DNA of 64,000 nt from Phreatobacter stygius (GCF_005144885.1 NZ_CP039690.1:3919001-3983000), one strand, 5' to 3'; counted from the stretch's first letter, positions 1 to 64,000 are shown. Program-made: numbers and translations. The notes: generated by a model from the sequence alone, not told the origin.

Positions 1-172
1 ACTATGTCAGAGCTGAAAGCGAATAGCGACATTTGATGATAGTTTAGTTGATGCGCTAAAAAATTCCACGATTTTGAAATTTTGCCCTTGTCATTCGGTT
101 TGAACCGGGCTGACAATGCGCCGCCCGGAAAATGCGGCGTCAGGCGCCGCTCGGAGCGCCGGAGTTGCAGGC

Positions 173-1642
173 ATGAAGATTTTCATGGCGACGCTCGCCA
201 CCGAGACCAACACCTTTTCACCGATCCCGACAGGCCGGGCGGCCTTTACCGGTGGCGGACGGGAATGGTTCCGCAACGACGGCAGCCGGCACCCGGCCAC
301 TACGGCCAACATCCCCCTGATCGCCTGGCGCAAGCAGGGCGAAGCGGACGGCCATCAGGTCGTCGAGAGCATCTGCACCTTCGCCCAACCGGCCGGCACC
401 ACCTTGCGCGATATCTACGAGGAGCTGCGCGACACCCTGCTCGCGGATCTGAAAGCCGCCATGCCGGTCGACGTGGTCCTGCTGTTCATGCATGGCGCCA
501 TGGTGGCGGAAGGTTATGACGATTGCGAGGGCGATACGCTGGCACGGGTCCGGGAGGTTGTCGGCCCGGATGTGAAGATCGGCATCGAGCTCGACCTGCA
601 TTGTCATCTGACCGAGCTGATGCGTAGCTCGGCGACGGCAATCGTGACCTTCAAGGAATATCCCCATACCGATATCGGCGACCGGGCGCCGGAACTTTAT
701 CGCCTGTGCCTGGATGCCGCTTCCGGCAAGACCCGGCCGGTCATGGCCTATCACGACTGCCGGATGATCGGCACCTTCCGGCCGACCCAGGAGCCGCTGC
801 GCGGTTTCGTCGACCGGATGATGGCGATGGAAGGCAAGGACGGCATTCTCTCGGTGTCGTTCGGCCACGGCTTTCCCTGGGCCGACGTGCCCGATGTCGG
901 CGCCAAGGTGGTCGTCATCGCCGACGGCGACCAAGCCAAGGCCAAGGCATTGGCTGCCCGGCTCGGCCGCGAATTGTGGGATCTGCGCGAGGCGATCACC
1001 GCCCGGCTCGACAGCATCGACGAAGCGCTCGACGCGGTCCTCGCCGACGGCAAGGGCCTCGTCGTGCTCGCCGACGCGGCCGACAACCCCGGCGGCGGCG
1101 CGCCGGCCGACAGCACCTTCCTGCTCAAGCGCATCCGCGAGCGCGGCATCACCGGCGCGGTCCTCGGCTGCTTCTGGGATCCGCAGGCGGTCCAGTTCTG
1201 CATCGAGGCCGGCGAGGGCGCGCGCTTTCTCCTGCGTGTCGGCGGCAAATGTGGTCCGGCCTCCGGCGATGCCGTCGACCTCATGGTGACGGTGCGCAAG
1301 ATCGCGCCCGATCATTCGCAAGCCGGCTTGAGCGGCGGCCGCTCGAGTTTCGGCCCCAGCGTCTGGGTTTCCGCCGACGGCATCGATCTCGTCCTGGTGA
1401 CCAGGCGGGCGCAGACCTTCGCACCGGACGCGTTCACCGGGCTTGGCCTGACCTTGCACGACAAGCTCTTGGTGGCAGTCAAATCGTCGCAGCATTTCCA
1501 GGCGGCCTTCGCGCCGATCGCCCGGCAGGTTCGCTACGTCTCCAGCCCCGGCGCGCTGCAATTTGCCTATGCCGAAATTCCCTATACCCGGCTGGCGTCG
1601 CCGTTCTGGCCGCGTGTCGCCGATCCCTTCGCCGTAAATTGA
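173..1642 (+). CDS. M81 family metallopeptidase (MlrC-like)
   Basis: A 489-residue protein of the M81/MlrC family, named after the enzyme that degrades linearised microcystin; most members act on unknown small peptides. The N-terminus MKIFMATLATETNTFSPI is the family signature. Further in are HGAMVAEGYDDCEGD, the ELDLHCHL segment likely to carry metal ligands, and DNPGGGAPADST. I chose the ATG at 173 because the longer reading frame from 116 adds only low-complexity residues before this conserved start. It is followed after 10 bases by a peptide-type substrate-binding protein, so the pair may handle an imported peptide-like compound. No permease or ATPase subunits are nearby. The family call is firm; the substrate is unknown. 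Confidence 0.9.
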   Translation: MKIFMATLATETNTFSPIPTGRAAFTGGGREWFRNDGSRHPATTANIPLIAWRKQGEADGHQVVESICTFAQPAGTTLRDIYEELRDTLLADLKAAMPVDVVLLFMHGAMVAEGYDDCEGDTLARVREVVGPDVKIGIELDLHCHLTELMRSSATAIVTFKEYPHTDIGDRAPELYRLCLDAASGKTRPVMAYHDCRMIGTFRPTQEPLRGFVDRMMAMEGKDGILSVSFGHGFPWADVPDVGAKVVVIADGDQAKAKALAARLGRELWDLREAITARLDSIDEALDAVLADGKGLVVLADAADNPGGGAPADSTFLLKRIRERGITGAVLGCFWDPQAVQFCIEAGEGARFLLRVGGKCGPASGDAVDLMVTVRKIAPDHSQAGLSGGRSSFGPSVWVSADGIDLVLVTRRAQTFAPDAFTGLGLTLHDKLLVAVKSSQHFQAAFAPIARQVRYVSSPGALQFAYAEIPYTRLASPFWPRVADPFAVN

Positions 1643-1652
1643 GGAGCAGGCC

Positions 1653-3236
1653 ATGGCCTCGATGACCCGACGGTCCGCGCTTGGCACCCTGGCTGGAGCG
1701 GCTCTGGCGCCGCTCGCCCGGCCAGCCATCGCGCAGCCGGCCAGCACGCTGCATTTCATTCCCTCCAGCGATCTCGCCGCGCTCGATCCGATCTGGACCA
1801 CCGGTTATGTCGTGCGCAACCACGGCTACATGGTCTTCGACACGCTGTTCTCGCTCGACTCGAGCTTTCGCATCCGGCCGCAGATGGCCGAGGGCCATAC
1901 GGTCACCGACGATGGCAAGACCTGCACGATCCGGCTGCGCGAGGGGCTGAAGTTCCATGACGGGACGGCTGTGCTCGCCCGTGACTGCGTCGCCAGCATT
2001 CGCCGCTGGGCCGCGCGCGACGGCTTCGGCCAGACCTTGATGGCCCATACCGACGAACTGGCCGCGGTCGACGACCGCACCATTCGCTTTCGCCTCAAGG
2101 CGCCGTTCCCGCTGCTGCCGGAGGCGCTCGGCAAGCTGTCGAGCCCGGTGCCGTTCATGATGCCGGAGCGGCTGGCGCTGACCGACCCGAGCCAGCAGAT
2201 CAAGGAGGCGGTCGGCTCAGGGCCCTTCCGTTTCCTGGCCAGTGAATGGCGGCAAGGCGCCAGCGCGGCCTATTCCCGCTTCGACGGCTATGTGCCGCGC
2301 AACGAAAAGCCGGATGGCATGGCCGGCGGCAAGGTCGTCAATGTCGCGCGCGTCCAGTGGCACACGATCCCCGATGCATCGACCGCCATGTCGGCGCTCA
2401 GGACCGGCCAGGTGGATTGGCTCGAAGTGCCGTCGCCCGATCTGCTGCCGCTGGTCGCCAGGCAGCGCAATGTCACCATCTCCACGCTCGATCCGATCGG
2501 CACCTATGTGATGCTGCGGTTCAACAGCCTCGTGCCGCCGTTCAACGAGGTCGCGGTGCGCCGCGCCGTGCTGCGCGCCGTCAACCAGAACGACTACCTC
2601 CAGCCCATGGTCGGCGATCCCAAGCTCTACCGCGAGTGCAAGGCCTTTTTCCCCTGCGGCACGCCGCTCTCGACCGGAACCGGTTCGGCCGTGATGGACG
2701 GCAAGCTCGACGAAGCCCGGGCCATGCTGAAGGCGAGCCAATATGACGGCCGCAAGGTCGTCATCCTGGCTTCCGCCGACCTGCCGCTTCTGGCGCCTTT
2801 GGGCGAGGTCACCGCCGACCTGTTGCGCCGGCTCGGCATGCAGGTCGATCTCGTCACCACCGACTGGGGCACCTTGCTGGCCAGGCGGGCGTCGCAAAAG
2901 CCGGCCGAGGACGGCGGCTGGAACATTTTCCACACCACCGCGGTCGCGCCGGAATTCATGAGCCCGGCCTCCCATCTCGGCATGCGCGGCAACGGGCCGG
3001 CGGGCTGGGCCGGCTGGTTCACCGATCCGAAGATGGAGGCGCTCCGCACCGCCTGGTTCGCCGCCCCCGACGAAGCGGCCCAGCGCAAGCTCGCCACCGA
3101 GATGGAGCAGCAGGCCTTCGACATGGCGCCCTATGTGCCGCTCGGCCAGATTCAGCAGCCGACGATCTTCCGCAACGTGGTCAGCGATATCGTTCCCGCC
3201 AGCGCGGCGGTGTTCTGGAACCTGCGCAAGAGCTGA
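1653..3236 (+). CDS. ABC transporter substrate-binding protein, peptide family (SBP_bac_5)
   Basis: A 527-residue periplasmic solute-binding protein of the DppA/OppA family. It starts with a twin-arginine-like signal (MTRRSALGTLAG, cleavage likely after ARPAIAQ). The mature part has the family pattern LRPQMAEGHTVTDDGKTCTIRLREG-like text near residue 70-95, followed by KFHDGT. GAGGAG lies 7 bases before the ATG. It is probably co-transcribed with the preceding M81 peptidase. The permease and ATPase partners that normally follow are absent, because the next gene is on the other strand. The ligand is therefore undetermined; an oligopeptide, nickel chelate or similar compound is possible. Confidence 0.9.
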   Translation: MASMTRRSALGTLAGAALAPLARPAIAQPASTLHFIPSSDLAALDPIWTTGYVVRNHGYMVFDTLFSLDSSFRIRPQMAEGHTVTDDGKTCTIRLREGLKFHDGTAVLARDCVASIRRWAARDGFGQTLMAHTDELAAVDDRTIRFRLKAPFPLLPEALGKLSSPVPFMMPERLALTDPSQQIKEAVGSGPFRFLASEWRQGASAAYSRFDGYVPRNEKPDGMAGGKVVNVARVQWHTIPDASTAMSALRTGQVDWLEVPSPDLLPLVARQRNVTISTLDPIGTYVMLRFNSLVPPFNEVAVRRAVLRAVNQNDYLQPMVGDPKLYRECKAFFPCGTPLSTGTGSAVMDGKLDEARAMLKASQYDGRKVVILASADLPLLAPLGEVTADLLRRLGMQVDLVTTDWGTLLARRASQKPAEDGGWNIFHTTAVAPEFMSPASHLGMRGNGPAGWAGWFTDPKMEALRTAWFAAPDEAAQRKLATEMEQQAFDMAPYVPLGQIQQPTIFRNVVSDIVPASAAVFWNLRKS

Positions 3237-3264
3237 ACCCTATCGCAGCGGGCCCCGGCGGCAT

Positions 3265-4116
3265 TCACGCCGGGTTCGCGCCGCGGCCCCGCCGGCCGAG
3301 ATAGATGCGGGCGGCATTGCCGCCGAGCACCGCCGCACGGCTCTCCGGCGACAGCTGGCCGAGCAGGTCGCCGGTCGCCGCGACCCAGTCATCATAGCCT
3401 GCCGCGAGCGTCGCCACCGGCCAGTCGGATCCCCATAACAGGCGCTCCGCGTCGAACACCGCTAGGACATGGGCGGCATAGGGCGCGAGTTGCGCCGTGG
3501 TCCAGCCAGGCCCGGCCTCGGTGACCATTCCGGAGAGCTTGCAGGCGACATTCGGCAAGGCCGCGAGCGCCGCCATGTCGGCGCGCCAGGGATCGAGCCG
3601 GCCCTCGGCGATCGGCGGTTTCGCCAGGTGGTCGATGACGATGGTCAGATCGGGGTGGCGTTTCGCGACATTCAGCAGGCGCGGGAGATGGCGCGGCAGC
3701 ACCAGGGCATCGAAGACCAGGCCGGTCGCGGCAAGCGCCTCGAAGGCCGGCCGCAGCGACGGCTGTATCAGCCAGTCATCATCGGCAATGTCCTGGACCA
3801 TCGGGCGCAGGCCGACCAGCAACGGGTCGCCCGAGAGCCTGGCGATCGCCGCCGGCGCATCGGCGGCGGCGAAATCGGCCCAGCCGATCACACCCGCCAC
3901 CCACGCCTCGTCCCGCGCGATCGCCAGCAGGAATTCGGTTTCTTCCGGTGTCGGCGCCGCCTGCACCAGAATGGTCCTGGCGATGCCGTGGCGGGCGATC
4001 AGGGGACCAAGATCGGCTGGGCCGAAATCGCGATGGATCGGCCCGAGCGCCGGCGTCAGCCAGCCATAGTCGCCACGCGCGAGCGACCAGAAGTGCTGAT
4101 GAGCGTCGATCAACAT
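3265..4116 (-). CDS. Amidohydrolase family protein (lactonase-like, TIM barrel)
   Basis: A 283-residue metal-dependent hydrolase of the amidohydrolase_2 group that includes L-fucono-lactonase, L-rhamnono-lactonase and 2-pyrone-4,6-dicarboxylate lactonase. It opens with MLIDAHQHFW, whose HxH is the metal site. VIDHLAKPPI in the middle and LLWGSDWPV near the C-terminus are the other typical active-site strands. I chose the ATG at 4116 because the upstream in-frame extension is Arg/Gly-rich and not family-like. It converges with the substrate-binding protein gene and diverges from the XRE-cupin regulator. It probably opens a sugar-acid lactone; the exact substrate cannot be read from the sequence. 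Confidence 0.85.
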   Translation of the reverse strand: MLIDAHQHFWSLARGDYGWLTPALGPIHRDFGPADLGPLIARHGIARTILVQAAPTPEETEFLLAIARDEAWVAGVIGWADFAAADAPAAIARLSGDPLLVGLRPMVQDIADDDWLIQPSLRPAFEALAATGLVFDALVLPRHLPRLLNVAKRHPDLTIVIDHLAKPPIAEGRLDPWRADMAALAALPNVACKLSGMVTEAGPGWTTAQLAPYAAHVLAVFDAERLLWGSDWPVATLAAGYDDWVAATGDLLGQLSPESRAAVLGGNAARIYLGRRGRGANPA

Positions 4117-4357
4117 GAGGCCATGCCAGGGTTCATCCGCTAAGGGCCCGCCGCGTCCCGATGTCGGGCGCAGCGGCCGTCCGCCGCGCAAGCCGGCGCA
4201 GGATCGGCACGCGGGACGTGATGATCAAGGCCGGCGGTGCGTCGTCCCCAGATGCTTCCGTCCGTCCCGATACCGCCTGCCGGAAGCGCCGGTTGCGTCG
4301 TGCGCAATCTTGCCTTGCGCGCTCGATGGGTTTCACTGGAAAATCTGCTGTCCATTT

Positions 4358-4386
4358 TTGACGAGTTGCATGGAAGACAATTTCTA
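4358..4386 (+). promoter_or_regulatory. Putative sigma-70-type promoter for the XRE-cupin gene
   Basis: TTGACG (4358-4363) is followed after 17 bases by TTTCTA (4381-4386), in an AT-rich patch just before the regulator start at 4423. A start of transcription near 4393 would leave a leader of about 30 bases. The -10 box is weak, so this is only a suggestion. Confidence 0.35.
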
Positions 4387-4422
4387 TTGACACCAACGCA
4401 ATCGAAGGAAAAACTGCCAAAC

Positions 4423-5076
4423 ATGAAAATGCAAGATGATGCACTGCTCGGACTGGGCGCACGCATCCGCGCGCTGCGCGAGGAACGCGGCATGAAGCTG
4501 AAGGAGCTGGCCGATGGTGCCGGGCTCTCCGACGCCTTCGTCTCGCGGCTTGAACGCGGCCAGGTCTCGAGTTCGGTCGCCAACCTCATCCAGATCGCCC
4601 AGGTCCTGGAGATCGGTGTCGGCGAACTGTTCGCGGCCGCGCCGGATCAGCTGCGCAGCGATGTCACCGTGCATCGGATCGGCGATGCCGGCGAAGCCCA
4701 GGCCATCCCCGCCACCGGCTATCGCTGGTCGCTGTTTGCCGGCGGCATGCCGAACGACGACCTGGAGGTCTTTCACCTGGTCTTTCCGAGGAAGAACCGG
4801 ATGGATCTCATGGTCTCGCATCCGGGCCAGGAATATTGCTACGTGATCAGCGGGCGCATCCAGTTCCACGTTGGCGCCGAGAGCTTCGATCTGGCCCCTG
4901 GCGAGGGCATCTTCCTGAATTCCGAATTGCCGCATCGCGCCGACAACATCGGAGACGACGAAGCGCGCGTGCTGATGGTCGTCGCGAAATCTCCACTGAA
5001 GACCGAACATTTCGACTGGTGGAGAGTCCCCACCGCATCCCAGTCGATGCGGCAATCCAAGACCAAATCAGGCTAA
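4423..5076 (+). CDS. XRE family transcriptional regulator with C-terminal cupin
   Basis: A 217-residue regulator. Residues 8-65 form a Cro/CI helix-turn-helix (IRALREERGMKLKELADGAG, then FVSRLERGQVSSSV). Residues 110-190 form a cupin sensor domain (PGQEYCYVISGRIQFHVG, and LAPGEGIFLNSELPHRADN). Proteins of this layout typically bind a small effector in the cupin and control neighbouring catabolic or transport genes. I chose the ATG at 4423 because the longer frame from 4237 adds an unrelated N-terminus. It lies 12 bases before a small cupin gene and is probably in one operon with it. The effector is not identifiable. Confidence 0.88.
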   Translation: MKMQDDALLGLGARIRALREERGMKLKELADGAGLSDAFVSRLERGQVSSSVANLIQIAQVLEIGVGELFAAAPDQLRSDVTVHRIGDAGEAQAIPATGYRWSLFAGGMPNDDLEVFHLVFPRKNRMDLMVSHPGQEYCYVISGRIQFHVGAESFDLAPGEGIFLNSELPHRADNIGDDEARVLMVVAKSPLKTEHFDWWRVPTASQSMRQSKTKSG

Positions 5077-5088
5077 GGGAGAACACCC

Positions 5089-5532
5089 ATGCAGACGGTG
5101 GCCATCACGCCCAGCGGCGCGCATTTGCCTTATGAAATCAAGCATATGGACGACATCGGCTGGGAAACCATCCGGTGGCCGGGCGAGACCGGCAAGATGC
5201 TGTTTCATCCGCGCCCCGAGCGGCCGACCGAGCCCAATGCCGGCATTCTCCGGCTCGAGCCGGGCGCCCACCATCCTCTGCACAACCACGATTTCGCGCA
5301 GGTCTGGTACATTCTCAGCGGCGAATTCAAGATCGACGACACGCTCTGCAAGCCCGGAACCATGATCTTCCATCCCGATCCCCATTTCGAAGGCAAGTTC
5401 GAAACGGCGACCGGCGGCGATATCCTGATCGTGCAATATCCCGGACCGACCACCGGCGGACGACCGATCTATGCCGGGCGTTTCGACATGGACAAGCGCC
5501 GCGACGTCGCGGACGAGCGCACCGATCTCTGA
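5089..5532 (+). CDS. Small cupin domain protein
   Basis: A 147-residue single-domain cupin. Motif 1 is LEPGAHHPLHNHDFAQVWYI, with His and Glu-like metal-ligand positions, and motif 2 is KPGTMIFHPDPHFEGKF. AAGGGAGA precedes the ATG. It is probably co-transcribed with the XRE-cupin regulator. Family members range from isomerases and dioxygenases to simple binding proteins, so no reaction can be assigned. Confidence 0.8.
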   Translation: MQTVAITPSGAHLPYEIKHMDDIGWETIRWPGETGKMLFHPRPERPTEPNAGILRLEPGAHHPLHNHDFAQVWYILSGEFKIDDTLCKPGTMIFHPDPHFEGKFETATGGDILIVQYPGPTTGGRPIYAGRFDMDKRRDVADERTDL

Positions 5533-5663
5533 CAGCGCGGCATGGCGGGACATTGGCGCGCCATGGTCGCCGTGGCGTGCCTCTCCCTGGCCTCGCGACA
5601 TGGCATGATGCACCCGGCATCGGCTTGCGCTAGACAACCGCGAGCCTCAGGTCGGGAGCGGGC

Positions 5664-6482
5664 ATGAAAGTCGCCAAGGTCGTGCTGGTCACCGGAGCGT
5701 CGTCGGGCATCGGCCGCGCCGCTGCGGCCATGCTCCATGACAGGGGCCATATCGTCTACGGCACCAGCCGGGATCCGGAGCGCCATCCGGCGGCGTGGCG
5801 GATGATCCGGCTTGACGTTGCCGACGATAGCTCGGTCGCGGCCGCCATGGCGACCATTCTTGCCGAACAGAGCCGGATCGATGCCGTCGTCAACAATGCC
5901 GGCCTGGTGCTGGCCGGCGCGGTCGAAGACACCACGCTCGCCGAGGCGCGCCAGCTGTTCGAGACCAATCTGTTCGGCGCTCTGCGGGTGACCAGGGCGG
6001 CCTTGCCGGCCATGCGGGCGCAGCGCGCCGGCGTCATCGTCAACATAGGCTCGCTCGCCGGCCGTGTCGGCCTGCCGTTCCAGGGGCTCTACAGCGCCAG
6101 CAAATTTGCGCTCGAAGGCCTGAGCGAGAGCCTGCGGCTGGAGGTTGCCGGCTTCGGTGTCCAGGTCACCCTGGTCGCGCCTGGCGATACCGCCACCAGC
6201 GTGGTCGACAATCGCCAGCGAACCGAAGCCTCCGGGCTGGAGGCCTCGGCCTATGCCGGCGTGTTTCCGCGCGTGCTGGCGACCTTCGAGGCGGAAGAAC
6301 GCGCCGGTTCGCCGGCTGTCGGGGTTGCGCGGCGGATCGCCGACATTGTCGAGGGCCGCGCCACCGCGCCGCGCTACGTGGTTGGCCCGCTGGCCCAGCG
6401 CATCCTGGTCGCGGGCAGGGCGTTCATTCCGGCCCGGCTGTTCCAATGGGGGCTCGGCATCTATTATCGGCTCCGGCCCTGA
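5664..6482 (+). CDS. Classical SDR oxidoreductase, candidate 3-ketosphinganine reductase
   Basis: A 272-residue short-chain dehydrogenase/reductase. The NAD(P) motif is VTGASSGIGRA (residues 9-19), NNAG follows near 80, and the catalytic Ser and YSASK lie near 130-150. The C-terminus (FIPARLFQWGLGIYYRL) is amphipathic to hydrophobic, as in membrane-associated lipid SDRs. It sits directly upstream of the serine palmitoyltransferase-like gene and on the same strand. Eukaryotic 3-ketodihydrosphingosine reductase (TSC10/KDSR) is also a classical SDR, so this is a reasonable candidate for that step. The family call is solid; the substrate is inferred from context, and the epimerase-like reductase at 53274 is a rival. 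Confidence 0.85.
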   Translation: MKVAKVVLVTGASSGIGRAAAAMLHDRGHIVYGTSRDPERHPAAWRMIRLDVADDSSVAAAMATILAEQSRIDAVVNNAGLVLAGAVEDTTLAEARQLFETNLFGALRVTRAALPAMRAQRAGVIVNIGSLAGRVGLPFQGLYSASKFALEGLSESLRLEVAGFGVQVTLVAPGDTATSVVDNRQRTEASGLEASAYAGVFPRVLATFEAEERAGSPAVGVARRIADIVEGRATAPRYVVGPLAQRILVAGRAFIPARLFQWGLGIYYRLRP

Positions 6483-6589
6483 GCGGCGAAAACCTCGGAA
6501 AAAGCCGTCGAACCGGCCAATTTCGAACGGCGACGAGGGCGGCGTCGATCACCCGGGGATTGGCCCGAAGCTTGCTCACTTCGCCTAAG

Positions 6590-6624
6590 GTGACTATAGC
6601 GTCACTGTCGTGACACACAGTCAC
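6590..6624. promoter_or_regulatory. Phased array of four GTGAC/GTCAC half-sites upstream of spt
   Basis: GTGAC at 6590-6594, GTCAC at 6601-6605, GTGAC at 6610-6614 and GTCAC at 6620-6624 alternate in orientation. Each adjacent pair is an inverted repeat, and the steps are 11, 9 and 10 bases, about one helical turn. The array ends 36 bases before the preferred ATG of the serine palmitoyltransferase gene. It looks like a cooperative operator for a dimeric regulator. Confidence 0.5.
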
Positions 6625-6660
6625 CGGTTTGTCGGTCGGTCGAAGGTAGCTTGCTCGCCC

Positions 6661-7914
6661 ATGTCGGATAGCCCTGTGCAGCAGAACACCCGGCCCGAAG
6701 CTGCGGCCGCTACCACGCAACTGTCCGGCATCCTCCGCCGCGTCGGCATGATCGGCGACATGATCGACCGCTCGGTCGGCAATGCCGATCATCCGCTCAG
6801 GATCCAGATCGAGCGGTTCGACGGTCCGGTCCAAGCGGTGATCGACGGCCGCCAGACCACGCTTTTCGGCACCAACAGCTATCTTGGCCTGAATTTCGAT
6901 CCGCGCTGCATCGCCGCCGCCGAACAGGCGTTGCGCCAGTGGGGCACCGGCTCGACCGCTTCACGTGTCGCCTCGGGCAATCAGGACGGCCACGTCGCGC
7001 TCGAACGAACCATCGCGAAATTTTACGATCGTCCTGATGCCATCGTGTTCTCGACCGGCTTCATGGCCAATATGGGCACCATTTGTGGCCTGGCGAGCGA
7101 TGGCGACCTGATTCTTTATGACAGCCATTGCCACGCCAGCATCATCGATGCCTGCCGGGCGAGCGGCGCCACCTTCAAGCCGTTCAAGCACAATGATCCG
7201 GTCGATCTCGACCGCCTGTTGAAGGAAGCGACGGTTCCGGCCTCGCGCATCCTGGTGGTGCTGGAGGGGCTCTATTCGGTCTGGGGCGATGTCGGCGACG
7301 TCAAGGGCCTGGCGACCGTCGCAAAAGACCATGGCGCGCTGGTCTTCGTCGACGAGGCTCATGGCCTCGGCCTTTACGGCGATAACGGCCGGGGTGTCAC
7401 CGAGGCGCAGGGTGCCGAACATCTGGTCGATGCCATCGTCGGCACCTTCTCCAAGAGTGTCGGGGTCATCGGCGGCTATTGCGTCACGATGCATCCGGCG
7501 CTCAAGTCGCTGCGTTTCCTCGCCCGGGCCTATCTTTATACCGCCTCCTTGCCGCCGGCGGTCGTCGCTTCGGCGCGCACCGCCATCGAGATCATCGCGT
7601 CCGAACCGGGCTTGCGTGCCGAGATGTGGCGCAAGGCCGAGCGGTTCTGCCTGGGTGTCGAGGCGCTCGGTTACAGTCTCTGTGCGGCGCCCGGCCCGGT
7701 CGGCTCGATCCGCATGCGAGGGCTGGTCCAGGGCATGGATTTCTGGCGCGACCTGCTGGCGCGCGGCATCTATGTCAACCTGCTGATCCCGCCGGCGACG
7801 CCGGCGGGCGAGGTGCTGCTGCGCTTTTCGGTTTCGGCCGCCCATACCGATGCGGATATCGACAAGTTCCTCGATATCATGCGTGAAATGGCACCGCGGG
7901 CGATCTCGGCCTGA
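6661..7914 (+). CDS. spt: Serine palmitoyltransferase-like alpha-oxoamine synthase
   Basis: A 417-residue PLP enzyme of the alpha-oxoamine synthase family (SPT, KBL, BioF, HemA, CqsA). Counting from the ATG at 6661, DEAHGLG contains the PLP-contacting Asp231 and His234, GTFSKS holds the Schiff-base Lys265, and SHCHAS holds the His158 that stacks on PLP. FKHNDPVDLDRLL resembles bacterial SPTs. SPT condenses serine with an acyl thioester to give 3-ketosphinganine in the cytosol. A longer GTG start at 6610 exists but would overlap the half-site array, and its extra residues look random. The neighbouring SDR, ACP, desaturase and ceramide-synthase-like genes support SPT over BioF or KBL. A CqsA-like signal synthase remains possible. 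Confidence 0.8.
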   Translation: MSDSPVQQNTRPEAAAATTQLSGILRRVGMIGDMIDRSVGNADHPLRIQIERFDGPVQAVIDGRQTTLFGTNSYLGLNFDPRCIAAAEQALRQWGTGSTASRVASGNQDGHVALERTIAKFYDRPDAIVFSTGFMANMGTICGLASDGDLILYDSHCHASIIDACRASGATFKPFKHNDPVDLDRLLKEATVPASRILVVLEGLYSVWGDVGDVKGLATVAKDHGALVFVDEAHGLGLYGDNGRGVTEAQGAEHLVDAIVGTFSKSVGVIGGYCVTMHPALKSLRFLARAYLYTASLPPAVVASARTAIEIIASEPGLRAEMWRKAERFCLGVEALGYSLCAAPGPVGSIRMRGLVQGMDFWRDLLARGIYVNLLIPPATPAGEVLLRFSVSAAHTDADIDKFLDIMREMAPRAISA

Positions 7915-7941
7915 GGCTGCTCTCTATGAGCAATTGGGCTG

Positions 7942-8097
7942 AAGTCGTGGATATCAGGGACAAGCCCGGCCAAGACGAGAATTGTCCTTGGAGCGACGGG
8001 CGCTGAACGGACCGGGCGCAGGACCCGCGCCGTGGCCCGGCACACGGTGAGGTCTACCCGTCGTCCTGCCCGGGCTTGTCCCTGATATCCACGACTT
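7942..8097. repeat. 156-bp element bounded by 28-base inverted repeats
   Basis: Bases 7942-7969 and 8070-8097 are perfect reverse complements over 28 bases (left arm begins AAGTCGTGGATATCAGGGAC). The 100-base interior carries no gene. It fills the gap between the convergent spt and desaturase genes. It resembles the dispersed palindromic elements common in rhizobial intergenic regions and could also act as a two-way terminator. Confidence 0.75.
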
Positions 8098-8148
8098 GTT
8101 TGCACCAAAATGAACCCGTCATAGTCACTGCGCGGCGGTACCAGGCCC

Positions 8149-9234
8149 TCAGGCCTTCCGCTCGCGGCGCAGCTCCTTGGCGCGCGCCTGGTGCGCCAGA
8201 AGCCTGGCCAGCACCTCGACCGCGCCCGTGCTCGAGGTCTGCTGATAGGCATTGTCGGCCGGCAGCGCCGTCACCATCCGGCGATGCGCCTCGCCGAGAT
8301 TGTGATAGGGCAGGCCGGGCAGGAAATGGTGCAGCCCGTGATAGCGCAGCCCGACGGGGGCCCACAGCATGGGCAGCATGGCCGGCGGCGGCACGTTGAC
8401 GGTGTCGAGCAATTGCTCGACCGCATCCATCTCCTCGCCTTCGTTCTCCCAATGGTGCGCCAGCAGCGTGCGGAACTGGTTGGTCAGGGCGATGCCGGCG
8501 GCGATCGCCAGCACGATGGCGACCGAAGTCCAGGAGATCGCGCCTGACAGCACCAGGGCGGCAACCCCCCAGGCATAAAGGCAGGTGACGGTTTCCAGCA
8601 CCAGCCAGCGCCGGGCGAGCGTCGGCGTCAGCGGCGGCCGGCGGAACTCCGGATTGATCACCAGCGCCGACAGGCGCTCCACCATCAGGCGCCGGAGCGG
8701 CGGAATGACCGCCGCGAGCGGCACCAGGATGAGCGAGCGGAGGATCAGCAGCAGCGGGAAGAACAGCGCGGCGAAAGTGAACAGAATGAGTTCGACCGGC
8801 CGGTTATGGCCGAGCGGCAGGTATTCCGGGTCGCGCACGGTGCCGTAATGGGTCTTGGCGTGATGCAGCGTGTGCACGCCCTCGTAGAAGAACGAGGGGG
8901 TCAGCAGGGGAATGCCGACCAGGATGTTCCAGCCGGTCCAGAAGCCGGGCAAGGTCGACAGCCGGACATGGGTCAGTTCGTGGATGAACAGGATCGCGCG
9001 GTAGAGTGCCAGCACGGCAATGATGCCGGCCGCGATGCGCAGCGGAACCGGTAGCGTCGGCGCCACCGCGGCCGCCAGCGCGCCGTAGCCGAGGCCGGAA
9101 CTGGCGATCAGGTCGACCCAGTAGAGCACCGGATTGGGCTGCATCAGATCGGCGGTCAGGCGGTGGGCGGCTTTCAGCAGGACGGCGCTGTCGCTTTTTT
9201 CATTCTGCCTGGCTTCCACGGGCTGCGGGCTCAT
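8149..9234 (-). CDS. Membrane fatty acid desaturase / hydroxylase
   Basis: A 361-residue integral membrane di-iron enzyme. Its histidine boxes are HELTH, HTLHHAKTHYG, HWENEGEE and GLHHFLPGLPYHNL. There are four or more hydrophobic segments, including one near residues 50-75 and a pair near 150-200. I chose the ATG at 9234 (MSPQPVEARQ); a start at 9357 is possible but adds an unlikely Arg-rich leader. It introduces a double bond or hydroxyl into a lipid acyl or sphingoid chain. It is convergent with spt and on the same strand as the ACP-ketosynthase operon upstream, from which about 200 bases separate it. Regiospecificity is not predictable. Confidence 0.85.
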   Translation of the reverse strand: MSPQPVEARQNEKSDSAVLLKAAHRLTADLMQPNPVLYWVDLIASSGLGYGALAAAVAPTLPVPLRIAAGIIAVLALYRAILFIHELTHVRLSTLPGFWTGWNILVGIPLLTPSFFYEGVHTLHHAKTHYGTVRDPEYLPLGHNRPVELILFTFAALFFPLLLILRSLILVPLAAVIPPLRRLMVERLSALVINPEFRRPPLTPTLARRWLVLETVTCLYAWGVAALVLSGAISWTSVAIVLAIAAGIALTNQFRTLLAHHWENEGEEMDAVEQLLDTVNVPPPAMLPMLWAPVGLRYHGLHHFLPGLPYHNLGEAHRRMVTALPADNAYQQTSSTGAVEVLARLLAHQARAKELRRERKA

Positions 9235-9434
9235 GACGGACAAATGGCGGACTCCGAAACAATGGCCCGGGCGGTCGGGAGAGGCGACCATGAGCCTTTG
9301 ACGATAGCGAAGGGCAGGCGACGCGACAACGACGGGAAAGGCGCAGACCTGCCGCAAATGCAGGCAGGTGCTGGCACGGCAGGCTGACCAGGATGGCGGC
9401 GGCGCTCCCGGCCTGCGGCTGGCCGAGGTCCCTT

Positions 9435-9842
9435 TTAGCCGGTCAGCACCGCTTCGGCCAGCGCCACCACCTTGTCGGCGCCGTCGCGGACGAAGATCCT
9501 GAGCGTGACACGCCGCCGGCCCTCGGGGCTGTCCAGGCGCACCACGCGGGCCGCCACCGTCACCGGCGAGCCGACGGCGACCGGCAGGGCAAAGCGGCTC
9601 GAAAGCTTGTCGCAGCGCGCCTGCGGCAGCCAGGCTGCCAAGGCGCTATCGACCAGCCCCATCAACAGCATGCCCTGGACGATCGGGCCGTCGAGGCCGA
9701 TCGCCTTGGCGGCGCCCGCATCGACATGGATCGGATTGGCGTCGCCCGAGGCCTCGGCGTAACACCGGACGGCCGCCGCGTCGATCGGCCCGAAACGATG
9801 CTCGGGCAATTGGCTGCCGACGGCAAGCGTCTCGGCGGTCAT
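9435..9842 (-). CDS. MaoC-like hotdog dehydratase
   Basis: A 135-residue single-hotdog protein with the hydratase motif YAEASGDANPIHVD, including the catalytic Asp and His of the (R)-specific enoyl hydratase/MaoC family. Its ATG overlaps the stop of the preceding hotdog gene (ATGA at 9839-9842), so the two are translationally coupled. Two small hotdog proteins encoded as a pair often form one heterodimeric 3-hydroxyacyl dehydratase, as in mycobacterial HadAB. With the upstream ketosynthase and ACP it would dehydrate a 3-hydroxyacyl-ACP intermediate. Confidence 0.82.
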   Translation of the reverse strand: MTAETLAVGSQLPEHRFGPIDAAAVRCYAEASGDANPIHVDAGAAKAIGLDGPIVQGMLLMGLVDSALAAWLPQARCDKLSSRFALPVAVGSPVTVAARVVRLDSPEGRRRVTLRIFVRDGADKVVALAEAVLTG

Positions 9843-10216
9843 TGAAACAGCCTGAGCACGCTGCGAAGCCTGACCAGCGCCTGGTTGCCGGCATCGGTGA
9901 CCGAGGCTTCGAGCGTCACATGGATCGCGTCGGTGCGCGTCGCGGTAACCTCGATCGACAGTGGCGTATCGATCGGCAGGGCCGCGAAAGTCTCGACCGT
10001 CTGAAGTTCATGCACCGGCAGGGCCATGGGCATGTCGGCGCTCAAGGCCTTGACCAGGGCGACGACCTCGGGCCGCGTCAGCCAGCGGATCGGATAGGTC
10101 GTCGGCAGCCGCGCGGCCGTCGGATCGGCGCCGATGCTCGCCGCGAAAGCCCTGACGTCGCCGGCCCCGGCCACCACGCCGAAACGCGCCGAGGCGTGCC
10201 GGCCGGCGAGGCTCAC
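9839..10216 (-). CDS. Second hotdog protein (MaoC/FAS1-type dehydratase partner), GTG start
   Basis: A 125-residue protein beginning V(M)SLAGRHASARFGVV. It starts at a GTG whose last bases overlap the ketosynthase stop (GTGA, 10213-10216) and ends by overlapping the MaoC start. TYPIRWLTRPEVVALV and the C-terminal strands VTATRTDAIHVTLEASVTD fit a hotdog fold. It lacks the clear D-x4-H motif of its downstream neighbour, so it is probably the non-catalytic or substrate-binding half of a heterodimer. Only an alternative start reveals this gene, so it is easily missed. Confidence 0.72.
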   Translation of the reverse strand: MSLAGRHASARFGVVAGAGDVRAFAASIGADPTAARLPTTYPIRWLTRPEVVALVKALSADMPMALPVHELQTVETFAALPIDTPLSIEVTATRTDAIHVTLEASVTDAGNQALVRLRSVLRLFQ

Positions 10217-11424
10217 GCGGCGCGCCCGATGACCAGCGCGGCATTGATGCCGCCGAAAGCGAAAGAATTGCTCATCGCCACCGACAGCGGCTGGCGGCGG
10301 CCGACATTGGGCACGCAGTCGATCGGGCAGTTCGGGTCGGCCGCGGCATGGTTGATCGTCGGCGGGATCCGGCCTTCTTCCAGCGCCCGCACGGTGATCA
10401 CCACCTCGACGGCTCCGGCCGCGCCGAGCGTATGGCCGTGCACCGGCTTGGTCGAGCTGACCGGCAGGTTGGCAATGTGATCGCCGAAGATGCGGTTCAG
10501 CGCTTCGCTCTCGGTCGTGTCGTTCAGCACCGTGCCGGTGCCGTGGGCGTTGACATAGCTGACTGCGCTTGGCGGCAGCCCGGCATCGTCGAGAGCGGCG
10601 GCCATGGCGTCGGAAGCGCCGTCCAGGTCTGGCCGGAGAATGTCCTTGGCGTCGCTGGTCGTGCCATAGCCGAGCAGGCGGGCCCGGATCCTGGCGCCGC
10701 GCGCCTTGGCGACCTCTTCGGCCTCGACGATCAGCACGGCGCCCGCCTCGCCCAGCAACAGGCCGTTGCGGCCCTTGGAGAACGGCCGGCAGAGATCCGG
10801 CGACAACACGCGCATTGCTTCCCAGACCTTCATGCCGCCGGGCGTGACGATGGCCTCGGTGCCGCCGACGATGACCCGGTCGGCGAGCCCTGAGCGCACC
10901 ATCATCATGGCCATGCCGAGCGCCTGCGACGACGAAGCGCAGGCGCTGGAAATGACGAAGGTCGTGCCGGTGCAGCCATAGGTCATGCCGATATGGGAGG
11001 CCGAGGCGCTCATCATCGAGCGCGGCACGGTCAACGGATCGGGCCGTTTGCCGGCGCCAAGATTGAGGATCGCATCCTCGATCGAGCCGGCGCTGCCGAT
11101 GCCGGTGCCGACGATCACCGAGGTGCGGTTGCCGAACGGCGGCGCGTCGGCAAGGCCGGCATCCTTCACGGCTTCCGCCGCGGCGATCAGCGCGAAAGCG
11201 GTGGCCCGATCGTAAAAGCCGGTTTTTCTGTCGGGGAACAGCTGCGGCAGATCGAGCTCCGGGATCTGGGCCGCGACCTTCACCGCATTGCCGACATCGC
11301 GCGACAGAATCAGCGGGCGCGCGCCGGAAACGCCCTCGGCGGCGGCATTCCACAAGGCCTCGACACCGAGCCCGGCGACCGAAATCGCGCCGATGCCGGT
11401 AATGACGGCTTGCCTGCCGGTCAC
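10213..11424 (-). CDS. Beta-ketoacyl-ACP synthase (FabF/KAS II-like)
   Basis: A 403-residue condensing enzyme with a complete catalytic set: Cys162 in SSACASSSQ, His294 in VNAHGTGT and His331 in KPVHGHTLGAAG. The usual length for FabF is about 410. It begins one base after the ACP stop, so ACP and ketosynthase are clearly one operon. A stand-alone ketosynthase with its own ACP and two dehydratases suggests a dedicated acyl chain-building or elongation module rather than housekeeping fatty acid synthesis. The reductase steps would have to come from elsewhere, for example FabG and FabI or the nearby SDR. Confidence 0.9.
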   Translation of the reverse strand: MTGRQAVITGIGAISVAGLGVEALWNAAAEGVSGARPLILSRDVGNAVKVAAQIPELDLPQLFPDRKTGFYDRATAFALIAAAEAVKDAGLADAPPFGNRTSVIVGTGIGSAGSIEDAILNLGAGKRPDPLTVPRSMMSASASHIGMTYGCTGTTFVISSACASSSQALGMAMMMVRSGLADRVIVGGTEAIVTPGGMKVWEAMRVLSPDLCRPFSKGRNGLLLGEAGAVLIVEAEEVAKARGARIRARLLGYGTTSDAKDILRPDLDGASDAMAAALDDAGLPPSAVSYVNAHGTGTVLNDTTESEALNRIFGDHIANLPVSSTKPVHGHTLGAAGAVEVVITVRALEEGRIPPTINHAAADPNCPIDCVPNVGRRQPLSVAMSNSFAFGGINAALVIGRAA

Positions 11425-11425
11425 G

Positions 11426-11704
11426 TCAGGCCTTCTTCTCGGCGAGGATGCGTTCCTTCAGGATCGTCAGCAGGCCGCCGACATCCTTCACCTGGGCCAG
11501 ACTCTCGTCCATCGGCACATAGACGGCGAATTTCTCTTCGACGGCGGCGAGGATCATCATGTAGTCGACACTGGCAATGTTGAGCGACTCGAGCGTCGTC
11601 TCCGGCCCGACGCCAGCGAGATCGACCATGCCCTCTTTCGCGATGACGTCAACGAGGTCCAGAGTGAGTTCATCATCTCCAAATCGGGTTGCAATGTCGC
11701 TCAT
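11426..11704 (-). CDS. Acyl carrier protein, atypical attachment motif
   Basis: A 92-residue acidic helical ACP, first gene of the ACP-ketosynthase-hotdog-hotdog operon. The phosphopantetheine site reads LNIASVDYMM, with Ser45 as the attachment residue; the canonical text is GxDSL. The Asp before and Leu after the Ser are thus replaced by Ala and Val, as seen in some specialised ACPs. In Caulobacter a dedicated ACP is needed for ceramide synthesis, and this may be the equivalent. It could load acyl chains for the SPT-like enzyme, the ketosynthase or both. Confidence 0.85.
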   Translation of the reverse strand: MSDIATRFGDDELTLDLVDVIAKEGMVDLAGVGPETTLESLNIASVDYMMILAAVEEKFAVYVPMDESLAQVKDVGGLLTILKERILAEKKA

Positions 11705-11911
11705 TCATTAGCCTTTTTTGGATTTTGGTAACTTCGGCGCAAGCTATGCGCTCGGCGTCCGGAAGCCAAGTGCCCAAGCCCCCCAAGGGCTCAACCTGTT
11801 GTTCCTATACGGTTCGCAGCGCCCTATCTACAGCGCGATTGCCTGTTGCACAGGATCGGCCGCAATGTCTATGCGATATTGCCCCACCTATCACGGATCC
11901 AGCTTGATATC

Positions 11912-12526
11912 ATGGTCACCCGGCGTTCCCTATTTCTGACTGCAGGCGCATTGGCATATGGGATGGCCAGCCGGCCGGGGCTCGCCCAGGGCCAGCGGCT
12001 GCCGCCGATCGTCGCGCGTGGCTCGGAGGTCACCGTCTCGCGGACGTTGATCGTGGCCAGGCCCGACCTGCCGGTGGCGACCGACCCGGGCCTTCTGTTC
12101 TACGTCCAGCACTCGATCAACAAGAGCCTGATCGTCTATGCCGCGCGGCTCCGGCCGGACGGCAAGCTGGACCCGAACCAGCCGGTGGAAGCGTTCTGGC
12201 GCCGTTTCGACGAGCAAGGCCAAAGGCGAGCGCTGAATTTCTTCGAACGGATCTTTGCTTTCGGGGTCAGCACGCGGGCTTTGCCGGATGGTCGCTACGG
12301 CGCGCGCATCGCCGGTTACCGGGCGCGTGAAGCGATCATCGATCTCGACGAAAGGGGCAAGCCGCGCGCCCTGCTGCCGGTCGGTTCGCGCATGGTCCGG
12401 GTTGTTTATGCCTATGCCTCGGCCGATGACGCCGGCTTCATCCCGAAGATCCATTACGTCGACGTGCACGGCTTCGATATCGCAACGGGCGAGGCGATTC
12501 GTGAAAGAATTCGTCTCGATATGTGA
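11912..12526 (+). CDS. DUF4833 family secreted protein
   Basis: A 204-residue protein with a Tat-like signal (MVTRRSLFLTAGALAYGM, cleavage after PGLAQ). The mature domain matches what I recall of DUF4833: FYVQHSINKSLIVYAARL, GKLDPNQPVEAFWRRFDEQG, and PKIHYVDVHGFDIATGEAI near the end. The ATG at 11912 fits the signal peptide; a longer frame from 11846 is unlikely. It lies between the ACP operon and the GT32 gene, facing the latter. The function of DUF4833 is unknown; in this locus a periplasmic lipid-related role is possible but only by association. Confidence 0.75.
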   Translation: MVTRRSLFLTAGALAYGMASRPGLAQGQRLPPIVARGSEVTVSRTLIVARPDLPVATDPGLLFYVQHSINKSLIVYAARLRPDGKLDPNQPVEAFWRRFDEQGQRRALNFFERIFAFGVSTRALPDGRYGARIAGYRAREAIIDLDERGKPRALLPVGSRMVRVVYAYASADDAGFIPKIHYVDVHGFDIATGEAIRERIRLDM

Positions 12527-12541
12527 TCGCCGGGCCGGGCT

Positions 12542-13303
12542 CTAGCGCCAGCCGAAATCGTGCCAGAGGCCGGCCGGATAGGGGTTCGGCAGGCGGTTGC
12601 GCTCGACCCATTGCCTGGCCAGCGGCTGGCGCCGGCCTTGCGGCTGCTTCCAGGCGCCGACGAAATGATGCCGGAAATGGATGTTTCGGTTCAGCCAGGG
12701 AAGGCCGGCATAGAGGTCGGGCGGCACCCAATAGACCTGTTCCAACACGCCGACGCCGCGTGGCTCGAGCGCGTAGAAGAGCCGCGTCAGCGCCCTGGGG
12801 CCGGTGGCGTCCTCGATCTCGCCGCGCAGGGTCAGGGGGGTGGCCGCGAGGCGCTGCGTGATCTTGGTGATCATGGCGTAGAGGAAGGGATGTCCGGGCG
12901 GCGCGCCGAACATGCAGTTGGCGAGCTGGAACGGCTGCGCGTAGCCGAGCTCGCGCTGGCGTTGTGGCATGACCTGGGCCTCGATCGAAAACACCGCCTG
13001 GTCGGTGTTGCGGAACCGCTCGATCGGCTTCAGGCATTCCATGTCGAGATCGGCGTAGAAGCCGCCCTCGGCGAAGACCGCGACCAGCCGGAAGAGATCG
13101 GCCTTGGCCACACCGAACGGCAGGCTGTCATAGGCGGCAAGCGCTTCGGGACAACGGGCCGCGACATAGGCACGGCGGGCGCTGGCGTCATAGAGGCGCA
13201 TGTCGAGGCCGGGATTGCGCGTTCTGATGGTTTGCCGGAATGCCTGGAGATGGTCGGGCAGATCCAGGGTTTCCCAGGTCTGGTGCAGGATCGGCGGGAT
13301 CAT
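12542..13303 (-). CDS. GT32-type glycosyltransferase (OCH1 / IPC mannosyltransferase-like)
   Basis: A 253-residue enzyme with the DXD sugar-transferase layout of family GT32. MIPPILHQTWETLDLP at the N-terminus is the family IPKxIHQxW-type opening. GVAKADLFRLVAVFAEGG leads into FYADLDMECL, with Asp85 and Asp87 as the DXD pair. GT32 includes yeast Och1 and Sur1/Csg1, the latter mannosylating inositol phosphorylceramide; bacterial members also modify capsules. Its stop is 14 bases after that of the convergent DUF4833 gene, and the LptG-like gene starts the run upstream. With an AUR1-like enzyme elsewhere in the window, an inositol-sphingolipid glycosyltransferase is a reasonable guess. The sugar donor is unknown. 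Confidence 0.8.
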   Translation of the reverse strand: MIPPILHQTWETLDLPDHLQAFRQTIRTRNPGLDMRLYDASARRAYVAARCPEALAAYDSLPFGVAKADLFRLVAVFAEGGFYADLDMECLKPIERFRNTDQAVFSIEAQVMPQRQRELGYAQPFQLANCMFGAPPGHPFLYAMITKITQRLAATPLTLRGEIEDATGPRALTRLFYALEPRGVGVLEQVYWVPPDLYAGLPWLNRNIHFRHHFVGAWKQPQGRRQPLARQWVERNRLPNPYPAGLWHDFGWR

Positions 13304-13316
13304 CGGCTGGTTCCGG

Positions 13317-14507
13317 TCAACGCTGGCCCATCCGGTCGAGCCGGATCAGCAGGGCGAAGGCGACGCCGATCATCGCCAGCGGCATGCCCCAGGTCGCGAC
13401 GACAGGCGGAAACCGGCCATATTCGCCCAGCCAGACGAAAATATTGGTCGCGACATGCAGGAAATAGCCGGTCAGGCCAATCGTCATCATGGCGCTGAAC
13501 TTGAGCCGATGGGCGATCAGCGTCATGGCCATGGCGGAGGCCAGGACCATCATGCCGAACGGCAGGAAAGCCTGGGCGAAGCGGGCATGCCACCAGGTCG
13601 AATAGCTCGCCGCGTCCGGAATGCCGTCGCCGCGGCTGGCGAGAGCGGCAAGCGTCGCCTGCGGCAGATAGCGGGCATCGATGCCGCTGTTTTCCAGCCA
13701 GAGCGGGTCGAGCGGCAGCGTTATGGTTTCTTCGTCGAACCACCAGGCGTCGCCCGCCCCGGTCGCCGGCGTCGGATCGCCCTCCCTGGGCGCCGTCCAG
13801 CGGCTGCCCTGGGTGAAGATCCAGCGGCCGGCCTCGGCGGCCGGACGGGCGGAACTGGCGGCGACCCGCGAGACCAGACGGCTATCGGCCGAGACCTCGT
13901 AGACGTCGACATCGACCAGCCGGCGCTGCCGGTAGTCGAGCCGCGCCTTGATCATCTGATTGTCGAGGGTGATCCAGCGCGGCACATCCTGCAGCCGGCG
14001 ATCGAAACGTTCGCCATAGTCGCCGAGCCCGTGGGCGATCTGATAGGCCACCGCGGCCGGCCTCAGGATGCCGATCGAGGCGACCTGGATCATCCCGCAC
14101 AGCGCGCCGACGATGGCCAGCGGAACGATCGCCTGCAGTGGCGTGCGTCCGCCGTTCCAGATGACCACCCGCTCGCGCGTCTGGGTCAGCGTCACCTCCG
14201 ACCAGAACAGTCCGAGAAACGTGCCGAGCGGCATCAGCGATCCCGTCAGGTCGGCCAGCCTGAGCGCGATATACCAGACCAGGTGTCCGGTGATGCCAAG
14301 GGCGCTCTGGTTGGCCGCCTGGGCCAGGATGCGGTCGGCGCGCGGCGCGACATCCAGCGTCAGGCCGACGATCAGCAGCGCCGCGACAACGGTTGCCACA
14401 TGGCGCGCATGGGCAAGCGCCAGCGTCCGCGTGAAGGTGCCGAGCGGCACCAGGCCGAAGCTCCGGCCGGCCGGTGTCGAGGTCAGGCGGGAGATGGCAC
14501 CGGTCAC
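13317..14507 (-). CDS. LptG-like permease (YjgP/YjgQ family), orphan copy
   Basis: A 396-residue inner-membrane protein with the LptF/LptG plan: three N-terminal hydrophobic segments, a periplasmic beta-jellyroll region (about residues 145-300; DVYEVSADSRLVSRV, GRWIFTQGSRW), and three C-terminal segments. Its ATG overlaps the stop of the LptF-like gene (14504-14507). LptF and LptG are the transmembrane subunits that pull LPS from the inner membrane with the ATPase LptB. Housekeeping lptFG usually sit beside lptD; here they lie between a GT32 and a ceramide-synthase-like gene. A paralogous exporter for another lipid is therefore possible. Confidence 0.85.
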   Translation of the reverse strand: MTGAISRLTSTPAGRSFGLVPLGTFTRTLALAHARHVATVVAALLIVGLTLDVAPRADRILAQAANQSALGITGHLVWYIALRLADLTGSLMPLGTFLGLFWSEVTLTQTRERVVIWNGGRTPLQAIVPLAIVGALCGMIQVASIGILRPAAVAYQIAHGLGDYGERFDRRLQDVPRWITLDNQMIKARLDYRQRRLVDVDVYEVSADSRLVSRVAASSARPAAEAGRWIFTQGSRWTAPREGDPTPATGAGDAWWFDEETITLPLDPLWLENSGIDARYLPQATLAALASRGDGIPDAASYSTWWHARFAQAFLPFGMMVLASAMAMTLIAHRLKFSAMMTIGLTGYFLHVATNIFVWLGEYGRFPPVVATWGMPLAMIGVAFALLIRLDRMGQR

Positions 14508-15763
14508 GAGCGGCCGAGCCCTGGGCGCGCCACGGCCGATGAGCGGGCCGCGACCAGGCTCGCCATGGCGAGCGTCAGGCCGGTGGCCATGATGATCAGG
14601 AAGGCCAGCATCGGCACGACGCCGATCCAGGTGACGCCGGCGAGTGCCGCGGTACCGACGATCTCGGTGGCCATCAGCCCGGCGCAGGCCAGTGGCAGCA
14701 CGAAGGCCTGGTTGAGCCGGGTGGTGAAGGACAAGGCCAGGATCGCGATCAGCGGCGCCAGCAGGCAGAGCAGGCTGCGGCCGATCCGCTTGCCCAGTTC
14801 CAGCCGATGCAGCGGGTCGGCGCCGGCCGACATGAACAATTCGGCGGTCGTCTGCTCCGCCACATGGCGGCTGCGCGGGTCGAACGGCACGACGTCGTCG
14901 ATGACCATGCTTTGTGAGGTCGAGCTGCCGCGCAATGACGAGAACGGCGCGGTCGGCGGCCGGCCGGTGCGCGGAGCACCGGCGGCGGGAAGCGCGAATT
15001 CGTCGACCGAGAAATCGAACAGATGGAGCGACACCCGGCCGCTGTCCCCGGGCCCGGTCAGGCTCGCGCCGTTGGCCACGATGATGCGTTCGCGTCCCGG
15101 CTCGTCGTCCTGGCGCACGAACAGCCGCGGATTGCCGTCGCCACCGGCACGCGGCGTCACCGCGACCGTGCCGATCCGTGTCTCGATCAGCCGGTTCGCC
15201 GAAACCGTATTGCCGGTCAGGGCATTGTATTGGGCGGAGAACATGACCAGCCGGAAGGCGTAGCGCGACAGCGGGTCGACAAAGCCGCCGATCGCCAGGG
15301 TCGCGATCTGGGCGCCGAGCCCGATCGCCAGCACCAGCCGGATCAGGCCGTGGGGTGGAATGCCGAGGCTCGACAGCATCAGGAATTCACGATCCTCGCG
15401 CATCGCCAGGGTGACCCGATAGACCGCGATCAGAACGGCGGTCGGCAGCGCCAGCTCGAACACTTCGGGCAACAGGGCGACCATCATCATCAGGGTCTTG
15501 GACAGCGGCGCGCGAATCTTCAGGACCTCTTCCAAAAGGCCCGAGATCAGCTTTTCCGAAACGAACACGCATTCGATCAGCAGCAGCACCAGCGCGACCT
15601 GGATCACCACGTCGCGGATCACGCGCTTGGCCTGCTGGTGCGGAAACCGGCGTGGCTGGCCGGCCATGTTTCGCTGGGCCCTGTCCCGCCACGCGACGCC
15701 GGTCCGGGCGATGGCCTTTCGCGCGATGTCTGGCCGCGACTGCATCGTTCCGGTTCGCTCCAC
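14504..15763 (-). CDS. LptF-like permease (YjgP/YjgQ family), orphan copy
   Basis: A 419-residue permease with membrane segments near residues 50-70 (VALVLLLIECVFVSEKL), 90-115 and 130-155, a periplasmic domain, and C-terminal segments. REDREFLMLSSLGIPPHGLI is the cytoplasmic coupling region typical of LptF/G. It forms a two-gene unit with the LptG-like permease. The N-terminus (ATG at 15763) may be too long by up to about 30 residues, since a Met and hydrophobic start occur further in. Divergent to it, 57 bases away, is the GNAT-like ceramide synthase candidate. No lptC, lptA or lptD is present in the window. Confidence 0.85.
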   Translation of the reverse strand: MERTGTMQSRPDIARKAIARTGVAWRDRAQRNMAGQPRRFPHQQAKRVIRDVVIQVALVLLLIECVFVSEKLISGLLEEVLKIRAPLSKTLMMMVALLPEVFELALPTAVLIAVYRVTLAMREDREFLMLSSLGIPPHGLIRLVLAIGLGAQIATLAIGGFVDPLSRYAFRLVMFSAQYNALTGNTVSANRLIETRIGTVAVTPRAGGDGNPRLFVRQDDEPGRERIIVANGASLTGPGDSGRVSLHLFDFSVDEFALPAAGAPRTGRPPTAPFSSLRGSSTSQSMVIDDVVPFDPRSRHVAEQTTAELFMSAGADPLHRLELGKRIGRSLLCLLAPLIAILALSFTTRLNQAFVLPLACAGLMATEIVGTAALAGVTWIGVVPMLAFLIIMATGLTLAMASLVAARSSAVARPGLGRS

Positions 15764-15820
15764 TGATGATGAGTTGATCGTCGTGATGATGGCTTGCCGG
15801 CCAATGACACGATAGACAGC

Positions 15821-17014
15821 ATGCCGACAGGCGTCGGCGACACAAGATCACGCCCCGCTGCCAAGGGAAGGAGCAACCGGGTGCGGATCGACGAAGTCAC
15901 AACGCGGGCCGATCTTAGACGCTTCGTCCGAATCCCGCGAGAGCTCTATTCGGGCCTGGCCGGCTTCGAGCCGCCGCTGGATTTCGAGCGGATGCAGCTG
16001 ATCGATCCGAAGCGCTCACCCTTCTTCAGCCATGGCGAGGCGGCCTTTTGGATCGCCTCCGACGGCAATGGCCGGCCGCTTGGCCGCATCTCCGCGCAAT
16101 TCGATCGGCTGACCCCGCCGGACAAGGTTCTGGTCGGCCATTTCGGCTGCCTCGAGGCGGTCGATGACCCGCGCGTCGTCGCGGCCCTGCTGGCGACCGC
16201 GCGCGACTGGCATGCCCGGCGCGGCCGCACGGCCCTCCAGGGTCCCTATACCTTTTCGATCAACGAGGAGGCCGGCCTGCAGGTCGAAGGCCAGGATCGG
16301 GGCGCCATGATCCTGATGCCCTGGCATCCCGCCTATCTCGGCGCCCATGTCGAAGCGGCGGGACTGGCGCCGCTGAAGGATCTGCTCGCCTATGTCATCG
16401 ATCTCGATCACGCCGCCAAGTGGCGCGGGCTGCAGGTCGGCAAACCTACCGGCCAGAGCCAGATGACCACCCGCATGCTCGACCTCTCGGCGCTCGACCG
16501 CGAGGCCGAGATCATGACCGAGCTGTTCAACGCCTCGTGGAACGACAATTGGGGCTTCATTCCGCTCGCCGCGCCGGAACTGGCGACCCTGCTCAAGGTG
16601 GCGCGGCCGATTCTCCGGCGCAATCACGCGACATTTCTGGAGATCGACGGGCGTGTCTCGGCCTTCGCCTTTGGCCTGCCCAATGCTTATGAGCTGTTCC
16701 GCGGGTTCGACGGGCGGCTCCTGCCGTTCAACTGGGCACGCGCCGCCTGGCGGGTCCTGACCCACCGGTTCGCCAGCTATCGCTTCACCTTGCTCGGCGT
16801 CCGCTCGGACCTGCGCGACACCACTTTCGGCGCCCGCCTGCCAATGGCCGCCATTGCCCAGCTGTTCGCCCAGAACCGCTATCCCGGCGAGCTTGAAATG
16901 AGCTGGATCCTCGACGACAACACGCGCATGCGCCGCATCATCGAACGCATCGGCGGCACGATCTACAAGCGTTATCGCATCTATGGCGATGTCGCCGGGA
17001 GCATCCAGGCATGA
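15821..17014 (+). CDS. GNAT-fold acyltransferase, candidate bacterial ceramide synthase
   Basis: A 397-residue protein of the family represented in Caulobacter by CC_1154/bCerS, the bacterial ceramide synthase described genetically by two groups. I recognise it by the text PKRSPFFSHGEAAFWIA, GRPLGRISAQFDRLTP, LQGPYTFSINEEAGLQVEG and, near the C-terminus, ELEMSWILDDNTRM. It would N-acylate a sphingoid base to make (dihydro)ceramide. I prefer the ATG at 15821 to a TTG at 15794. It overlaps the pgpA-like gene by four bases (ATGA), so the two are coupled. The identification rests on remembered family features and on context with spt and ACP, not on a search. Confidence 0.7.
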   Translation: MPTGVGDTRSRPAAKGRSNRVRIDEVTTRADLRRFVRIPRELYSGLAGFEPPLDFERMQLIDPKRSPFFSHGEAAFWIASDGNGRPLGRISAQFDRLTPPDKVLVGHFGCLEAVDDPRVVAALLATARDWHARRGRTALQGPYTFSINEEAGLQVEGQDRGAMILMPWHPAYLGAHVEAAGLAPLKDLLAYVIDLDHAAKWRGLQVGKPTGQSQMTTRMLDLSALDREAEIMTELFNASWNDNWGFIPLAAPELATLLKVARPILRRNHATFLEIDGRVSAFAFGLPNAYELFRGFDGRLLPFNWARAAWRVLTHRFASYRFTLLGVRSDLRDTTFGARLPMAAIAQLFAQNRYPGELEMSWILDDNTRMRRIIERIGGTIYKRYRIYGDVAGSIQA

Positions 17015-17517
17015 CCGATCCGGACCATCGCCCGGCCGGGACGGCGCGGCTCGACACGGCCTTCCTGATGCGTGCGCCGGCGCATCTCATCGCCCTGTCG
17101 GGCGGCGTCGGGCTGGTGCCGGTCGCTCCCGGCACCTTCGGCGCGCTGCTCGGCCTGCCGCTCGGCCTGGCGCTCGCCGCCGCCGGCTTCTGGCCGGCGG
17201 CCGCAGCCCTGGTTGCGGCTGGCCTGATCGGCGTCTGGGCCTGCGGTGCGACCGCCAGCGCCGCCGGCGTCCATGACCACCAGGCCATCGTGTTCGACGA
17301 GACCTGGGCGATGGCGGCGGTCGTCGCCTTTGCGCCGCCCGGCTACGCCATGCTGCTCGGCGGCTTCGTCGCCTTCCGCTTTTTCGATATCGTCAAGCCC
17401 TGGCCGATCGGCCGGATCGACCGGCGGGTCGAGGGCGGGCTCGGCATCATGCTCGATGATGCGCTGGCCGCGGTCTATGCGCTGGCCGCGGTGCATCTGG
17501 TCGCGCGTCTTCTTTAG
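17011..17517 (+). CDS. pgpA: PgpA-family lipid phosphatase
   Basis: A 168-residue membrane phosphatase of the phosphatidylglycerophosphatase A family. VPVAPGTFGALLGL, IVFDETW and FRFFDIVKPWPIG are family motifs, followed by GGLGIMLDDALAAV. The usual DExxG metal motif reads DETWAM here, a change in the Gly position. PgpA removes phosphate from phosphatidylglycerophosphate. A PgpA relative is, as I recall, also part of the Bacteroides inositol-lipid cluster as the proposed phosphatidylinositol-phosphate phosphatase. Coupling to the ceramide-synthase-like gene favours a lipid-specific role. It converges with the histidine kinase gene, the stop codons overlapping. Confidence 0.82.
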   Translation: MTDPDHRPAGTARLDTAFLMRAPAHLIALSGGVGLVPVAPGTFGALLGLPLGLALAAAGFWPAAAALVAAGLIGVWACGATASAAGVHDHQAIVFDETWAMAAVVAFAPPGYAMLLGGFVAFRFFDIVKPWPIGRIDRRVEGGLGIMLDDALAAVYALAAVHLVARLL

Positions 17518-18833
17518 GCCGCCGGCAGAGTCACCAGGACGGACAGGCCGCCGCCGGCGCGGTCCGACAGCACGACATCCCCGCCATGGGCGCGGACGAT
17601 CGAGCGGGCGACCGTCAGCCCCAGGCCGACGCCGCCGGTCTCCTTGTTGCGCGACAGCTCGAGCCGGTGGAACGGCGCGAAAACCGCCTCCTTGTCCTTG
17701 TCGTCGATGCCGGGGCCCTGGTCGGTCACCAGGACCTGCGCATTGAGCCCGTCCGCCGACACGCTGATATCGGCCCGCCCGCCATATTTGATGGCGTTTT
17801 CGATCACATTGGTCAGGGCCCGCTTGAGCGACAGCTTGCGGCCTTGGATCACCACCGCCCGCGGCGCCGCGAACCGGACCGGCTTGCCCATGTCGTCGAA
17901 GTCGGTCGCGATCGCCTCGACCAGCGACGCCAAGTCGACGGATCGCAAGGCCTCGTCCGACCGGTCGCCCTTGAGAAAGGCCAGCGCGCCCTCGATCATC
18001 GCCTCCATCTCGCCAATGTCGGCTTCGATTTCGGATCGGGTTTCCGGGCTTGGAACATCCTCGATGCGGAACCGCAGCCGGGTGAGCGGCGATTTCAGGT
18101 CGTGTGAAATCGCCGCCAGCGTCTGGCTCCGGTCGTCGATCAGCTTCTTGATGCGCACCTGCATCTCGTTGAAGGCGGCCGCCAGCTGTTTCACCTCGGT
18201 CGGACCGCTTTCGGCAACCTTGACCACCTCGACCCCCGTCGAGAACTGCCGGGCCGCGTCGGCAACCACCTTCAGCGGCCGCGTCAGCCAGCCGAGCAGA
18301 AGCACGGCGACCAGCAGCAGGCCGCCGGCCATCAGTGTGGTCGAGTAGAGCGTGCCGTCACCCGATAGCGGCGGGATACGCACCGACACGACGCTGACAT
18401 TGACCCAGCTGCGATCCGGCAATTGCATCGAGATCATCGCGATGTGCTCGTCATCGCGCAGGGTAGCGCTGGTTCCGATCACCAGGTTGCCGCCGCCAAG
18501 TTCCGGGGCGATGTCCAGGAGCCGCTTCCGCATGCCTTCGAGGCGCCCGACGCCGGGACCGCCGGCAACCGCGTGTTCGGCCAAGCTCCAGTGAATGTCG
18601 AACGGCCCGCCGGCCAGGGCATGCGCGGTCAGTTCGCGTTCGGCGGCCGGTACGCGCATCACCGTGCGCATGATCGACACCAGCCGTTCGGCGAGCCGCT
18701 CGTCGTTGTTGGAGGTGATCTCGGCCTGCAGCGACGCCTGATAGGTCCAGAGGCTGGCAACGTGCAGCACCCCGATCGCGATCATCAGGACGATGATCGT
18801 CCGGCCGGGAACCGAGTTGGCGAACCTGATCAC
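17514..18833 (-). CDS. Sensor histidine kinase (EnvZ/OmpB-type)
   Basis: A 439-residue membrane kinase. There is a transmembrane segment near residues 12-32, a periplasmic sensor to about 160, a second segment (LMAGGLLLVAVLLLGWL), and a HAMP region. The HisKA box is AAISHDLKSPLTRLRF. The ATPase motifs are NVIENAIKYGG (N box), DQGPGID (G1) and GVGLGLTVARSIVRAHGG (G2). Its start overlaps the response-regulator stop (18830-18833), so the pair is co-translated. A porin gene lies divergently upstream, which recalls EnvZ/OmpR control of porins, but the target is not proven. Confidence 0.93.
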   Translation of the reverse strand: MIRFANSVPGRTIIVLMIAIGVLHVASLWTYQASLQAEITSNNDERLAERLVSIMRTVMRVPAAERELTAHALAGGPFDIHWSLAEHAVAGGPGVGRLEGMRKRLLDIAPELGGGNLVIGTSATLRDDEHIAMISMQLPDRSWVNVSVVSVRIPPLSGDGTLYSTTLMAGGLLLVAVLLLGWLTRPLKVVADAARQFSTGVEVVKVAESGPTEVKQLAAAFNEMQVRIKKLIDDRSQTLAAISHDLKSPLTRLRFRIEDVPSPETRSEIEADIGEMEAMIEGALAFLKGDRSDEALRSVDLASLVEAIATDFDDMGKPVRFAAPRAVVIQGRKLSLKRALTNVIENAIKYGGRADISVSADGLNAQVLVTDQGPGIDDKDKEAVFAPFHRLELSRNKETGGVGLGLTVARSIVRAHGGDVVLSDRAGGGLSVLVTLPAA

Positions 18834-19606
18834 TCGCGCCTGACCGCCGGGCTGAACATATAGCCGACGCCGCGCACCGTCCGGATCATCGAGTGAGGAT
18901 TGTTCGCTTCGTCGATCTTCTTGCGCAGCCTGCTGATCTGCACGTCGATGCTGCGGTCGAACCCGCTCGCGGACCGGTTGCGCGACGCATCCAGCAGATG
19001 TTCGCGCGTCAGCACGCGCTGTGGCGCCTCGAGCAATGTCAGCAGGAGATCGTAGTCGCCGCTGGTCAGCTCGATGACGACGCCCCGCGGGTCGATCAGG
19101 TCCCGCCGCAAGGTATCCAGCGTCCAGTCTTCGAAGACATATTTTCGCGCCCGCGTGCCCGGTTCGCTCTCACGCGGCCCGAGGCTCCGGCGCAACACCG
19201 CATTGATGCGCGCAAGCAATTCGCGCGGGTTGAACGGCTTGGTCAGATAGTCGTCGGCGCCGATCTCCAATCCGACGATGCGGTCGGTGTCGTCGCCCTT
19301 GGCGGTCAGCATGACGATCGGGATCTGCGACCGGGCGCGCAGCTCCCGGCAGAGGTCGAGACCGCTCAGGCCGGGCAGCATCACATCCAGGATGACCAGG
19401 TCGATCGTTGCATGGTCGACCACCTCCCGCATCTCGTAGCCATCGCGTGCGACGCTGACCTTGAACCCGTTGGCGCGGAGAAACTTGGCGACCAGCTGGC
19501 GGATCTGCCCGTCATCGTCGACCACCAACACATGAGTACCGCCAGGTTCCGGCAGTGCGCGCGTCGCCGTGTTGTCCGGCGGCCGTAAGATCATCTCGGA
19601 TGGCAT
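18830..19606 (-). CDS. OmpR/PhoB family response regulator
   Basis: A 258-residue regulator. The receiver domain (about residues 24-140) has the acidic pair VVDDD, the phospho-acceptor Asp in LVILDVMLPG, Thr in MLTAKG and Lys in DDYLTKPF. The C-terminal winged helix ends in SRLRKKIDEANN...RGVGYMF-type text, typical of OmpR. It is the first gene of the two-component operon. Tandem inverted repeats at 19874-19912, about 270 bases upstream, could be its operators or those of another regulator. Confidence 0.94.
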   Translation of the reverse strand: MPSEMILRPPDNTATRALPEPGGTHVLVVDDDGQIRQLVAKFLRANGFKVSVARDGYEMREVVDHATIDLVILDVMLPGLSGLDLCRELRARSQIPIVMLTAKGDDTDRIVGLEIGADDYLTKPFNPRELLARINAVLRRSLGPRESEPGTRARKYVFEDWTLDTLRRDLIDPRGVVIELTSGDYDLLLTLLEAPQRVLTREHLLDASRNRSASGFDRSIDVQISRLRKKIDEANNPHSMIRTVRGVGYMFSPAVRRE

Positions 19607-20330
19607 GAAGCACCGTGAAATAGGAACGTCCGGTCTATACTTTCGAAGTGTCTCGTTCGGGTTTCACGATTGTTACAAAGTGTGTCCGGCGCCTGCTCAT
19701 GACGATCTCTGACTGCGGCGGACGAACCGGAATGCGGCGTCTGACGGCGAAGTTGTCCCTGGACGCGCGCCGTCTCGACGGCGCGGCCTCACCGCGGCCG
19801 GCCAGATACCCCAGGCATCTGAAAGTGACCGCAGAAGTGTACGCCAGATGATGTCAGCTGCGTGTGGAGGGTGTTTCAATATATTCGTGAAATATTTCAA
19901 AATATACTGAAATAAAATCGCCATTGACTCATATAGGTTCAGTTTTTACCGTCAATACTGCCGCATGAGTCGAAACGGAGAAACATAGAGCGGCATTGTT
20001 TGACGAAATTGCTTCAAGTCGAGGCGTTGGATCCATGTGATGGCCTCGCCGTGGCGGAGTCGTCAATGGGATTGGCCGCGTATTCGGACGTTATTGCCGA
20101 AGCGAACTGAGTCAGGGAAGAAAACATCGAACGCGATTGATCGCTGAAAGTTCCGTTGGCGGGGCGACGCAGACATCGATCGCCATCTGTTCAGTCAAAA
20201 GATCAAAAAATCTCAGATCGGCGCGTGAATGCTTCGCACAACCGGCGGCGCATAAGCGCGTCGAACTAAATCATCATGTCCAGAGCTCAAAAGAGCCGGA
20301 CGACAATCAGGATAGTGGGAGATCTGTCGC
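19607..20330. other. Long intergenic region between the two-component system and the porin
   Basis: This 724-base stretch has no convincing coding frame. It contains an AT-rich core (about 19860-19960) with tandem inverted repeats, listed separately, and the porin leader with GGGAGA about 10 bases before the ATG at 20331. Room exists for a small RNA, but I see no clear terminator to support one. Confidence 0.6.
19874..19912. promoter_or_regulatory. Two tandem TTTCA-N8/9-TGAAA inverted repeats
   Basis: TTTCA at 19874-19878 pairs with TGAAA at 19888-19892 (9-base gap), and TTTCA at 19895-19899 pairs with TGAAA at 19908-19912 (8-base gap). The two sites are about 20 bases apart, two helical turns, in an AT-rich island between the divergent response-regulator and porin genes. 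This is what tandem dimer operators look like. Confidence 0.55.
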
Positions 20331-21806
20331 ATGACAATAAAACGAGAAGTATTCTTGGGCTGCGCCATCGGATTGACGGCCGTCACGGGGGCCAACGCCG
20401 CCGATCTGCCGGGCAAGGCAAGCCCGGCGGAGTATGTGCGGATCTGCGACACCTATGGCGCGGGATTTTACTTCATCCCGGGGACCGACACATGCCTTCG
20501 CATCGGAGGTTTTGTCCGCGCCGACTATGTTGTGAATTCCTCGGCGGGAAACCGGACGAATCCCGCCACCGGCGTCACCTCTCTCGGCACATCATATTTC
20601 GATCAGCTGTATTCGACATCTGTACGCATGACGCTGAATTTTGATGCGCGCTCGAACACCGAATACGGATTGCTTCGCGCATTCGGCCAGTTCAGCGCCT
20701 ACCGGGGCCCATTCAGTGGCTCCGTCAATTCCCAAGGCCTGATCAACGGCGGCGTTGGCCAGTCACCGCGCGCTTCGGCGATCAATGTCGAGCGGGCCTT
20801 TATTCAGTTCGCGGGGTTCACGGCGGGCTTCTCGAGTTCGTTCTTCAATTTCTATCAGGGCGATCTTCAGTATTCGGGTAGCTTTGCAACGACCGCCCGC
20901 GGGACCACCGTGCTGGCCTATACGGCCTCGCTCGGCTCCGGTTTCTCGGCGTCGGTCGCCATTGAGGATTCAATGTATCGGCGGCACGGCAACGGCGATG
21001 TCTTTCTCGACGGCGCGGCTGGCCCCAACCAGGTTCCGCTGTCGCGACCGCTGTCCGGGCTCTATGGCCTGACCTACGGGCCTCAGAAGCTGCCCGACAT
21101 TGTTGCGAACCTGCGCGTCGATCAGGCGTGGGGCTCCGCGCAGCTCATGGGTGCGCTTCATCAACTCACCGACGTCGGTTGGAACGCGGCACCCGTCACT
21201 ACCGCCGGCGGCCGGAACTTCGGCGCGCCCATTGCCGCCGCCGGCGACAAGCTCGGTTGGGTCGTCGGTGGCGGTGTCCGCCTCAACCTCGATATGCTTG
21301 CCCGTGGCGACGTTCTCTGGCTGCAGGCGGTCTATGCCAACGGGGCTCTCGACTACGCTTTCAGCGTGGGCAATCAGGGCGGTGACCGTGAGGGCATCTA
21401 TGGCGCGGGAAATCTTGCAGGCGTCAATGCGCTCAACACGCAATTGCGGGACGGCATCGTCAATACGGCGAGCGCCACCCCAACGATCCAGACCACGAAG
21501 GCGTGGTCGGTCGCGGCCGGGTTCCGCCACTTCTGGACCCCGGCATTGCGTTCGGCGATTTTCGGGTCCTATTCCAAGATCGATCAGCCGGCCGCGTCGT
21601 CGCTCTGGAACCTGAAATACGCGACGGTCGGCGTGAACACGATCTGGTCGCCGGTGCGCAACCTCGATCTCGGCCTGGAGCTTGTCTATCACAATATTCA
21701 AGCGCGGACGCAGGCCGGCGGCATTCCGATCATTACGCCGAGCAGCACGCCGCGTGGCTCCGAGGGAGCCTGGGTGGCAACCGCCCGGGTGCAGCGCAAC
21801 TTCTGA
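20331..21806 (+). CDS. Outer membrane porin (alphaproteobacterial Porin_2 family)
   Basis: A 491-residue porin. It has a signal peptide (MTIKREVFLGCAIGLTAVTG, cleavage after GANA) and the family opening AADLPGKASPAEYVRICDTYGAGFYFIPGTDT-type text. That is followed by LRIGGFVRADYVV, the first beta strand. The last residues AWVATARVQRNF end in Phe, as required for outer-membrane insertion. It would form a trimeric general-diffusion channel. It stands alone as a single gene, divergent from the two-component system, which may regulate it. Confidence 0.93.
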   Translation: MTIKREVFLGCAIGLTAVTGANAADLPGKASPAEYVRICDTYGAGFYFIPGTDTCLRIGGFVRADYVVNSSAGNRTNPATGVTSLGTSYFDQLYSTSVRMTLNFDARSNTEYGLLRAFGQFSAYRGPFSGSVNSQGLINGGVGQSPRASAINVERAFIQFAGFTAGFSSSFFNFYQGDLQYSGSFATTARGTTVLAYTASLGSGFSASVAIEDSMYRRHGNGDVFLDGAAGPNQVPLSRPLSGLYGLTYGPQKLPDIVANLRVDQAWGSAQLMGALHQLTDVGWNAAPVTTAGGRNFGAPIAAAGDKLGWVVGGGVRLNLDMLARGDVLWLQAVYANGALDYAFSVGNQGGDREGIYGAGNLAGVNALNTQLRDGIVNTASATPTIQTTKAWSVAAGFRHFWTPALRSAIFGSYSKIDQPAASSLWNLKYATVGVNTIWSPVRNLDLGLELVYHNIQARTQAGGIPIITPSSTPRGSEGAWVATARVQRNF

Positions 21807-22143
21807 CCTGAAGTCGAACATCATTGGCGCCCGGTGGCCGTGTGCCGCCGGGGGCCTTGAGCACAGCCGCCACTGAAGGTGTGCCCGCCTTGGTTGCTGT
21901 GCTCCTCTTGCGCTGGCTGGTGTCCATGCCTCCTGAAGCGGATGCCAGCCAGCCAACTGGATCGATGAGCGGTATTTCCAGTGGCAACGCTTATCCGTCG
22001 GTGGCGAGGACGCCCATCGATTGATGCCGGAAAGTTACGGCCGGGCCCGGCGAAAATCGCGAGCCGTTCGTTAGCCCGGCAATCGACGGCGGAAGACCGA
22101 TGCGCAAGTCCCGTAAGCTGCGCGGCGTCACCGGCAGGATCCT
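21807..22143. other. Intergenic stretch without a recognisable gene
   Basis: The 337 bases between the porin and the DUF411 gene contain only short frames with no recognisable motif. I see no strong hairpin plus T-run. Confidence 0.5.
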
Positions 22144-22620
22144 TCAGCCGTCGATGCGGTCCGACCCGCGAAAGCGCATGAAAACGGCTGCGCTGTCGGT
22201 GCCGAAAGCCATGACGTCATAGGTCTCGGCCGGCTCGCCCGGCACCTCCATGCCCGGCGATCCGATCGGCATGCCGGGTACCGCGAGGCCGCGCACGGCC
22301 GGGCGTTCGGCGAGCAGCCGCTCGAGCGCCGCCACCGGCACATGGCCTTCGATGACATAACCGTCGACCTCGGCCGTATGGCAGGATCGCATCGCAACGG
22401 GGACGCCGAGCCGCGCCTTGACCGCATTGACCCTGACGTCTTCGACGACCCTGGTCGGAAATCCGGCGGCGGCGATATGCTCGACCCAGGCGCCGCAGCA
22501 GCCGCAGGACGGATCCTTGTGCACGACGACGATCGGCTTGGCCGCAGCCGCGGTCGATCGGGCACCGGTCGCGCCGGCCAAGGCCAGCGCCGTGAGAAAT
22601 ACTCTTCGATCGACGGCCAT
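22144..22620 (-). CDS. DUF411 family periplasmic metal-binding protein
   Basis: A 158-residue exported protein. A Tat-like signal (MAVDRRVFLTALALAGATG) precedes the DUF411 core VVVHKDPSCGCCGAWVEHI, whose Cys pair probably binds copper. SCHTAEVDGYVIEGHVP is the second signature. The start at 22620 is supported by GGAGGTGAG just upstream; a longer frame from 22725 is not. DUF411 proteins are common in copper and silver resistance clusters, and here it follows CusF-like, cupredoxin and multicopper oxidase genes on the same strand. Its exact role is not established. Confidence 0.88.
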   Translation of the reverse strand: MAVDRRVFLTALALAGATGARSTAAAAKPIVVVHKDPSCGCCGAWVEHIAAAGFPTRVVEDVRVNAVKARLGVPVAMRSCHTAEVDGYVIEGHVPVAALERLLAERPAVRGLAVPGMPIGSPGMEVPGEPAETYDVMAFGTDSAAVFMRFRGSDRIDG

Positions 22621-22733
22621 GGTTCTCACCTCCGCCCCTTGCGTTATTCCATCTGTTTCAAGCTGTTTCAAGGCGACACGCGCTGGTCGGAGCCCGGTCG
22701 CGCCGCTCCGCGAGCGCCGGCGCAAACGGCCAT

Positions 22734-22763
22734 GAGCCGACCGCGATCGGGCGCGGTCGGCTC
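22734..22763 (-). terminator. Perfect 12-bp hairpin between cusF-like and DUF411 genes
   Basis: GAGCCGACCGCG (22734-22745) pairs perfectly with 22752-22763 around a 6-base loop. It lies downstream of the CusF-like stop. There is no T-run, so it may be an attenuator or an RNA-stabilising hairpin rather than a full terminator. Confidence 0.5.
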
Positions 22764-22829
22764 ACGCGTCAGCTGCAACCCCGGAGACAATCGCCAAGGC
22801 CCGGGGGCGTCTCGCCGCCGCCGGCCGTC

Positions 22830-23123
22830 TCAGCGGGCGCGCTGGATGCGGGTAATGGTGATGTTGCCATTGACGCGGTCGGCATCGAAGCGGACCCGAT
22901 CACCTTCACGCACCTGCTGCAGCATGGCTGGATCGGCGACCCGGAAGACCATGGTCATGCCGTCCATGTCCAGGTTCGGGATGGGTCCGTGCTTGAGCGT
23001 GATCCGGCCACGCTCGGCTTCGATCTTGACGACCTCGCCGGTCACCGCCTGGGCGGTCGCCGTGGCGACGTGGCCCATGGTCGTGACGGCAAGGGCGAGG
23101 GCGAGAGCTTTGATGATATACAT
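22830..23123 (-). CDS. CusF-like periplasmic copper-binding protein
   Basis: A 97-residue secreted protein: signal peptide to about residue 25 (ALALAVTTMGHVATATA), then an OB-like barrel of the CusF/CusB-associated family. LDMDGMTMVFRV carries the Met/aromatic copper-site region, and ITLKHGPIPNLDM provides the His. CusF is a Cu(I)/Ag(I) chaperone that hands metal to the CusCBA pump. It sits in a copper operon with a cupredoxin, a multicopper oxidase and a TolC-like protein. The cognate-looking CusBA genes are about 14 kb away at 37-41.6 kb. Confidence 0.9.
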   Translation of the reverse strand: MYIIKALALALAVTTMGHVATATAQAVTGEVVKIEAERGRITLKHGPIPNLDMDGMTMVFRVADPAMLQQVREGDRVRFDADRVNGNITITRIQRAR

Positions 23124-23147
23124 GGGAACCTCCTCTCGTGGCGCCGC

Positions 23148-23606
23148 TCAGCGCACGTTGATCCGGCCATGCATGCCGGCCTGGTAATGACCCGGGATCA
23201 GGCAGGCATATTCGAAGGTGCCGGCATTGGTGAAACGCCAGACGATTTCGCCTGTTCTCGCGGGCTCGACCTTCACAGCATTCGGATCGGCATGTTCCAT
23301 GTCCGGATTGCGCTCCATCGCGGCCTTGTGGCGTTGATTGCCCTCGAGCGTATCGATGACCATCTCGTGGTCGAGCGCGCCGGCATTCTTGACCACGAAG
23401 CGCACCGTATCGCCCCGCTTGATGGTGATCTCGGCCGGTTCGAACAGCATGCGGCCGTCGCCTTCCAGCATCCGCACCTCGACGGTGCGCGTGACGCTGC
23501 CGGCATGACCGGCCTCGCCGGCGGGCGATGACGGGCCATGCGCTACCGCAATGCCGGTCAGGGCGATGGTGGCGGCAATGGCCAGCAGAGTTGAGTTCCT
23601 CGACAT
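23148..23606 (-). CDS. Cupredoxin family copper-binding protein (CopI-like)
   Basis: A 152-residue periplasmic cupredoxin. The signal peptide is LLAIAATIALTGIAVAHG. The type-1 copper ligands are visible as His in GALDHEMVID and the C-terminal Cys-x4-His-x4-Met in YACLIPGHYQAGM. The insertion rich in Met and His (HKAAMERNPDMEHADPN) is typical of copper-resistance cupredoxins. It lies between the CusF-like and multicopper oxidase genes, transcribed the same way. It may carry electrons or copper to the oxidase. Confidence 0.9.
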   Translation of the reverse strand: MSRNSTLLAIAATIALTGIAVAHGPSSPAGEAGHAGSVTRTVEVRMLEGDGRMLFEPAEITIKRGDTVRFVVKNAGALDHEMVIDTLEGNQRHKAAMERNPDMEHADPNAVKVEPARTGEIVWRFTNAGTFEYACLIPGHYQAGMHGRINVR

Positions 23607-23632
23607 GATCTGTCCTCGTCCGGGTCTGGATG

Positions 23633-25039
23633 TCAGTGGTTGGAGTGGCCGCCGCGGGCGCGGCGCGCGGCGCGGTCGAGCACGCGCGCGGCAGGCGGCG
23701 GTCCGGGCGGCGTGCCGGCGCGCGCGGGCGGGGCGAGTGGCGCGCCTTTCCATTCATAGGCCACCGTGCCCTGAGGGTGCTGGTACCAACCGGGATCCTT
23801 GTAGTCGCCGGCCGCCAGCCCTTCGCGAACCTTCATCACGGTGAACATGCCGCCCATCTCGACCGGGCCGAACGGCCCGTCGCCGGTCATCATCGGCAGC
23901 GTGTTGGCGGGCAGCGGCATCTCCATCGCGCCCATCTCGCCCATGCCGGCGCTGCCCATCGGCATGAAGCCCGGCACCAGCCCCCGGATCGCGCGGGACA
24001 GCTGCCGCTGGTCCACGCCGATCATCGTGCGCGTGTCGTGGCCCATCGGCCCCATCGTGTGATGTGACTTGTGGCAGTGAAACGCCCAGTCGCCTTCGTT
24101 CACCGCGTGGAACTCATAGGCGCGCATGGCACCGACAGGCACGTCGATGGTCACCTCAGGCCAGCGCGCCTCGGGACGCACCCAGCCGCCATCGGTGCAG
24201 GTCACTTCGAAGTCGTAACCATGCATGTGGATCGGGTGATTGGTCATGCTGAGATTGCCGATCCTGACGCGGACGCGGTCGTTCTTGGCGACCACCAGGG
24301 GATCGAGGCCGGGCCAGGTCCGGCTGTTCATGCACCAGATGTTGAAATCGGTCATGGTCGAGACCTTCGGCACATAGGTGCCGGGGTCGATGTCGAACGT
24401 ATTGAGAAGGAAGACGAAGTCGCGATCGACGCGGTGCAGGGCGGGGTCGCGCGGATGTACCACGAAGAAACCCATCATCCCCATGGCCATCTGGACCATC
24501 TCGTCGGAATGCGAGTGGTACATGAAGGTGCCGCTCTTGCGCAGCTGGAACTCGTAGACAAAGGTCTTGCCCGGCGGGATGTGCGGCTGGGTCAGCCCGC
24601 CGACGCCATCCATGCCGGACGGCAGGATCTGGCCGTGCCAATGCACCGCGGTGCTTTCCGGCAGCCGGTTGGTGACGAAGATGCGCAGCTTGTCGCCCTC
24701 CACCGCCTCGATCGTCGGGCCCGGGCTCTGGCCGTTATAGCCCCAGAGATGGGCGACCATGCCGGGCGAGATCTCGCGCACCACCGGTTCGGCGACGAGA
24801 TGGAACTCCTTCCATTCGCCATTCATGCGCGACGGCAAGGTCCAGCCGTTCAGCGTGACGACCGGCTGGTAATCCGGTCCGCTGGATGGCGGTGCGAGCG
24901 GCGGCTGGGTATTCGGCCTGGTCATGGTCGGTGCCTCCGGCAGGCTCGCGGTCTGGGCCTGCCCGCTGACCTGCGAGGCGCCGACCAGGGCGAGCCCGGC
25001 GCCGGCCGTGCCAAAAAATCCACGTCGCGATACGGACAT
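23633..25039 (-). CDS. Multicopper oxidase (CopA/CueO-type)
   Basis: A 468-residue Tat-exported oxidase (signal MSVSRRGFFGTAGAGLALVG). The four copper-binding motifs are HWHG, YHSHSDE, HPIHMHG and FHCHKSHHTMGPMGH, so all trinuclear and type-1 positions look intact. A Met-rich stretch near residues 370-400 (MPMGSAGMGEMGAMEMPL) fits a cuprous oxidase that detoxifies Cu(I). The ATG at 25039 matches the Tat signal; the longer frame is not credible. Upstream by 13 bases is the TolC-like gene. The C-terminus is unusually rich in Ala, Arg and Pro. Confidence 0.93.
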   Translation of the reverse strand: MSVSRRGFFGTAGAGLALVGASQVSGQAQTASLPEAPTMTRPNTQPPLAPPSSGPDYQPVVTLNGWTLPSRMNGEWKEFHLVAEPVVREISPGMVAHLWGYNGQSPGPTIEAVEGDKLRIFVTNRLPESTAVHWHGQILPSGMDGVGGLTQPHIPPGKTFVYEFQLRKSGTFMYHSHSDEMVQMAMGMMGFFVVHPRDPALHRVDRDFVFLLNTFDIDPGTYVPKVSTMTDFNIWCMNSRTWPGLDPLVVAKNDRVRVRIGNLSMTNHPIHMHGYDFEVTCTDGGWVRPEARWPEVTIDVPVGAMRAYEFHAVNEGDWAFHCHKSHHTMGPMGHDTRTMIGVDQRQLSRAIRGLVPGFMPMGSAGMGEMGAMEMPLPANTLPMMTGDGPFGPVEMGGMFTVMKVREGLAAGDYKDPGWYQHPQGTVAYEWKGAPLAPPARAGTPPGPPPAARVLDRAARRARGGHSNH

Positions 25040-25052
25040 GATTGCTTCCTCG

Positions 25053-26612
25053 TCAGTGGGCTGCCGCGCCGCCTTGGGCGCCTGCGACCGCTGTGGTGGG
25101 GGTTTCAGCTGATCCGCCGGGCGATGAGCCGCCGATGACCGCAAATTGCAGATCGCTATGGGCGATCCAGAAGTCGCGGCGCGCTTCGATCGCCGCGGCA
25201 TTGGCCGCAATGCGGGCGCGCGCCTCGGTCAGAAGCGAAAACACGTCGACCATCATGCCATTGTAGCGAAGCTGGCTTTCATCGGCGATGATCTGGCGCA
25301 GCGGCAGGATCTGCGACTGGTAATGCCGGGCGAAGTCGAAGCCGCCGCGGTAGCGCTGGTAGGCCTCGCGTGCTTCCGAGCGCACATTGACACCGCGTTC
25401 GACCAGGCGATTGATCGAGCGCAGATAGGTCTCGCGGGCGTCCCTCAGGCGGCTCTCGCCCAGATCCAGGGGGATCTGGACTTCCAGCGACAGGCCGCTC
25501 ACACGGGTCCGCTCGAATTCGACCTGGCGGCTCTCGACGATCTGCCCGCCTTGCAGGCTGTAGGATCGCTCGGTGCGGGTCGATCGCTCGTTGTTCAATG
25601 CGCCCTGCAGCTCCAGCACGTTCAGGAAGCGTGACCATTGGGTCAGGTCGAGCTGGCGGGCGACGCCGTCGACCTCGAGCCGGGCGATCCTGAGATCCAG
25701 CCTTTTCTCCAGAGCCTCCCGTTCGATGGCCTCGCGGGCGGCGGGGCGGCGCGGCAGGCCAGGCAATTGGGCCGGCAGCGTCAGCGCGGCAATGTTCTCC
25801 CACAGCCCGAGCACCCGGATCAGGCGTTCGCGATCGGCCTGGTGTTGCAGGCGGGCGCGGGCGAGCTGCGCCGCGACATCGGCGTAGAACACGTGCTCGC
25901 GCGCCTGGTCGAGCCGGTTCACCGCGCCGGTTTCGCCGAGCCGCTTGAACAGTTCGGAGGCGGTGCGCGCCGCCGTGCTGGTCTGGGCAAGGAAATTGAC
26001 CAGCTGGCCGGAGGCGACCACCCGATAATAGGCCCGGCGTGTCTCGCCGGCGAGGCGAAGGGTCTCGTCGGCGGCGCGCAATTGGGCCTGGGTAAACCGG
26101 ACCTCGGCGACGGCGCGCCGCTGCGGCAGCGTCGCGAGCCCGAGGATATTGACCAGCAATTGACGTTCGATCTCGATCGCGCCGGTGCTGGCCAGCCGTG
26201 TCAGCGACAGGGTTGGGCTCGGCGGCAGGCTGGCCTGGACGAACAGCGCTTCCGAAATCCCGAGATCATTATAGGCCGCCTGCAAGCCGCGATTGTTGAT
26301 GAGGGCGATCTGCACCGCCCGGTCGACGGTCAGCGGCGAGCGCAGCAGGCCGGTGACCCGGGCTCTCACCCGGTCGCTGTCGGCCGGCTCCCTGACGCGA
26401 ACCACCTCCTGCCGCAGCTCCCGTGCGGCAATGTCGCGTGTGACCGCAAGGCCTCCGTCGGGGCTATAGCTCGCGCAGCCGCCAAGGGCGGTGGCCGCAC
26501 CAATCAGCAGGGCGCCGAGCCGGGCCGGTTTGAGCCGCTTCTTCGCGGTATCCGGCCGGCCGCCGATCGGGTCTCTGTGTTCGGACAATGCCATGATCGC
26601 CATCGTCCTCAT
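25053..26612 (-). CDS. TolC family outer membrane efflux protein
   Basis: A 519-residue outer-membrane channel subunit of the TolC/CusC type. The N-terminal region holds LGALLIGAATALGGCASYS, a lipobox ending in Cys, so it is probably a lipoprotein. LTVDRAVQIALINNRGLQAAYNDLG is the family repeat opening, and long helical stretches follow. I chose the ATG at 26612 because it overlaps the stop of the upstream small lipoprotein (ATGA, 26609-26612); Met codons at 26603 and 26594 are alternatives. It could pair with the RND pump at 37-41.6 kb, which has no outer-membrane gene of its own. Confidence 0.85.
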   Translation of the reverse strand: MRTMAIMALSEHRDPIGGRPDTAKKRLKPARLGALLIGAATALGGCASYSPDGGLAVTRDIAARELRQEVVRVREPADSDRVRARVTGLLRSPLTVDRAVQIALINNRGLQAAYNDLGISEALFVQASLPPSPTLSLTRLASTGAIEIERQLLVNILGLATLPQRRAVAEVRFTQAQLRAADETLRLAGETRRAYYRVVASGQLVNFLAQTSTAARTASELFKRLGETGAVNRLDQAREHVFYADVAAQLARARLQHQADRERLIRVLGLWENIAALTLPAQLPGLPRRPAAREAIEREALEKRLDLRIARLEVDGVARQLDLTQWSRFLNVLELQGALNNERSTRTERSYSLQGGQIVESRQVEFERTRVSGLSLEVQIPLDLGESRLRDARETYLRSINRLVERGVNVRSEAREAYQRYRGGFDFARHYQSQILPLRQIIADESQLRYNGMMVDVFSLLTEARARIAANAAAIEARRDFWIAHSDLQFAVIGGSSPGGSAETPTTAVAGAQGGAAAH

Positions 26613-26866
26613 CGCACCGGGGAACCGGGGGCGACGCGTTGGTTCGACCGCCCCCAGTCGATCGGCCCGACAGGACGGAAGCCGGTGAAGCCGGCGAGGA
26701 CAGGCTGATACCGGACTTGCCGGCTGGCGATGGCGGGGTCGGCGGCCGGTTCGCCCAGGCGTGCTCTTGCGCCCGTCTCGCTGCAGGCGCCAAGCGTCAG
26801 GCTGGCCGCAATGGCAATGCCGAAAATCCGAATTCGAGTGGACGCAAAGCTGGTCGTCTGCGGCAT
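26609..26866 (-). CDS. Small lipoprotein of the copper operon
   Basis: An 85-residue lipoprotein: basic start, hydrophobic core IFGIAIAASLTLGAC with a lipobox Cys, then a mature part of about 55 residues. FTGFRPVGPIDWGRSNQRV near the C-terminus resembles, as far as I recall, a short motif in small proteins encoded next to TolC-like genes in other alphaproteobacteria. It overlaps the TolC-like start by four bases and is the first gene of the copper operon. Function unknown; possibly an accessory of the efflux channel. Confidence 0.75.
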   Translation of the reverse strand: MPQTTSFASTRIRIFGIAIAASLTLGACSETGARARLGEPAADPAIASRQVRYQPVLAGFTGFRPVGPIDWGRSNQRVAPGSPVR

Positions 26867-27068
26867 GCGGGCCCCGTTGAAGCTGAATCATCACGGGGAC
26901 GCTAACGAGGCTGTTCGCAGGTCGTATTTCTCGATCGTTACAATTTATTGCCCTGCGTGGTCCGGCCCGCGGCCGGAAACCGGCGCGCATCGAGGCCGCC
27001 GGGGCATGCAGTCATCCGGTCCGGGGGGCGATTTGCAGCGACGTCTGTCCGCTGCGTCCCGCGCAACG

Positions 27069-27097
27069 AAAAACGCCGGGATGAAACATCCCGGCGT
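27069..27097 (-). terminator. Rho-independent terminator after the small exported protein gene
   Basis: An 11-bp perfect stem (27073-27083 with 27087-27097, 3-base loop) is followed on the minus strand by five T residues (27069-27073). It lies 25 bases downstream of the small gene ending at 27122. Confidence 0.85.
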
Positions 27098-27121
27098 CAA
27101 TGGCGGATCTGTCGGCTCGGA

Positions 27122-27367
27122 TCAGGAGCCGCTGTCCGAAAAGGCACTGGACGGCACGGCCTGGCGATCGATCTGGATGCGCTCGGCGGGCGATACCGAG
27201 ATCGACCGCGACCGGTCGTTATCGGCGCAATTGAGGCACGCGCCGGTCGGCGCCGCGCCGCGCGTGTGCCGGGCTCCGGTTTGGCCGGTGGTATCGCTGA
27301 TCCGGTGGGCCAGCGCCGGAGCCATGGCCAGCGGCAAGAGTATCGCAGCAAGAATGAGCTTCATCAT
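27122..27367 (-). CDS. Small exported protein with a CxxC motif
   Basis: An 81-residue protein with a clear signal peptide (MMKLILAAILLPLAMAPALA) and a short mature part containing ACLNCAD, a possible metal-binding or redox CxxC. GGAGGAAA sits 6 bases before the ATG at 27367, and a terminator follows the stop, so this looks like a genuine single-gene transcript. It lies upstream of the copper operon on the same strand, so metal binding is plausible. I do not recognise the family. Confidence 0.7.
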   Translation of the reverse strand: MMKLILAAILLPLAMAPALAHRISDTTGQTGARHTRGAAPTGACLNCADNDRSRSISVSPAERIQIDRQAVPSSAFSDSGS

Positions 27368-27774
27368 GGTTTTCCTCCAGACAATGTCAGCAACTATCAC
27401 TGCGCGATGGGCGAGATCGTCGTTTCGGCGAACCGTATTCGCTCGAAACTCCCTTCGCATACGACGTAACCAATGGTATGGCTAATCACGTGTTCGCGAA
27501 TATTGTTATAAGAGGAGTATATATTTCATAATATTGCGTAATATTTCAAGAGACAAAAGTTATATTACAGAAGATGAAGGCGTTTGTAACGTAGGCCGCT
27601 GGTCTTCGCCGTCGGACGCTCGTTCGGCCCGCGGCGCGACGGCATGTACCGTCAAGCCGGGGCGGCGATCTCGCGCGCGCCTTCGGGGACGACGGAAGGG
27701 CTCGGGAGCCGCGGTCGAGGCTCGGCGCTGTTCAGGCGGGGGCACGGTTCAGCGCGGTCATGCGCCGGCGCGTG
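27368..27774. other. Intergenic region with an AT-rich repeat patch
   Basis: No convincing gene in 407 bases. Around 27490-27565 the base composition falls sharply to AT-rich. ATATTTCA occurs at 27521-27528 and again at 27541-27548, exactly 20 bases apart. AATATT-GCGT-AATATT between them is an inverted repeat. This may be the promoter/operator region of the small exported protein at 27367. Confidence 0.5.
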
Positions 27775-29199
27775 TCATGCGGCGCGCATACGATCCTTCA
27801 GCCTGAACAAAGCGATCCGCTTGATCTCGGCGATCGCGGTTGCGAATTCGTCCTCGGCGGAGTTGGTCATGCGCCGCTCGAAGGCGTCGAGCACAGCCTG
27901 CTTCGTCGCGCCCTTGACGGCCATGATGAAGGGGAAGTGGTGGCGCGCCCGATAGGCGTCGTTGAGCGCGGTGAAACGCGCAAGCTCGTCGGGCGTCAAG
28001 CGGTCCAGGTTGGCTCCGGCCTGTTCGTTGGCGGAATCGGCGGTCAATTGCCCGGCCGCGGCAAGCCGGCCCGCGAGATCGGGATGGGCATTGATCAGCG
28101 CGCGCTTTTCGCCGTCGGTCATGGCATCGAGCACCGCGGTGAGAGCGCCGTGCAGGCCTTCCGCCGTATCATCGGCCGAGGTCAATCCGGCGTCGTGGGC
28201 GCGCGCGACGATCTCGGGCGTATGCTCGAAGACATCGCCGAATTTCGCGACGAGGACCGGCCGGGTCATGCCGCTCGGCCGACCCCCGGCCGGGTAGTGA
28301 TGGATCGCCCAGTGCCTGGCGATGTCGACGCGCCGGCAGATCCAGACCTTCTCGTGACCCTGGATATGGTCGAGAAAGCGCGCAAGCGAGGCGAGCCGCC
28401 CCGGTCGTCCGGCGAGCCGGCAATGCAGCCCGATCGACAGCATTTTCGGCGCGCCATCCGTGCCCTCGGCATAGAGGACGTCGAACGAGTCCTTCAGGTA
28501 GGCGAGGAACTGGTCGCCCGAATTGAAGCCTTGCGCGGTGGCGAAGCGCATGTCGTTGGCATCGAGCGTATAGGGCACGATGAGATGTGGGCTTTTCGGC
28601 CCGTCGACCCAGTAGGGCAGGTCGTCGGCATAGGAATCGGCGGAATACAGGAACCCGCCGTCTTGCATGACGAGATCCAGCGTGTTTTCCGAGGTCCGTC
28701 CGGTGTACCAGCCGAGCGGCCGTTCACCGCACACAGCGGTGTGAATGCGCAGGGCCTCGGCGATGGCGGCGCGCTCCTCGGCGATCGGCATGTCCCGGTG
28801 GTCGATCCATTTCAGCCCGTGGCTGGCGATCTCCCAGTCGGCTTCCCGCATGGCGGCGACGGCGTCTGGATGACGCTCCAGGGCGGTCGCGACGCCATAG
28901 ACGGTCACCGGCAGCCGGCGCTTGGTGAACAGCCGCCAGAGCCGCCAGAACCCGGCGCGCGAGCCATATTCGTAGATCGACTCCATGCTCGGGTGGCGCT
29001 GGCCGGGCCAGGGCTGCGCCCCGATCATTTCCGACAGGAAGGCTTCCGACGCCGGATCGCCATGCAGGACATTGTTCTCCCCGCCTTCCTCGTAATTGAT
29101 CACGAACTGCACGGCGATGCGCGCGCCGCCCGGCCAGTTGGCCGTTGGCGGAGTGCGGCCATAACCGATCATGTCTCGGGGGTAGGGGGTGTTCTGCAT
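27775..29199 (-). CDS. puuE: Fused allantoinase PuuE and OHCU decarboxylase UraD
   Basis: A 474-residue two-domain enzyme. Residues 1 to about 305 are a polysaccharide-deacetylase-type allantoinase PuuE: MIGYGRTPPTANWPGGARIA, VQFVINYEEGGENNVLHGD, and WEIASHGLKWIDH. Residues about 310-474 are 2-oxo-4-hydroxy-4-carboxy-5-ureidoimidazoline decarboxylase: INAHPDLAGRL, LTADSANEQAGANLD, LNDAYRARHHFPFIMAVKG. The two steps are consecutive: OHCU to S-allantoin, then allantoin to allantoate. I chose the ATG at 29199 (MQNTPYPRDM) on family length. It is in an operon with uraH, opposite the permease gene. Confidence 0.93.
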   Translation of the reverse strand: MQNTPYPRDMIGYGRTPPTANWPGGARIAVQFVINYEEGGENNVLHGDPASEAFLSEMIGAQPWPGQRHPSMESIYEYGSRAGFWRLWRLFTKRRLPVTVYGVATALERHPDAVAAMREADWEIASHGLKWIDHRDMPIAEERAAIAEALRIHTAVCGERPLGWYTGRTSENTLDLVMQDGGFLYSADSYADDLPYWVDGPKSPHLIVPYTLDANDMRFATAQGFNSGDQFLAYLKDSFDVLYAEGTDGAPKMLSIGLHCRLAGRPGRLASLARFLDHIQGHEKVWICRRVDIARHWAIHHYPAGGRPSGMTRPVLVAKFGDVFEHTPEIVARAHDAGLTSADDTAEGLHGALTAVLDAMTDGEKRALINAHPDLAGRLAAAGQLTADSANEQAGANLDRLTPDELARFTALNDAYRARHHFPFIMAVKGATKQAVLDAFERRMTNSAEDEFATAIAEIKRIALFRLKDRMRAA

Positions 29200-29249
29200 G
29201 ACGGGCCTCGCGGCATCGGGTCTGTCGGAATGGGGCGGCGATCGAGGTC

Positions 29250-29606
29250 TCAGCTGCCGCGATAGGTCTGATAGCTCCACGGGGTCGCGATCAGCGGCAC
29301 ATGATAATGCGCCTGCGCGTCGCCGATGGTGAAGCGGATCGGCACGTCATCCAGGAATGGCGGGTCGGCCTGGGCGGCCCCGGCGGCGCGGAAATAGGCC
29401 GCGACGCCGAACACCAGTTCATAGGTTCCCGCCACCAGCGCCGCGCCGGCCAGCAGCGGCTCGGCGGTGCGGCCGTCCTCTCCGGTCCTGGCCTTTGTGA
29501 TCAGCGCCCGGGCGCCGTCTTCGGCGAGGCGATAGAGCGCCACATCCATGCCGGCGGCCGGCCGTCCGGCGACGGTGTCGAGCACATGTGTCGAAAGTCG
29601 TCCCAT
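29250..29606 (-). CDS. uraH: 5-hydroxyisourate hydrolase (transthyretin-like)
   Basis: A 118-residue HIU hydrolase. MGRLSTHVLDTVAGRPAAG at the start carries the catalytic His, and YHVPLIATPWSYQTYRGS at the end is the family signature tetrapeptide YRGS. It converts 5-hydroxyisourate, the PuuD product, to OHCU, the UraD substrate. The ATG at 29606 gives the standard length; the frame from 29669 does not. It lies 50 bases upstream of the puuE-uraD fusion and is divergent to the permease. Confidence 0.95.
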   Translation of the reverse strand: MGRLSTHVLDTVAGRPAAGMDVALYRLAEDGARALITKARTGEDGRTAEPLLAGAALVAGTYELVFGVAAYFRAAGAAQADPPFLDDVPIRFTIGDAQAHYHVPLIATPWSYQTYRGS

Positions 29607-29792
29607 TGCGTTCCCCGCCTGTTGACGGCTGCCAGTTAACCCGACCGGCGGCCGTTCATTTTCATGCAAATTTTGAAAATCTTACCGATTTTGAGATCAT
29701 TGCTTGGGGTTCGTCGGCGACCTTCAATGTCCCGGCGAGTGCTCTTCAAGACCGGGAAATTCGGCCAGCGCCCGCATGGGGAGGACAAGACG

Positions 29793-31199
29793 ATGGCCGA
29801 TCAGGTTCATCCAGTTGACCAGGTGCTGCCGGCGCCAAGAATGTTCGCGCTCGGCCTTCAGCATGTTCTCGTGATGTATGCGGGCGCCATCGCGGTGCCG
29901 CTGATCATCGGCCGCGCGCTCAACATGACGCCCGACCAGGTGGCCTTGCTGATCAGCGCCGATCTTTTTGCCTGCGGGGTCGTCACGCTGATCCAGTCGC
30001 TCGGCATTCCCGGCGTCGGCATTCGCCTGCCGGTCATGATGGGGGTGACCTTTGCTTCGGTCGCGCCGATGCTGGCGATCGGGCGCGATCCGAACCTTGG
30101 CATTACCGGCATATTCGGCGCCATCATCGCCTCCGGCTTCTTCGCCCTGATGCTCGCGCCCTTCATCAGCCGCATGCTGCGCTTCTTTCCGCCGGTCGTC
30201 ACCGGCACCATCATTCTGGTGATCGGCGTCTCGCTGATGCGCGTCGGCATCGGCTGGGCGGCGGGCGGGCCGGCCTTCATCACCACCATGATCGACGGCA
30301 AGCTCAGGCTGATCGACAACCCCAATCCGGGCTATGGCGCGCTCGACAGCCTGGCGCTCGCGCTGTTCGTCCTGTGCGTCGTGCTGGCCCTGACCAAATA
30401 TGGCAAGGGCTTCGTCCAGAACATCGCGGTCCTTCTGGGGATCGCCATCGGCTGCATGGCCGCCTTTGCCGTGGGCAAGATGAATTTTGATGTCGTCGGC
30501 AGGGCTGACTGGTTCGGCTTCATCTATCCTTTCCAGTTCGGCCTGCCGAAGTTCGAACCGGTCTCGATCATCACCATGTGCCTGGTGATGATCGTGGTGA
30601 TGATCGAGTCGACCGGAATGTTCCTGGCGATCGGCGACATGACCAGCCGCAAGGTCAGCCAGGACGACCTGACCAAGGGCCTCAGGGCCGACGGCCTGGG
30701 CACCATGATCGGTGGCCTCTTCAACACCTTCCCCTATACCTCGTTCTCGCAGAATGTCGGTCTGGTCGGCGTCACCGGGGTGCGCTCGCGTTTCGTCACG
30801 GCGGTCGGCGGCATCATCCTGCTGTTCATGGGGCTCATCCCCAAGCTCGGCGCGCTCGCCGAGGCGATCCCCTCGGCGGTGCTCGGCGGGGCGGGGATCG
30901 TGATGTTCGGCATGGTCGCGGCGACCGGCGTGCGCATCCTGACGACCGTCGATTTTCGCGGCAATCGGAACAATCTCTACATCGTCGCCATTGCCGTTGG
31001 CCTCGGCATGATCCCGCTGGTCGCGCCGAACTTCTTCCGGCACATGCCGCACAGCCTGCATCCCTTGCTCGAGTCCGGCATCCTTTTGGCGGCGATCGCC
31101 GCCGTCGGCCTGAACATCTACTTCAACGGCTTCAAGACCACGGCCGAAGCACAGGCCGAGGTCCGCGACGCCGGCGCCATGGCCGACGCCGCGCACTGA
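29793..31199 (+). CDS. Xanthine/uracil-type nucleobase permease (NCS2 family)
   Basis: A 468-residue transporter with about 14 hydrophobic segments. GLQHVLVMYAGAIAVPLIIG is the NCS2 opening. VVMIESTGMFLAIGD near residue 270 and the NTFPYTSFSQNVGLVGVTG stretch are the family substrate and signature regions. GGGGAGGA precedes the ATG at 29793; the longer frame from 29664 is not needed. Its place inside a urate-degradation cluster suggests urate or xanthine as substrate, imported with protons or sodium. It ends at a hairpin shared with the convergent LysR gene. Confidence 0.92.
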   Translation: MADQVHPVDQVLPAPRMFALGLQHVLVMYAGAIAVPLIIGRALNMTPDQVALLISADLFACGVVTLIQSLGIPGVGIRLPVMMGVTFASVAPMLAIGRDPNLGITGIFGAIIASGFFALMLAPFISRMLRFFPPVVTGTIILVIGVSLMRVGIGWAAGGPAFITTMIDGKLRLIDNPNPGYGALDSLALALFVLCVVLALTKYGKGFVQNIAVLLGIAIGCMAAFAVGKMNFDVVGRADWFGFIYPFQFGLPKFEPVSIITMCLVMIVVMIESTGMFLAIGDMTSRKVSQDDLTKGLRADGLGTMIGGLFNTFPYTSFSQNVGLVGVTGVRSRFVTAVGGIILLFMGLIPKLGALAEAIPSAVLGGAGIVMFGMVAATGVRILTTVDFRGNRNNLYIVAIAVGLGMIPLVAPNFFRHMPHSLHPLLESGILLAAIAAVGLNIYFNGFKTTAEAQAEVRDAGAMADAAH

Positions 31200-31219
31200 T
31201 CGCATCGGTCCCAAGGACC

Positions 31220-31266
31220 GGCGCCCGGATCGGCCTGCCGCGATGCGGCGGAGCCGTCCGGGCGCC
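31220..31266. terminator. Bidirectional hairpin between permease and LysR genes
   Basis: A 10-bp stem (31220-31229 with 31257-31266, GGCGCCCGGA) encloses a 27-base GC-rich loop, between two convergent genes. Reading from the plus strand it is followed by a short T-rich patch (AGTTTTCC). Confidence 0.55.
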
Positions 31267-31267
31267 A

Positions 31268-32200
31268 TCAGTTTTCCAGCCGTTTGCCGAGTTTGCCGAG
31301 CTCGGTCGCGACATGGCTGCGGCCGGCTTCCAGCAGCAGGTCGGAAAAGGCCCGGTGGCCCGGCGGCGGCAATTGCCGCGACGGATAGATGATCGCCAAT
31401 GTGGTTGGTTCCGGCGTGGCGTCGGGCATCACCTGCACCAGCGTGCCCCTGGTCAATTGTTCGGCGACCTCGAACACCGGCTTCATCACGATGCCGGAAC
31501 CGGCGAGCGCCCACTGGGTCAGGACGTCGCCGTCGTCGCAGTCGATGGCGCCGCTGACCGCCAGAGTCCTGGCCTCCCGGCCTTGCCGCAAGGTGAGCCG
31601 AAACTGCCGGGAGCCCGGAAAACGCAACAGCAGGCATTGGTGGTCGAACAGGTCGTCCGGCGTCTTCGGCGCGCCATGCGCTTCGATATAGGCCGGCGAG
31701 GCGCAGAGAATGCGCTCGATGGTCGCCACCTTGCGGACGATGAAACTTGAATCGGACAGATCCGCCATCCGAAGCGCCAGGTCGATGCCCTCGCCGATCA
31801 GATCGAGCAGGTGTTCGGCGAGCCGCAAGCGGATGTCGATATTCGGCTGGGCGGCCCTGAAGGTCGTCACGACCGGGCCGACGAGCCTGCGTCCGAGCCC
31901 GAGCGGCGCCGTCACCTTCAGCGATCCGCGCGGCGCGCCGCCTTCCAAAGCGACGCTCGCCTCGGCACGCTCGACCGCGTCCAGCACATCGACGATGCGC
32001 TCGAAGAACGACCGCCCGACCGAGGTCAGCTGGATCTTCCGGGTCGTCCGGTTGAACAGGCGGCAGCCGAGCTTCTGCTCCAGCGCCAGGATGCGGCTGC
32101 TGACCACCGCCGCGGACATGCGCAGGTCCCGTCCGGCGGCGGAAAAGCTGCCCTTTTCGACGGCGCGGGCAAAGATCCTGGCGTCTTCGACGAAGCCCAT
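31268..32200 (-). CDS. LysR family transcriptional regulator
   Basis: A 310-residue LysR regulator. The helix-turn-helix at residues 15-60 reads FARAVEKGSFSAAGRDLRMS, then SSRILALEQKLGCRLFNRTT. The remainder is the two-lobed effector domain. It is divergent from puuD, with a TGATTTTC-N11-GAAAATATCA type inverted repeat in between, so it probably controls urate catabolism in response to urate or a product. Its C-terminus converges on the permease gene. Confidence 0.92.
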   Translation of the reverse strand: MGFVEDARIFARAVEKGSFSAAGRDLRMSAAVVSSRILALEQKLGCRLFNRTTRKIQLTSVGRSFFERIVDVLDAVERAEASVALEGGAPRGSLKVTAPLGLGRRLVGPVVTTFRAAQPNIDIRLRLAEHLLDLIGEGIDLALRMADLSDSSFIVRKVATIERILCASPAYIEAHGAPKTPDDLFDHQCLLLRFPGSRQFRLTLRQGREARTLAVSGAIDCDDGDVLTQWALAGSGIVMKPVFEVAEQLTRGTLVQVMPDATPEPTTLAIIYPSRQLPPPGHRAFSDLLLEAGRSHVATELGKLGKRLEN

Positions 32201-32210
32201 CGCGCCCTCA

Positions 32211-32239
32211 TGATTTTCAATGCCAGGACGAAAATATCA
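32211..32239. promoter_or_regulatory. Candidate LysR operator in the lysR-puuD gap
   Basis: TGATTTTC (32211-32218) and GAAAATATCA (32230-32239) are inverted copies, with one extra base in the right arm, separated by 11 bases. The site is about 10 bases upstream of the LysR start and 70 bases before the puuD GTG. Confidence 0.5.
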
Positions 32240-32312
32240 CTACTTTTTGCGTGTTCAAGGGGAATGGCCAGTGACCTAGGCTGTCCGGAGAAAGTCGGGG
32301 AGGACAGCGATC

Positions 32313-33530
32313 GTGGATCCGATCATTGCGGAATGGGGCAGCCTGCTGCTGCGCTGGGTGCATGTGATCACAGGCATCGCCTGGATCGGATCATCCTTCT
32401 ACTTCATGCACCTGGACGCCTCGCTCAAGGCCATTCCGGAGATCCGCCCGGGCAAGGGCGGCGCGGCCTGGGAAGTGCATGGCGGCGGATTCTACGAGGT
32501 CCGGAAATATCTGGAGGCACCGGCTCACCTGCCGCCGGATATGATCTGGCACAAGTGGCAGTCCTATTCGACCTGGATCTCCGGCTTCTTCCTGCTCGTC
32601 TGGATCTATTATGCCGGCGCCGACCTGTACCTGGTCGATCCGCAGGTGATGGAACTGTCGCGGCTAGCCGCCGCCGCCATTGGCCTTGGTGGACTGGCCC
32701 TCGGCTGGCTGGTCTATGACGGTCTCTGCCGCTCGCCGCTGATCAGGCATGAGGTGGCGCTCGCGGCCGTCGGTTTCGCCTTCATCATCCTGATGGCCTT
32801 CCTGTTCCAGCAGGTCTTTTCCGGGCGCGGCGCGCTGCTGCATACCGGCGCCATGATGGCGACGATGATGTCGGGCAATGTGTTCTTCAACATCATTCCC
32901 AACCAGCGCAAGACCATCAAGGACCTGCTCGCCGGCCGCACGCCGAATCCTGACTTCGGCAAGCAGGCCAAAGCCCGGTCGACCCACAACAACTACCTGA
33001 CCTTGCCGGTCGTGTTCCTGATGTTGTCGAACCACTATCCGCTCACCTACTCCTCGCCGTTCGCCTGGGTGATCGTCGGGCTGGTTCTGGTCGCCGGTGC
33101 GCTGGTCAGGCACTTCTACAATGTCAGCCACGCCGGCAAGGGCCAGCCCTGGTGGACCTGGGCGGTGGCGGCGATCTGCATCATGTGGGCCGGCTGGATC
33201 AGCATGGCCTCGTCGCCGATCGGCCGCGAAAGGCTTGGCCTGGCGCCGCTCGGCGACATCAGGCATGCCGCGGCAACGCCGCGGGCGCCAACCGCCGTCG
33301 CCGATATCGTCATTGGCCGCTGCAGCATGTGCCATGCGCTCCAGCCGGTCTGGGACGGCATCGGCGTCGCGCCGAAGGGCGTCGTGCTCGACAGTCCCGA
33401 GACGATAGCGCGCCAAAGGGAGGCCATCCGGCTGCAATCGGTGATCACCCATGCCATGCCGCCGCAAAACATCACCGGCATGACCGCCGGCGAGCGCCGC
33501 GTCCTGGCGGACTGGGCGGGCCCGCGCTGA
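32313..33530 (+). CDS. puuD: Membrane urate hydroxylase PuuD with cytochrome c domain
   Basis: A 405-residue membrane enzyme. The N-terminal part (about residues 1-290) has eight hydrophobic segments and the opening LLLRWVHVITGIAWIGSSF. The C-terminal part (about 315-405) is a cytochrome c domain with RCSMCHA and axial Met candidates near TGMTAGE. PuuD oxidises urate to 5-hydroxyisourate and passes electrons to the respiratory chain, so no H2O2 is made. The start is a GTG at 32313. It is followed by the allantoate-amidohydrolase-like gene after 13 bases. Confidence 0.95.
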   Translation: MDPIIAEWGSLLLRWVHVITGIAWIGSSFYFMHLDASLKAIPEIRPGKGGAAWEVHGGGFYEVRKYLEAPAHLPPDMIWHKWQSYSTWISGFFLLVWIYYAGADLYLVDPQVMELSRLAAAAIGLGGLALGWLVYDGLCRSPLIRHEVALAAVGFAFIILMAFLFQQVFSGRGALLHTGAMMATMMSGNVFFNIIPNQRKTIKDLLAGRTPNPDFGKQAKARSTHNNYLTLPVVFLMLSNHYPLTYSSPFAWVIVGLVLVAGALVRHFYNVSHAGKGQPWWTWAVAAICIMWAGWISMASSPIGRERLGLAPLGDIRHAAATPRAPTAVADIVIGRCSMCHALQPVWDGIGVAPKGVVLDSPETIARQREAIRLQSVITHAMPPQNITGMTAGERRVLADWAGPR

Positions 33531-33543
33531 CGATCGATGCCGC

Positions 33544-34872
33544 ATGATGCGCCCTTTTGACCAACCCGCCACGCCATCGCAGGAGCCCATGGTGCCGCTA
33601 TCGGAGAATCCGTCCGCCGCCTTCGGGACATTGGCCGGCGACCATGCCGGCATCGCGCTTGGCCGCGCGATCGTGGCGCGCCTCGATGAGCTCGCCGGCA
33701 TCACCGACGAGCCGGGCGTGCTGACCAGGCTTTACCTCGGTCCGGCGCATCGCCGCGCCGTCGATCTCGTGTCGTCCTGGATGACCGAGGCGGGCATGCA
33801 GGTGTCGCTCGACGGCCTCGGCAGTCTGATCGGCCGTTATGAAGGGACGACGCCCAAGGCTCCGGCCCTGGTCATCGGCTCGCATATCGACACGGTCCGC
33901 AATGCCGGGCGCTTCGACGGCAATCTCGGGGTCGTGACCGCGCTGGAAGTGGTGCGGTCGCTGCACCGGCGCGGGCATCGATATCCCCTGGCGATCGAGG
34001 TCGTGGCCTTCGGCGATGAAGAGGGCGTGCGCTTCGCCAGCACGCTCGGCGGCTCGCGTGCCATGGCCGGCAGGTTCGATGCCGCGACGCTCGACGAGCG
34101 CGACAGCGCCGGCGTGTCGCGTCGCGAGGCGCTGGCAAGCTTCGGCTGCGACGTCGCGACCATCCCCCGGTCGGCGCGCTCGCCGGCCGACACGCTGGGT
34201 TATGTCGAAGTTCATATCGAACAGGGACCGGTGCTGGAGGCGAGCGGGCTCGCGATCGGCGTGGTGACCGCGATCAACGGCGCCTCGCGCGGAACGGTCG
34301 CGCTGACCGGCAAGGCGAGCCATGCCGGCACGACCCCGATGGACCTGCGCAGCGACGCCCTGGCGGCGGCCGCCGAGATCATCCTGATGGTCGAGCGGCG
34401 CGCGCGCGAACAGCCCGGCCTCGTCGCGACCGTCGGGCATATCGAGACCCCTGGCGGAGCGGTCAACACCGTGCCCGGCAAGGTGCGGCTGACCCTGGAT
34501 CTGCGCAGCCCCTTCGACGCGCAGCGCGAGGCGGCTCTCGGCGCGATCACCAGGGATATCAGGGCGATCGCCCGGGCACGCGGCATCGGCTGCGACATCG
34601 CCATGTCCTACGAGGCACCGGCAGCGCCTTGCGATGCCGGGCTGTCGGCGCGGCTGGCGGCGTCCGCCGGGCGCTGCGGTGTGCCTTACACCTCATTGCC
34701 GAGCGGCGCCGGTCACGACGCCATGGCGTTTCGCGGCGTGCTTCCCTTCGCCATGCTGTTCGTGCGCTGCCGCGACGGGCTGAGCCACCACCCGGACGAA
34801 TTTGCCGCGGCTGACGACATCGATGTCGCCGCGCGTGTTCTCGCCGATTTTCTCGATCACCTCGCCACCTGA
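33544..34872 (+). CDS. Allantoate amidohydrolase-like Zn hydrolase
   Basis: A 442-residue M20-type amidase of the hydantoinase/carbamoylase group that includes AllC. Metal-site motifs are IGSHIDTVRNAGRFDGNLG, GDEEGVRF, VEVHIEQGPVLE and, at the C-terminal end, SGAGHDAMAF. HAGTTPMDLRSDAL marks the dimerisation lobe. In this cluster the natural role is allantoate to ureidoglycine, the step after PuuE, although N-carbamoyl amino acid or beta-ureidopropionase activity cannot be excluded. A Met at position 16 is a second possible start. Confidence 0.88.
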   Translation: MMRPFDQPATPSQEPMVPLSENPSAAFGTLAGDHAGIALGRAIVARLDELAGITDEPGVLTRLYLGPAHRRAVDLVSSWMTEAGMQVSLDGLGSLIGRYEGTTPKAPALVIGSHIDTVRNAGRFDGNLGVVTALEVVRSLHRRGHRYPLAIEVVAFGDEEGVRFASTLGGSRAMAGRFDAATLDERDSAGVSRREALASFGCDVATIPRSARSPADTLGYVEVHIEQGPVLEASGLAIGVVTAINGASRGTVALTGKASHAGTTPMDLRSDALAAAAEIILMVERRAREQPGLVATVGHIETPGGAVNTVPGKVRLTLDLRSPFDAQREAALGAITRDIRAIARARGIGCDIAMSYEAPAAPCDAGLSARLAASAGRCGVPYTSLPSGAGHDAMAFRGVLPFAMLFVRCRDGLSHHPDEFAAADDIDVAARVLADFLDHLAT

Positions 34873-34883
34873 AGGATCAAGCC

Positions 34884-36113
34884 ATGACGACCGCCCAGTC
34901 CGCCCGACTGCATGATCTCGTGCACCAGCGTTTCGAGGACGAGGTAGCCTTTCTCGCCGCGCTGGTCAAAATGCCCTCGGACAATCCCTCCGGCGACTGC
35001 GCCGCCCATGCCGAGCACGCCGCCGCATGGCTCGAACGGCTCGGTTTCACGGTCGAGCGGCACCGGGTGCCGGATGATCTGGTGGCGCGCCACGGCATGA
35101 TTTCGGTGACCAACCTGGTCGTCCGCCATCGTTTCGGCGACGGCCCGGTGATCGCGCTCAATGCCCATGGCGACGTCGTGCCGCCCGGCGAGGGATGGAC
35201 GCAGGATCCCTACGGCGCGGCGGTCGTCGACGGCTGGATGTATGGCCGCGGCGTCGCCGTGTCGAAATCCGACTTCGCCACCTATGCTTTCGCGCTCGAT
35301 GCGCTGAAGCGCTCCGGCCTGCCGCTGAACGGCACCGTCGAGCTGCACCTGACCTATGACGAAGAGGCCGGCGGCGAGATCGGCCCCGGCTGGCTGTTGT
35401 CGCAGGGCCTTGTCCGGCCGGACATGGCGATCGCCGCCGGCTTCAGCTACGCGGTCGTCGATGCCCATAATGGCTGCCTGCATCTGGAGGTGGTGGTCGA
35501 AGGCAAGTCGGCCCATGCGGCCCTCCCGGCGACCGGCATCGACGCGCTCGAAGCCGCGACGCCGATCCTGGCAGCGCTCTATGCCGAGCGCCGGGCCTTG
35601 CAGGCGGCGACCTCGTCGGTGCCCGGCATCGGCAGTCCGCAGGTCACGGTCGGTCTCATCCAGGGCGGCATCAACACCAATGTCGTGCCCGACCGGATCA
35701 CCTTCCGGCTCGATCGCCGCATGATCCCGGAAGAGAACCCGGCCGTCGTCGAAAGCGCCCTGCGCGACCTGATCGCCGCCGCCGCGGCGGCTTATCCGGC
35801 CGCGCGCGTCAGCATCAGGCGCATTCTGCTCGCCGAGCCGCTGAAGGCGACGGCGGAAGCGAGGCGGATCTCCGAGCTGGTCGGCGGCCATGCGACCGCG
35901 GTGTTCGGCGAGCCGGTGCGCTCGACCGGCGTGCCGCTCTATACCGACGCGCGGCTCTACGCCGCCAAGGGCGTTCCGGTGGTGCTTTATGGCGCCGGCC
36001 CGAAATCGATCGAGGAGGCCAATGCCCACCGGGCCGACGAGAGATTGCGGTTGAGCGATCTCGAGAAAGCGACGGAGGTGATCGCGCGCTCGCTCGTCGA
36101 TCTCTTGAGCTAA
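34884..36113 (+). CDS. M20 family metallopeptidase (ArgE/DapE/ACY1-type)
   Basis: A 409-residue zinc hydrolase. Metal-site motifs are ALNAHGDVVPPGEGW, YGRGVAVSKSDFATYAF and TYDEEAGGEIGPGW. It ends with VLYGAGPKSIEEANAHRADE, with the last metal His nearby. It deacylates or hydrolyses an N-acyl or ureido compound. It is 11 bases after the AllC-like gene and closes the urate operon, so a ureido or glycine derivative is possible. The exact substrate is unknown. Confidence 0.88.
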   Translation: MTTAQSARLHDLVHQRFEDEVAFLAALVKMPSDNPSGDCAAHAEHAAAWLERLGFTVERHRVPDDLVARHGMISVTNLVVRHRFGDGPVIALNAHGDVVPPGEGWTQDPYGAAVVDGWMYGRGVAVSKSDFATYAFALDALKRSGLPLNGTVELHLTYDEEAGGEIGPGWLLSQGLVRPDMAIAAGFSYAVVDAHNGCLHLEVVVEGKSAHAALPATGIDALEAATPILAALYAERRALQAATSSVPGIGSPQVTVGLIQGGINTNVVPDRITFRLDRRMIPEENPAVVESALRDLIAAAAAAYPAARVSIRRILLAEPLKATAEARRISELVGGHATAVFGEPVRSTGVPLYTDARLYAAKGVPVVLYGAGPKSIEEANAHRADERLRLSDLEKATEVIARSLVDLLS

Positions 36114-36211
36114 AGGCGGGAGCCGCCCTCCGCCAACCCTTTGGCGATGTTCCACGCAGTCGTGATGACCGCGTCCTTCCCTCCACGCCGGGCCTGTGAG
36201 AGATTCCCAGC

Positions 36212-36568
36212 GTGAGTAAACTTTGCATCTTTCGCCGGCTGCTGGCGGCCTTTGTCGTCGTGGGACTTACTCTCGCGCCGATCGGCACGCCTGCGGCTGC
36301 CGTTGCGATGCAGTCCGACACGATGATCGGAATGGCGGAGGACATGCCCTGTTGTCCGCCGTCGCCCTTGCCGAACGACTGCCGGAAATGCCCGCTGATC
36401 GGCCTTTGCATGGCCAAGGTCGTTCAGGGCATGCCGACGGCGCTGAGCGTCTCGCTCCCAACCTGGCATCTGTCCGAAGCCGGTGTTCCCCGCAGCGACC
36501 TCAACAAAGACGGGCTCGGCTACCCGCCGCCGCCACGACCTCCTCGAAGCTTGGGCCTGCCGGCGTAA
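36212..36568 (+). CDS. Small Cys-rich exported protein near a metal efflux operon
   Basis: A 118-residue protein starting at GTG 36212, with a signal peptide (RLLAAFVVVGLTLAPIGTPA). The mature part contains EDMPCCPPSPLPNDCRKCP and one more Cys (GLCMAKV), a cluster that could bind a thiophilic metal. It precedes a FixH-like gene and the RND pump genes on the same strand. The C-terminus is Pro/Arg-rich. I do not recognise a domain beyond this pattern, which recurs in small proteins of copper and silver clusters. Confidence 0.65.
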   Translation: MSKLCIFRRLLAAFVVVGLTLAPIGTPAAAVAMQSDTMIGMAEDMPCCPPSPLPNDCRKCPLIGLCMAKVVQGMPTALSVSLPTWHLSEAGVPRSDLNKDGLGYPPPPRPPRSLGLPA

Positions 36569-36658
36569 CGCGCCGGCTCGACGCCGTTCGGCTCGCGCCG
36601 CGCGGCGACGGCCCATGCCGTCTCCGACGGCCGACCAAGCTTTTGAGGATATCTCACC

Positions 36659-37066
36659 ATGATGACGTTCAAGCACAGGCGCGCCCTTGCGGCGGCGCTC
36701 ATTGGCCTTACCCTGACCGGCACGGCCAATCTCGCCCATGCCGATGTGAAGGATTACGAGTTTCAGCTGGTTGAACCGACTGTCAGGACCGGGCCCAATA
36801 CCGTCATCTCGGTCCGGCTGATCAACAAGACGACCGGCCGGCCGGTGCCCGATGCGGTGATCTTCGCGACCCGCCTCGACATGGCGCCTGATGGCATGCA
36901 GGAGATGGCGACCCCGGTCACGCCGGTGCCGGGCGGAGAACCCGGAACCTACCGGTTCAGGGCCAATGTCAGCATGGCCGGCGGCTGGCTCTTGTCGCTC
37001 GGCGCCAAGGTCCAGGGCGAGACCGGCACGGTCGAGAACAAACTGATCATCCGGGCCGAGCGATGA
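36659..37066 (+). CDS. FixH/YtkA-like exported protein
   Basis: A 135-residue secreted single-domain protein. After the signal peptide (LAAALIGLTLTGTANLAHA) comes an immunoglobulin-like fold: DYEFQLVEPTVRTGPNTVI, RPVPDAVIFATRLDMAPDGM and GTYRFRANVSMAGGWLLSLG. Met-rich stretches may bind copper. Its stop overlaps the start of the CusB-like gene (ATGA), so it is part of the RND operon. Such FixH-like proteins are common beside CusBA-type pumps; their exact function is unclear. Confidence 0.85.
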   Translation: MMTFKHRRALAAALIGLTLTGTANLAHADVKDYEFQLVEPTVRTGPNTVISVRLINKTTGRPVPDAVIFATRLDMAPDGMQEMATPVTPVPGGEPGTYRFRANVSMAGGWLLSLGAKVQGETGTVENKLIIRAER

Positions 37067-38502
37067 GCCGCGCCCCTTGGGTCGTTGCCGCCTTCGCCAC
37101 CCTCGGGGTGGCGGGGGCCGGCGGGTTCGTGTCGGCCTGGCCGAACCTCTGGCCTGCTCAAACCTCCGGCATCATCACGCCCGCGGCGGCCGAGGTCGGT
37201 CGCACGGTAATCTATTACCAGGATCCCGACGGCCGGCCATTCTATTCGCTGACGCCGAAAAAGACCGCGGATGGGCGTGAGTTCAGGCCTGTGCGCGCCG
37301 GGCAAGATCTCAGCTTCGAACCGGCCGCGGACGTGCCGGCGACAGAGCCCGCGCCCGCAGCGAGGGCAGCCAGCCGCAGGGTGCTCTATTACCGCAATCC
37401 AATGGGCTTGCCCGACACCTCGCCGGTGCCGAAGAAGGACTCCATGGGCATGGATTATATCGCCGTCCATGAAGGCGACGACGACGGCGATGGCGGCGCG
37501 ATCCGGCTGACGCCCGGACGGATCCAGCGCACCGGCGTCAAGACCGAACCGGCCGCCTTGCGGGTCATCCGCACGGTCATCCGTGCGCCGGGCACGATCC
37601 AGCTCGACGAACGCCGGATCGCGGTCATCTCGTTGCGCACCGAGGGCTGGGTCCAGAAGGTCGAGGACGTGACGACCGGCAGCCGGGTGCGCAAGGGCCA
37701 GCCGCTGATGGAGATCTACAGTCCGGCGATCTCGGCGGCGGCGGCGGACTATGCCGCCCAGATGCCGATGCCGGGCGAGGTCCGTTCCGATATCCGTGCG
37801 ACACCGGGTCCCGGGCGCGGCTCGCGCCAGAGGCTGATGAACCTCGATGTTCCCGAAGCGGTCATCACGACCATCGAGCGGACGCGCGTCGCGCCGCTGA
37901 CCATTGCCTGGGCGGCGCCGCGCGACGGCATCGTGCTCGAACGAAACGCCATCGAGGGAACCCGCGTACAGCCCGGCGACGTGCTGTTCCGGCTCGCCGA
38001 CATCTCGCTGGTCTGGACGCTGATCGATGTCGCCGAGCGCGATCTCGGCAGTCTCAGGACCGGTCTGCCGGTGACCGTCAGGGCGCGCGGTCATCCCGGC
38101 CGCGCCTTCGACGGCAGGATCGCCGTCATCTATCCGCAGATCAACCGCGAGACCCGCACGGTGAGGCTGCGGATCGAACTGCCGAATGCCGATGCCGCCC
38201 TGCTGCCCGAGATGTATGTCGACGCCGAGGTCGATATCGGCAGCCAGCAGCCGGTGCCGGCCATTCCGGAAAGCGCGGTGATCGACAGCGGCAGCCGCCA
38301 GGTTGTCTTCGTCGACCGGGGTGACGGCCGTTTCGAGCCGCGCGAGGTGAAGCTTGGCGCGCGTGGCGGCGGCTATGTCGAGATCCGCGGGGGTGTCGCG
38401 GTCGATGAACCGGTGGTGATCGCGGCCACTTTCCTGATCGACGCGGAGAGCAATCTGAGAGCTGCGCTCCGAGGCTTCACCGAGGCGGGAGCCCGGCCAT
38501 GA
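37063..38502 (+). CDS. cusB: RND efflux periplasmic adaptor (CusB-type)
   Basis: A 479-residue membrane fusion protein. After an N-terminal membrane anchor there are two short heavy-metal-binding-like motifs in tandem: VIYYQDPDGRPFYSLTPKK near residue 50 and VLYYRNPMGLPDTSPVPKK near 108, the second with SMGMDYIAV. The barrel-sandwich and beta-barrel domains follow (residues about 150-470). Overlaps of four bases with the genes on both sides show a translationally coupled operon. It links the CusA-like pump to an outer-membrane channel and probably delivers Cu(I) or Ag(I). Confidence 0.92.
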   Translation: MSRAPWVVAAFATLGVAGAGGFVSAWPNLWPAQTSGIITPAAAEVGRTVIYYQDPDGRPFYSLTPKKTADGREFRPVRAGQDLSFEPAADVPATEPAPAARAASRRVLYYRNPMGLPDTSPVPKKDSMGMDYIAVHEGDDDGDGGAIRLTPGRIQRTGVKTEPAALRVIRTVIRAPGTIQLDERRIAVISLRTEGWVQKVEDVTTGSRVRKGQPLMEIYSPAISAAAADYAAQMPMPGEVRSDIRATPGPGRGSRQRLMNLDVPEAVITTIERTRVAPLTIAWAAPRDGIVLERNAIEGTRVQPGDVLFRLADISLVWTLIDVAERDLGSLRTGLPVTVRARGHPGRAFDGRIAVIYPQINRETRTVRLRIELPNADAALLPEMYVDAEVDIGSQQPVPAIPESAVIDSGSRQVVFVDRGDGRFEPREVKLGARGGGYVEIRGGVAVDEPVVIAATFLIDAESNLRAALRGFTEAGARP

Positions 38503-41500
38503 TCGCCCGCATCATCGCCTGGTCGGCGCGCAATCTGATGCTGGTCATGATCGGCACCGTCTTCGCGGTGGCGGGCGGCCTTTACGCCCTGCGCCATCTG
38601 CCGCTCGACGCCATCCCCGATCTCTCCGATACCCAGGTGATCGTCTACACCGAATATTCAGGCCAGGGCCCCCAAGTGGTCGAGGATCAGGTCACCTATC
38701 CCTTGACCACGGCCATGCTGACGGTGCCGCGCTCCAAGGTGGTGCGCGGCTTCTCGTTTTTCGGCCTGTCCTTCGTCTATGTCATCTTCGAGGACGGCAC
38801 CGACATCTATTGGGCGCGCTCGCGCGTGCTCGAATTCCTCAACGCGGCGGCGGGGCGGCTGCCCACCGGCGTCACGCCGACGCTCGGGCCCGACGCGACC
38901 GGGGTTGGCTGGGTCTATCAATATGCGCTGACCTCCGGGGAGCTGAACCTCGCCGAGACGCGCAGCATCCAGGACTGGAACCTCCGGTTCGGGCTCGCCC
39001 GGGCCGAAGGGGTCGCCGAGGTCGCCAGCGTCGGCGGCTTCGTCCGGCAATATAACGTCGTGCTGGATCCGCAGCGCATGCGCGATCTCGGCATCACCAT
39101 GCAGCGGGTTCGCGAGGCCATCCGTGCCAGCAATGCCGATGTCGGCGGGCGGACGGTGGAACTCTCCGAGTTCGAACATGTCATCAGGGGCCGCGGCTAT
39201 CTGCGAGGCGTCGAGGATCTCGGCGAGGTCGTGCTCAAGACGGCCGGCGGCACGCCGGTGCGCCTCGGCGACGTGGCGCGGGTGGAACTCGGCCCGGACG
39301 AACGGCGCGGCATCACCGAACTCAACGGCGAGGGCGAGGTGGCCAGTGGCATCGTCCTGCAGCGCTTCGGCGTCAATGCGCTCGACGTTATCAACAATGT
39401 GAAGCGGCGTTTCGCCGAACTTGCCAGCAGCCTGCCGGCGTCGCTTGCGATCGTGCCGGTCTATGATCGCTCGACCCTGATCAATGCCGCGATCGAGACG
39501 CTCAAGACCACGCTGTTCGAGGAAAGCGTGGTGGTGGCGCTGGTCTGCATTCTGTTCCTCATGCATGTGCGCAGCGCCTTGGTTGCGATCCTGATGCTGC
39601 CCGTCGGCGTGCTCATGGCCTTCGGCGCCATGAAGCTGCTCGGTCTCGGCTCCAACATCATGAGCCTCGGCGGCATCGCCATTGCCATCGGCGCCATGGT
39701 CGATGCGGCCATCGTCATGATCGAGAACGCTCACAAACATCTGGAGCGGGCCGAACCCGGAAGCTCGCGCGTCGATGTTCTGATCAGGGCGGCCTGCGAG
39801 GTCGGCCCGGCGCTGTTCTTCTCGCTCCTGGTGATCACGGTGTCCTTCGTGCCGATCTTCACGCTGGAAGCGCAGGAGGGGCGGCTGTTCAGCCCGCTCG
39901 CCTTCACCAAGACCTTCGCCATGGCGGCGGCGGCACTTCTCTCCATCACCCTGGTGCCGGCGCTGATGATCATCTTCGTGCGCGGCAAGATCATGCCGGA
40001 GCACCGCAACCCGATGAACCGCGTGCTGATCTGGCTTTACCGGCCGCTGATCAGGGGCGTGCTCAAGGCCAGGACGCTGGTCATCGTGCTGTCGCTCGCC
40101 GTGCTGGCGGCGACCGCCTGGCCGGCCCGCCAGCTCGGCTCGGAGTTCATGCCCAATCTCGACGAGGGCACGCTGCTCTACATGCCGACGACGCTGCCCG
40201 GCCTGTCGATCACCAAGGCCGCCGAACTGCTGCAGACCCAGGACCGGATCATCCGGTCGTTCCCGGAAGTGGCGTCGGTCTATGGCAAGGCCGGGCGCGC
40301 CTCGACCGCCACCGATCCGGCCCCGACCGAGATGTTCGAGACCATCATCAATCTCAAGCCGAAGCCGGAATGGCGGGCAGGGCTGACCCTCGACGGCCTG
40401 ATCGCCGAGATGGACCGGTCGCTGCAATTCCCCGGCGTGTCCAATGTCTGGACCATGCCGATCAAGGCCCGCATCGACATGCTCTCCACCGGCATCCGGA
40501 CGCCGGTCGGCGTCAAGGTCATCGGCACCGACCTGACTGAGATCGACGCGCTCGCGCGTCAGATCGAGCGGGTCCTGAAGGCGGTGCCGGGCACGTCGTC
40601 AGCCTATGCCGAGCGCGTCATCGGCGGCTATTACCTCGACATCGTGCCCGACCGGGCGTCGCTTGCCCGTTACGGCATGATGATCCAGGATGTTCAGGAC
40701 GTGGTGGCGACCGCGCTCGGCGGACAGACCGTGACGACCACGGTCGAAGGCCGCCAGCGCTACGGCGTCAATGTGCGCTACCCGCGCGACCTGCGCAGCG
40801 ATCCCCAGGCGATCGCCCGCGACGTGCTGGTGCCCATGCCGGCGGGCGGCGCCGTGCCGCTCGGCGAGGTCGCCAGCGTGTCGCTGTCGCGCGGCCCGAC
40901 CTCGATCCGCACCGAGAACGGCCAGCTCGCGGTCTATGTCTATGTCGATATCCGCGACCGCGATCTCGGCGGCTATGTCGCCAATGCACAAGCCGCCGTG
41001 CAGGCCGGCATCCAGTTCCCGGCCGGTGCCTATGTCCTGTGGAGCGGGCAATACGAATATCTGGAACGGGCGGCGGCGCGTCTCAAGGTGGTCGTGCCGG
41101 TCACGCTGATGATCATCTTCCTGCTGCTCTACCTGAACTTCCGCTCGCTCGCCGAAACGCTGATCGTCATGCTGTCCTTGCCCTTCGCGGTGGTCGGCGG
41201 CGTGTGGCTGATGTGGGCGCTGGGCTTCAACCTCTCGGTTGCCGTCATTGTCGGTTTCATTGCGCTCGCAGGGGTCGCGGCCGAGACCGGCGTCGTCATG
41301 CTGATCTATCTCAACCATGCGCTGGAGGAGGTGAGGGCGAGACGGCTGGCGGCGGGACGTAGCTTCACGCGCGCGGACCTGCACGAGGCCATCATGCTCG
41401 GCGCGGTCGAGCGGTTGCGGCCCAAGATGATGACCGTCGTCGCCATCATTGCCGGGCTGCTTCCGATCATGTGGAGCACCGGCGCCGGCTCGGAAGTCAT

Positions 41501-41648
41501 GCAGCGCATCGCCGTGCCGATGATCGGCGGCATGGTGTCGTCGACCGTGCTGACGCTGATCGTGATCCCGGCGATCTACGGCCTGATCAAGGGGTGGCGG
41601 CTTCCGAACGACAACGCAGGGGTCCTGACAGGCCAGGCCGCCCGGTGA
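38499..41648 (+). CDS. cusA: Heavy-metal RND pump (CusA/CzcA family)
   Basis: A 1049-residue inner-membrane pump with the usual 12-segment RND plan: DAIPDLSDTQVIVYTEYSGQ at the N-terminus, the first periplasmic domain, GGIAIAIGAMVDAAIVMIEN in TM4, and ENAHKHLE after it. Met-rich text (IPDLSDTQ, MPTTLPG) and the pairing with a HMBD-bearing adaptor favour monovalent copper or silver over zinc. Its start overlaps the adaptor stop. No outer-membrane factor is adjacent; the TolC-like protein at 25053 could serve. Confidence 0.93.
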   Translation: MIARIIAWSARNLMLVMIGTVFAVAGGLYALRHLPLDAIPDLSDTQVIVYTEYSGQGPQVVEDQVTYPLTTAMLTVPRSKVVRGFSFFGLSFVYVIFEDGTDIYWARSRVLEFLNAAAGRLPTGVTPTLGPDATGVGWVYQYALTSGELNLAETRSIQDWNLRFGLARAEGVAEVASVGGFVRQYNVVLDPQRMRDLGITMQRVREAIRASNADVGGRTVELSEFEHVIRGRGYLRGVEDLGEVVLKTAGGTPVRLGDVARVELGPDERRGITELNGEGEVASGIVLQRFGVNALDVINNVKRRFAELASSLPASLAIVPVYDRSTLINAAIETLKTTLFEESVVVALVCILFLMHVRSALVAILMLPVGVLMAFGAMKLLGLGSNIMSLGGIAIAIGAMVDAAIVMIENAHKHLERAEPGSSRVDVLIRAACEVGPALFFSLLVITVSFVPIFTLEAQEGRLFSPLAFTKTFAMAAAALLSITLVPALMIIFVRGKIMPEHRNPMNRVLIWLYRPLIRGVLKARTLVIVLSLAVLAATAWPARQLGSEFMPNLDEGTLLYMPTTLPGLSITKAAELLQTQDRIIRSFPEVASVYGKAGRASTATDPAPTEMFETIINLKPKPEWRAGLTLDGLIAEMDRSLQFPGVSNVWTMPIKARIDMLSTGIRTPVGVKVIGTDLTEIDALARQIERVLKAVPGTSSAYAERVIGGYYLDIVPDRASLARYGMMIQDVQDVVATALGGQTVTTTVEGRQRYGVNVRYPRDLRSDPQAIARDVLVPMPAGGAVPLGEVASVSLSRGPTSIRTENGQLAVYVYVDIRDRDLGGYVANAQAAVQAGIQFPAGAYVLWSGQYEYLERAAARLKVVVPVTLMIIFLLLYLNFRSLAETLIVMLSLPFAVVGGVWLMWALGFNLSVAVIVGFIALAGVAAETGVVMLIYLNHALEEVRARRLAAGRSFTRADLHEAIMLGAVERLRPKMMTVVAIIAGLLPIMWSTGAGSEVMQRIAVPMIGGMVSSTVLTLIVIPAIYGLIKGWRLPNDNAGVLTGQAAR

Positions 41649-41826
41649 GGGATTTCGCAACCGTCCGCCACGAGGAGGCCAACCACTCCGCGACGGCCTC
41701 CAGCTCTTGATAGGGCTGGCCGGTCCATGAGGCGCAAATGGAAACCCATCAATGGAAGAGTTGGTCGCCTTATCCGGGCACGGATTGCCGCATTGCGCGA
41801 TCAATATTGACTAGCGCTCTATCCAC

Positions 41827-42648
41827 ATGAATATAACGACCATGGATGCCTCAGCCCCTGCCGACACGACTCGCAGCCGCCCGGCAGCCTTTGGTGGGGG
41901 AGCCGTCATTGGCGCGCTTGGTGGCCTGATCGGGCTCGGGGGAGCCGAGTTTCGCCTGCCGCTGCTGATCGGGATGTTCCGGTTCGCTGCCCTGGAAGCG
42001 GTCATTCTAAACAAAGCAATGAGCCTCGTCGTCGTGGCTTCCGCCCTCCCGTTCAGAGCCGGAACCGTCCCGTTCTCTGACATCGCCGCACATTGGCCTG
42101 TCATCATCAACCTATTGGCCGGTACGCTGGCCGGCGCGTGGCTCGGGGCCGGCTGGGCCACCCGGCTCGGTTCGGAAACGCTCTACCGGGTGATCGCAGC
42201 GTTGTTGGTCATGATCGCCTTCGTGTTGTGGTTTGGCCATGAGGCGGCGGCGGTCACCCCACCTTTCAGCGGCGTGACACAGGCTGTCGCGGGCGTCTTT
42301 GCGGGCTTCGTCATCGGCGTGGTGGCCTCTCTGCTCGGGGTGGCAGGAGGGGAACTTCTGATTCCAACGCTGGTGCTGTTGTTCGGCATCGACATCAAGC
42401 TCGCCGGCAGCCTGTCGCTGGCAGTGAGCCTCCCGACGATGCTGGTCGGGTTTGCGCGATACAGCCGGGATCAGAGCTTCGCCGTGCTAGGCAGGAACCG
42501 GGTGTTCCTGCTCATCATGGCGGTTGGCTCGATCGTCGGGACCTTCATCGGCGGCCGGTTGCTTGGGGTGGTGCCCAGCGGCGTATTGCTACCGGCGCTC
42601 GCGGCCATCCTGCTGATATCGGCTGTGAAGGTCTGGCAGCATAGGTAG
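41827..42648 (+). CDS. TauE/SafE family membrane transporter
   Basis: A 273-residue protein with about eight hydrophobic segments and the duplicated Gly-rich motif of the TSUP family: ALGGLIGLGGAEFRLPLLIG near residue 35 and VASLLGVAGGELLIPTLVLL near 165. Family members export sulfite, sulfoacetate or other organosulfur anions. It is a single gene with no sulfur genes beside it, so the substrate is open. Base use appears slightly less GC-rich than in flanking genes. Confidence 0.85.
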   Translation: MNITTMDASAPADTTRSRPAAFGGGAVIGALGGLIGLGGAEFRLPLLIGMFRFAALEAVILNKAMSLVVVASALPFRAGTVPFSDIAAHWPVIINLLAGTLAGAWLGAGWATRLGSETLYRVIAALLVMIAFVLWFGHEAAAVTPPFSGVTQAVAGVFAGFVIGVVASLLGVAGGELLIPTLVLLFGIDIKLAGSLSLAVSLPTMLVGFARYSRDQSFAVLGRNRVFLLIMAVGSIVGTFIGGRLLGVVPSGVLLPALAAILLISAVKVWQHR

Positions 42649-42796
42649 TTGCCGGCTCCGGCGGGCGGCATGTCCCGGGCGCGTCAACAGCGGATGAACC
42701 GCAAGGCCCCCGACCGCGTATACCTCGGTCCGGTCCGTCCATTCGCGGGCCGGCTTGAGAATTTTGAGGTCTCACAATCGTTGAGGGAGGCGACCC

Positions 42797-43108
42797 ATGC
42801 TGATCGCAAGGTGGCAGATCGACGCCAAATTCGGACAGAAGCAGACGGTCATCGACATGCTTCACCGCTGGGAGCGCGACATCGGTTCAACGGCCGGCAT
42901 CGACAAGATGGACATCAAGATCCTGACCGGTTCGATCGGTGCGCGTGAAGCAACGGTCGAGGTCAATCACACCGTGGAAAATCTCGCTCAGCTCGAAACC
43001 TTCTTTGAAGCGATCGGCAAGAACGACGCCCATAAGCAATGGGGCAAGGACCTCGAGCCCCATGTCGTCTCCGGGTCTTCCCGCTGGAATATCTACCGGG
43101 TCGTCTGA
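42797..43108 (+). CDS. Small conserved-looking hypothetical protein
   Basis: A 103-residue cytosolic protein (MLIARWQIDAKFGQKQTV at the start, WNIYRVV at the end), with GGGAGG 8 bases before the ATG. The pattern of alternating strands and helices suggests a dimeric ferredoxin-like (ABM-type) barrel. No cofactor motif is visible. It stands alone between the TauE/SafE gene and the ArsR pair. I do not recognise a specific function. Confidence 0.65.
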   Translation: MLIARWQIDAKFGQKQTVIDMLHRWERDIGSTAGIDKMDIKILTGSIGAREATVEVNHTVENLAQLETFFEAIGKNDAHKQWGKDLEPHVVSGSSRWNIYRVV

Positions 43109-43293
43109 CCGGACATCCGTGGTCGCGTGTGACGCAGCGCGTCTGACGTCTGGTCGGCTTGCGAACATGACACCGCAAGCCGGCATCGCCGCGTCGAGTT
43201 CGCGGTCGCCAAGCGGAAGCCGCACGCAAAGGGTCCCGATTCCCGGTCGATAGCGGGCCGGCTCGCACCTGCGGCAACGCGCCCTTCAAGCGA

Positions 43294-43340
43294 TTGACTA
43301 GATCATTAGTATGTGCTTATCATTAGTAATGACTAATGAT
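43294..43340 (+). promoter_or_regulatory. Promoter with overlapping operator for arsR
   Basis: TTGACT (43294-43299) and TATCAT (43318-43323, 18-base spacing) form a likely promoter. A perfect 9-bp inverted repeat, ATCATTAGT (43319-43327) with ACTAATGAT (43332-43340), covers the -10 box and the start codon. A third ATCATTAGT lies at 43302-43310. The predicted start of transcription coincides with the ATG at 43329, so the mRNA would be leaderless. Confidence 0.65.
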
Positions 43341-43646
43341 ATTGCCGCCATGGTCGCGCTGTCGGACACCACGCGCAGGGCGATCTTCGAACTGGTCGTC
43401 GCGCGGCCGCGATCGGTCGCCGAGATCACCCGCTGCCTTCCGGTGACGCAATCGGCGGTCTCGCAGCACCTCAAGGTCCTGCGTGATGCGCGCCTGGTGA
43501 CGTCGGAGCCGAACGGCACCCGGAATATCTATCACCTCGATCCTCACGGCCTCGGCCAGATGCGCGCCTGGCTTGATCGGATGTGGGACACGGCGCTGAA
43601 CAATTTCAAGATGGCGGTCGACGGGAACACGGAGGAGAAACCATGA
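43329..43646 (+). CDS. ArsR family winged-helix regulator (SRPBCC-coupled type)
   Basis: A 105-residue regulator with MVALSDTTRRAIFELVVARP, then VAEITRCLPVTQSAVSQHLKVLRDARLV, the recognition helix. No metal-binding Cys cluster is present, which fits the ArsR subgroup encoded with AHSA1/SRPBCC partners. I chose the ATG at 43329 rather than 43311 because the predicted promoter places transcription start there; no ribosome-binding site exists upstream. Its stop overlaps the SRPBCC start (ATGA), so the pair is co-translated. It is probably autoregulated through the inverted repeat over its own start. Confidence 0.88.
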   Translation: MTNDIAAMVALSDTTRRAIFELVVARPRSVAEITRCLPVTQSAVSQHLKVLRDARLVTSEPNGTRNIYHLDPHGLGQMRAWLDRMWDTALNNFKMAVDGNTEEKP

Positions 43647-44122
43647 GCATTGCGATCATACCAGCCGCGGTTCGACGCTCGGTGACCGTTGAAGCGTCGC
43701 CTGACAAGGCCTTCGAAATCTTCACGGCCTCGTTCGGCCGGTGGTGGCCACGATCCCACAAGATCGGGGCGACGCCGATGGCGTCAGCCGTCATCGAACC
43801 GAGGGTCGGCGGGCGTTGGTACGAGATCGGAGAGGACGGCGCGGAATGCCCTTGGGGCGACGTTCTCGCCTGGGAGCCGCCATCGCGCCTCCTGCTGGCC
43901 TGGCGCATTCGGCCGGATTGGCGCTTTGATCCAGACCTGCTGACCGAGGTCGAAGTCAGGTTCACGCCCGACGGCAAGGGCGGCACGCGGGTCGACCTGG
44001 AGCATCGCCGCCTGGAGAATATGGGCGATGCCGCCGAGGCGGCGCGCACGATATTCGAATCCGACGGCGGCTGGACCATGATCCTGGCCAGCTTCGTGAA
44101 GGCCACACGGTCCGAGCGATAG
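43643..44122 (+). CDS. SRPBCC (AHSA1-like) domain protein
   Basis: A 159-residue protein of the START/Bet v1-like AHSA1 family: VRRSVTVEASPDKAFEIFTA at the start, and IEPRVGGRWYEIGEDGAECP and WGDVLAWEPPSRLLLAWRI in the middle. It is translationally coupled to the ArsR gene, with GGAGGAGAAA as ribosome-binding site. The ArsR-SRPBCC pair is widespread; the SRPBCC member may bind a hydrophobic ligand. Substrate unknown. Confidence 0.88.
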   Translation: MSIAIIPAAVRRSVTVEASPDKAFEIFTASFGRWWPRSHKIGATPMASAVIEPRVGGRWYEIGEDGAECPWGDVLAWEPPSRLLLAWRIRPDWRFDPDLLTEVEVRFTPDGKGGTRVDLEHRRLENMGDAAEAARTIFESDGGWTMILASFVKATRSER

Positions 44123-44130
44123 TCAGCGTC

Positions 44131-44718
44131 TCATGCCGGGCGCTCGAAGACGGCGCCATAATGATAGGGTGGCAGATCGACCAGCCGGACCGCCCGAAAC
44201 CCGACGGGTTCGATGACGGCCCCGAGGGTTTCGGGTGACATCCGCATTGCGGTTTTCGGGCCGCGCGGCTGGCCCAATACCGTTGTTTGCTCCCGGGCCT
44301 GCGGATGCCAATTGACCACGACGAAGAGGCCGCTCGGTTTGAGCACGGCCTTGACTGCCTGCGCGAGGCCGGGTTGATCCGGTACGCCATGAAAAGTATT
44401 GGCCATCAGGACATAATCCACCGGCTCGGCGACGAGCCCAGCGACATCCCGCGCGTCAGCGCAGATCCAGCGCCGGATCGAGACACCCTGGCGGGCCGCT
44501 TCAGCCTTGGCCCGCTCGATCATCGCGGGATCCAAATCCAGGGCGTCGATCCGCCCGCCGACGATCTTGGCGAGCGGCGCGGTGAAATAGCCGTCGCCGC
44601 AGCAGAGATCGAGCACGCTCATGTCGGGCCGCACCCCCAGGCGTCGCAGCGTCGCCTCAGGATCCGGCCAGAGCGCGGCCCACCAGTCTCGGTCGGGCAT
44701 GGAACTTGCGGGAAACAC
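44131..44718 (-). CDS. Class I SAM-dependent methyltransferase
   Basis: A 195-residue methyltransferase with motif I VLDLCCGDGYFTAPL, motif II region DALDLDPAMIERA and KPSGLFVVVNWHP after motif III. I start it at a GTG at 44718 because GGAGGTGAACGAA precedes it at ideal spacing, whereas the ATG six codons on (44700) has no such site. It converges with the SRPBCC gene. The methyl acceptor cannot be inferred. Confidence 0.85.
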   Translation of the reverse strand: MFPASSMPDRDWWAALWPDPEATLRRLGVRPDMSVLDLCCGDGYFTAPLAKIVGGRIDALDLDPAMIERAKAEAARQGVSIRRWICADARDVAGLVAEPVDYVLMANTFHGVPDQPGLAQAVKAVLKPSGLFVVVNWHPQAREQTTVLGQPRGPKTAMRMSPETLGAVIEPVGFRAVRLVDLPPYHYGAVFERPA

Positions 44719-44889
44719 TTCGTTCACCTCCGAGATAGCCCGGGCGCCATGTCGAGCACCCGATCGCTGGATCGACCTTGTCCAGGATAGAGCGCGTGCC
44801 GGCCTGGCCAAGGCCTTCCGCGAACGGGCTTCATCCGCGCCGGTCGGTCCCGGACAATGGAGCAGCCCGCATCCGCCGCCCGACGATCT

Positions 44890-45390
44890 TCAGACGAGCC
44901 GCGACAGGGTGCCGGCACCGGCCAGCAGCACGACCACGATCCAGGGCGGCATCTTCCAGACGGTCAGGAACAGGAAGCCGGTGAGCGCCAGGGCGAAATC
45001 GCGGGGCGACAGGACGGCACTGGTCCAGACCGGATCGTGGAGGGCTGCGCCGAGAATGCCGACGACGGCGGCGTTGGCGCCGCGCATGGCGGCCTGGGCG
45101 GTGGGGCGGGTGCGCAGCGCGTCCCAGAACGGCAGCATGCCATAGACCAGCAGCATGCCCGGCAGCAGGGTGACGAGCGCGATGGCCGCGCCGGCCGCGC
45201 CGTTCGGCTGCGGTCCCATCACCGTCCCGAGATAAGCGGCGAAGGTGAAGAGCGGCCCCGGTACCGCCTGGGCCAGCCCGTAGCCCGCCAGGAAAGCCTC
45301 GTTGCTGACCCATCCCGTCGCGACGACCTGCGCCTGAAGCAAAGACAGCACGACGTGGCCGCCACCGAAAACGAATGCGCCCGGCGCCAC
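44890..45390 (-). pseudogene. chrA: Truncated chromate transporter ChrA (C-terminal half only)
   Basis: The frame reads GAFVFGGGHVVLSLLQAQVV, then YGLAQAVPGPLFTFAAYLG, which is the second CHR domain of ChrA, and continues to an apparently natural C-terminus. The first CHR domain, expected upstream, is absent: before about 45385 the frame turns into Arg-rich, non-homologous text, and a 14-base tandem repeat and the autotransporter gene follow. It is therefore a 5'-truncated remnant. Single-domain CHR proteins exist in bacteria, but they come in pairs, and no partner is here. Confidence 0.7.
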
Positions 45391-45454
45391 CCGGCGGCAT
45401 GGGCCCGGAAACCTCGGCCGGCTCGCCTCGGCGACGCGCGATAAGCGCCCTCGC

Positions 45455-45501
45455 ACCGGCGCGCCAAGACCGGCGCGCCAAGACCGGCGCGCTAAGACCG
45501 G
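45455..45501. repeat. 14-base tandem repeat at the chrA break
   Basis: The unit ACCGGCGCGCCAAG occurs at 45455-45468 and 45469-45482, again with one change at 45483-45496, and a partial fourth copy follows. It lies just upstream of the point where chrA homology ends. Confidence 0.85.
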
Positions 45502-45652
45502 CCCGGTTGTGGCCCAGAAGTCGCACCGGCCGAAAAATACAAGCACCAGTCGTGGATTCTCCGCGGTGCGGCTGCATTCCCGCCCGGCCGTCCCTTCCGC
45601 AGCGGCAGACCGCCCTCTATCGGTAAGGGCTAGGGCGGGGCGCGGGGGATTC

Positions 45653-48600
45653 ATGCGTAACCATCTTGATCTGCACGGTCAGGCGCCGCGCGCGTTGCGC
45701 CAGGCCGCGGCGGCGCTGTTCGTCACCGCGGCCTTGGCCGCCGGCACGAGCGACAGGGCCAGGGCAGAGGCCGGCTTGCTGCTCTACGCGCCGAACATCA
45801 TCGACGGCACGACGTCGGCCTTCACCACCAATGCCGACGGCAGCCTGACCGCGACGGCGACGGTCGGCACGGGATCCTCCTCGGGGAATGCCTGGGTTCG
45901 CCCCGACCAGGCCTTCGCCTATGTGACCAACCAGAACAGCATCAGCGTCATCGACACGGCGACCCAGACGGTGGTCCAGACCATCGCCACCGGTGCCGCC
46001 CCGTCCGGCCTCAGCATCAGCGCCGACGGCTCGCGCCTGGTCGTCGTCAGCTGGAACAGCAACAGCCTGGGGGTGTACAGCATCGACCCGGCCACCGGCC
46101 AATTGACCAACACGGCCACCATCGGCGTCGGCAACAGCCCGCGCGGCGTCGTCATCAGTGCCGATGGCGGACACGCCTATGCCGTGAACCAAGTCGGCAA
46201 TACGATCAGCGCCATCGACCTCACGATGAACACGGTGACCAAAACCATCGCCGTCGGCACCCAGCCGTTATTCGCCGCGTTGAATCCAGCCGGCCCGCGC
46301 CTCTACGTGACGAATTTCACCAGCAACACCGTGTCGGTCATCGACACGTTCAGCAATACGGTGCTCGCGACGGTCCCGGCGGGCAACGGCCCGGACGGGG
46401 TGGTCGTCAGCCCGGACGGCAATTACTTCTACGTCGCCAATCGGGCTGCCGGCACCGTCAGCATTTACAATGCGCACATCTTCGCGCTGCTCGGCTCGGT
46501 CGCCAGCGGGCCGCGGGCCAACGGCATCACGATCAGTCCTGACGGCGCGACCCTCTATGTGAGCAACGGCGACGCCGATAACGTGACCGCCTTCACCATC
46601 GCCGCCGGCACCGGCATGCTCACGGCCATCGGCAGCTACGCCACCGGCGCCGACCCCGGCGGCCTCGGCATGTGCGGCAATGGCAGCGGCATGCTCGGCA
46701 TGGGCGCTGCCTTCCATGCCAAGAGCGCCGGCGCCTTCGGTTGTTTCGACGGCACCGCCACATTCACCGGCGGTACGCTTGTCCTCGCCGCCGCCGGCCT
46801 CGGCACCATCACCACGCCGATGGTGCTGACCGCCCAAGGCGGCGCCATCGACACCGCCGGCAACAGCGCGACGATGGCGGGCACGATCACCGGTCCCGGC
46901 GGACTCATCAAGGTGGGGGCGGGCACGCTGACGCTGTCGGGCGCCAGCAGCTATCTCGGCGCGACCCTGGTCTATGTCGGCACCTGGCAGGCCGGCGCCG
47001 CCAATGTGTTCTCGGCCTCCAGCGCCTTCACGGTCGCGTCGGGAGCAATCCTCGATCTCAACGGCTTCAACCAGACCATCGGCTCGCTCGCCGGCGCCGG
47101 CAGCGTAACGCTCGGCGCGGCGACGCTGACGGTGGGCGGCGACAACAGCAGCACGCCTTTTTCCGGTACCATCACCGGCACCGGCGGCCTCACCAAGACC
47201 GGCGCCGGCACGCTGACGCTGTCGGGCGCCAACGGTTATTTCGGCGCGACCCTGGTCGATGCCGGCACCTTGCGGGCCGGCGCCGCCAATGCGTTCTCGG
47301 CCGCCAGCGCCTTCACGGTCGCGTCGGGAGCCATCCTCGATCTCAACGGCTTCAACCAGACCATCGGCTCGCTCGCCGGCGCCGGCACCGTGACGCTCGG
47401 CACGGCGACGCTGACGGCGGGCGGCGACAACAGCAGCACGCCCTTTTCCGGTGCCATCACGGGCACCGGCGGCCTCACCAAGACCGGCACCGGCGCGCTG
47501 ACGCTGTCGGGCGCCAACGGCTATTTCGGCGCGACCCTGGTCGATGCCGGCACCTTGCGGGCTGGCGCCGCCAATGCATTCTCAGCCTCCAGCGCCGTCA
47601 CCGTCGCGTCGGGAGCAATCCTCGATCTCAACGGCTTCAACCAGACTATCGGCTCGCTCGCCGGCGTCGGCAGCGTGACGCTCGGCGCGGCGACGCTGAC
47701 GGCGGGCGGCGACAACAGCAGCACGGCCTTCTCCGGCGCCATCACGGGCACCGGCGGCCTCACCAAGACCGGCGCCGGCACGCTGACGCTGTCTGGTGCC
47801 AACGGCTATTTCGGCGCGACCCTGGTCGATGCCGGCACCTTGCGGGCCGGCTCCGCCAATGCGTTCTTAGCCTCTAGCGCCGTCACCGTCGCGTCGGGCG
47901 CCACCCTGGGTCTCGCCGGCTTCAACCAGACCATCGGCTCGCTCACCGGTGCCGGCAGTGTCACGCTCGGCGCGGCGACGCTGACGGCGGGCGGCGACAA
48001 CAGCAGCACGCCTTTTTCCGGCGCCATCACGGGCACCGGCGGCCTCACCAAGACCGGCGCCGGCACGCTGACGCTGTCGGGAACGAGCACCTATGGCGGC
48101 CCGACCCTGGTCGGTGCCGGCGGGCTCATCGTCGACGGCTCGATCACCTCTGGCGTCACCGTGCAGTCCGGCGCGCTGCTCGGCGGCCACGGTGCGGTCG
48201 GCAATCTCATCCTGAACGGCACGCTGTCGCCGGGCAATTCGATCGGCACGATCACCGTCAGCGGCAATGCGACGCTCGCCGCCGGCAGCACCACCGTCAT
48301 CGAAGTGTCGGCCGCGGCCGCCGACCGGGTCAATGTCACGGGCAGCGCGAGCCTTGCCGGCGGACTGCAACTGGTGGCGGTCGGCTCGGGCTTTTCCTTC
48401 GGCACGCAATACACGCTTCTGTCGGCTGCCGGCGGGCTCTCGGGGAGCTTCAACCCGGTCGCCGTCACCGGCACGTTCGGCCCGGCGATCACCACCGTGC
48501 TGAGCTATGGCGCGACCGACGCCGTGCTGACGCTGCAAGCCAACGCGCTCGCGCCGCTCCTGCCGGCGGGCACGCCGACCAATCTGGCCAATGTCGCCGG

Positions 48601-49723
48601 CGGCATCGACCGGGCGGCCGCGCATGGGGCCAATCCGACGGCCTTCATGGCTGTCTACCTGCAATCCCCGACCCAGATGGCGGCGAGCCTGGCGACGCTC
48701 TCCGGCGAGGCGGCGACCGGCACGCAGACCGCCGCCTTGAATGCGTCGAGCCTGTTCCTCAACCTGATGCTCGACCCGATGGTCGGCAGCCGCGGCGCCA
48801 GCGCCTCGGGCGCCGGACCGTCGCTGATCCAGATGGCCGATCTGAATGCGGGCCGAGTGACACCGGCGGCAAGGGTGGAACAGGGCTGGAGCCTCTGGAC
48901 CAAGGCCTTCGGTCAGTCGGGCCGTACCCAGGGCGATGCAGCCACCGGCTCCGCGGCCACCTCGGGCGGCCTCTACGGCGTGGCCGCCGGCGCCGACAAG
49001 CGCCTTTCGGCCGATACGCTTGTTGGATTCGCGCTGGCCGGCGGCGGCACCAGCTACGGCCTCGGCGGCCGCGGTGGCGGCACCGGCGACCTGTTCCAGA
49101 TCGGCCTCTACGGCTCGACCCGCTTCGGCAATGCTTACGTCTCGGCGGCGGTCGCTTATGGCTGGAACGGCTTCGACATCAAACGCAACGTCAATATCGC
49201 GGGTCCCGAGATCTATTCGTCGCGGGTCACGGCACAGACCTATGGCGGCCGGCTGGAGACCGGCTGGCGGTTCGGCCAGCGCGCGTTTGGCTGGACGCCC
49301 TATGCCGCGCTCGAGGCCATTGGCTATTCCGCGCCCGGCTACAGCGAGACGTCGAGCCCGGCCGGCGGCGCCTTCGGTCTGAGCTTCGCGTCGAAGAGCA
49401 TGGCGACGGTGCGCACCGAACTCGGTCTGCGCCTCGACGGCCAGGTGCGGGTCTCCGACACCGTCGACCTGATCACCTATGGCCGTCTTGCCTGGGCTTT
49501 TCAGGCCAATACCGAGCGCTCGATCGACGCGCAGTTCCAGACCCTGAGCAATTCCGGCTTCACCGTGTTCGGCGCCCGGCCGTCGATGCACACCGCGCTT
49601 GCCTCGGTCGGCGCCGAGCTCAGGCTCGCCGGCGGCTTCAGGCTCTCGTCCACGCTCGAAGGCGAGCTCGGCACACGCCATCAGGCGGTCAGGGCCAATG
49701 CCGGGCTCAGGTATGAGTGGTGA
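45653..49723 (+). CDS. Autotransporter with YVTN beta-propeller and PATR repeats
   Basis: A 1356-residue type V secreted protein. A signal peptide (about residues 1-38) precedes a YVTN-type seven-bladed propeller (about 40-340; ISVIDTATQTVVQTIATGAA, RLYVTNFTSNTVSVIDT). Next come four near-identical 95-residue passenger repeats plus a fifth partial one (about 416-830; TLTLSGANGYFGATLVDAGT), which build a beta-helix. The C-terminal beta-barrel is about 1085-1356 and ends AGLRYEW with the terminal aromatic. I start at the ATG at 45653, which fits the signal peptide. It is a single gene and probably a surface adhesin or enzyme scaffold. Confidence 0.9.
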   Translation: MRNHLDLHGQAPRALRQAAAALFVTAALAAGTSDRARAEAGLLLYAPNIIDGTTSAFTTNADGSLTATATVGTGSSSGNAWVRPDQAFAYVTNQNSISVIDTATQTVVQTIATGAAPSGLSISADGSRLVVVSWNSNSLGVYSIDPATGQLTNTATIGVGNSPRGVVISADGGHAYAVNQVGNTISAIDLTMNTVTKTIAVGTQPLFAALNPAGPRLYVTNFTSNTVSVIDTFSNTVLATVPAGNGPDGVVVSPDGNYFYVANRAAGTVSIYNAHIFALLGSVASGPRANGITISPDGATLYVSNGDADNVTAFTIAAGTGMLTAIGSYATGADPGGLGMCGNGSGMLGMGAAFHAKSAGAFGCFDGTATFTGGTLVLAAAGLGTITTPMVLTAQGGAIDTAGNSATMAGTITGPGGLIKVGAGTLTLSGASSYLGATLVYVGTWQAGAANVFSASSAFTVASGAILDLNGFNQTIGSLAGAGSVTLGAATLTVGGDNSSTPFSGTITGTGGLTKTGAGTLTLSGANGYFGATLVDAGTLRAGAANAFSAASAFTVASGAILDLNGFNQTIGSLAGAGTVTLGTATLTAGGDNSSTPFSGAITGTGGLTKTGTGALTLSGANGYFGATLVDAGTLRAGAANAFSASSAVTVASGAILDLNGFNQTIGSLAGVGSVTLGAATLTAGGDNSSTAFSGAITGTGGLTKTGAGTLTLSGANGYFGATLVDAGTLRAGSANAFLASSAVTVASGATLGLAGFNQTIGSLTGAGSVTLGAATLTAGGDNSSTPFSGAITGTGGLTKTGAGTLTLSGTSTYGGPTLVGAGGLIVDGSITSGVTVQSGALLGGHGAVGNLILNGTLSPGNSIGTITVSGNATLAAGSTTVIEVSAAAADRVNVTGSASLAGGLQLVAVGSGFSFGTQYTLLSAAGGLSGSFNPVAVTGTFGPAITTVLSYGATDAVLTLQANALAPLLPAGTPTNLANVAGGIDRAAAHGANPTAFMAVYLQSPTQMAASLATLSGEAATGTQTAALNASSLFLNLMLDPMVGSRGASASGAGPSLIQMADLNAGRVTPAARVEQGWSLWTKAFGQSGRTQGDAATGSAATSGGLYGVAAGADKRLSADTLVGFALAGGGTSYGLGGRGGGTGDLFQIGLYGSTRFGNAYVSAAVAYGWNGFDIKRNVNIAGPEIYSSRVTAQTYGGRLETGWRFGQRAFGWTPYAALEAIGYSAPGYSETSSPAGGAFGLSFASKSMATVRTELGLRLDGQVRVSDTVDLITYGRLAWAFQANTERSIDAQFQTLSNSGFTVFGARPSMHTALASVGAELRLAGGFRLSSTLEGELGTRHQAVRANAGLRYEW
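46898..48080 (+). repeat. 285-bp tandem repeats inside the autotransporter gene
   Basis: Four full copies begin at 46898, 47183, 47468 and 47753, with a partial fifth at 48038; the period is exactly 285 bases (95 codons). Copies two to four are nearly identical in DNA, indicating recent duplication or gene conversion. Copy number is likely to vary between strains. Confidence 0.9.
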
Positions 49724-49800
49724 GGCCAGCGACGCGCTCTGAGAGCGACGTCGCCCCCGCCGTTGACACACACACCGCTCGAAAAAACGCAGGTGAATCA

Positions 49801-49982
49801 ACCCTCTCCCAATGGGAGGGTGCCTGTGTGGGACGTTTCGGGTTGCGCAGCGTCGGCGGGCGGTGAGGGGTCGTCGCGTCCAGAATTCGCACCGATGCTC
49901 GCGCAGCATGCCGCCCGATCCGCAGATGGACGTCCCCTCATCCGGCGCCTGACGGCGCCACCTTCTCCCCGTGGGAGAAGGT
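49801..49982. repeat. Intergenic palindromic element (rhizobial type)
   Basis: This element fills most of the 353-base gap between the autotransporter and the DUF1989 gene. It is flanked by two hairpins: 49801-49821 (CCCTCTCCC/GGGAGGG) and 49960-49982 (ACCTTCTCCC with its complement around CGT). GGCGCC-TGAC-GGCGCC lies inside. The layout matches dispersed non-coding repeats common in Hyphomicrobiales genomes. I see no gene in the gap. Confidence 0.65.
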
Positions 49983-50076
49983 TACGTCAGCTGCGCTTTT
50001 CCGTCCTGCCATTACGGTGACACGTACCTCAGTCCCCATTTTTCACCGGAAAATCGCCTCGTCTTGAGGTCCGCGC

Positions 50077-50706
50077 CTATCGGTGACCGTGGCTCGGAGA
50101 AACCGTGACGTCGATCTCGGTACAACGATCCCCGTTGGTGGGGTGGAAGTCGACGGAACAGGCGGTAACGACCAGCAGAAGATCACATTCCGTGCGCAAC
50201 ACGACAAAACCGCCGGGCGGGTTGATCGACGCAAAAACGTTCAGCCTGCCATCCGCCGATGGCAGGGAGTTCTGGAAGAAGTCGACAGGATCGGGAACGA
50301 AGGGAAGCGATATGCCTTCTTCCTGCATCGCAAGCAGCAGATTGTCCCTGCAGTTTGGATGGCCGGGTCGCCCGACACGTTCGAACAAGGCGCTGTTGCA
50401 CGCCGGGAACAGCATGTCATGGGGGCCAGGGGATCCGTCTTCGACGAGGGTGAGCAGAGGGCGGCCCTTGTCGCTGTAGAAGCTCTGTCCGACAGCGGGA
50501 AACAGGCTTTCATTGATATCCCGCGTCTGGGACGTGCTCAGCCAATCCAAGGTATCCCCGACCACAAAGGCCCAGAGATCGGAGACCTGCTGACCTTGTC
50601 GGTCCGTGATGCGGATGAAATCGCCGGAGGAAACTCTGATGGGCCGCCCCGAGTACGGCGCAATGGTTATCGATAGAGGATCAGACGATTTCAGGTTTCC
50701 GTCCAT
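50077..50706 (-). CDS. DUF1989 / urea carboxylase-associated family protein
   Basis: A 209-residue protein of the family found beside urea amidolyase genes. ITIAPYSGRPIRVSSGDFIR and DRQGQQVSDLWAFVVGD form the first half, and SPGPHDMLFPACNSALFERV, HPNCRDNLLLAM and FASINPPGGFVVLRTECDLL the second; Cys and His in the latter could bind metal. Related proteins include carboxyguanidine deiminase subunits. ATGs at 50718 and 50745 are alternative starts. No urea carboxylase gene is adjacent, so this copy is an orphan. Confidence 0.85.
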   Translation of the reverse strand: MDGNLKSSDPLSITIAPYSGRPIRVSSGDFIRITDRQGQQVSDLWAFVVGDTLDWLSTSQTRDINESLFPAVGQSFYSDKGRPLLTLVEDGSPGPHDMLFPACNSALFERVGRPGHPNCRDNLLLAMQEEGISLPFVPDPVDFFQNSLPSADGRLNVFASINPPGGFVVLRTECDLLLVVTACSVDFHPTNGDRCTEIDVTVSPSHGHR

Positions 50707-50745
50707 TGTTGTTCCCATTCCCCATTCAGCTCGATGTTCGCCCAA

Positions 50746-51301
50746 GAATGGAGGTCATTTGGTTGAGCTCGCCGACAAACCATCGACATATCCAGCCAGA
50801 ACATCATCGTGGTCGTGGCTGAACGCCGTCGAAAGCGTCTTGCAAAGCGCGCCTGCGGTTTCAGGATTGCCCGCATGGACCAAAGTGGCCTGCCAAACCG
50901 GAGCCTCACGATATCCATTGCCCAGGACACGATCGAGGTCGCGGAACGTCGCAGCGAGAAGCGCGCACCGTTGCGGCAATCAGGTCGCCGGGCCGCCCTC
51001 GCGCGCGAAATGGCAAATCTCGAGCGACCTTGCACGAGCCCGGTCGCTTGACCGGCTTGGTGCGGTTCAGCCGCCGCTCGCATGGCGGGCCCATGCTGAA
51101 CCGGTCAGTGGGGACGTCCGGGCAGCCGTCAGCCGATGCCCGACAGCACGCGCACGGCCAGCAGGCCACAGGCGAGTGTTACGGCAAGGGTAATTCCGTC
51201 AAGCAATTGCATGTGGAACCCCGGGGAAAGACAGAGGGATTACACACAAGTTTGATTAAGGGACTGTGTTGCGACCAAGGCGCTTTCGTTGCGCTGCCGT
51301 G
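50746..51301. other. Gene-poor gap with possible remnants
   Basis: No full-length gene is evident in 556 bases. On the minus strand, 50755-50979 encodes a 74-residue frame from a TTG directly after a stop (RDLDRVLGNGYREAPVWQAT in its first half) with protein-like composition; it may be the tail of a decayed gene. A possible 27-residue membrane peptide at 51129-51212 is listed separately. Confidence 0.4.
51129..51212 (-). CDS. Possible 27-residue single-span membrane peptide
   Basis: An ATG at 51212 opens a short frame ending in TGA at 51129. Residues 4-26 (LDGITLAVTLACGLLAVRVL) form one hydrophobic segment. A GGGG-containing stretch lies 6-12 bases upstream. It could be a small membrane protein such as a transporter subunit of the KdpF size class, but similarity cannot be judged by eye, and chance is a real alternative. 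Confidence 0.3.
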   Translation of the reverse strand: MQLLDGITLAVTLACGLLAVRVLSGIG

Positions 51302-52018
51302 TCAGAGCGCAAAACCTTCGCCGAGATAGGCGTCCTGGACACGCGGATCCCGGACGATCCTGTCGACCGGGCCGGCAGCCAGAATCCGCCCGCCGTCGAT
51401 AATATAGGCGCGATCGACCAGGCTCAGCGTCTCGCGCACATTGTGATCGGTGACCAGCACGCCGATGCCACGGGCGGTCAGCCGGCGGACCACCAGGCGC
51501 ATCTCGGTGACCGCGATCGGATCGACGCCGGCAAACGGCTCGTCGAGCAGGATGAAGGCCGGATCGCTGGCCAGCGTCCGGGCGATCTCCAGCCGCCGCC
51601 GTTCGCCTCCCGACAGCGACCCGGCGCGCGACCGCCTGATATCGGTGAGACCGAATTCGTCCAGAAGCGCGTCGAGCCGCGCGATCCGAGCCGGCCGGTC
51701 GGCGATGAGCGATTCAAGCACGATCAGGATATTGTCGTCGACGCTGCTGCCGCGAAAGATCGACGGCTCCTGGGGCAGATAACCCAGCCCCAGCCTTGCG
51801 CGGGTGAACAGCGGAAACCGCGTCATGTCGACGCCATCAAGCGTCACGATGCCGGAATCGGGCACCACCAGGCCGGCGATCATGCCAAACGTCGTGGTCT
51901 TGCCGGCGCCGTTCGGGCCGAGCAGTCCGACCACCTCGCCGCGCCGAAGCGCCAGGTCGACCCCGAGGACGACGGGCCGGCCATCATGGGCTTTGGCAAT
52001 CCTGCGTGCCACCAGCAT
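51302..52018 (-). CDS. LptB-like ABC ATPase, orphan copy
   Basis: A 238-residue ATPase of the LptB family. Walker A is GPNGAGKTTT, the Q-loop region is GYLPQEPSIFRG, the signature is SLSGGERRRLEIAR, Walker B is FILLDEPFAGVD, and the H-loop is VLVTDHNVRETL. LptB powers LPS export by binding LptF and LptG. The housekeeping lptB of alphaproteobacteria usually lies beside lptA/lptC and rpoN; here the next gene is inositol-3-phosphate synthase on the same strand, 94 bases upstream. Together with the orphan LptF/G pair it may form a second Lpt-type exporter. Confidence 0.88.
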   Translation of the reverse strand: MLVARRIAKAHDGRPVVLGVDLALRRGEVVGLLGPNGAGKTTTFGMIAGLVVPDSGIVTLDGVDMTRFPLFTRARLGLGYLPQEPSIFRGSSVDDNILIVLESLIADRPARIARLDALLDEFGLTDIRRSRAGSLSGGERRRLEIARTLASDPAFILLDEPFAGVDPIAVTEMRLVVRRLTARGIGVLVTDHNVRETLSLVDRAYIIDGGRILAAGPVDRIVRDPRVQDAYLGEGFAL

Positions 52019-52112
52019 GCCGTTACCGTCCGATATGGCGGCGCATGGCCCCTCACGCGCGAGCCCGGCTCACTCCGGCCGCTTGCCAGCGAACCGGAAG
52101 CGCGCCTGGCGG

Positions 52113-53189
52113 TCAGGTCCCCGCGATGAACGAGACCGTCAGGTCCCGGGCTTCCGGGTCGGTGAACTGCTTGGGCGGCGATTTCATGAAATAGCTCGAC
52201 GGCCCGATGATCGGTCCGCCCATCTTGCGGTCGAGCGCGATCTTGGCGCAACGTACCGCATCGATGACGACCCCGGCGGAATTCGGCGAATCCCAGACCT
52301 CGAGCTTGACCTCGGCGTTCAGCGGCACGCCGCCGAAGCCGGTGCCTTCGAGCCGGATATAGGCGATCTTCCGGTCATCCAGGAACGGCACGAAATCGCT
52401 CGGCCCGATATGGATGCGGTCGGCCGCCAGCGGCACGTCGATCTGGCTGTTGACCGCCTGCGTCTTGGAAATCTTCTTCGACTTCAACCGGTCGCGTTCC
52501 AGCATGTTGAGGAAATCGGTATTGCCGCCGAAATTCAGCTGGTAGGTGCGCTCGATCTTGACGCCGCGATCCTCGTAGAGCCTGGCCAGCACGCGATGCA
52601 GGATGGTCGCGCCGACCTGGCTCTTGATGTCGTCGCCGACGATCGGCAGGCCCTTGTCGGTGAAACGCTTGCTCCAGACCGGGTCGGAGGCGATGAACAC
52701 CGGCACGCAATTGATCAGGCCGCAGCCGGCGGCAAGCGCCTGCTCGGCATAATATTCGCTGGCCTTCTGCGATCCGACCGGCAGGTAGGAAATGATCACC
52801 TCGGCGCCGGCCGCCTTCAGCGCGGCGGCCACGTCCACCGGCGGCTGCGACGACTCGTGCACGATTTCGAGCAGATGCATGCCGACGCCGTCGAGCGTCG
52901 GTCCGCGCTGCACGATGACGCCGGTCTCCGGCACGCGGGCGAATTTGAAGGTGTTGTTCGGTTCTGCCGCGATGGCGTCGCTGAGGTCCTGCCCGACCTT
53001 GCGCGCGTCGATGTCGAAGGCCGCCACGACCTCGATGTCGCGGATGTGGTAGGGGCCCACTTCGACGTTCATCAATCCCGGGATCGACTCACCGAGCTTG
53101 GCGTCCTTGTAAAAGTTGAGCCCTTGAACGAAGGATGAAGCGCAATTGCCGACGCCAACGATGGCAACTCGAATGACGGGTCGTGACAC
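52113..53189 (-). CDS. ino1: Inositol-3-phosphate synthase (MIPS)
   Basis: A 358-residue cytosolic NAD-dependent enzyme that converts glucose-6-phosphate to L-myo-inositol-3-phosphate. [17 protein letters not shown] is the NAD motif, [13 protein letters not shown] and [20 protein letters not shown] are MIPS signatures, and the length is that of the short actinobacterial type. I chose the GTG at 53189: GGAGA precedes it at six bases, and upstream frame text is not homologous. It is divergent from the epimerase-like gene. In bacteria MIPS supplies PI lipids, mycothiol-like compounds or compatible solutes; the AUR1-like gene nearby favours lipids. Confidence 0.93.
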
Positions 53190-53273
53190 GAAAAATCTCC
53201 AGGCGCTCTGGCCGAAAACCACCGACCGCGCGGCCTCCTTATACTTCATTGTCCTGTCATTAAAAGAGTTAGC

Positions 53274-54242
53274 GTGCTGATCGTCACTGGAGCTACCGGC
53301 CTTCTGGGCAACACTTTGGTGCGTCGGGCGCTCGGCCGTGGCCTCCAGGCCACAGCCCTGCTGCGTGACAAGAGTGCGACAAGGCCGCTCGACGGGCTGG
53401 CGGTGCGCATAATTCGCGCCGACCTGGCCGGCGATGCGCTGGAACCGCTGGTGGCCGGCGCGCGCTGTGTCATCCACGCCGGCGCGCGCGTCGCCATCGG
53501 CCGGCGGGATCTGGAGGCTTTTCGTGTGGACAATGTCGTGCCGACGGCGCGTCTTGCCGCCGCTTGCCGGGCCGCGGGCGTCCGTCTGGTTTTCGTTTCA
53601 ACCGTCGACACGCTGGCCTGGGGCAGCCGGGCCGCGCCTGGCGATGAGACCCGCTCCAGCGGCCGCGAGCCGGCCACCGCCTATTCGATCTCCAAGCGCG
53701 AGGCGGAGGACGCAGTACTGGCGGAGGTTGCGCTGGGGCTCGACGCGGTGATCGTCCATCCGGGTTTTCTCCTCGGCCCCTGGGACTGGAAACCCTCCTC
53801 GGGACGCCTGATCCTGGAGGTTGCCCGCGCGCCATTCGCGCTGGCGCCGCCTGGCGGCAATGATTTCTGTCACGCCGCCGATGTCGCCGACGGTGTGCTC
53901 GCCGCGGCCGAACGCGCCGTGTCCGGCAGCCGCTATGTCCTTAGCGGCGAAGCCTTGAGTTATGCCGAGGCCTTTCGGCTGATCCGCCGGGCCGCCGGGC
54001 GGACGCCGCGGATCGCGACAGCACCGGCCTGGCTCGTGGCGGCCGCCGGCCGGGCCGGCGATCTCATCGGGGCGGTCAGCGGCCGCGAGCCGGCGCTGAA
54101 TTCGGCCAGTGCGGCGATCGTCGCCTTGCCGCATCATTTGTCGAGCGCGCTGGCCGCCCGCGATCTCGGTTATCGGCCGCGCCCGGCCGAGATCGCCATG
54201 CGCGACGCCTGGACCTGGTTCACCGGACACGGATACGCATGA
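53274..54242 (+). CDS. NAD-dependent epimerase/dehydratase-like reductase, CerR or HpnA type
   Basis: A 322-residue extended SDR starting at GTG 53274. [18 protein letters not shown] binds the nucleotide, and [10 protein letters not shown] holds the catalytic Tyr-Lys. The C-terminal lobe resembles dihydroflavonol-reductase-like proteins. In Caulobacter the ceramide pathway reductase CerR is also an epimerase-family protein, so this is a candidate for reduction of 3-ketosphinganine; a nucleotide-sugar role for the neighbouring glycosyltransferase is the alternative. It overlaps the GT4 gene by four bases. Confidence 0.8.
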
Positions 54243-55408
54243 GCGGGCAGGTGACATCGACGATCCCGCCGGACCACCGGCGAGCCATGAAGATCGCGCT
54301 CGTCGGCGACTGGTTCCTGCCGCGCCTCGGCGGCATCGAACTGCAGACGCGCGACCTGGCGCTGGAACTGATGGCCGAAGGCCACCTGGTCGAGGTGATC
54401 ACCGGCGTTCCCGGACCCGACGCGGTCGACGGCATCAAGGTCATCCGCTTGCCGGGGCCACGCCTGATCGGCGCCGGCATCGCGGTGACGCCGGGCGTGT
54501 TCAAGGCCCTGCACGGGTCGATCCGGGCCGGCGGCTATGACGTGATCCACGCCCATTTCGGCATCATCACGCCGATTGCCCACGACGCCCTGCGTTTCGC
54601 GGCGGCACACCGCATTCCGGCGGTCGCGACCTTCCATTCGGTGCTGCGCTATTACGACCTGCCCTTGAAGCTGCTCGACCGGACGCTCGGCTATTCAGGC
54701 TGGCCGGTCCGCTATGTCGGCGTCTCCTCGGTCACTGCCGAGGCCATGCGCCCGCTGGTCGGAGACCATGACATCGCGGTCATTCCGAACGGTATCGATC
54801 TGGCCTGGTGGCGCCGGCCGGCCGGTGCCATCAGGCCGGATCGTGCGGCGACCCGGCCGGTCGCCTTCGTCACCGTCATGCGCCTGGAAAAGCGCAAGCG
54901 CGCCCGTGCGCTGATCGCTGCCTTCGCCGATGCCATGACCGGCTTGGCCGCGGGCGCCGCCGAACTGACCGTGATCGGCGACGGCGGCGAGCGGCCGGCC
55001 CTGGAACGTATCGTCGAGCGCCGCGGATTGTCGGGCCAGATCCGCTTTCTGGGGAGCCGCGGGCGACCCGAAATCCGCGACATCCTGCACCGTTCCGACG
55101 TGTTCGCGCTGGCGTCGCGGCTGGAAGCCTTCGGCATCGCGGCGCTGGAGGCGCGCGCCGCCGGCCTGCCGGTGGTTACGCTGAAGGCCTCCGGCGCGCG
55201 CGATTTTCTAAGACATGACGGGGATTCGCTGCTGGCCGGCGACGATGCCGAACTGAGCCGCCAGATCAGGAGCCTGATCGTCGATCCGGCCCTGCGCGGA
55301 CGCCTGGCGCAAGGCGCCGAGGCAAGCCCAGAGGGTGTCGACTGGACCAGCGTCGGGCCGCGTTATCTCGCCGAATATCGCGCGGCGATCCGGGATGCGG
55401 CCGTCTGA
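54239..55408 (+). CDS. GT4 family glycosyltransferase
   Basis: A 389-residue GT-B enzyme. The N-terminal domain has GDWFLPRLGGIELQTRDLA, then YDVIHAHFGIITPIAHDAL. The donor-binding domain has VTVMRLEKRKRARALIAAF and the motif EAFGIAALEARAAGLPVV, with the Glu pair of the EX7E signature. The first 16 residues may be extra, as a second ATG at 54287 matches the usual family start. GT4 includes MshA and PIG-A, which transfer GlcNAc to inositol-containing acceptors. Its link to Ino1 and a deacetylase makes that kind of reaction plausible here. Confidence 0.85.
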   Translation: MSGQVTSTIPPDHRRAMKIALVGDWFLPRLGGIELQTRDLALELMAEGHLVEVITGVPGPDAVDGIKVIRLPGPRLIGAGIAVTPGVFKALHGSIRAGGYDVIHAHFGIITPIAHDALRFAAAHRIPAVATFHSVLRYYDLPLKLLDRTLGYSGWPVRYVGVSSVTAEAMRPLVGDHDIAVIPNGIDLAWWRRPAGAIRPDRAATRPVAFVTVMRLEKRKRARALIAAFADAMTGLAAGAAELTVIGDGGERPALERIVERRGLSGQIRFLGSRGRPEIRDILHRSDVFALASRLEAFGIAALEARAAGLPVVTLKASGARDFLRHDGDSLLAGDDAELSRQIRSLIVDPALRGRLAQGAEASPEGVDWTSVGPRYLAEYRAAIRDAAV

Positions 55409-55427
55409 CCGGGCGGCCGGACCCGGT

Positions 55428-56420
55428 TCACGAGGTTCTGGCCGCTGAATCGCCGCGCGGCAGCGTCAGCGCGAGATAGCCGATGCCGACAAAGGACGAG
55501 GCGAAGAAAACGGCGTGCTGCAGCACCGCCGCCGCCACCGCCAGCGGCAGGGGAACGCCGAGATATTGATAGCAGAAGATGACCGCGGCCTCGTAGACCC
55601 CGAGATTGCCGGGTGAAACCGGCGCCAGCGTCGCAAGCCCGAGTGCGGCGACCACCAGGACTGCGGCCGAGAATGACGGTTCGATGCCGACCGCGACCTG
55701 AACCGCAACCACCGCCGCGATTTCCACAGCTTTTTTGGCGATCGCCAGCAGCATCACGGCAAGGCCGAGCAGCGGCTGCCTGAGCGGCTCCAGGTGATCG
55801 AGGAAATCCGCGGCGAGCTTGGCGATCTTTGCCGCTTTCGGGCCGAATGTCCGGCTGACGGTCCGCACCAGATTGCCGCTGCGGGCGGCAACCAGCATGA
55901 CCAGCACGAAGGCGGCGATGACGCCGGCAAGCGTCAGCATGGCCGTCCGCATCCAGTCCGGCAGCGGCAGCAGCGTCGCGGCCAGCGCCAGGGTGCCGAC
56001 CTTGACGATGCCGGTCAGCAACTGATCGACCGCATAAAGCGACATGGCGGCGCTGGCCGGCAGGCCGCCACGCACCATCAGGAAGCCGACGGCGGCGACC
56101 ACGCCGGCGATCGGCACCGAATTATTGGCCGTGCCGGTCAAGGCGGTGACCTGCGCCATGCGCGGCAGGCTCGGCCGGTGGGCGGCGGGTGCCAGCAACC
56201 ACCATTCGACGATCCACAGCGGCCAGCCGGCGACGACGATCACGAAGCTGATCAGGGCCCATTCCCAGCGCGCGCCCTTAAGTGCGGCGATCACGTCGGT
56301 CCAGGGCAGCGTCATGGCGGCGACGACAAGGAAGCCCGCCAGCACCAGCCAGCCGACGATCCACCAGAAGCGCGGCGAGGCGAGGGGATTGCGCCGCTGC
56401 GGCGTGTCCGAACTGGTCAC
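55428..56420 (-). CDS. UPF0104 (lysyl-PG synthase membrane domain-like) protein
   Basis: A 330-residue integral membrane protein with about eight segments. LAPVSPGNLGVYEAAVIFCY near residue 265 is the family signature, with GVPLPLAVAAAVLQHAVFF following. These flippase-like domains occur alone or fused to MprF and are thought to move lipids or lipid-linked sugars across the inner membrane. It is the last gene of a three-gene minus-strand group with a deacetylase (four-base overlap) and a glycosyltransferase. Confidence 0.85.
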   Translation of the reverse strand: MTSSDTPQRRNPLASPRFWWIVGWLVLAGFLVVAAMTLPWTDVIAALKGARWEWALISFVIVVAGWPLWIVEWWLLAPAAHRPSLPRMAQVTALTGTANNSVPIAGVVAAVGFLMVRGGLPASAAMSLYAVDQLLTGIVKVGTLALAATLLPLPDWMRTAMLTLAGVIAAFVLVMLVAARSGNLVRTVSRTFGPKAAKIAKLAADFLDHLEPLRQPLLGLAVMLLAIAKKAVEIAAVVAVQVAVGIEPSFSAAVLVVAALGLATLAPVSPGNLGVYEAAVIFCYQYLGVPLPLAVAAAVLQHAVFFASSFVGIGYLALTLPRGDSAARTS

Positions 56421-57214
56421 CGCCTGGCGTCCGTCATCGCGCCCGCCTTGGCGGCCGTATTGCCGGCTGCGGCCTGATCTGCGGTCGCCCCGGCGACGCC
56501 GAGGTCGCGCATGGTGGTGAATTCGGCGCCGCGCGCCTTGAAGAAGCCGATCACCGAACCGAGCGCATCGAGCGCCGGCTGGCCGGTGCGGAAGCGGCAG
56601 TCGTAGCGCAGCGTCGTCCGGGTGAAATCGACGAACTCCCAGGGGTGGACGAAAAGCACCACCGGATCGGCCAGCCGGCCGAGGAAGAATTCGCGGATGA
56701 TTTTCGGGATGCGCAGCGCGCTGGAGGTGATCGAGGCCGGCACGCGCACCAGGTTGCGGGCATTTTCGACGCCGGGCACGTCGCGTTTGTACTTGGCCTG
56801 CGAGGAATCGAGGGCGAAGCCTTCGGCCTCCAGCAGATCGAGATAATGGCCGGGAAAGCGCAGATAGGGCGCGCGGAACGAGGTGACCGGAGCAAACTCG
56901 CGCAGGCGCCGGGTCGATTCGACGATCTCGTGGGCGGCGCTCTCGCGCGACATCCAGTCGAAGCGCTGGTGGCTGATGCCGTGGCAGCCGAGCTCATGGC
57001 CGGCCTTGACGATCGCCTCGACCGATTGCGGATGAAGCCTTGCCGTATCGCCCGTGGTGAACCAGGTCACCGGGATCGCCTGCCGCTCGAACAGGTCGAG
57101 CAGCCGCGGCGCGCCCTCGGTCACGCCCCGCCAGGTCCACAGGAAGGGCGGGCAATCGGGTTCCATGTCGACCGTCAGGGCGACGCGAAGGGGTTTGGTG
57201 GTGGTTGTCGACAT
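56417..57214 (-). CDS. Polysaccharide deacetylase (NodB family)
   Basis: A 265-residue carbohydrate esterase 4 enzyme. VALTVDMEPDCPP carries the metal Asp and catalytic base, HGISHQRFDWMS the His pair, and FRAPYLRFPGHYLD the FRxPY motif. VLFVHPWEFVDF lies in the C-terminal part. It would remove an N-acetyl group from a sugar. The ATG at 57214 matches family length. Beside a GT4, Ino1 and a lipid flippase-like protein, deacetylation of a GlcNAc-inositol lipid is possible. The cellular target is unknown. Confidence 0.85.
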   Translation of the reverse strand: MSTTTTKPLRVALTVDMEPDCPPFLWTWRGVTEGAPRLLDLFERQAIPVTWFTTGDTARLHPQSVEAIVKAGHELGCHGISHQRFDWMSRESAAHEIVESTRRLREFAPVTSFRAPYLRFPGHYLDLLEAEGFALDSSQAKYKRDVPGVENARNLVRVPASITSSALRIPKIIREFFLGRLADPVVLFVHPWEFVDFTRTTLRYDCRFRTGQPALDALGSVIGFFKARGAEFTTMRDLGVAGATADQAAAGNTAAKAGAMTDARR

Positions 57215-57272
57215 CGGCTGGGCTCTTAGCACGGCCCGGGCGAAGCGGCCACCACGGCCATGCCGAGGAGTT

Positions 57273-58106
57273 TCACCACCATTTGGCGAAGATCTCGATG
57301 GCCGTGCGGTCATTGCCGCCGGACTTGTTCGGGCCGTCGGTGAGCGCCGCCAGGCTCGAGGCCCGGGTCTCGATCGGCAGGCCCTTGGCCGGGATCACCA
57401 GGCGCGCAATGCCGCGTTTGGCGAGGTGGCCGGAAAACCAGACATCATCGACGAAACGGACCGCGGGCGGATGGCCGTCAAAGGCATGGACACTCGCGTC
57501 GAAGGCGCCTGGAGGCACCAGGTAACCCCAGGTGCCGAGCAGGATGTCGACCGGGGTCGGCGCCGCGACGCCGGTCGCGAAAATATGGGGAAAGCGCTTG
57601 GCATGGACGCCGTCGACGATGCGCCAGCCGCGCCAGCCGATGGCGGCCTTCGGATGCGCCCGGTGGCCGGCGAGCAATTGCTCGAGAAAATCGACGGGAT
57701 AGATGACGTCGTCGTCGACCACCACCACCGCCGCCCCGGGCTCGGCGACGAGCGCCGGCAGGAGTTTGGTCGCCGGGCCCTCGTCGGTCGAGGCGAGCAC
57801 CTCGACGCCGTCGGGCAGCGGGCCGGGGTCGGGATAGGCGAGACCCGAGCGGCGCGACACGGCCGGGCGCCAGACGATGATGCGATCGGCCGGTACGGTC
57901 TGGTCGATCAGGCTGCGCAACACCGGCTGGAGCCGGTCCATGCGCTCCGGAACGGTGGTCAGCGACACCACCAGGCGCTCCGGCCGCGGCGCCGGCGGGC
58001 GCCGGCCGGGCTCGCTCAGCATCAGCCGGCGCGCCCGCGCGATGTCGCGCACCAGCCTGAGCGGCGACATCCGGCGGAACCGCATGAACGTGTTGGCGAG
58101 CGTCAT
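57273..58106 (-). CDS. GT-A fold glycosyltransferase
   Basis: A 277-residue enzyme with the GT-A opening LVVSLTTVPERMDRLQPVL and the metal site VVVVDDDVIYPVDFLEQLL, whose DDD is the DXD-type motif. WGYLVPPGAFDASV and FVDDVWFSGHLAKRGI form the acceptor region. It resembles glycosyltransferase-like proteins of capsule and surface glycolipid clusters. It is first in the minus-strand group with the deacetylase and the UPF0104 protein, and divergent from the CDP-alcohol phosphatidyltransferase. Donor and acceptor are not known. Confidence 0.75.
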   Translation of the reverse strand: MTLANTFMRFRRMSPLRLVRDIARARRLMLSEPGRRPPAPRPERLVVSLTTVPERMDRLQPVLRSLIDQTVPADRIIVWRPAVSRRSGLAYPDPGPLPDGVEVLASTDEGPATKLLPALVAEPGAAVVVVDDDVIYPVDFLEQLLAGHRAHPKAAIGWRGWRIVDGVHAKRFPHIFATGVAAPTPVDILLGTWGYLVPPGAFDASVHAFDGHPPAVRFVDDVWFSGHLAKRGIARLVIPAKGLPIETRASSLAALTDGPNKSGGNDRTAIEIFAKWW

Positions 58107-58217
58107 GGTCTTGCCGCTCGTCTGCTATTCCGGTCGTCGCGCATCTTCACCTGGGCTGATTTTTCGGGCAGGGAGACGCTAGATAGCACCTGGTCGACGG
58201 AACGGGGAGGCAAGTTC

Positions 58218-58874
58218 ATGATGCGCAATTGGGCCGCGCGCCTGCTCGGCAGTCTCGAGCAGGGCGTTTCCGTCCAGGATATCGGCCGCAGCGCGTCGTT
58301 CACCGCGGGCCTCAGCCGGATCGCCAGCCGGCTGGCGCGCACCGGCGTGACGCCGAATACGCTGACGCTGATGTCGCTGCTGCCCGCGGTTGCCTCCGGC
58401 ATCGCGGCCGCCAATGGCCTGCTCGGCTGGGCCGGCGTGCTGCTGCTGGTCAGCGGCGCCTTCGACCTGCTCGACGGGCCGCTGGCGCGGTTGACGGGTA
58501 CCGCCACGCGGTTCGGCGCCCTGCTCGATTCGACCGTCGACCGGGTCTCCGACGCGGCCCCGCTTCTTGGCCTGACCATTCTCTATTCGAACAGCGGCTG
58601 GCTGGCCGTGCTGCCGGCGCTGGCGCTGCTCGCCGCCTATACCGTGTCTTACGTCCGGGCGCGCTGCGAGGGTCTCAAGGTTGCCTTGCCGCCGCTGTGG
58701 ATGCGCCGCGGCGATCGCATGATCCTGCTGGTGCTGTCGTTGTTTCTGGGCAGCCTGGTACCCTGGCTGGCGCTCGGTGGCGTCGCGCTGATCGCGCTCT
58801 TGAGCGCGCTCGCCGCCGCCGATGCGCTGCGGGTGGCGCGCCATGTCATCGATGCCGGCGGCGGTCGCGCCTGA
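58218..58874 (+). CDS. CDP-alcohol phosphatidyltransferase, candidate PIP synthase
   Basis: A 218-residue membrane enzyme with a perfect CDP-alcohol motif: DLLDGPLAR, eight residues, GALLDSTVD, that is, the D-x2-D-G-x2-A-R-x8-G-x3-D-x3-D site for Mg and CDP-diacylglycerol. About six membrane segments follow. GGGGAGG lies 7 bases before the ATG at 58218. Bacterial phosphatidylinositol-phosphate synthases belong here and use inositol-3-phosphate, the Ino1 product. Its stop overlaps the AUR1-like start (TGATG). PgsA or choline-type activities remain possible. Confidence 0.85.
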   Translation: MMRNWAARLLGSLEQGVSVQDIGRSASFTAGLSRIASRLARTGVTPNTLTLMSLLPAVASGIAAANGLLGWAGVLLLVSGAFDLLDGPLARLTGTATRFGALLDSTVDRVSDAAPLLGLTILYSNSGWLAVLPALALLAAYTVSYVRARCEGLKVALPPLWMRRGDRMILLVLSLFLGSLVPWLALGGVALIALLSALAAADALRVARHVIDAGGGRA

Positions 58875-59767
58875 TGGTCACTGCCTGGCGGCATATCTAC
58901 GGCCTGTGGGGCCGGTTCTGGTTCGTGCCGCTGATCCCGGCGCTGCACGCGGCCTTCATGGCTTCGATCGGAGCGCTCCGGCCCGAGCACGTGCTGGCGG
59001 CGCTGGCCTTTGCCGGCCTGGGATTTGCGGTCGAGAAGACCAAACTTCTGGTCGCCGCCGCCTTTCCGGCGCTGCTGGTGGCGCTCGCTTATGACCTGAT
59101 GCGCTTCGTCACGCCGGTCTTCGTGCGCCCCGGCCGGGTCTGGGGCTGCGAGATGCGGGCGCTGGAACTGAAACTGTTCGGCGTCGGCCCCGACACCACG
59201 CTGCCGGACTTCTTCAACGTCCACCACGCGCCGTTCTTCGACGTGCTGTTCGCGCTGCCTTATGCCTTGTTCATCTATATCGCGGCGCTCTATTCGATCT
59301 TTCTGTTCGTCAAAGACCGCGAGCGGATGCACCACTATCTCTGGGCCTTCGCGATTGCCCATGTCATCGGCTTTGCCATCTGGATGGCCATTCCGGCGGC
59401 GCCGCCCTGGTATATTCGTGCCCATGGCTGCGTGATCGATCCCACGGCCGCACCGAGTGCCGCGGCCCTGCTGCGCGTCGACCAGTTGCTGGGCATCCAC
59501 TATTTCGAGGGGTTTTACAGCCGCAATCCGAATTCTTTCGGCGCCATGCCGTCATTGCATTGCGTCTTCCCGGCGCTCGGCCTCCTGACCGCCTGGCGCT
59601 CGGCGACCTGGCTCACCCGGCCGATCCACGTGATCTATCTGGTGCTGATGGTGATCGCGAGCGTCTATCTCGACCATCATTGGCTGATCGACGGGACCGT
59701 CGGGATCATCGTGGCGATCGTGGCCGTGTTCATCGCGGCGCGCTTGCGCGGCAGGCGCTGGCCGTGA
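58874..59767 (+). CDS. AUR1-like PAP2 enzyme, candidate inositol phosphorylceramide synthase
   Basis: A 297-residue membrane protein of the AUR1 branch of the PAP2 superfamily. The triad is His229 in NSFGAMPSLHC, and His269 and Asp273 in LDHHWLID; this His-x3-Asp spacing matches what I recall of fungal Aur1 (SHHYFVD). PAAPPWY at 174-180 and FFDVLFALPY near 121-130 match the other Aur1 motifs. Aur1 moves phosphoinositol from PI to ceramide. Five or more membrane segments and the start overlap with the phosphatidyltransferase support a linked lipid pathway. Distinction from other AUR1/PAP2 enzymes needs activity data. Confidence 0.85.
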   Translation: MVTAWRHIYGLWGRFWFVPLIPALHAAFMASIGALRPEHVLAALAFAGLGFAVEKTKLLVAAAFPALLVALAYDLMRFVTPVFVRPGRVWGCEMRALELKLFGVGPDTTLPDFFNVHHAPFFDVLFALPYALFIYIAALYSIFLFVKDRERMHHYLWAFAIAHVIGFAIWMAIPAAPPWYIRAHGCVIDPTAAPSAAALLRVDQLLGIHYFEGFYSRNPNSFGAMPSLHCVFPALGLLTAWRSATWLTRPIHVIYLVLMVIASVYLDHHWLIDGTVGIIVAIVAVFIAARLRGRRWP

Positions 59768-59936
59768 AGACGCTGATGATCCTGCCGGCGCCGCTCTTTC
59801 CGCTTTAGCGCCCGCACCTGCAGGATGACCCAAACCATCTCTCGCGTGTCGAGATCATGCGCCTGGCCGGCGATCCGGCCCTGTCGGCGCATTGCGAGAC
59901 CATGCCACCCGGCGGGGCAATGCCGCCTTCGACCGA

Positions 59937-59987
59937 CCCCGCCGCCTCAAAAAGCGGCGGGGCGGCCCGTTTGATCCGAGCCGCCCC
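59937..59987 (-). terminator. Overlapping alternative hairpins downstream of the protease gene
   Basis: CCCCGCCGC (59937-59945) pairs with 59954-59962. GGGGCGGC (59959-59966) pairs instead with GCCGCCCC (59980-59987). The two stems share bases 59959-59962. On the minus strand the second is followed by GCCGCTTTTT, so it can end transcription of the protease gene; on the plus strand it lies after the AUR1-like gene. Confidence 0.6.
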
Positions 59988-60017
59988 GCGTGGTCGTGCA
60001 ATCTCGATCCTAAATCG

Positions 60018-62228
60018 TCACTCCAGGCAGTCGAGCGGCAGAACCGACTGGTTGGCGTTCTGAAGGATGTCGGCAGCCCGCAGGGTCTGGCTGGCGGTGT
60101 CTTCGGTCGGGGTCACCCGGTTGGCCTCGAGGAAGGTGCGGACCAGGTCGAGCTTGATGCCGAAATTGATGTTCTGCGCCGTCCGCTCGCCGGAGATCTT
60201 GTCGATCTGCGACACCACCACGCCGACGACATGGCCGAACTCGTCTAGCACCGGCCCGCCGGAATTGCCGGGTTGGGTCGGCGCGCTGTACTGGAACCGG
60301 CTCTGGTCGCCGAGCGCGCCGCGCAGGCCGCTGATCAGCCCCTCGGTGACATTGACGCCACCAAGCTGCGAGCGGGCGGGATAGCCGACCAGCACGACCC
60401 GTTCGCCGGCGCGGATCGGCGTCTGGCTGCCGGCGCGCAGCGACAGGGCCGGCGTGGTGGCGCCTTCCTCCTGCAGCAGGGCGAGATCGGCGCCTTCGTC
60501 CTGCGCGATCATGCGCAGCGTCGTGCGCTTGCCGTCCGGCCGCGAGATCGCCACGGTGCCGCAGCCGTCGACGACGTGCTGGTTGGTCAGCACATGGCCT
60601 GATGTCGAGACATAGAAGCCGGTGCCGGTGGAGGCGAGATTGCCGATCCGCGGCGGCCGGCCGACCGAAAGCTCGGCCTTGGCACAGAGATCCTGGTCGC
60701 GCTGTTCGAGCGTCTGGCCGCCTTCATAGACGAGCTTCACGTCCCAGCGGCAGCCACCCTCGTTCGGCACCCGCAATTCCAGCCGGAAGCGCCGCGGCAG
60801 GGTTTCCGAGCCGAGCCGGTCGTCACCCCAATGGGTGTCGGTGACCGGGGTCAGATAGAGCTCGCGCACATCGGTGCGGCCCTGGTTGACGAACACCAGG
60901 CGCCGGCCGCCCTCGGGGCCGCCGCCGTCGATCCGGAAGGCATTGGGCCCGCCGAATGCCACCTCGCGGCGGTCACAGATGTTCTGCCGCATGCGCCGCT
61001 CCTCGCGGCCGCCCTGATAGACGATGCGGAAGTCGTAATTGCACTGGTCGTCACGTTCGACCTGTGTCGAAAACCGGTCGCCCGGTGCGATCCGGCTGGC
61101 GCCAAGGCGGTCCTCGCCCCAGGTGCTGACCTTTGACGAGGAAATGAACAGGGATTCGATCGGGTTGGTGCCCTCGTTGAGGATCGCGACCTGCGACAGG
61201 CGTGGCGTCGCCTCGCCCTGGCTCGGCGCGGTCTTGCGCGTGCCGCGGCCTGGCGCAAGCGCAGGCCCGGTGAAGGCGAGTTCGCGCGTCTCGCACAGAT
61301 TGACGTTCGAGCGCACCTCTTCCCTGTTGTTGTCGAAGGTGATGCGCACGTCATATTGACAGCCGCGTCCGCGCGGCATGCGCAAGGTGAACGAATTGCG
61401 CGCGGCGATCACTTCGCTGCCCAGCCGGTCGCGCCCCCAGGAATTGGCCCGCGCCTCACGGACATTCAACGTCTGGATGGTGATGCCGCCGCGGTTGAAG
61501 ATCTCGACCTGCAGCTGCTCCTGCGCGGCGCCGGGCGCGCCTGGCGTGCCGCTCGGAGCGGTGTTCCGGTCACTGCCCTGAAACACGACTTCACGGGTCG
61601 TGCACAGGTTGCGGCGCGGGATGGTCTGCTCGTCGCGTTCCTCGAATGTGGCGGTCAGGTCGTAGGTGCAGCCGTCCTGGCGGACGAAGCGGCCGGTATA
61701 GCTCGCCCCGTCGGCCAGCACGGCGGCACCCAGGATGTCATCGCTGTCATCGCCGCTGGGCGAAGTCAGCTTGAGCGTCTGCAGGGTATTGCCGGTGCGG
61801 TTGCGCACCACGAACAAGGCGACCGGGCCGGCGCGCTGCAGGTCCTGGGCGGTCGTTTCGGTGCGGCCGTCGAGGCTCACCTCGGGGCGCTGGCAGAGAT
61901 CGACGCCGAAGCGCGTCTCCTCGCGTCCTTCGGAATAAACCGCACGCACGTCGAAGCGGCACTGCTGTGCCGTGCTCAGCCGGAAGCGGTGGCGCCTGCC
62001 GGCATTGACCGTGTCGCTGCCGAGGCGGTCTTCACCCCAGGACGCCTCGTCGGTCGGCGTCACGAACAGGTTCTGCATGACGGTGTCGGAGCGATTGTGG
62101 AAGGTGACCTCGGGCGAGCGCGCCGCGGGTCGCTGGCGTTGCTGGGCGTCGGCGCCGGATATCGGCAGCAGCGCGACACAGGCGACCGCCAGGGCGAAAC
62201 GGGCGGGCATCAGGGGGAAAAACGACAT
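60018..62228 (-). CDS. Trypsin-like protease with five tandem N-terminal repeats
   Basis: A 736-residue exported protein. After a signal peptide (FALAVACVALLPISGADA) come five repeats of roughly 80-100 residues (to about residue 510), each with a WGxDRLG-like core in four of them, a C-x-YD/FD motif and a terminal LC. The C-terminal domain (about 540-710) is a DegP/trypsin-like protease with His in TNQHVVDG, Asp in GADLALLQ and Ser in QPGNSGGPV. There is no PDZ domain. The repeats may bind protein or envelope components. It stands alone, preceded by GGAGA and followed by a terminator-like hairpin. I do not know a named family with this layout. Confidence 0.85.
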   Translation of the reverse strand: MSFFPLMPARFALAVACVALLPISGADAQQRQRPAARSPEVTFHNRSDTVMQNLFVTPTDEASWGEDRLGSDTVNAGRRHRFRLSTAQQCRFDVRAVYSEGREETRFGVDLCQRPEVSLDGRTETTAQDLQRAGPVALFVVRNRTGNTLQTLKLTSPSGDDSDDILGAAVLADGASYTGRFVRQDGCTYDLTATFEERDEQTIPRRNLCTTREVVFQGSDRNTAPSGTPGAPGAAQEQLQVEIFNRGGITIQTLNVREARANSWGRDRLGSEVIAARNSFTLRMPRGRGCQYDVRITFDNNREEVRSNVNLCETRELAFTGPALAPGRGTRKTAPSQGEATPRLSQVAILNEGTNPIESLFISSSKVSTWGEDRLGASRIAPGDRFSTQVERDDQCNYDFRIVYQGGREERRMRQNICDRREVAFGGPNAFRIDGGGPEGGRRLVFVNQGRTDVRELYLTPVTDTHWGDDRLGSETLPRRFRLELRVPNEGGCRWDVKLVYEGGQTLEQRDQDLCAKAELSVGRPPRIGNLASTGTGFYVSTSGHVLTNQHVVDGCGTVAISRPDGKRTTLRMIAQDEGADLALLQEEGATTPALSLRAGSQTPIRAGERVVLVGYPARSQLGGVNVTEGLISGLRGALGDQSRFQYSAPTQPGNSGGPVLDEFGHVVGVVVSQIDKISGERTAQNINFGIKLDLVRTFLEANRVTPTEDTASQTLRAADILQNANQSVLPLDCLE

Positions 62229-62482
62229 CGACGAGGAATCTCCACTCTCGCGTCCCATCCCAAGGCGGGGCGCCTAGTCAACATGAATTAGGCGGGGTCG
62301 GTTTCTGCAGGATTTCGCCCGGACGTGGCTTTACCGTGGCAAAGCGACCGGACTGAAATCCGGCTGAAACCTTTTGTTCAGCCGCCGGAATGAAGGCCTT
62401 GCAATGCGCTCGAACGTCCTCCTGAACAGCGTGAGCCCGGTTGCGATCAGGGCATTCGGCGCAATCGGGATGAACCGCCACA

Positions 62483-63799
62483 TTAGGGTTGGATGAGTGC
62501 TTTGGCGACCGCCATATAGGCTGGCAGGGTGATCGGATCATTGACCGGATTGGCCGCTGCGGGGTGTGAGGCAAAACGCACGATCACCATTTCGGCGCGC
62601 GGATCGACATAGATGCTCTGCCCGTGAATACCGCGCGCCATATAGGCGCCATGCTCATTGTGGCTGACCCACCACATGTTGCGATACGACCAGCCCGGCA
62701 GCGTGGCATAGCCGGCGGTGGCGAAATGAGCCCGGTCGGCGCCGCGCTCGATATCCTCGACCACGGCGGCCGGAATGATCTGCTGGCCGTTGAAACGGCC
62801 GCGATTGCGCATCATTTCGCCGAAGCGGGCGAGGTCGCGCAGCGTCGTGTTGAGGCCGCCGCCGCCTGATTCGGTGCCGATGCTGTCGACCATGAAGAAG
62901 GCGTCGCTTTCCGCCCCGAGCTTCGACCAGATCATGCCGGACAAGAGATCGGCCATTGATTGATCGCCGACCCGCCTGATGATCCAGGCGAGCACCTCGG
63001 CATTGACCGTCTTGTAGGCGAAGGCCTGGCCGTGCTCGCCCTCCTTCCGCAATTGGGTGAGGAAGTCATAGAACGACCTGGGTCCTTGATAGGTCGGGCC
63101 GGCCGGCAGCATGCCGCCGGCGCGGGCATAGTTCCACACCTCGGCATTGGGATCGGCATAGTTTTCGGAATATCGGACGCCGATGGTCATATCCATGACC
63201 TGGCGCACCGTGGCATCGGCATAGGCGGTGCTGGCAAGCTCCGGGACATAGCGGGTGACCAGCGCCGCAGGGTCGAGCTTGCCTTGCGCGGCAAGCGTCG
63301 CGGCCAGCGTGCCGACAAAAGATTTGGTCAGCGACATTCCGATATGCGGCCGGTGGGCCTCGAGCGCGCCGAAATAGCGCTCATAGACGACCTTGCCGCG
63401 GTGCAGGACCAGGATGCCGTCCGCATAGGTTCCGGCCAGCGCCTCGGCGAAGGTCATCGCCTTGCCGTCCATGGTGGTCAGGCGGATGCCGCCAAGATCG
63501 CGCTCGTCGCGCGGCAGGGCGACGAGCGGGCCGTCGCCGCGCCAGACCGCCGACGTCGGCACCAGTTGCCGCATATTGCTGAAGGCCCAGCGGAGCGCCG
63601 GGAAGCGATAGCCGCTGCCGTTGTCGAAACGGACGGTCCGGTCGGCCGGCGGTGGAAAGCCGCGCATGATGCCGAGCCGGTTCGGATCGCTGTCGGCGGC
63701 GTTCGGAAATGTCGGGGCGGTCTGGGCGAAGGCGGGCGCGAAGCTGCCGACGACGAGGCCGGCGGCGAGGCCGAGGGCCGATCGGACATGATGACGCAT
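62483..63799 (-). CDS. Serine hydrolase (beta-lactamase / class C-like family)
   Basis: A 438-residue exported enzyme of the penicillin-binding-protein-like beta-lactamase superfamily. The signal peptide is LGLAAGLVVGSFAPAFAQ. The nucleophile motif SxxK is in IGMSLTKSFVGTL, and a Tyr-based second motif may be IGVRYSENYAD. Relatives include 6-aminohexanoate-dimer hydrolase, esterases and D-aminopeptidases. It is a single gene whose start lies 200 bases from the window end. True beta-lactamase activity is unlikely from sequence alone. Confidence 0.87.
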   Translation of the reverse strand: MRHHVRSALGLAAGLVVGSFAPAFAQTAPTFPNAADSDPNRLGIMRGFPPPADRTVRFDNGSGYRFPALRWAFSNMRQLVPTSAVWRGDGPLVALPRDERDLGGIRLTTMDGKAMTFAEALAGTYADGILVLHRGKVVYERYFGALEAHRPHIGMSLTKSFVGTLAATLAAQGKLDPAALVTRYVPELASTAYADATVRQVMDMTIGVRYSENYADPNAEVWNYARAGGMLPAGPTYQGPRSFYDFLTQLRKEGEHGQAFAYKTVNAEVLAWIIRRVGDQSMADLLSGMIWSKLGAESDAFFMVDSIGTESGGGGLNTTLRDLARFGEMMRNRGRFNGQQIIPAAVVEDIERGADRAHFATAGYATLPGWSYRNMWWVSHNEHGAYMARGIHGQSIYVDPRAEMVIVRFASHPAAANPVNDPITLPAYMAVAKALIQP

Positions 63800-64000
63800 G
63801 GCTTTGTGCAGTCTCGACGGGTTGTGGACGGAGAGGCCGGATCGCGGAATGCGTGCGTGGAACTCTATGCCTGCCTGTGAGCGATGCCAATTGCCGTGCT
63901 GCGGTCAGGCACGGCGGCCTGCGATCCCGGCTGGTCAAAAATCCTGTCCAGCTCGTGGGCTGTCCGGCGCGCCATCGGCCACCGCTCATTCGACGTTTTG

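Follow-up and report, generated by a model that had tools for sequence, protein, structure and literature searches.

The stretch of Phreatobacter stygius DNA analysed here (NZ_CP039690.1:3919001-3983000, 64,000 nucleotides, hereafter the window; genome of 7.35 Mb, single contig) holds two loci of lipid-biosynthesis genes. The genes listed in an earlier note, which had read a candidate inositol-sphingolipid pathway from them, were all found to be open reading frames with family or homolog support, and the set was widened by genes for a MaoC/HadB-like protein, a beta-ketoacyl-ACP synthase (KS), DUF4833, LptG- and LptF-like permeases, LptB, a flippase-like protein and a GT2-like protein. Profile searches recovered the inositol, serine palmitoyltransferase (SPT) and AUR1 families named in that note, but its GNAT protein, the putative ceramide synthase (bCerS), had no match in Pfam or NCBIfam, and the scores of SPT, the KdsR-like reductase, the inositol-3-phosphate synthase (MIPS), the CDP-alcohol phosphatidyltransferase (PIPS) and AUR1 all lay under the NCBIfam equivalog cut-offs.

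The first locus opens with a KdsR-like SDR, candidate 3-ketosphinganine reductase (5664..6482, + strand), whose top NCBIfam model among 221 matches was NF049977, 3-ketodihydrosphingosine reductase (E = 3e-79, 266 bits, cut-off 400 bits). It adjoins SPT (6661..7914, +) in 10 of 11 other genomes of the genus, the stretch examined in the remaining one (G202) stopping inside SPT. The SPT protein scored higher with NF047599 (E = 2e-137, 458 bits, cut-off 500) than with the bioF model (320 bits), carries a GTFSK motif at position 261, shares 41% identity with E. coli B SPT across 364 aa, and formed a clade with that enzyme and seven alphaproteobacterial SPTs (support 100/99), apart from BioF and Kbl, which are long branches in this tree. 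Its sequence places it among SPTs of the rhodobacterial type, of which the E. coli B enzyme is a functional member. The second ketoreductase candidate, an HpnA/CerR-like NAD-dependent epimerase/reductase (53274..54242, +; PF01370), matched the HpnA model TIGR03466 (E = 7e-55, 186 bits, cut-off 368) and shares 30% identity with E. coli B Epi across 213 aa; reductases of the Epi type are present in 8 of the 10 conventional alphaproteobacterial loci examined.

The bCerS/Aca protein, a GNAT N-acyltransferase assigned by identity to YghO (15821..17014, +), shares 35% identity with E. coli B YghO (= Aca) across 377 of 397 aa; its alignment (15 rows) contained 20 invariant columns, and the gene occurs in all 12 genomes of the genus. 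This full-length relation identifies it as a bCerS of the YghO/CC_1154 type, for which N-acylation is predicted; in E. coli, the aca genes, to which Caulobacter CC_1154 also belongs and which are described as needed for dihydroceramide (PMC9386255), are represented by YghO. Several acyl-chain genes lie on the opposite strand between SPT and bCerS. The fatty-acid desaturase/hydroxylase family gene (8149..9291, -; PF00487, E = 1e-23) was found, among the loci of the genus, in the window genome and G201 only, while relatives of 47-49% identity adjoin bCerS in 2 of 10 conventional alphaproteobacterial loci. The HadB-like MaoC hydratase (9435..9842, -; PF01575, E = 1.5e-19) had HadA/HadB-type dehydratases as its top named models. 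The FabF-type KS (10213..11424, -; PF00109/PF02801; 382 bits with TIGR03150, cut-off 494) has the motifs ACAS (Cys162), NAHGT (His294) and HGHTLG (His331), which we take to be catalytic. The dedicated acyl carrier protein (ACP; 11426..11704, -), with Ser45 within ASV, scored slightly below the PF00550 cut-off (E = 0.002, 18.7 bits, cut-off 20.8) and is retained in all 11 other loci of the genus.

For AasR, an acyl-ACP synthetase, no ortholog was detected in the 10 Phreatobacter genomes searched (best score 102 bits, 70 in G000), against 465-540 bits in 10 of 10 conventional alphaproteobacterial controls, picked from 50 other bCerS-positive genomes. Phreatobacter, with the ACP but no AasR ortholog, thus breaks the rule stated in PMC9386255 that rhodobacterial SPT always co-occurs with AcpR and the acyl-CoA/ACP synthetase; the pairing is a rule of co-occurrence and no property of the SPT enzyme. 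The KS, the HadB-like dehydratase and the ACP sit in the cluster of a genus in which AasR was not detected.

Genes for inositol headgroup supply are found mainly in the second locus. MIPS (52113..53249, -; TIGR03450, E = 4e-164, 546 bits, cut-off 638) aligned over residues 25-377 with the solved inositol-3-phosphate synthase 1gr0 (493 bits), the Ino1 of M. tuberculosis. The CDP-alcohol phosphatidyltransferase of the PIP synthase type (PIPS; 58218..58874, +) has the intact motif D-x2-DG-x2-AR-x8-G-x3-D-x3-D that had been claimed for it, the sole full match in six frames. Its NCBIfam matches were archaetidylinositol-P synthase NF040950 (E = 8.5e-37), PIPS NF045883 (1e-27) and BT1523 NF052561 (1.6e-24), all below their cut-offs, and it also matched the CDP-DAG-inositol transferase 6h53 (E = 4e-16), so by sequence it is of the inositol-type subfamily with a complete CDP-AP motif. 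In the first locus, a PgpA-family protein (17011..17517, +; PF04608, E = 1e-36, 126 bits, cut-off 28) is a candidate PIP phosphatase; PgpA is single copy in each of the 10 genus genomes searched and could therefore be the general PGP phosphatase, either role being compatible with one copy.

The AUR1-like putative inositol phosphorylceramide (IPC) synthase (58874..59767, +) matched NF052609 (PhinosDhcerSyn; E = 2e-38, 132 bits), whose cut-off of 480 was reached neither by it nor by any of the nine matches in the order sample. Both its start and that of PIPS lie downstream of the longest-ORF starts. The complete triad reported earlier stood up to comparison: H229, H269 and D273 (numbering of the 297-aa protein) are invariant in 27 of 27 diverse relatives, and in the HMMER alignment these motifs align with AUR1 FGAFPSLH and HHYFVD. 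A sequence profile retrieved the AUR1 chains 9vj3 (E = 8e-20) and 9ivc (1e-19), the next match being at 0.22, and a Foldseek search with the structure model (pLDDT 94.9) gave 9vj4 and 9ivc, both IPC synthase, as best matches (E = 4e-10 and 5e-9), followed by LpxE at 1e-2, which leaves yeast IPC synthase as the sole strong structural match. The protein thus has the AUR1 sequence block and, in the model, its fold, and IPC synthase activity is predicted. SPT by its tree, the AUR1-like protein by profile, fold and tree, and the GNAT protein by identity to E. coli B YghO all fell within the families originally assigned to them, and not in unrelated ones.

In the AUR1 tree the genus clade nests among myxobacterial sequences, so the gene was likely acquired by horizontal transfer. 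The nearest relatives outside the alphaproteobacteria are at six myxobacterial AUR1-PIPS loci (L043, L046-L050; AUR1 49-55% identical), each with a PIPS match; in the flanks examined, with window proteins as queries, no SPT, bCerS or MIPS match was obtained at any of the six. Ceramide phosphoinositol has been reported from M. xanthus, as cited in PMC9246714.

Candidate decoration genes are distributed over both loci. These are a GT32-type glycosyltransferase with a DXD motif (12542..13303, -; PF04488, E = 6e-11), matching the Och1 mannosyltransferase 9n3s (E = 1.6e-8 across 52 aa); a GT4 glycosyltransferase (54239..55408, +; PF00534/PF13439), best matched in the PDB by BshA 5d00 (E = 3e-16) and also by the PIM mannosyltransferase 3oka (E = 6e-12); a CE4 polysaccharide deacetylase-family protein (56417..57313, -; PF01522, E = 1e-18); and a GT2-like protein (57273..58106, -) with a weak PF00535 match below cut-off (E = 2e-4), 69-87% identical across the 11 other genus loci. 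A glycosylated IPC product appears reasonably likely, with IPC as the putative acceptor of these enzymes, which are assigned by family.

The LptG-like (LptG2; 13317..14507, -; TIGR04408, E = 7e-29, 101 bits, cut-off 240) and LptF-like permeases (LptF2; 14504..15763, -; TIGR04407, E = 3.5e-26, 92 bits, cut-off 230) both passed the PF03739 cut-off, but not those of the TIGR equivalogs, whereas the LptB-type ATPase (LptB2; 51302..52018, -) scored 318 bits with TIGR04406, above its cut-off of 240; an LptB relative (47%) adjoins LptF/G-like genes in L057. A flippase-like membrane protein (LPG_synthase_TM; 55428..56420, -) matched PF03706 (E = 1e-28) and TIGR00374, the latter above cut-off. A separate, higher-scoring LptF/G pair was found in 11 of 12 genus genomes (the twelfth 89% complete) and LpxC in 11 of 12 (the twelfth 85% complete). 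By sequence comparison, an LptB-LptF-LptG set belongs to the cluster itself, in a genus that also retains LPS genes, and Lpt-type export of the cluster lipid is likely.

In each of the 11 other genus genomes, the genes of both loci stand together in a single cluster of about 19-23 kb (followed up to AUR1 in 10, and in one up to PIPS, where the sequence examined ended), with gene order conserved as far as the stretches extend. AUR1 identity to the window copy in nine other genomes is 51-59% in eight and 91% in the nearest relative, G201; since order is kept despite this divergence, the arrangement is not due to chance. In the window the cluster is split between PgpA and the LptB gene by a 33.6-kb insertion outside the pathway (17508..51124, unstranded), with two-component, porin, multicopper oxidase, purine-catabolism, RND and autotransporter genes; G201 DNA is collinear with both flanks, 23 bp separating the blocks. 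One ancestral gene cluster is therefore well supported, and the proposal that two loci 34 kb apart serve a single pathway is supported. The idea that a full set in one alphaproteobacterial region was new needs correcting, since this region is not the only one with such a set: AUR1, PIPS, MIPS, bCerS and KS occur together in four other alphaproteobacterial loci, from uncultured Rhizobiales (L051-L053) and a Rhodobacteraceae MAG (L057), which hold a related set in one locus. The enzyme at the SPT position of L051-L053 stood apart from SPT in the tree and, in the two scanned (L051, L052), scored best with BioF; no SPT match was found in L057.

In fungi and plants, inositol sphingolipids hold a central place, and the fungal/plant GIPC pathway employs Aur1 and GT32 mannosyltransferases of the Sur1/Csh1 type. 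The Phreatobacter set resembles it in its IPC synthase, by sequence and fold, and in a GT32 related to Och1, and differs in having bacterial types of ceramide synthase, of PI supply (via PIP) and of export. Among bacteria, inositol-type sphingolipids were reported chemically from Myxococcus xanthus, Bacteroidetes and, tentatively and without assigned genes, the alphaproteobacterium Novosphingobium acidiphilum (PMC9246714); the gene-level work retrieved in the literature search concerns Bacteroidetes (PMC9246714). The MIPS, PIPS, PgpA and AUR1 of Phreatobacter are family counterparts of Bacteroides thetaiotaomicron BT_1526, 1523, 1525 and 1522, deletions of which abolish inositol lipids or PI-DHC, and the flippase-like gene can be likened to the nearby BT_1521, annotated as lysylphosphatidylglycerol synthase (PMC9246714). 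The Bacteroidota AUR1 relatives compared, a set without BT_1522, are about 27-34% identical to the window protein. Unlike the clustered Phreatobacter SPT, that of B. thetaiotaomicron (BT_0870) is located elsewhere, and the excerpted cluster description names a GtrA gene but no LptBFG, KS/MaoC or GT4/CE4 set (PMC9246714). With the Caulobacter/rhodobacterial spt-acpR-epi-aasR-aca and LptC2F2G2 genes, Phreatobacter shares the presence, within one region, of SPT, bCerS, a dedicated ACP and a second LptF/LptG (PMC9386255, PMC11324152), and it differs in having KS and MaoC in place of a detectable AasR ortholog, a KdsR-type reductase and inositol headgroup genes.

Gene presence, family, active-site motifs and the conserved genus cluster were observed directly; from them we infer the reactions, their order, the sugars and the export. 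A long acyl chain would be assembled on the dedicated ACP by the FabF-type KS and the HadB-like dehydratase together with housekeeping reductases; its thioester would be condensed with serine by SPT, ketone reduction would fall to the KdsR-like SDR (or the epimerase-like protein), and bCerS would attach the second acyl chain. MIPS would supply inositol-3-phosphate, the CDP-alcohol transferase would form phosphatidylinositol phosphate, PgpA would remove its phosphate to give PI, and the AUR1-like enzyme would hand the phosphoinositol group of PI on to ceramide. (Deacetylated) sugars may next be attached by the GT4, GT32 and GT2-like proteins with the CE4 deacetylase, and the flippase-like protein and the LptB-LptF-LptG set may carry the lipid to the outer membrane. 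From the genes, the product is very probably IPC. Points that speak against this are the family scores below cut-off, the Epi-type reductase and AasR of conventional alphaproteobacteria, the BioF-like enzyme at the SPT position of L051-L053, the missing SPT match in L057 and the possible general role of PgpA.

It is unlikely that the cluster instead makes two products, ceramide-based lipids and phosphatidylinositol or its glycosides (PIM-like), with the AUR1-like protein a lipid phosphatase or an enzyme for another headgroup. Proteins of the PAP2 fold frequently act as phosphatases, the best solved matches of PIPS and MIPS are a bacterial CDP-DAG-inositol transferase and Ino1, GT4 is similar to BshA and to a PIM mannosyltransferase, and many myxobacterial AUR1-PIPS loci had no SPT or bCerS match in the flank examined; yet the AUR1-like protein is far closer to IPC synthase than to any PAP2 phosphatase in both sequence and fold, and among 77 AUR1 loci outside the genus, 66 with PIPS, an SPT-like match occurred in 10 (L051-L053 included, where the enzyme is perhaps no genuine SPT) and a bCerS match in 12. 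It is very improbable that the sphingolipid carries some headgroup different from inositol phosphate, MIPS serving another use; the ceramide phosphoglycerate of Caulobacter would be an example. Caulobacter makes phosphosphingolipids other than IPC, for which the genes have been named (PMC11324152), and this precedent and the family scores below cut-off speak for such a headgroup, whereas in 11 of 11 other genus genomes MIPS and the inositol-type transferase lie within this conserved cluster. That the cluster modifies LPS, with ACP, KS and dehydratase making very long lipid A acyl chains, as dedicated ACP/KS sets do in rhizobia, and the LptF/G/B-like proteins and glycosyltransferases acting on LPS, fits the presence of LptB/F/G families but is hardly credible, given LpxC and the separate LptF/G pair in the genus, the LptF/G kept solely beside sphingolipid genes in 3 of 3 LpxC-less controls, and that we know of no LPS role for SPT, bCerS or AUR1. 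AcpXL is mentioned in PMC9386255.

Returning to IPC, a wider reading with somewhat less than an even chance is that a genuine bacterial glycosyl-inositol-phosphorylceramide is made by Phreatobacter and a few uncultured alphaproteobacteria, probably with glucosamine (GT4 and CE4 deacetylase) and, in Phreatobacter, also a sugar added by GT32; acyl chains would be made de novo on a private ACP by the KS/HadB pair and not via AasR, a second LptB2FG would export the lipid beside LPS, the inositol branch would stem from myxobacteria, and DUF4833 would mark a step, so far unrecognised, in how several phyla handle inositol sphingolipids. With backbone, headgroup, sugar and export genes in one cluster, synthesis, order and transport become testable in a single organism that keeps its LPS genes. 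The DUF4833 protein (11846..12526, +; PF16117, E = 2e-26), with an N-terminal helix that may be a signal or anchor, gains genomic context from the cluster, a literature search on DUF4833 having returned no paper. It is a recurrent neighbour of AUR1-like genes, from which a related function may be supposed, lying near them in 15 of the 77 loci outside the genus, in 12 of these at most 400 bp away.

The two loci of the window (G000:C1:3919001-3983000, in a 7.35 Mb single-contig genome), whose union had been proposed from the sequence, belong together: they form one cluster in other Phreatobacter genomes, and the gap between them in the window is a 33.6 kb insertion. The region was compared in 9 + 2 genomes, i.e. 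all 11 others of the 12 Phreatobacter genomes. The first half of the cluster showed the order KdsR, SPT, MaoC, KS, ACP, DUF4833, GT32, LptG2, LptF2, bCerS and PgpA in 9/9 genomes, and the second half the order LptB, MIPS, epimerase, GT4, flippase-like, CE4, GT2, PIPS and AUR1 in the same nine, the single cluster spanning approximately 19-23 kb. Internal stretches of 2.5-3.7 kb without gene assignment were present in the clusters of G160, G200 and G203. The same order was found from SPT through AUR1 in G202, and from KdsR through PIPS, where the compared 20 kb stretch ends, in G199, in which the KS and GT4 matches each consisted of two pieces. The DNA alignment between the window and G201 was collinear at 8126-17507 and 51125-58856, and because only 23 bases separate these blocks in G201, the 33.6 kb block (17508-51124) was inserted in the window genome. 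A chance neighbourhood of the two loci is thus ruled out by the conserved genus order and the mapped insertion. Moreover, AUR1 identity to the window was just 51-59% in eight of the nine aligned genus relatives (91% in G201), indicating that the linkage of the cluster outlived much divergence. The inserted block carries genes for a two-component pair, a porin, copper oxidase and efflux, purine catabolism, RND and an autotransporter.

The inositol-sphingolipid gene set described in the earlier note is real and better supported than the sequence alone allowed; the genes named there were confirmed by family models, and the GNAT protein by homology. Cluster genes absent from its text were a FabF-type KS, a HadB-like MaoC, DUF4833, LptF/LptG-like permeases, an LptB ATPase (scoring above the curated model cut-off), and flippase-like and GT2-like genes. 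ORFs 9839-11353-, 9393-9845+ and 58103-58579- were judged spurious or too long and had no Pfam match, and the 5' parts of ORFs 57054-58874+ and 58229-59767+ were rejected as spurious or too long. Based on homology and synteny, we infer that the product is inositol phosphorylceramide (IPC) and, less firmly, that the lipid is glycosylated and exported. The cluster unites two pathways already known and adds novel features, namely no AasR (acyl-ACP synthetase) found, a KS/HadB supply, LptB2FG and DUF4833. Among the papers listed on bacterial and alphaproteobacterial inositol sphingolipids and on Phreatobacter lipids, in a largely open-access collection, no genes for such an alphaproteobacterial lipid were found; the lone chemical hint met for alphaproteobacteria was the N. 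acidiphilum lipid (PMC9246714).

Regarding the ceramide backbone, the window SPT (6661-7914+) and nine Phreatobacter SPTs grouped with those of E. coli B and seven alphaproteobacteria (100/99), with Bacteroidota sequences and the long-branched BioF and Kbl falling outside; BioF or Kbl as its identity was excluded by family models and this tree. The bCerS candidate (15821-17014+), without Pfam or NCBIfam match, shared 35% identity with E. coli B YghO over 377 of 397 residues, the latter being named aca together with Caulobacter CC_1154 in PMC9386255. bCerS was present in 12/12 Phreatobacter genomes, and its profile matched 51 of 385 class genomes, counting the window genome and a weak match in G386 (105 bits). 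According to a 2020 survey, sphingolipids within Alphaproteobacteria were still confined to Sphingomonadales (PMC7179689). The ketone may be reduced either by the SDR adjoining SPT, whose best model was 3-ketodihydrosphingosine reductase (under cut-off), or by the epimerase-like protein, 30% identical to E. coli B Epi over 213 residues; the Caulobacter reductase is described as periplasmic in PMC11087976. The desaturase/hydroxylase-like gene (8149-9291) was seen among genus clusters solely in the window genome and G201, and relatives with 47-49% identity lay beside bCerS in G215 and G525, which suggests a swappable backbone-modifying gene. Far from the cluster, a distant bCerS paralog (G000:C1:193756-194901, locus L041) was 25% identical to both the window bCerS and E. 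coli B YghO, with no other sphingolipid gene match within the 19 kb examined. Second Phreatobacter loci with bCerS-like and KdsR-like genes occurred in G201 (L146, contig C75) and G132 (L145, contig C25), and L146 also held an SPT-like gene (31-35% range), whose protein grouped with those of three uncultured Rhizobiales loci (L051-L053), apart from true SPT.

According to PMC9386255, rhodobacterial SPT occurs together with ACP and with an acyl-CoA synthetase, which is actually an acyl-ACP synthetase. With E. coli B AasR as query, orthologs scoring 465-540 bits were found in 10/10 other bCerS-bearing alphaproteobacteria (10 chosen of 50), and none in the 10/10 Phreatobacter genomes searched, where the best matches (≤102 bits; 70 bits in the window genome) are read as general acyl-AMP ligase family. 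In place of AasR, a KS and a HadB-like gene lie beside the cluster ACP. Ten stretches of 19-20 kb from conventional alphaproteobacterial bCerS loci contained SPT (8/10) and AasR (7/10), with no KS, MaoC, MIPS or AUR1 match; weak partial PIPS matches were detected in two (G240 and G295), and KdsR-like SDR matches in two (G361 and G525). Among related alphaproteobacterial clusters, KS was present in L051, L052, L053 and L057 (a Rhodobacteraceae MAG) and MaoC in L052 and L057. Acyl-ACP would be made by elongation through the KS and HadB-like proteins instead of free fatty acid activation. On reading out, in-frame stops were noted in the L051 CE4 and L053 PgpA genes.

On the headgroup side, MIPS best matched the solved inositol-3-phosphate synthase 1gr0 (493 bits), and PIPS (58218-58874+), which carries the sole complete CDP-alcohol motif in the window, matched inositol-type members. 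PgpA was single-copy, at the cluster position, in each of 10 genus genomes and present in 1/5 control alphaproteobacteria, so that a dedicated PIP phosphatase is likely, a general role being less likely. The AUR1-like protein (58874-59767+) matched AUR1 at 8e-20 in a profile search; the best fold matches of its model (pLDDT 94.9) were both IPC synthase structures (4e-10 and 5e-9, TM 0.64-0.71), LpxE coming next at 1e-2, and its His-His-Asp set was invariant across 27 relatives. PF14360 (PAP2_C) was rejected as its Pfam family (0/1 in its own genome), the matching family being PF14378 (PAP2_3). The window region 60018-63799 encodes an HtrA/DegP-like protease as well as a beta-lactamase-like serine hydrolase; the protease directly follows AUR1 in 8/9 genus loci and lies 11 kb off in G201.

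The nearest solved structure of GT4 was BshA, then PIM mannosyltransferase, and that of GT32 was Och1; the CE4 deacetylase lies near both genes. GlcNAc transfer followed by deacetylation would be a reasonable reading for the headgroup sugar. Since LpxC and a separate, higher-scoring LptF/LptG pair are each kept in 11/12 Phreatobacter genomes, the cluster LptF/LptG pair is an extra one, and the cluster LptB completes an LptB2FG set. In the control genomes without LpxC match (3/3), LptF/G were found solely at sphingolipid loci. LptC2/F2/G2 are proposed for Caulobacter sphingolipid transport in PMC11324152.

DUF4833, whose predicted model had no fold match, was present in 11/11 other Phreatobacter clusters and, among the matches listed, in 15 of the 77 non-Phreatobacter AUR1 loci, at most 400 bp from AUR1 in 12 of them, and was rare in the class (2/385 genomes over cut-off). 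The second such genome, G225, contains a locus (L152, G225:C2:487000-506999) with DUF4833, an SPT-like gene (best model BioF), MIPS (50%), SDR, CTP_transf_1, LptF/LptG-like genes, GT4, an FGGY kinase and a PIPS-type CDP-AP, which would represent another alphaproteobacterial inositol-lipid-like cluster. No AUR1 or bCerS match was obtained in G225 with the class profiles or at L152, which disfavours a strict DUF4833-AUR1 link; DUF4833 looks like a recurrent component of inositol-lipid clusters. Speculatively, the CdsA-like gene near PIPS in L152 might hint at a CDP-ceramide route.

In the class survey, the AUR1 profile matched 6/385 genomes at 1e-10, with only G000 strong (412 bits); the first pass scored at most five candidates per genome, so that a missed match is possible. 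The other five matches (42-50 bits, part of the profile) were dropped as other PAP2 proteins. In the order sample, NF052609 matched 9/199 genomes, of which seven were Phreatobacter; the remaining two scored weakly, at 19 and 25 bits, and were also dropped. In the midpoint-rooted tree of AUR1, the Phreatobacter sequences formed a clade (97/93) with those of three Rhizobiales/Hyphomicrobiales MAGs and of one Rhodobacteraceae MAG (L057, on a long branch). This group was nested in a wider clade that included seven myxobacterial sequences (100/98), and ten further deltaproteobacterial/myxobacterial rows belonged to the next larger clade (100/99). Transfer of AUR1 between alphaproteobacteria and myxobacteria/deltaproteobacteria is likely, and movement into alphaproteobacteria would be the simplest direction. 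From the AUR1 contig scan, 80 of 562 confirmed loci were analyzed with the window proteins as queries; among the matches listed for the 77 outside the genus, with often short flanks, were PIPS (66/77), PgpA (28/77), bCerS (12/77), SPT-like (10/77) and MIPS (10/77). M. xanthus is reported to produce ceramide phosphoinositol (cited in PMC9246714). Among the matches listed, AUR1 lay near PIPS in six Myxococcus/Corallococcus loci (L091, L075, L079, L094, L095 and L096), whose genes are candidates for that lipid.
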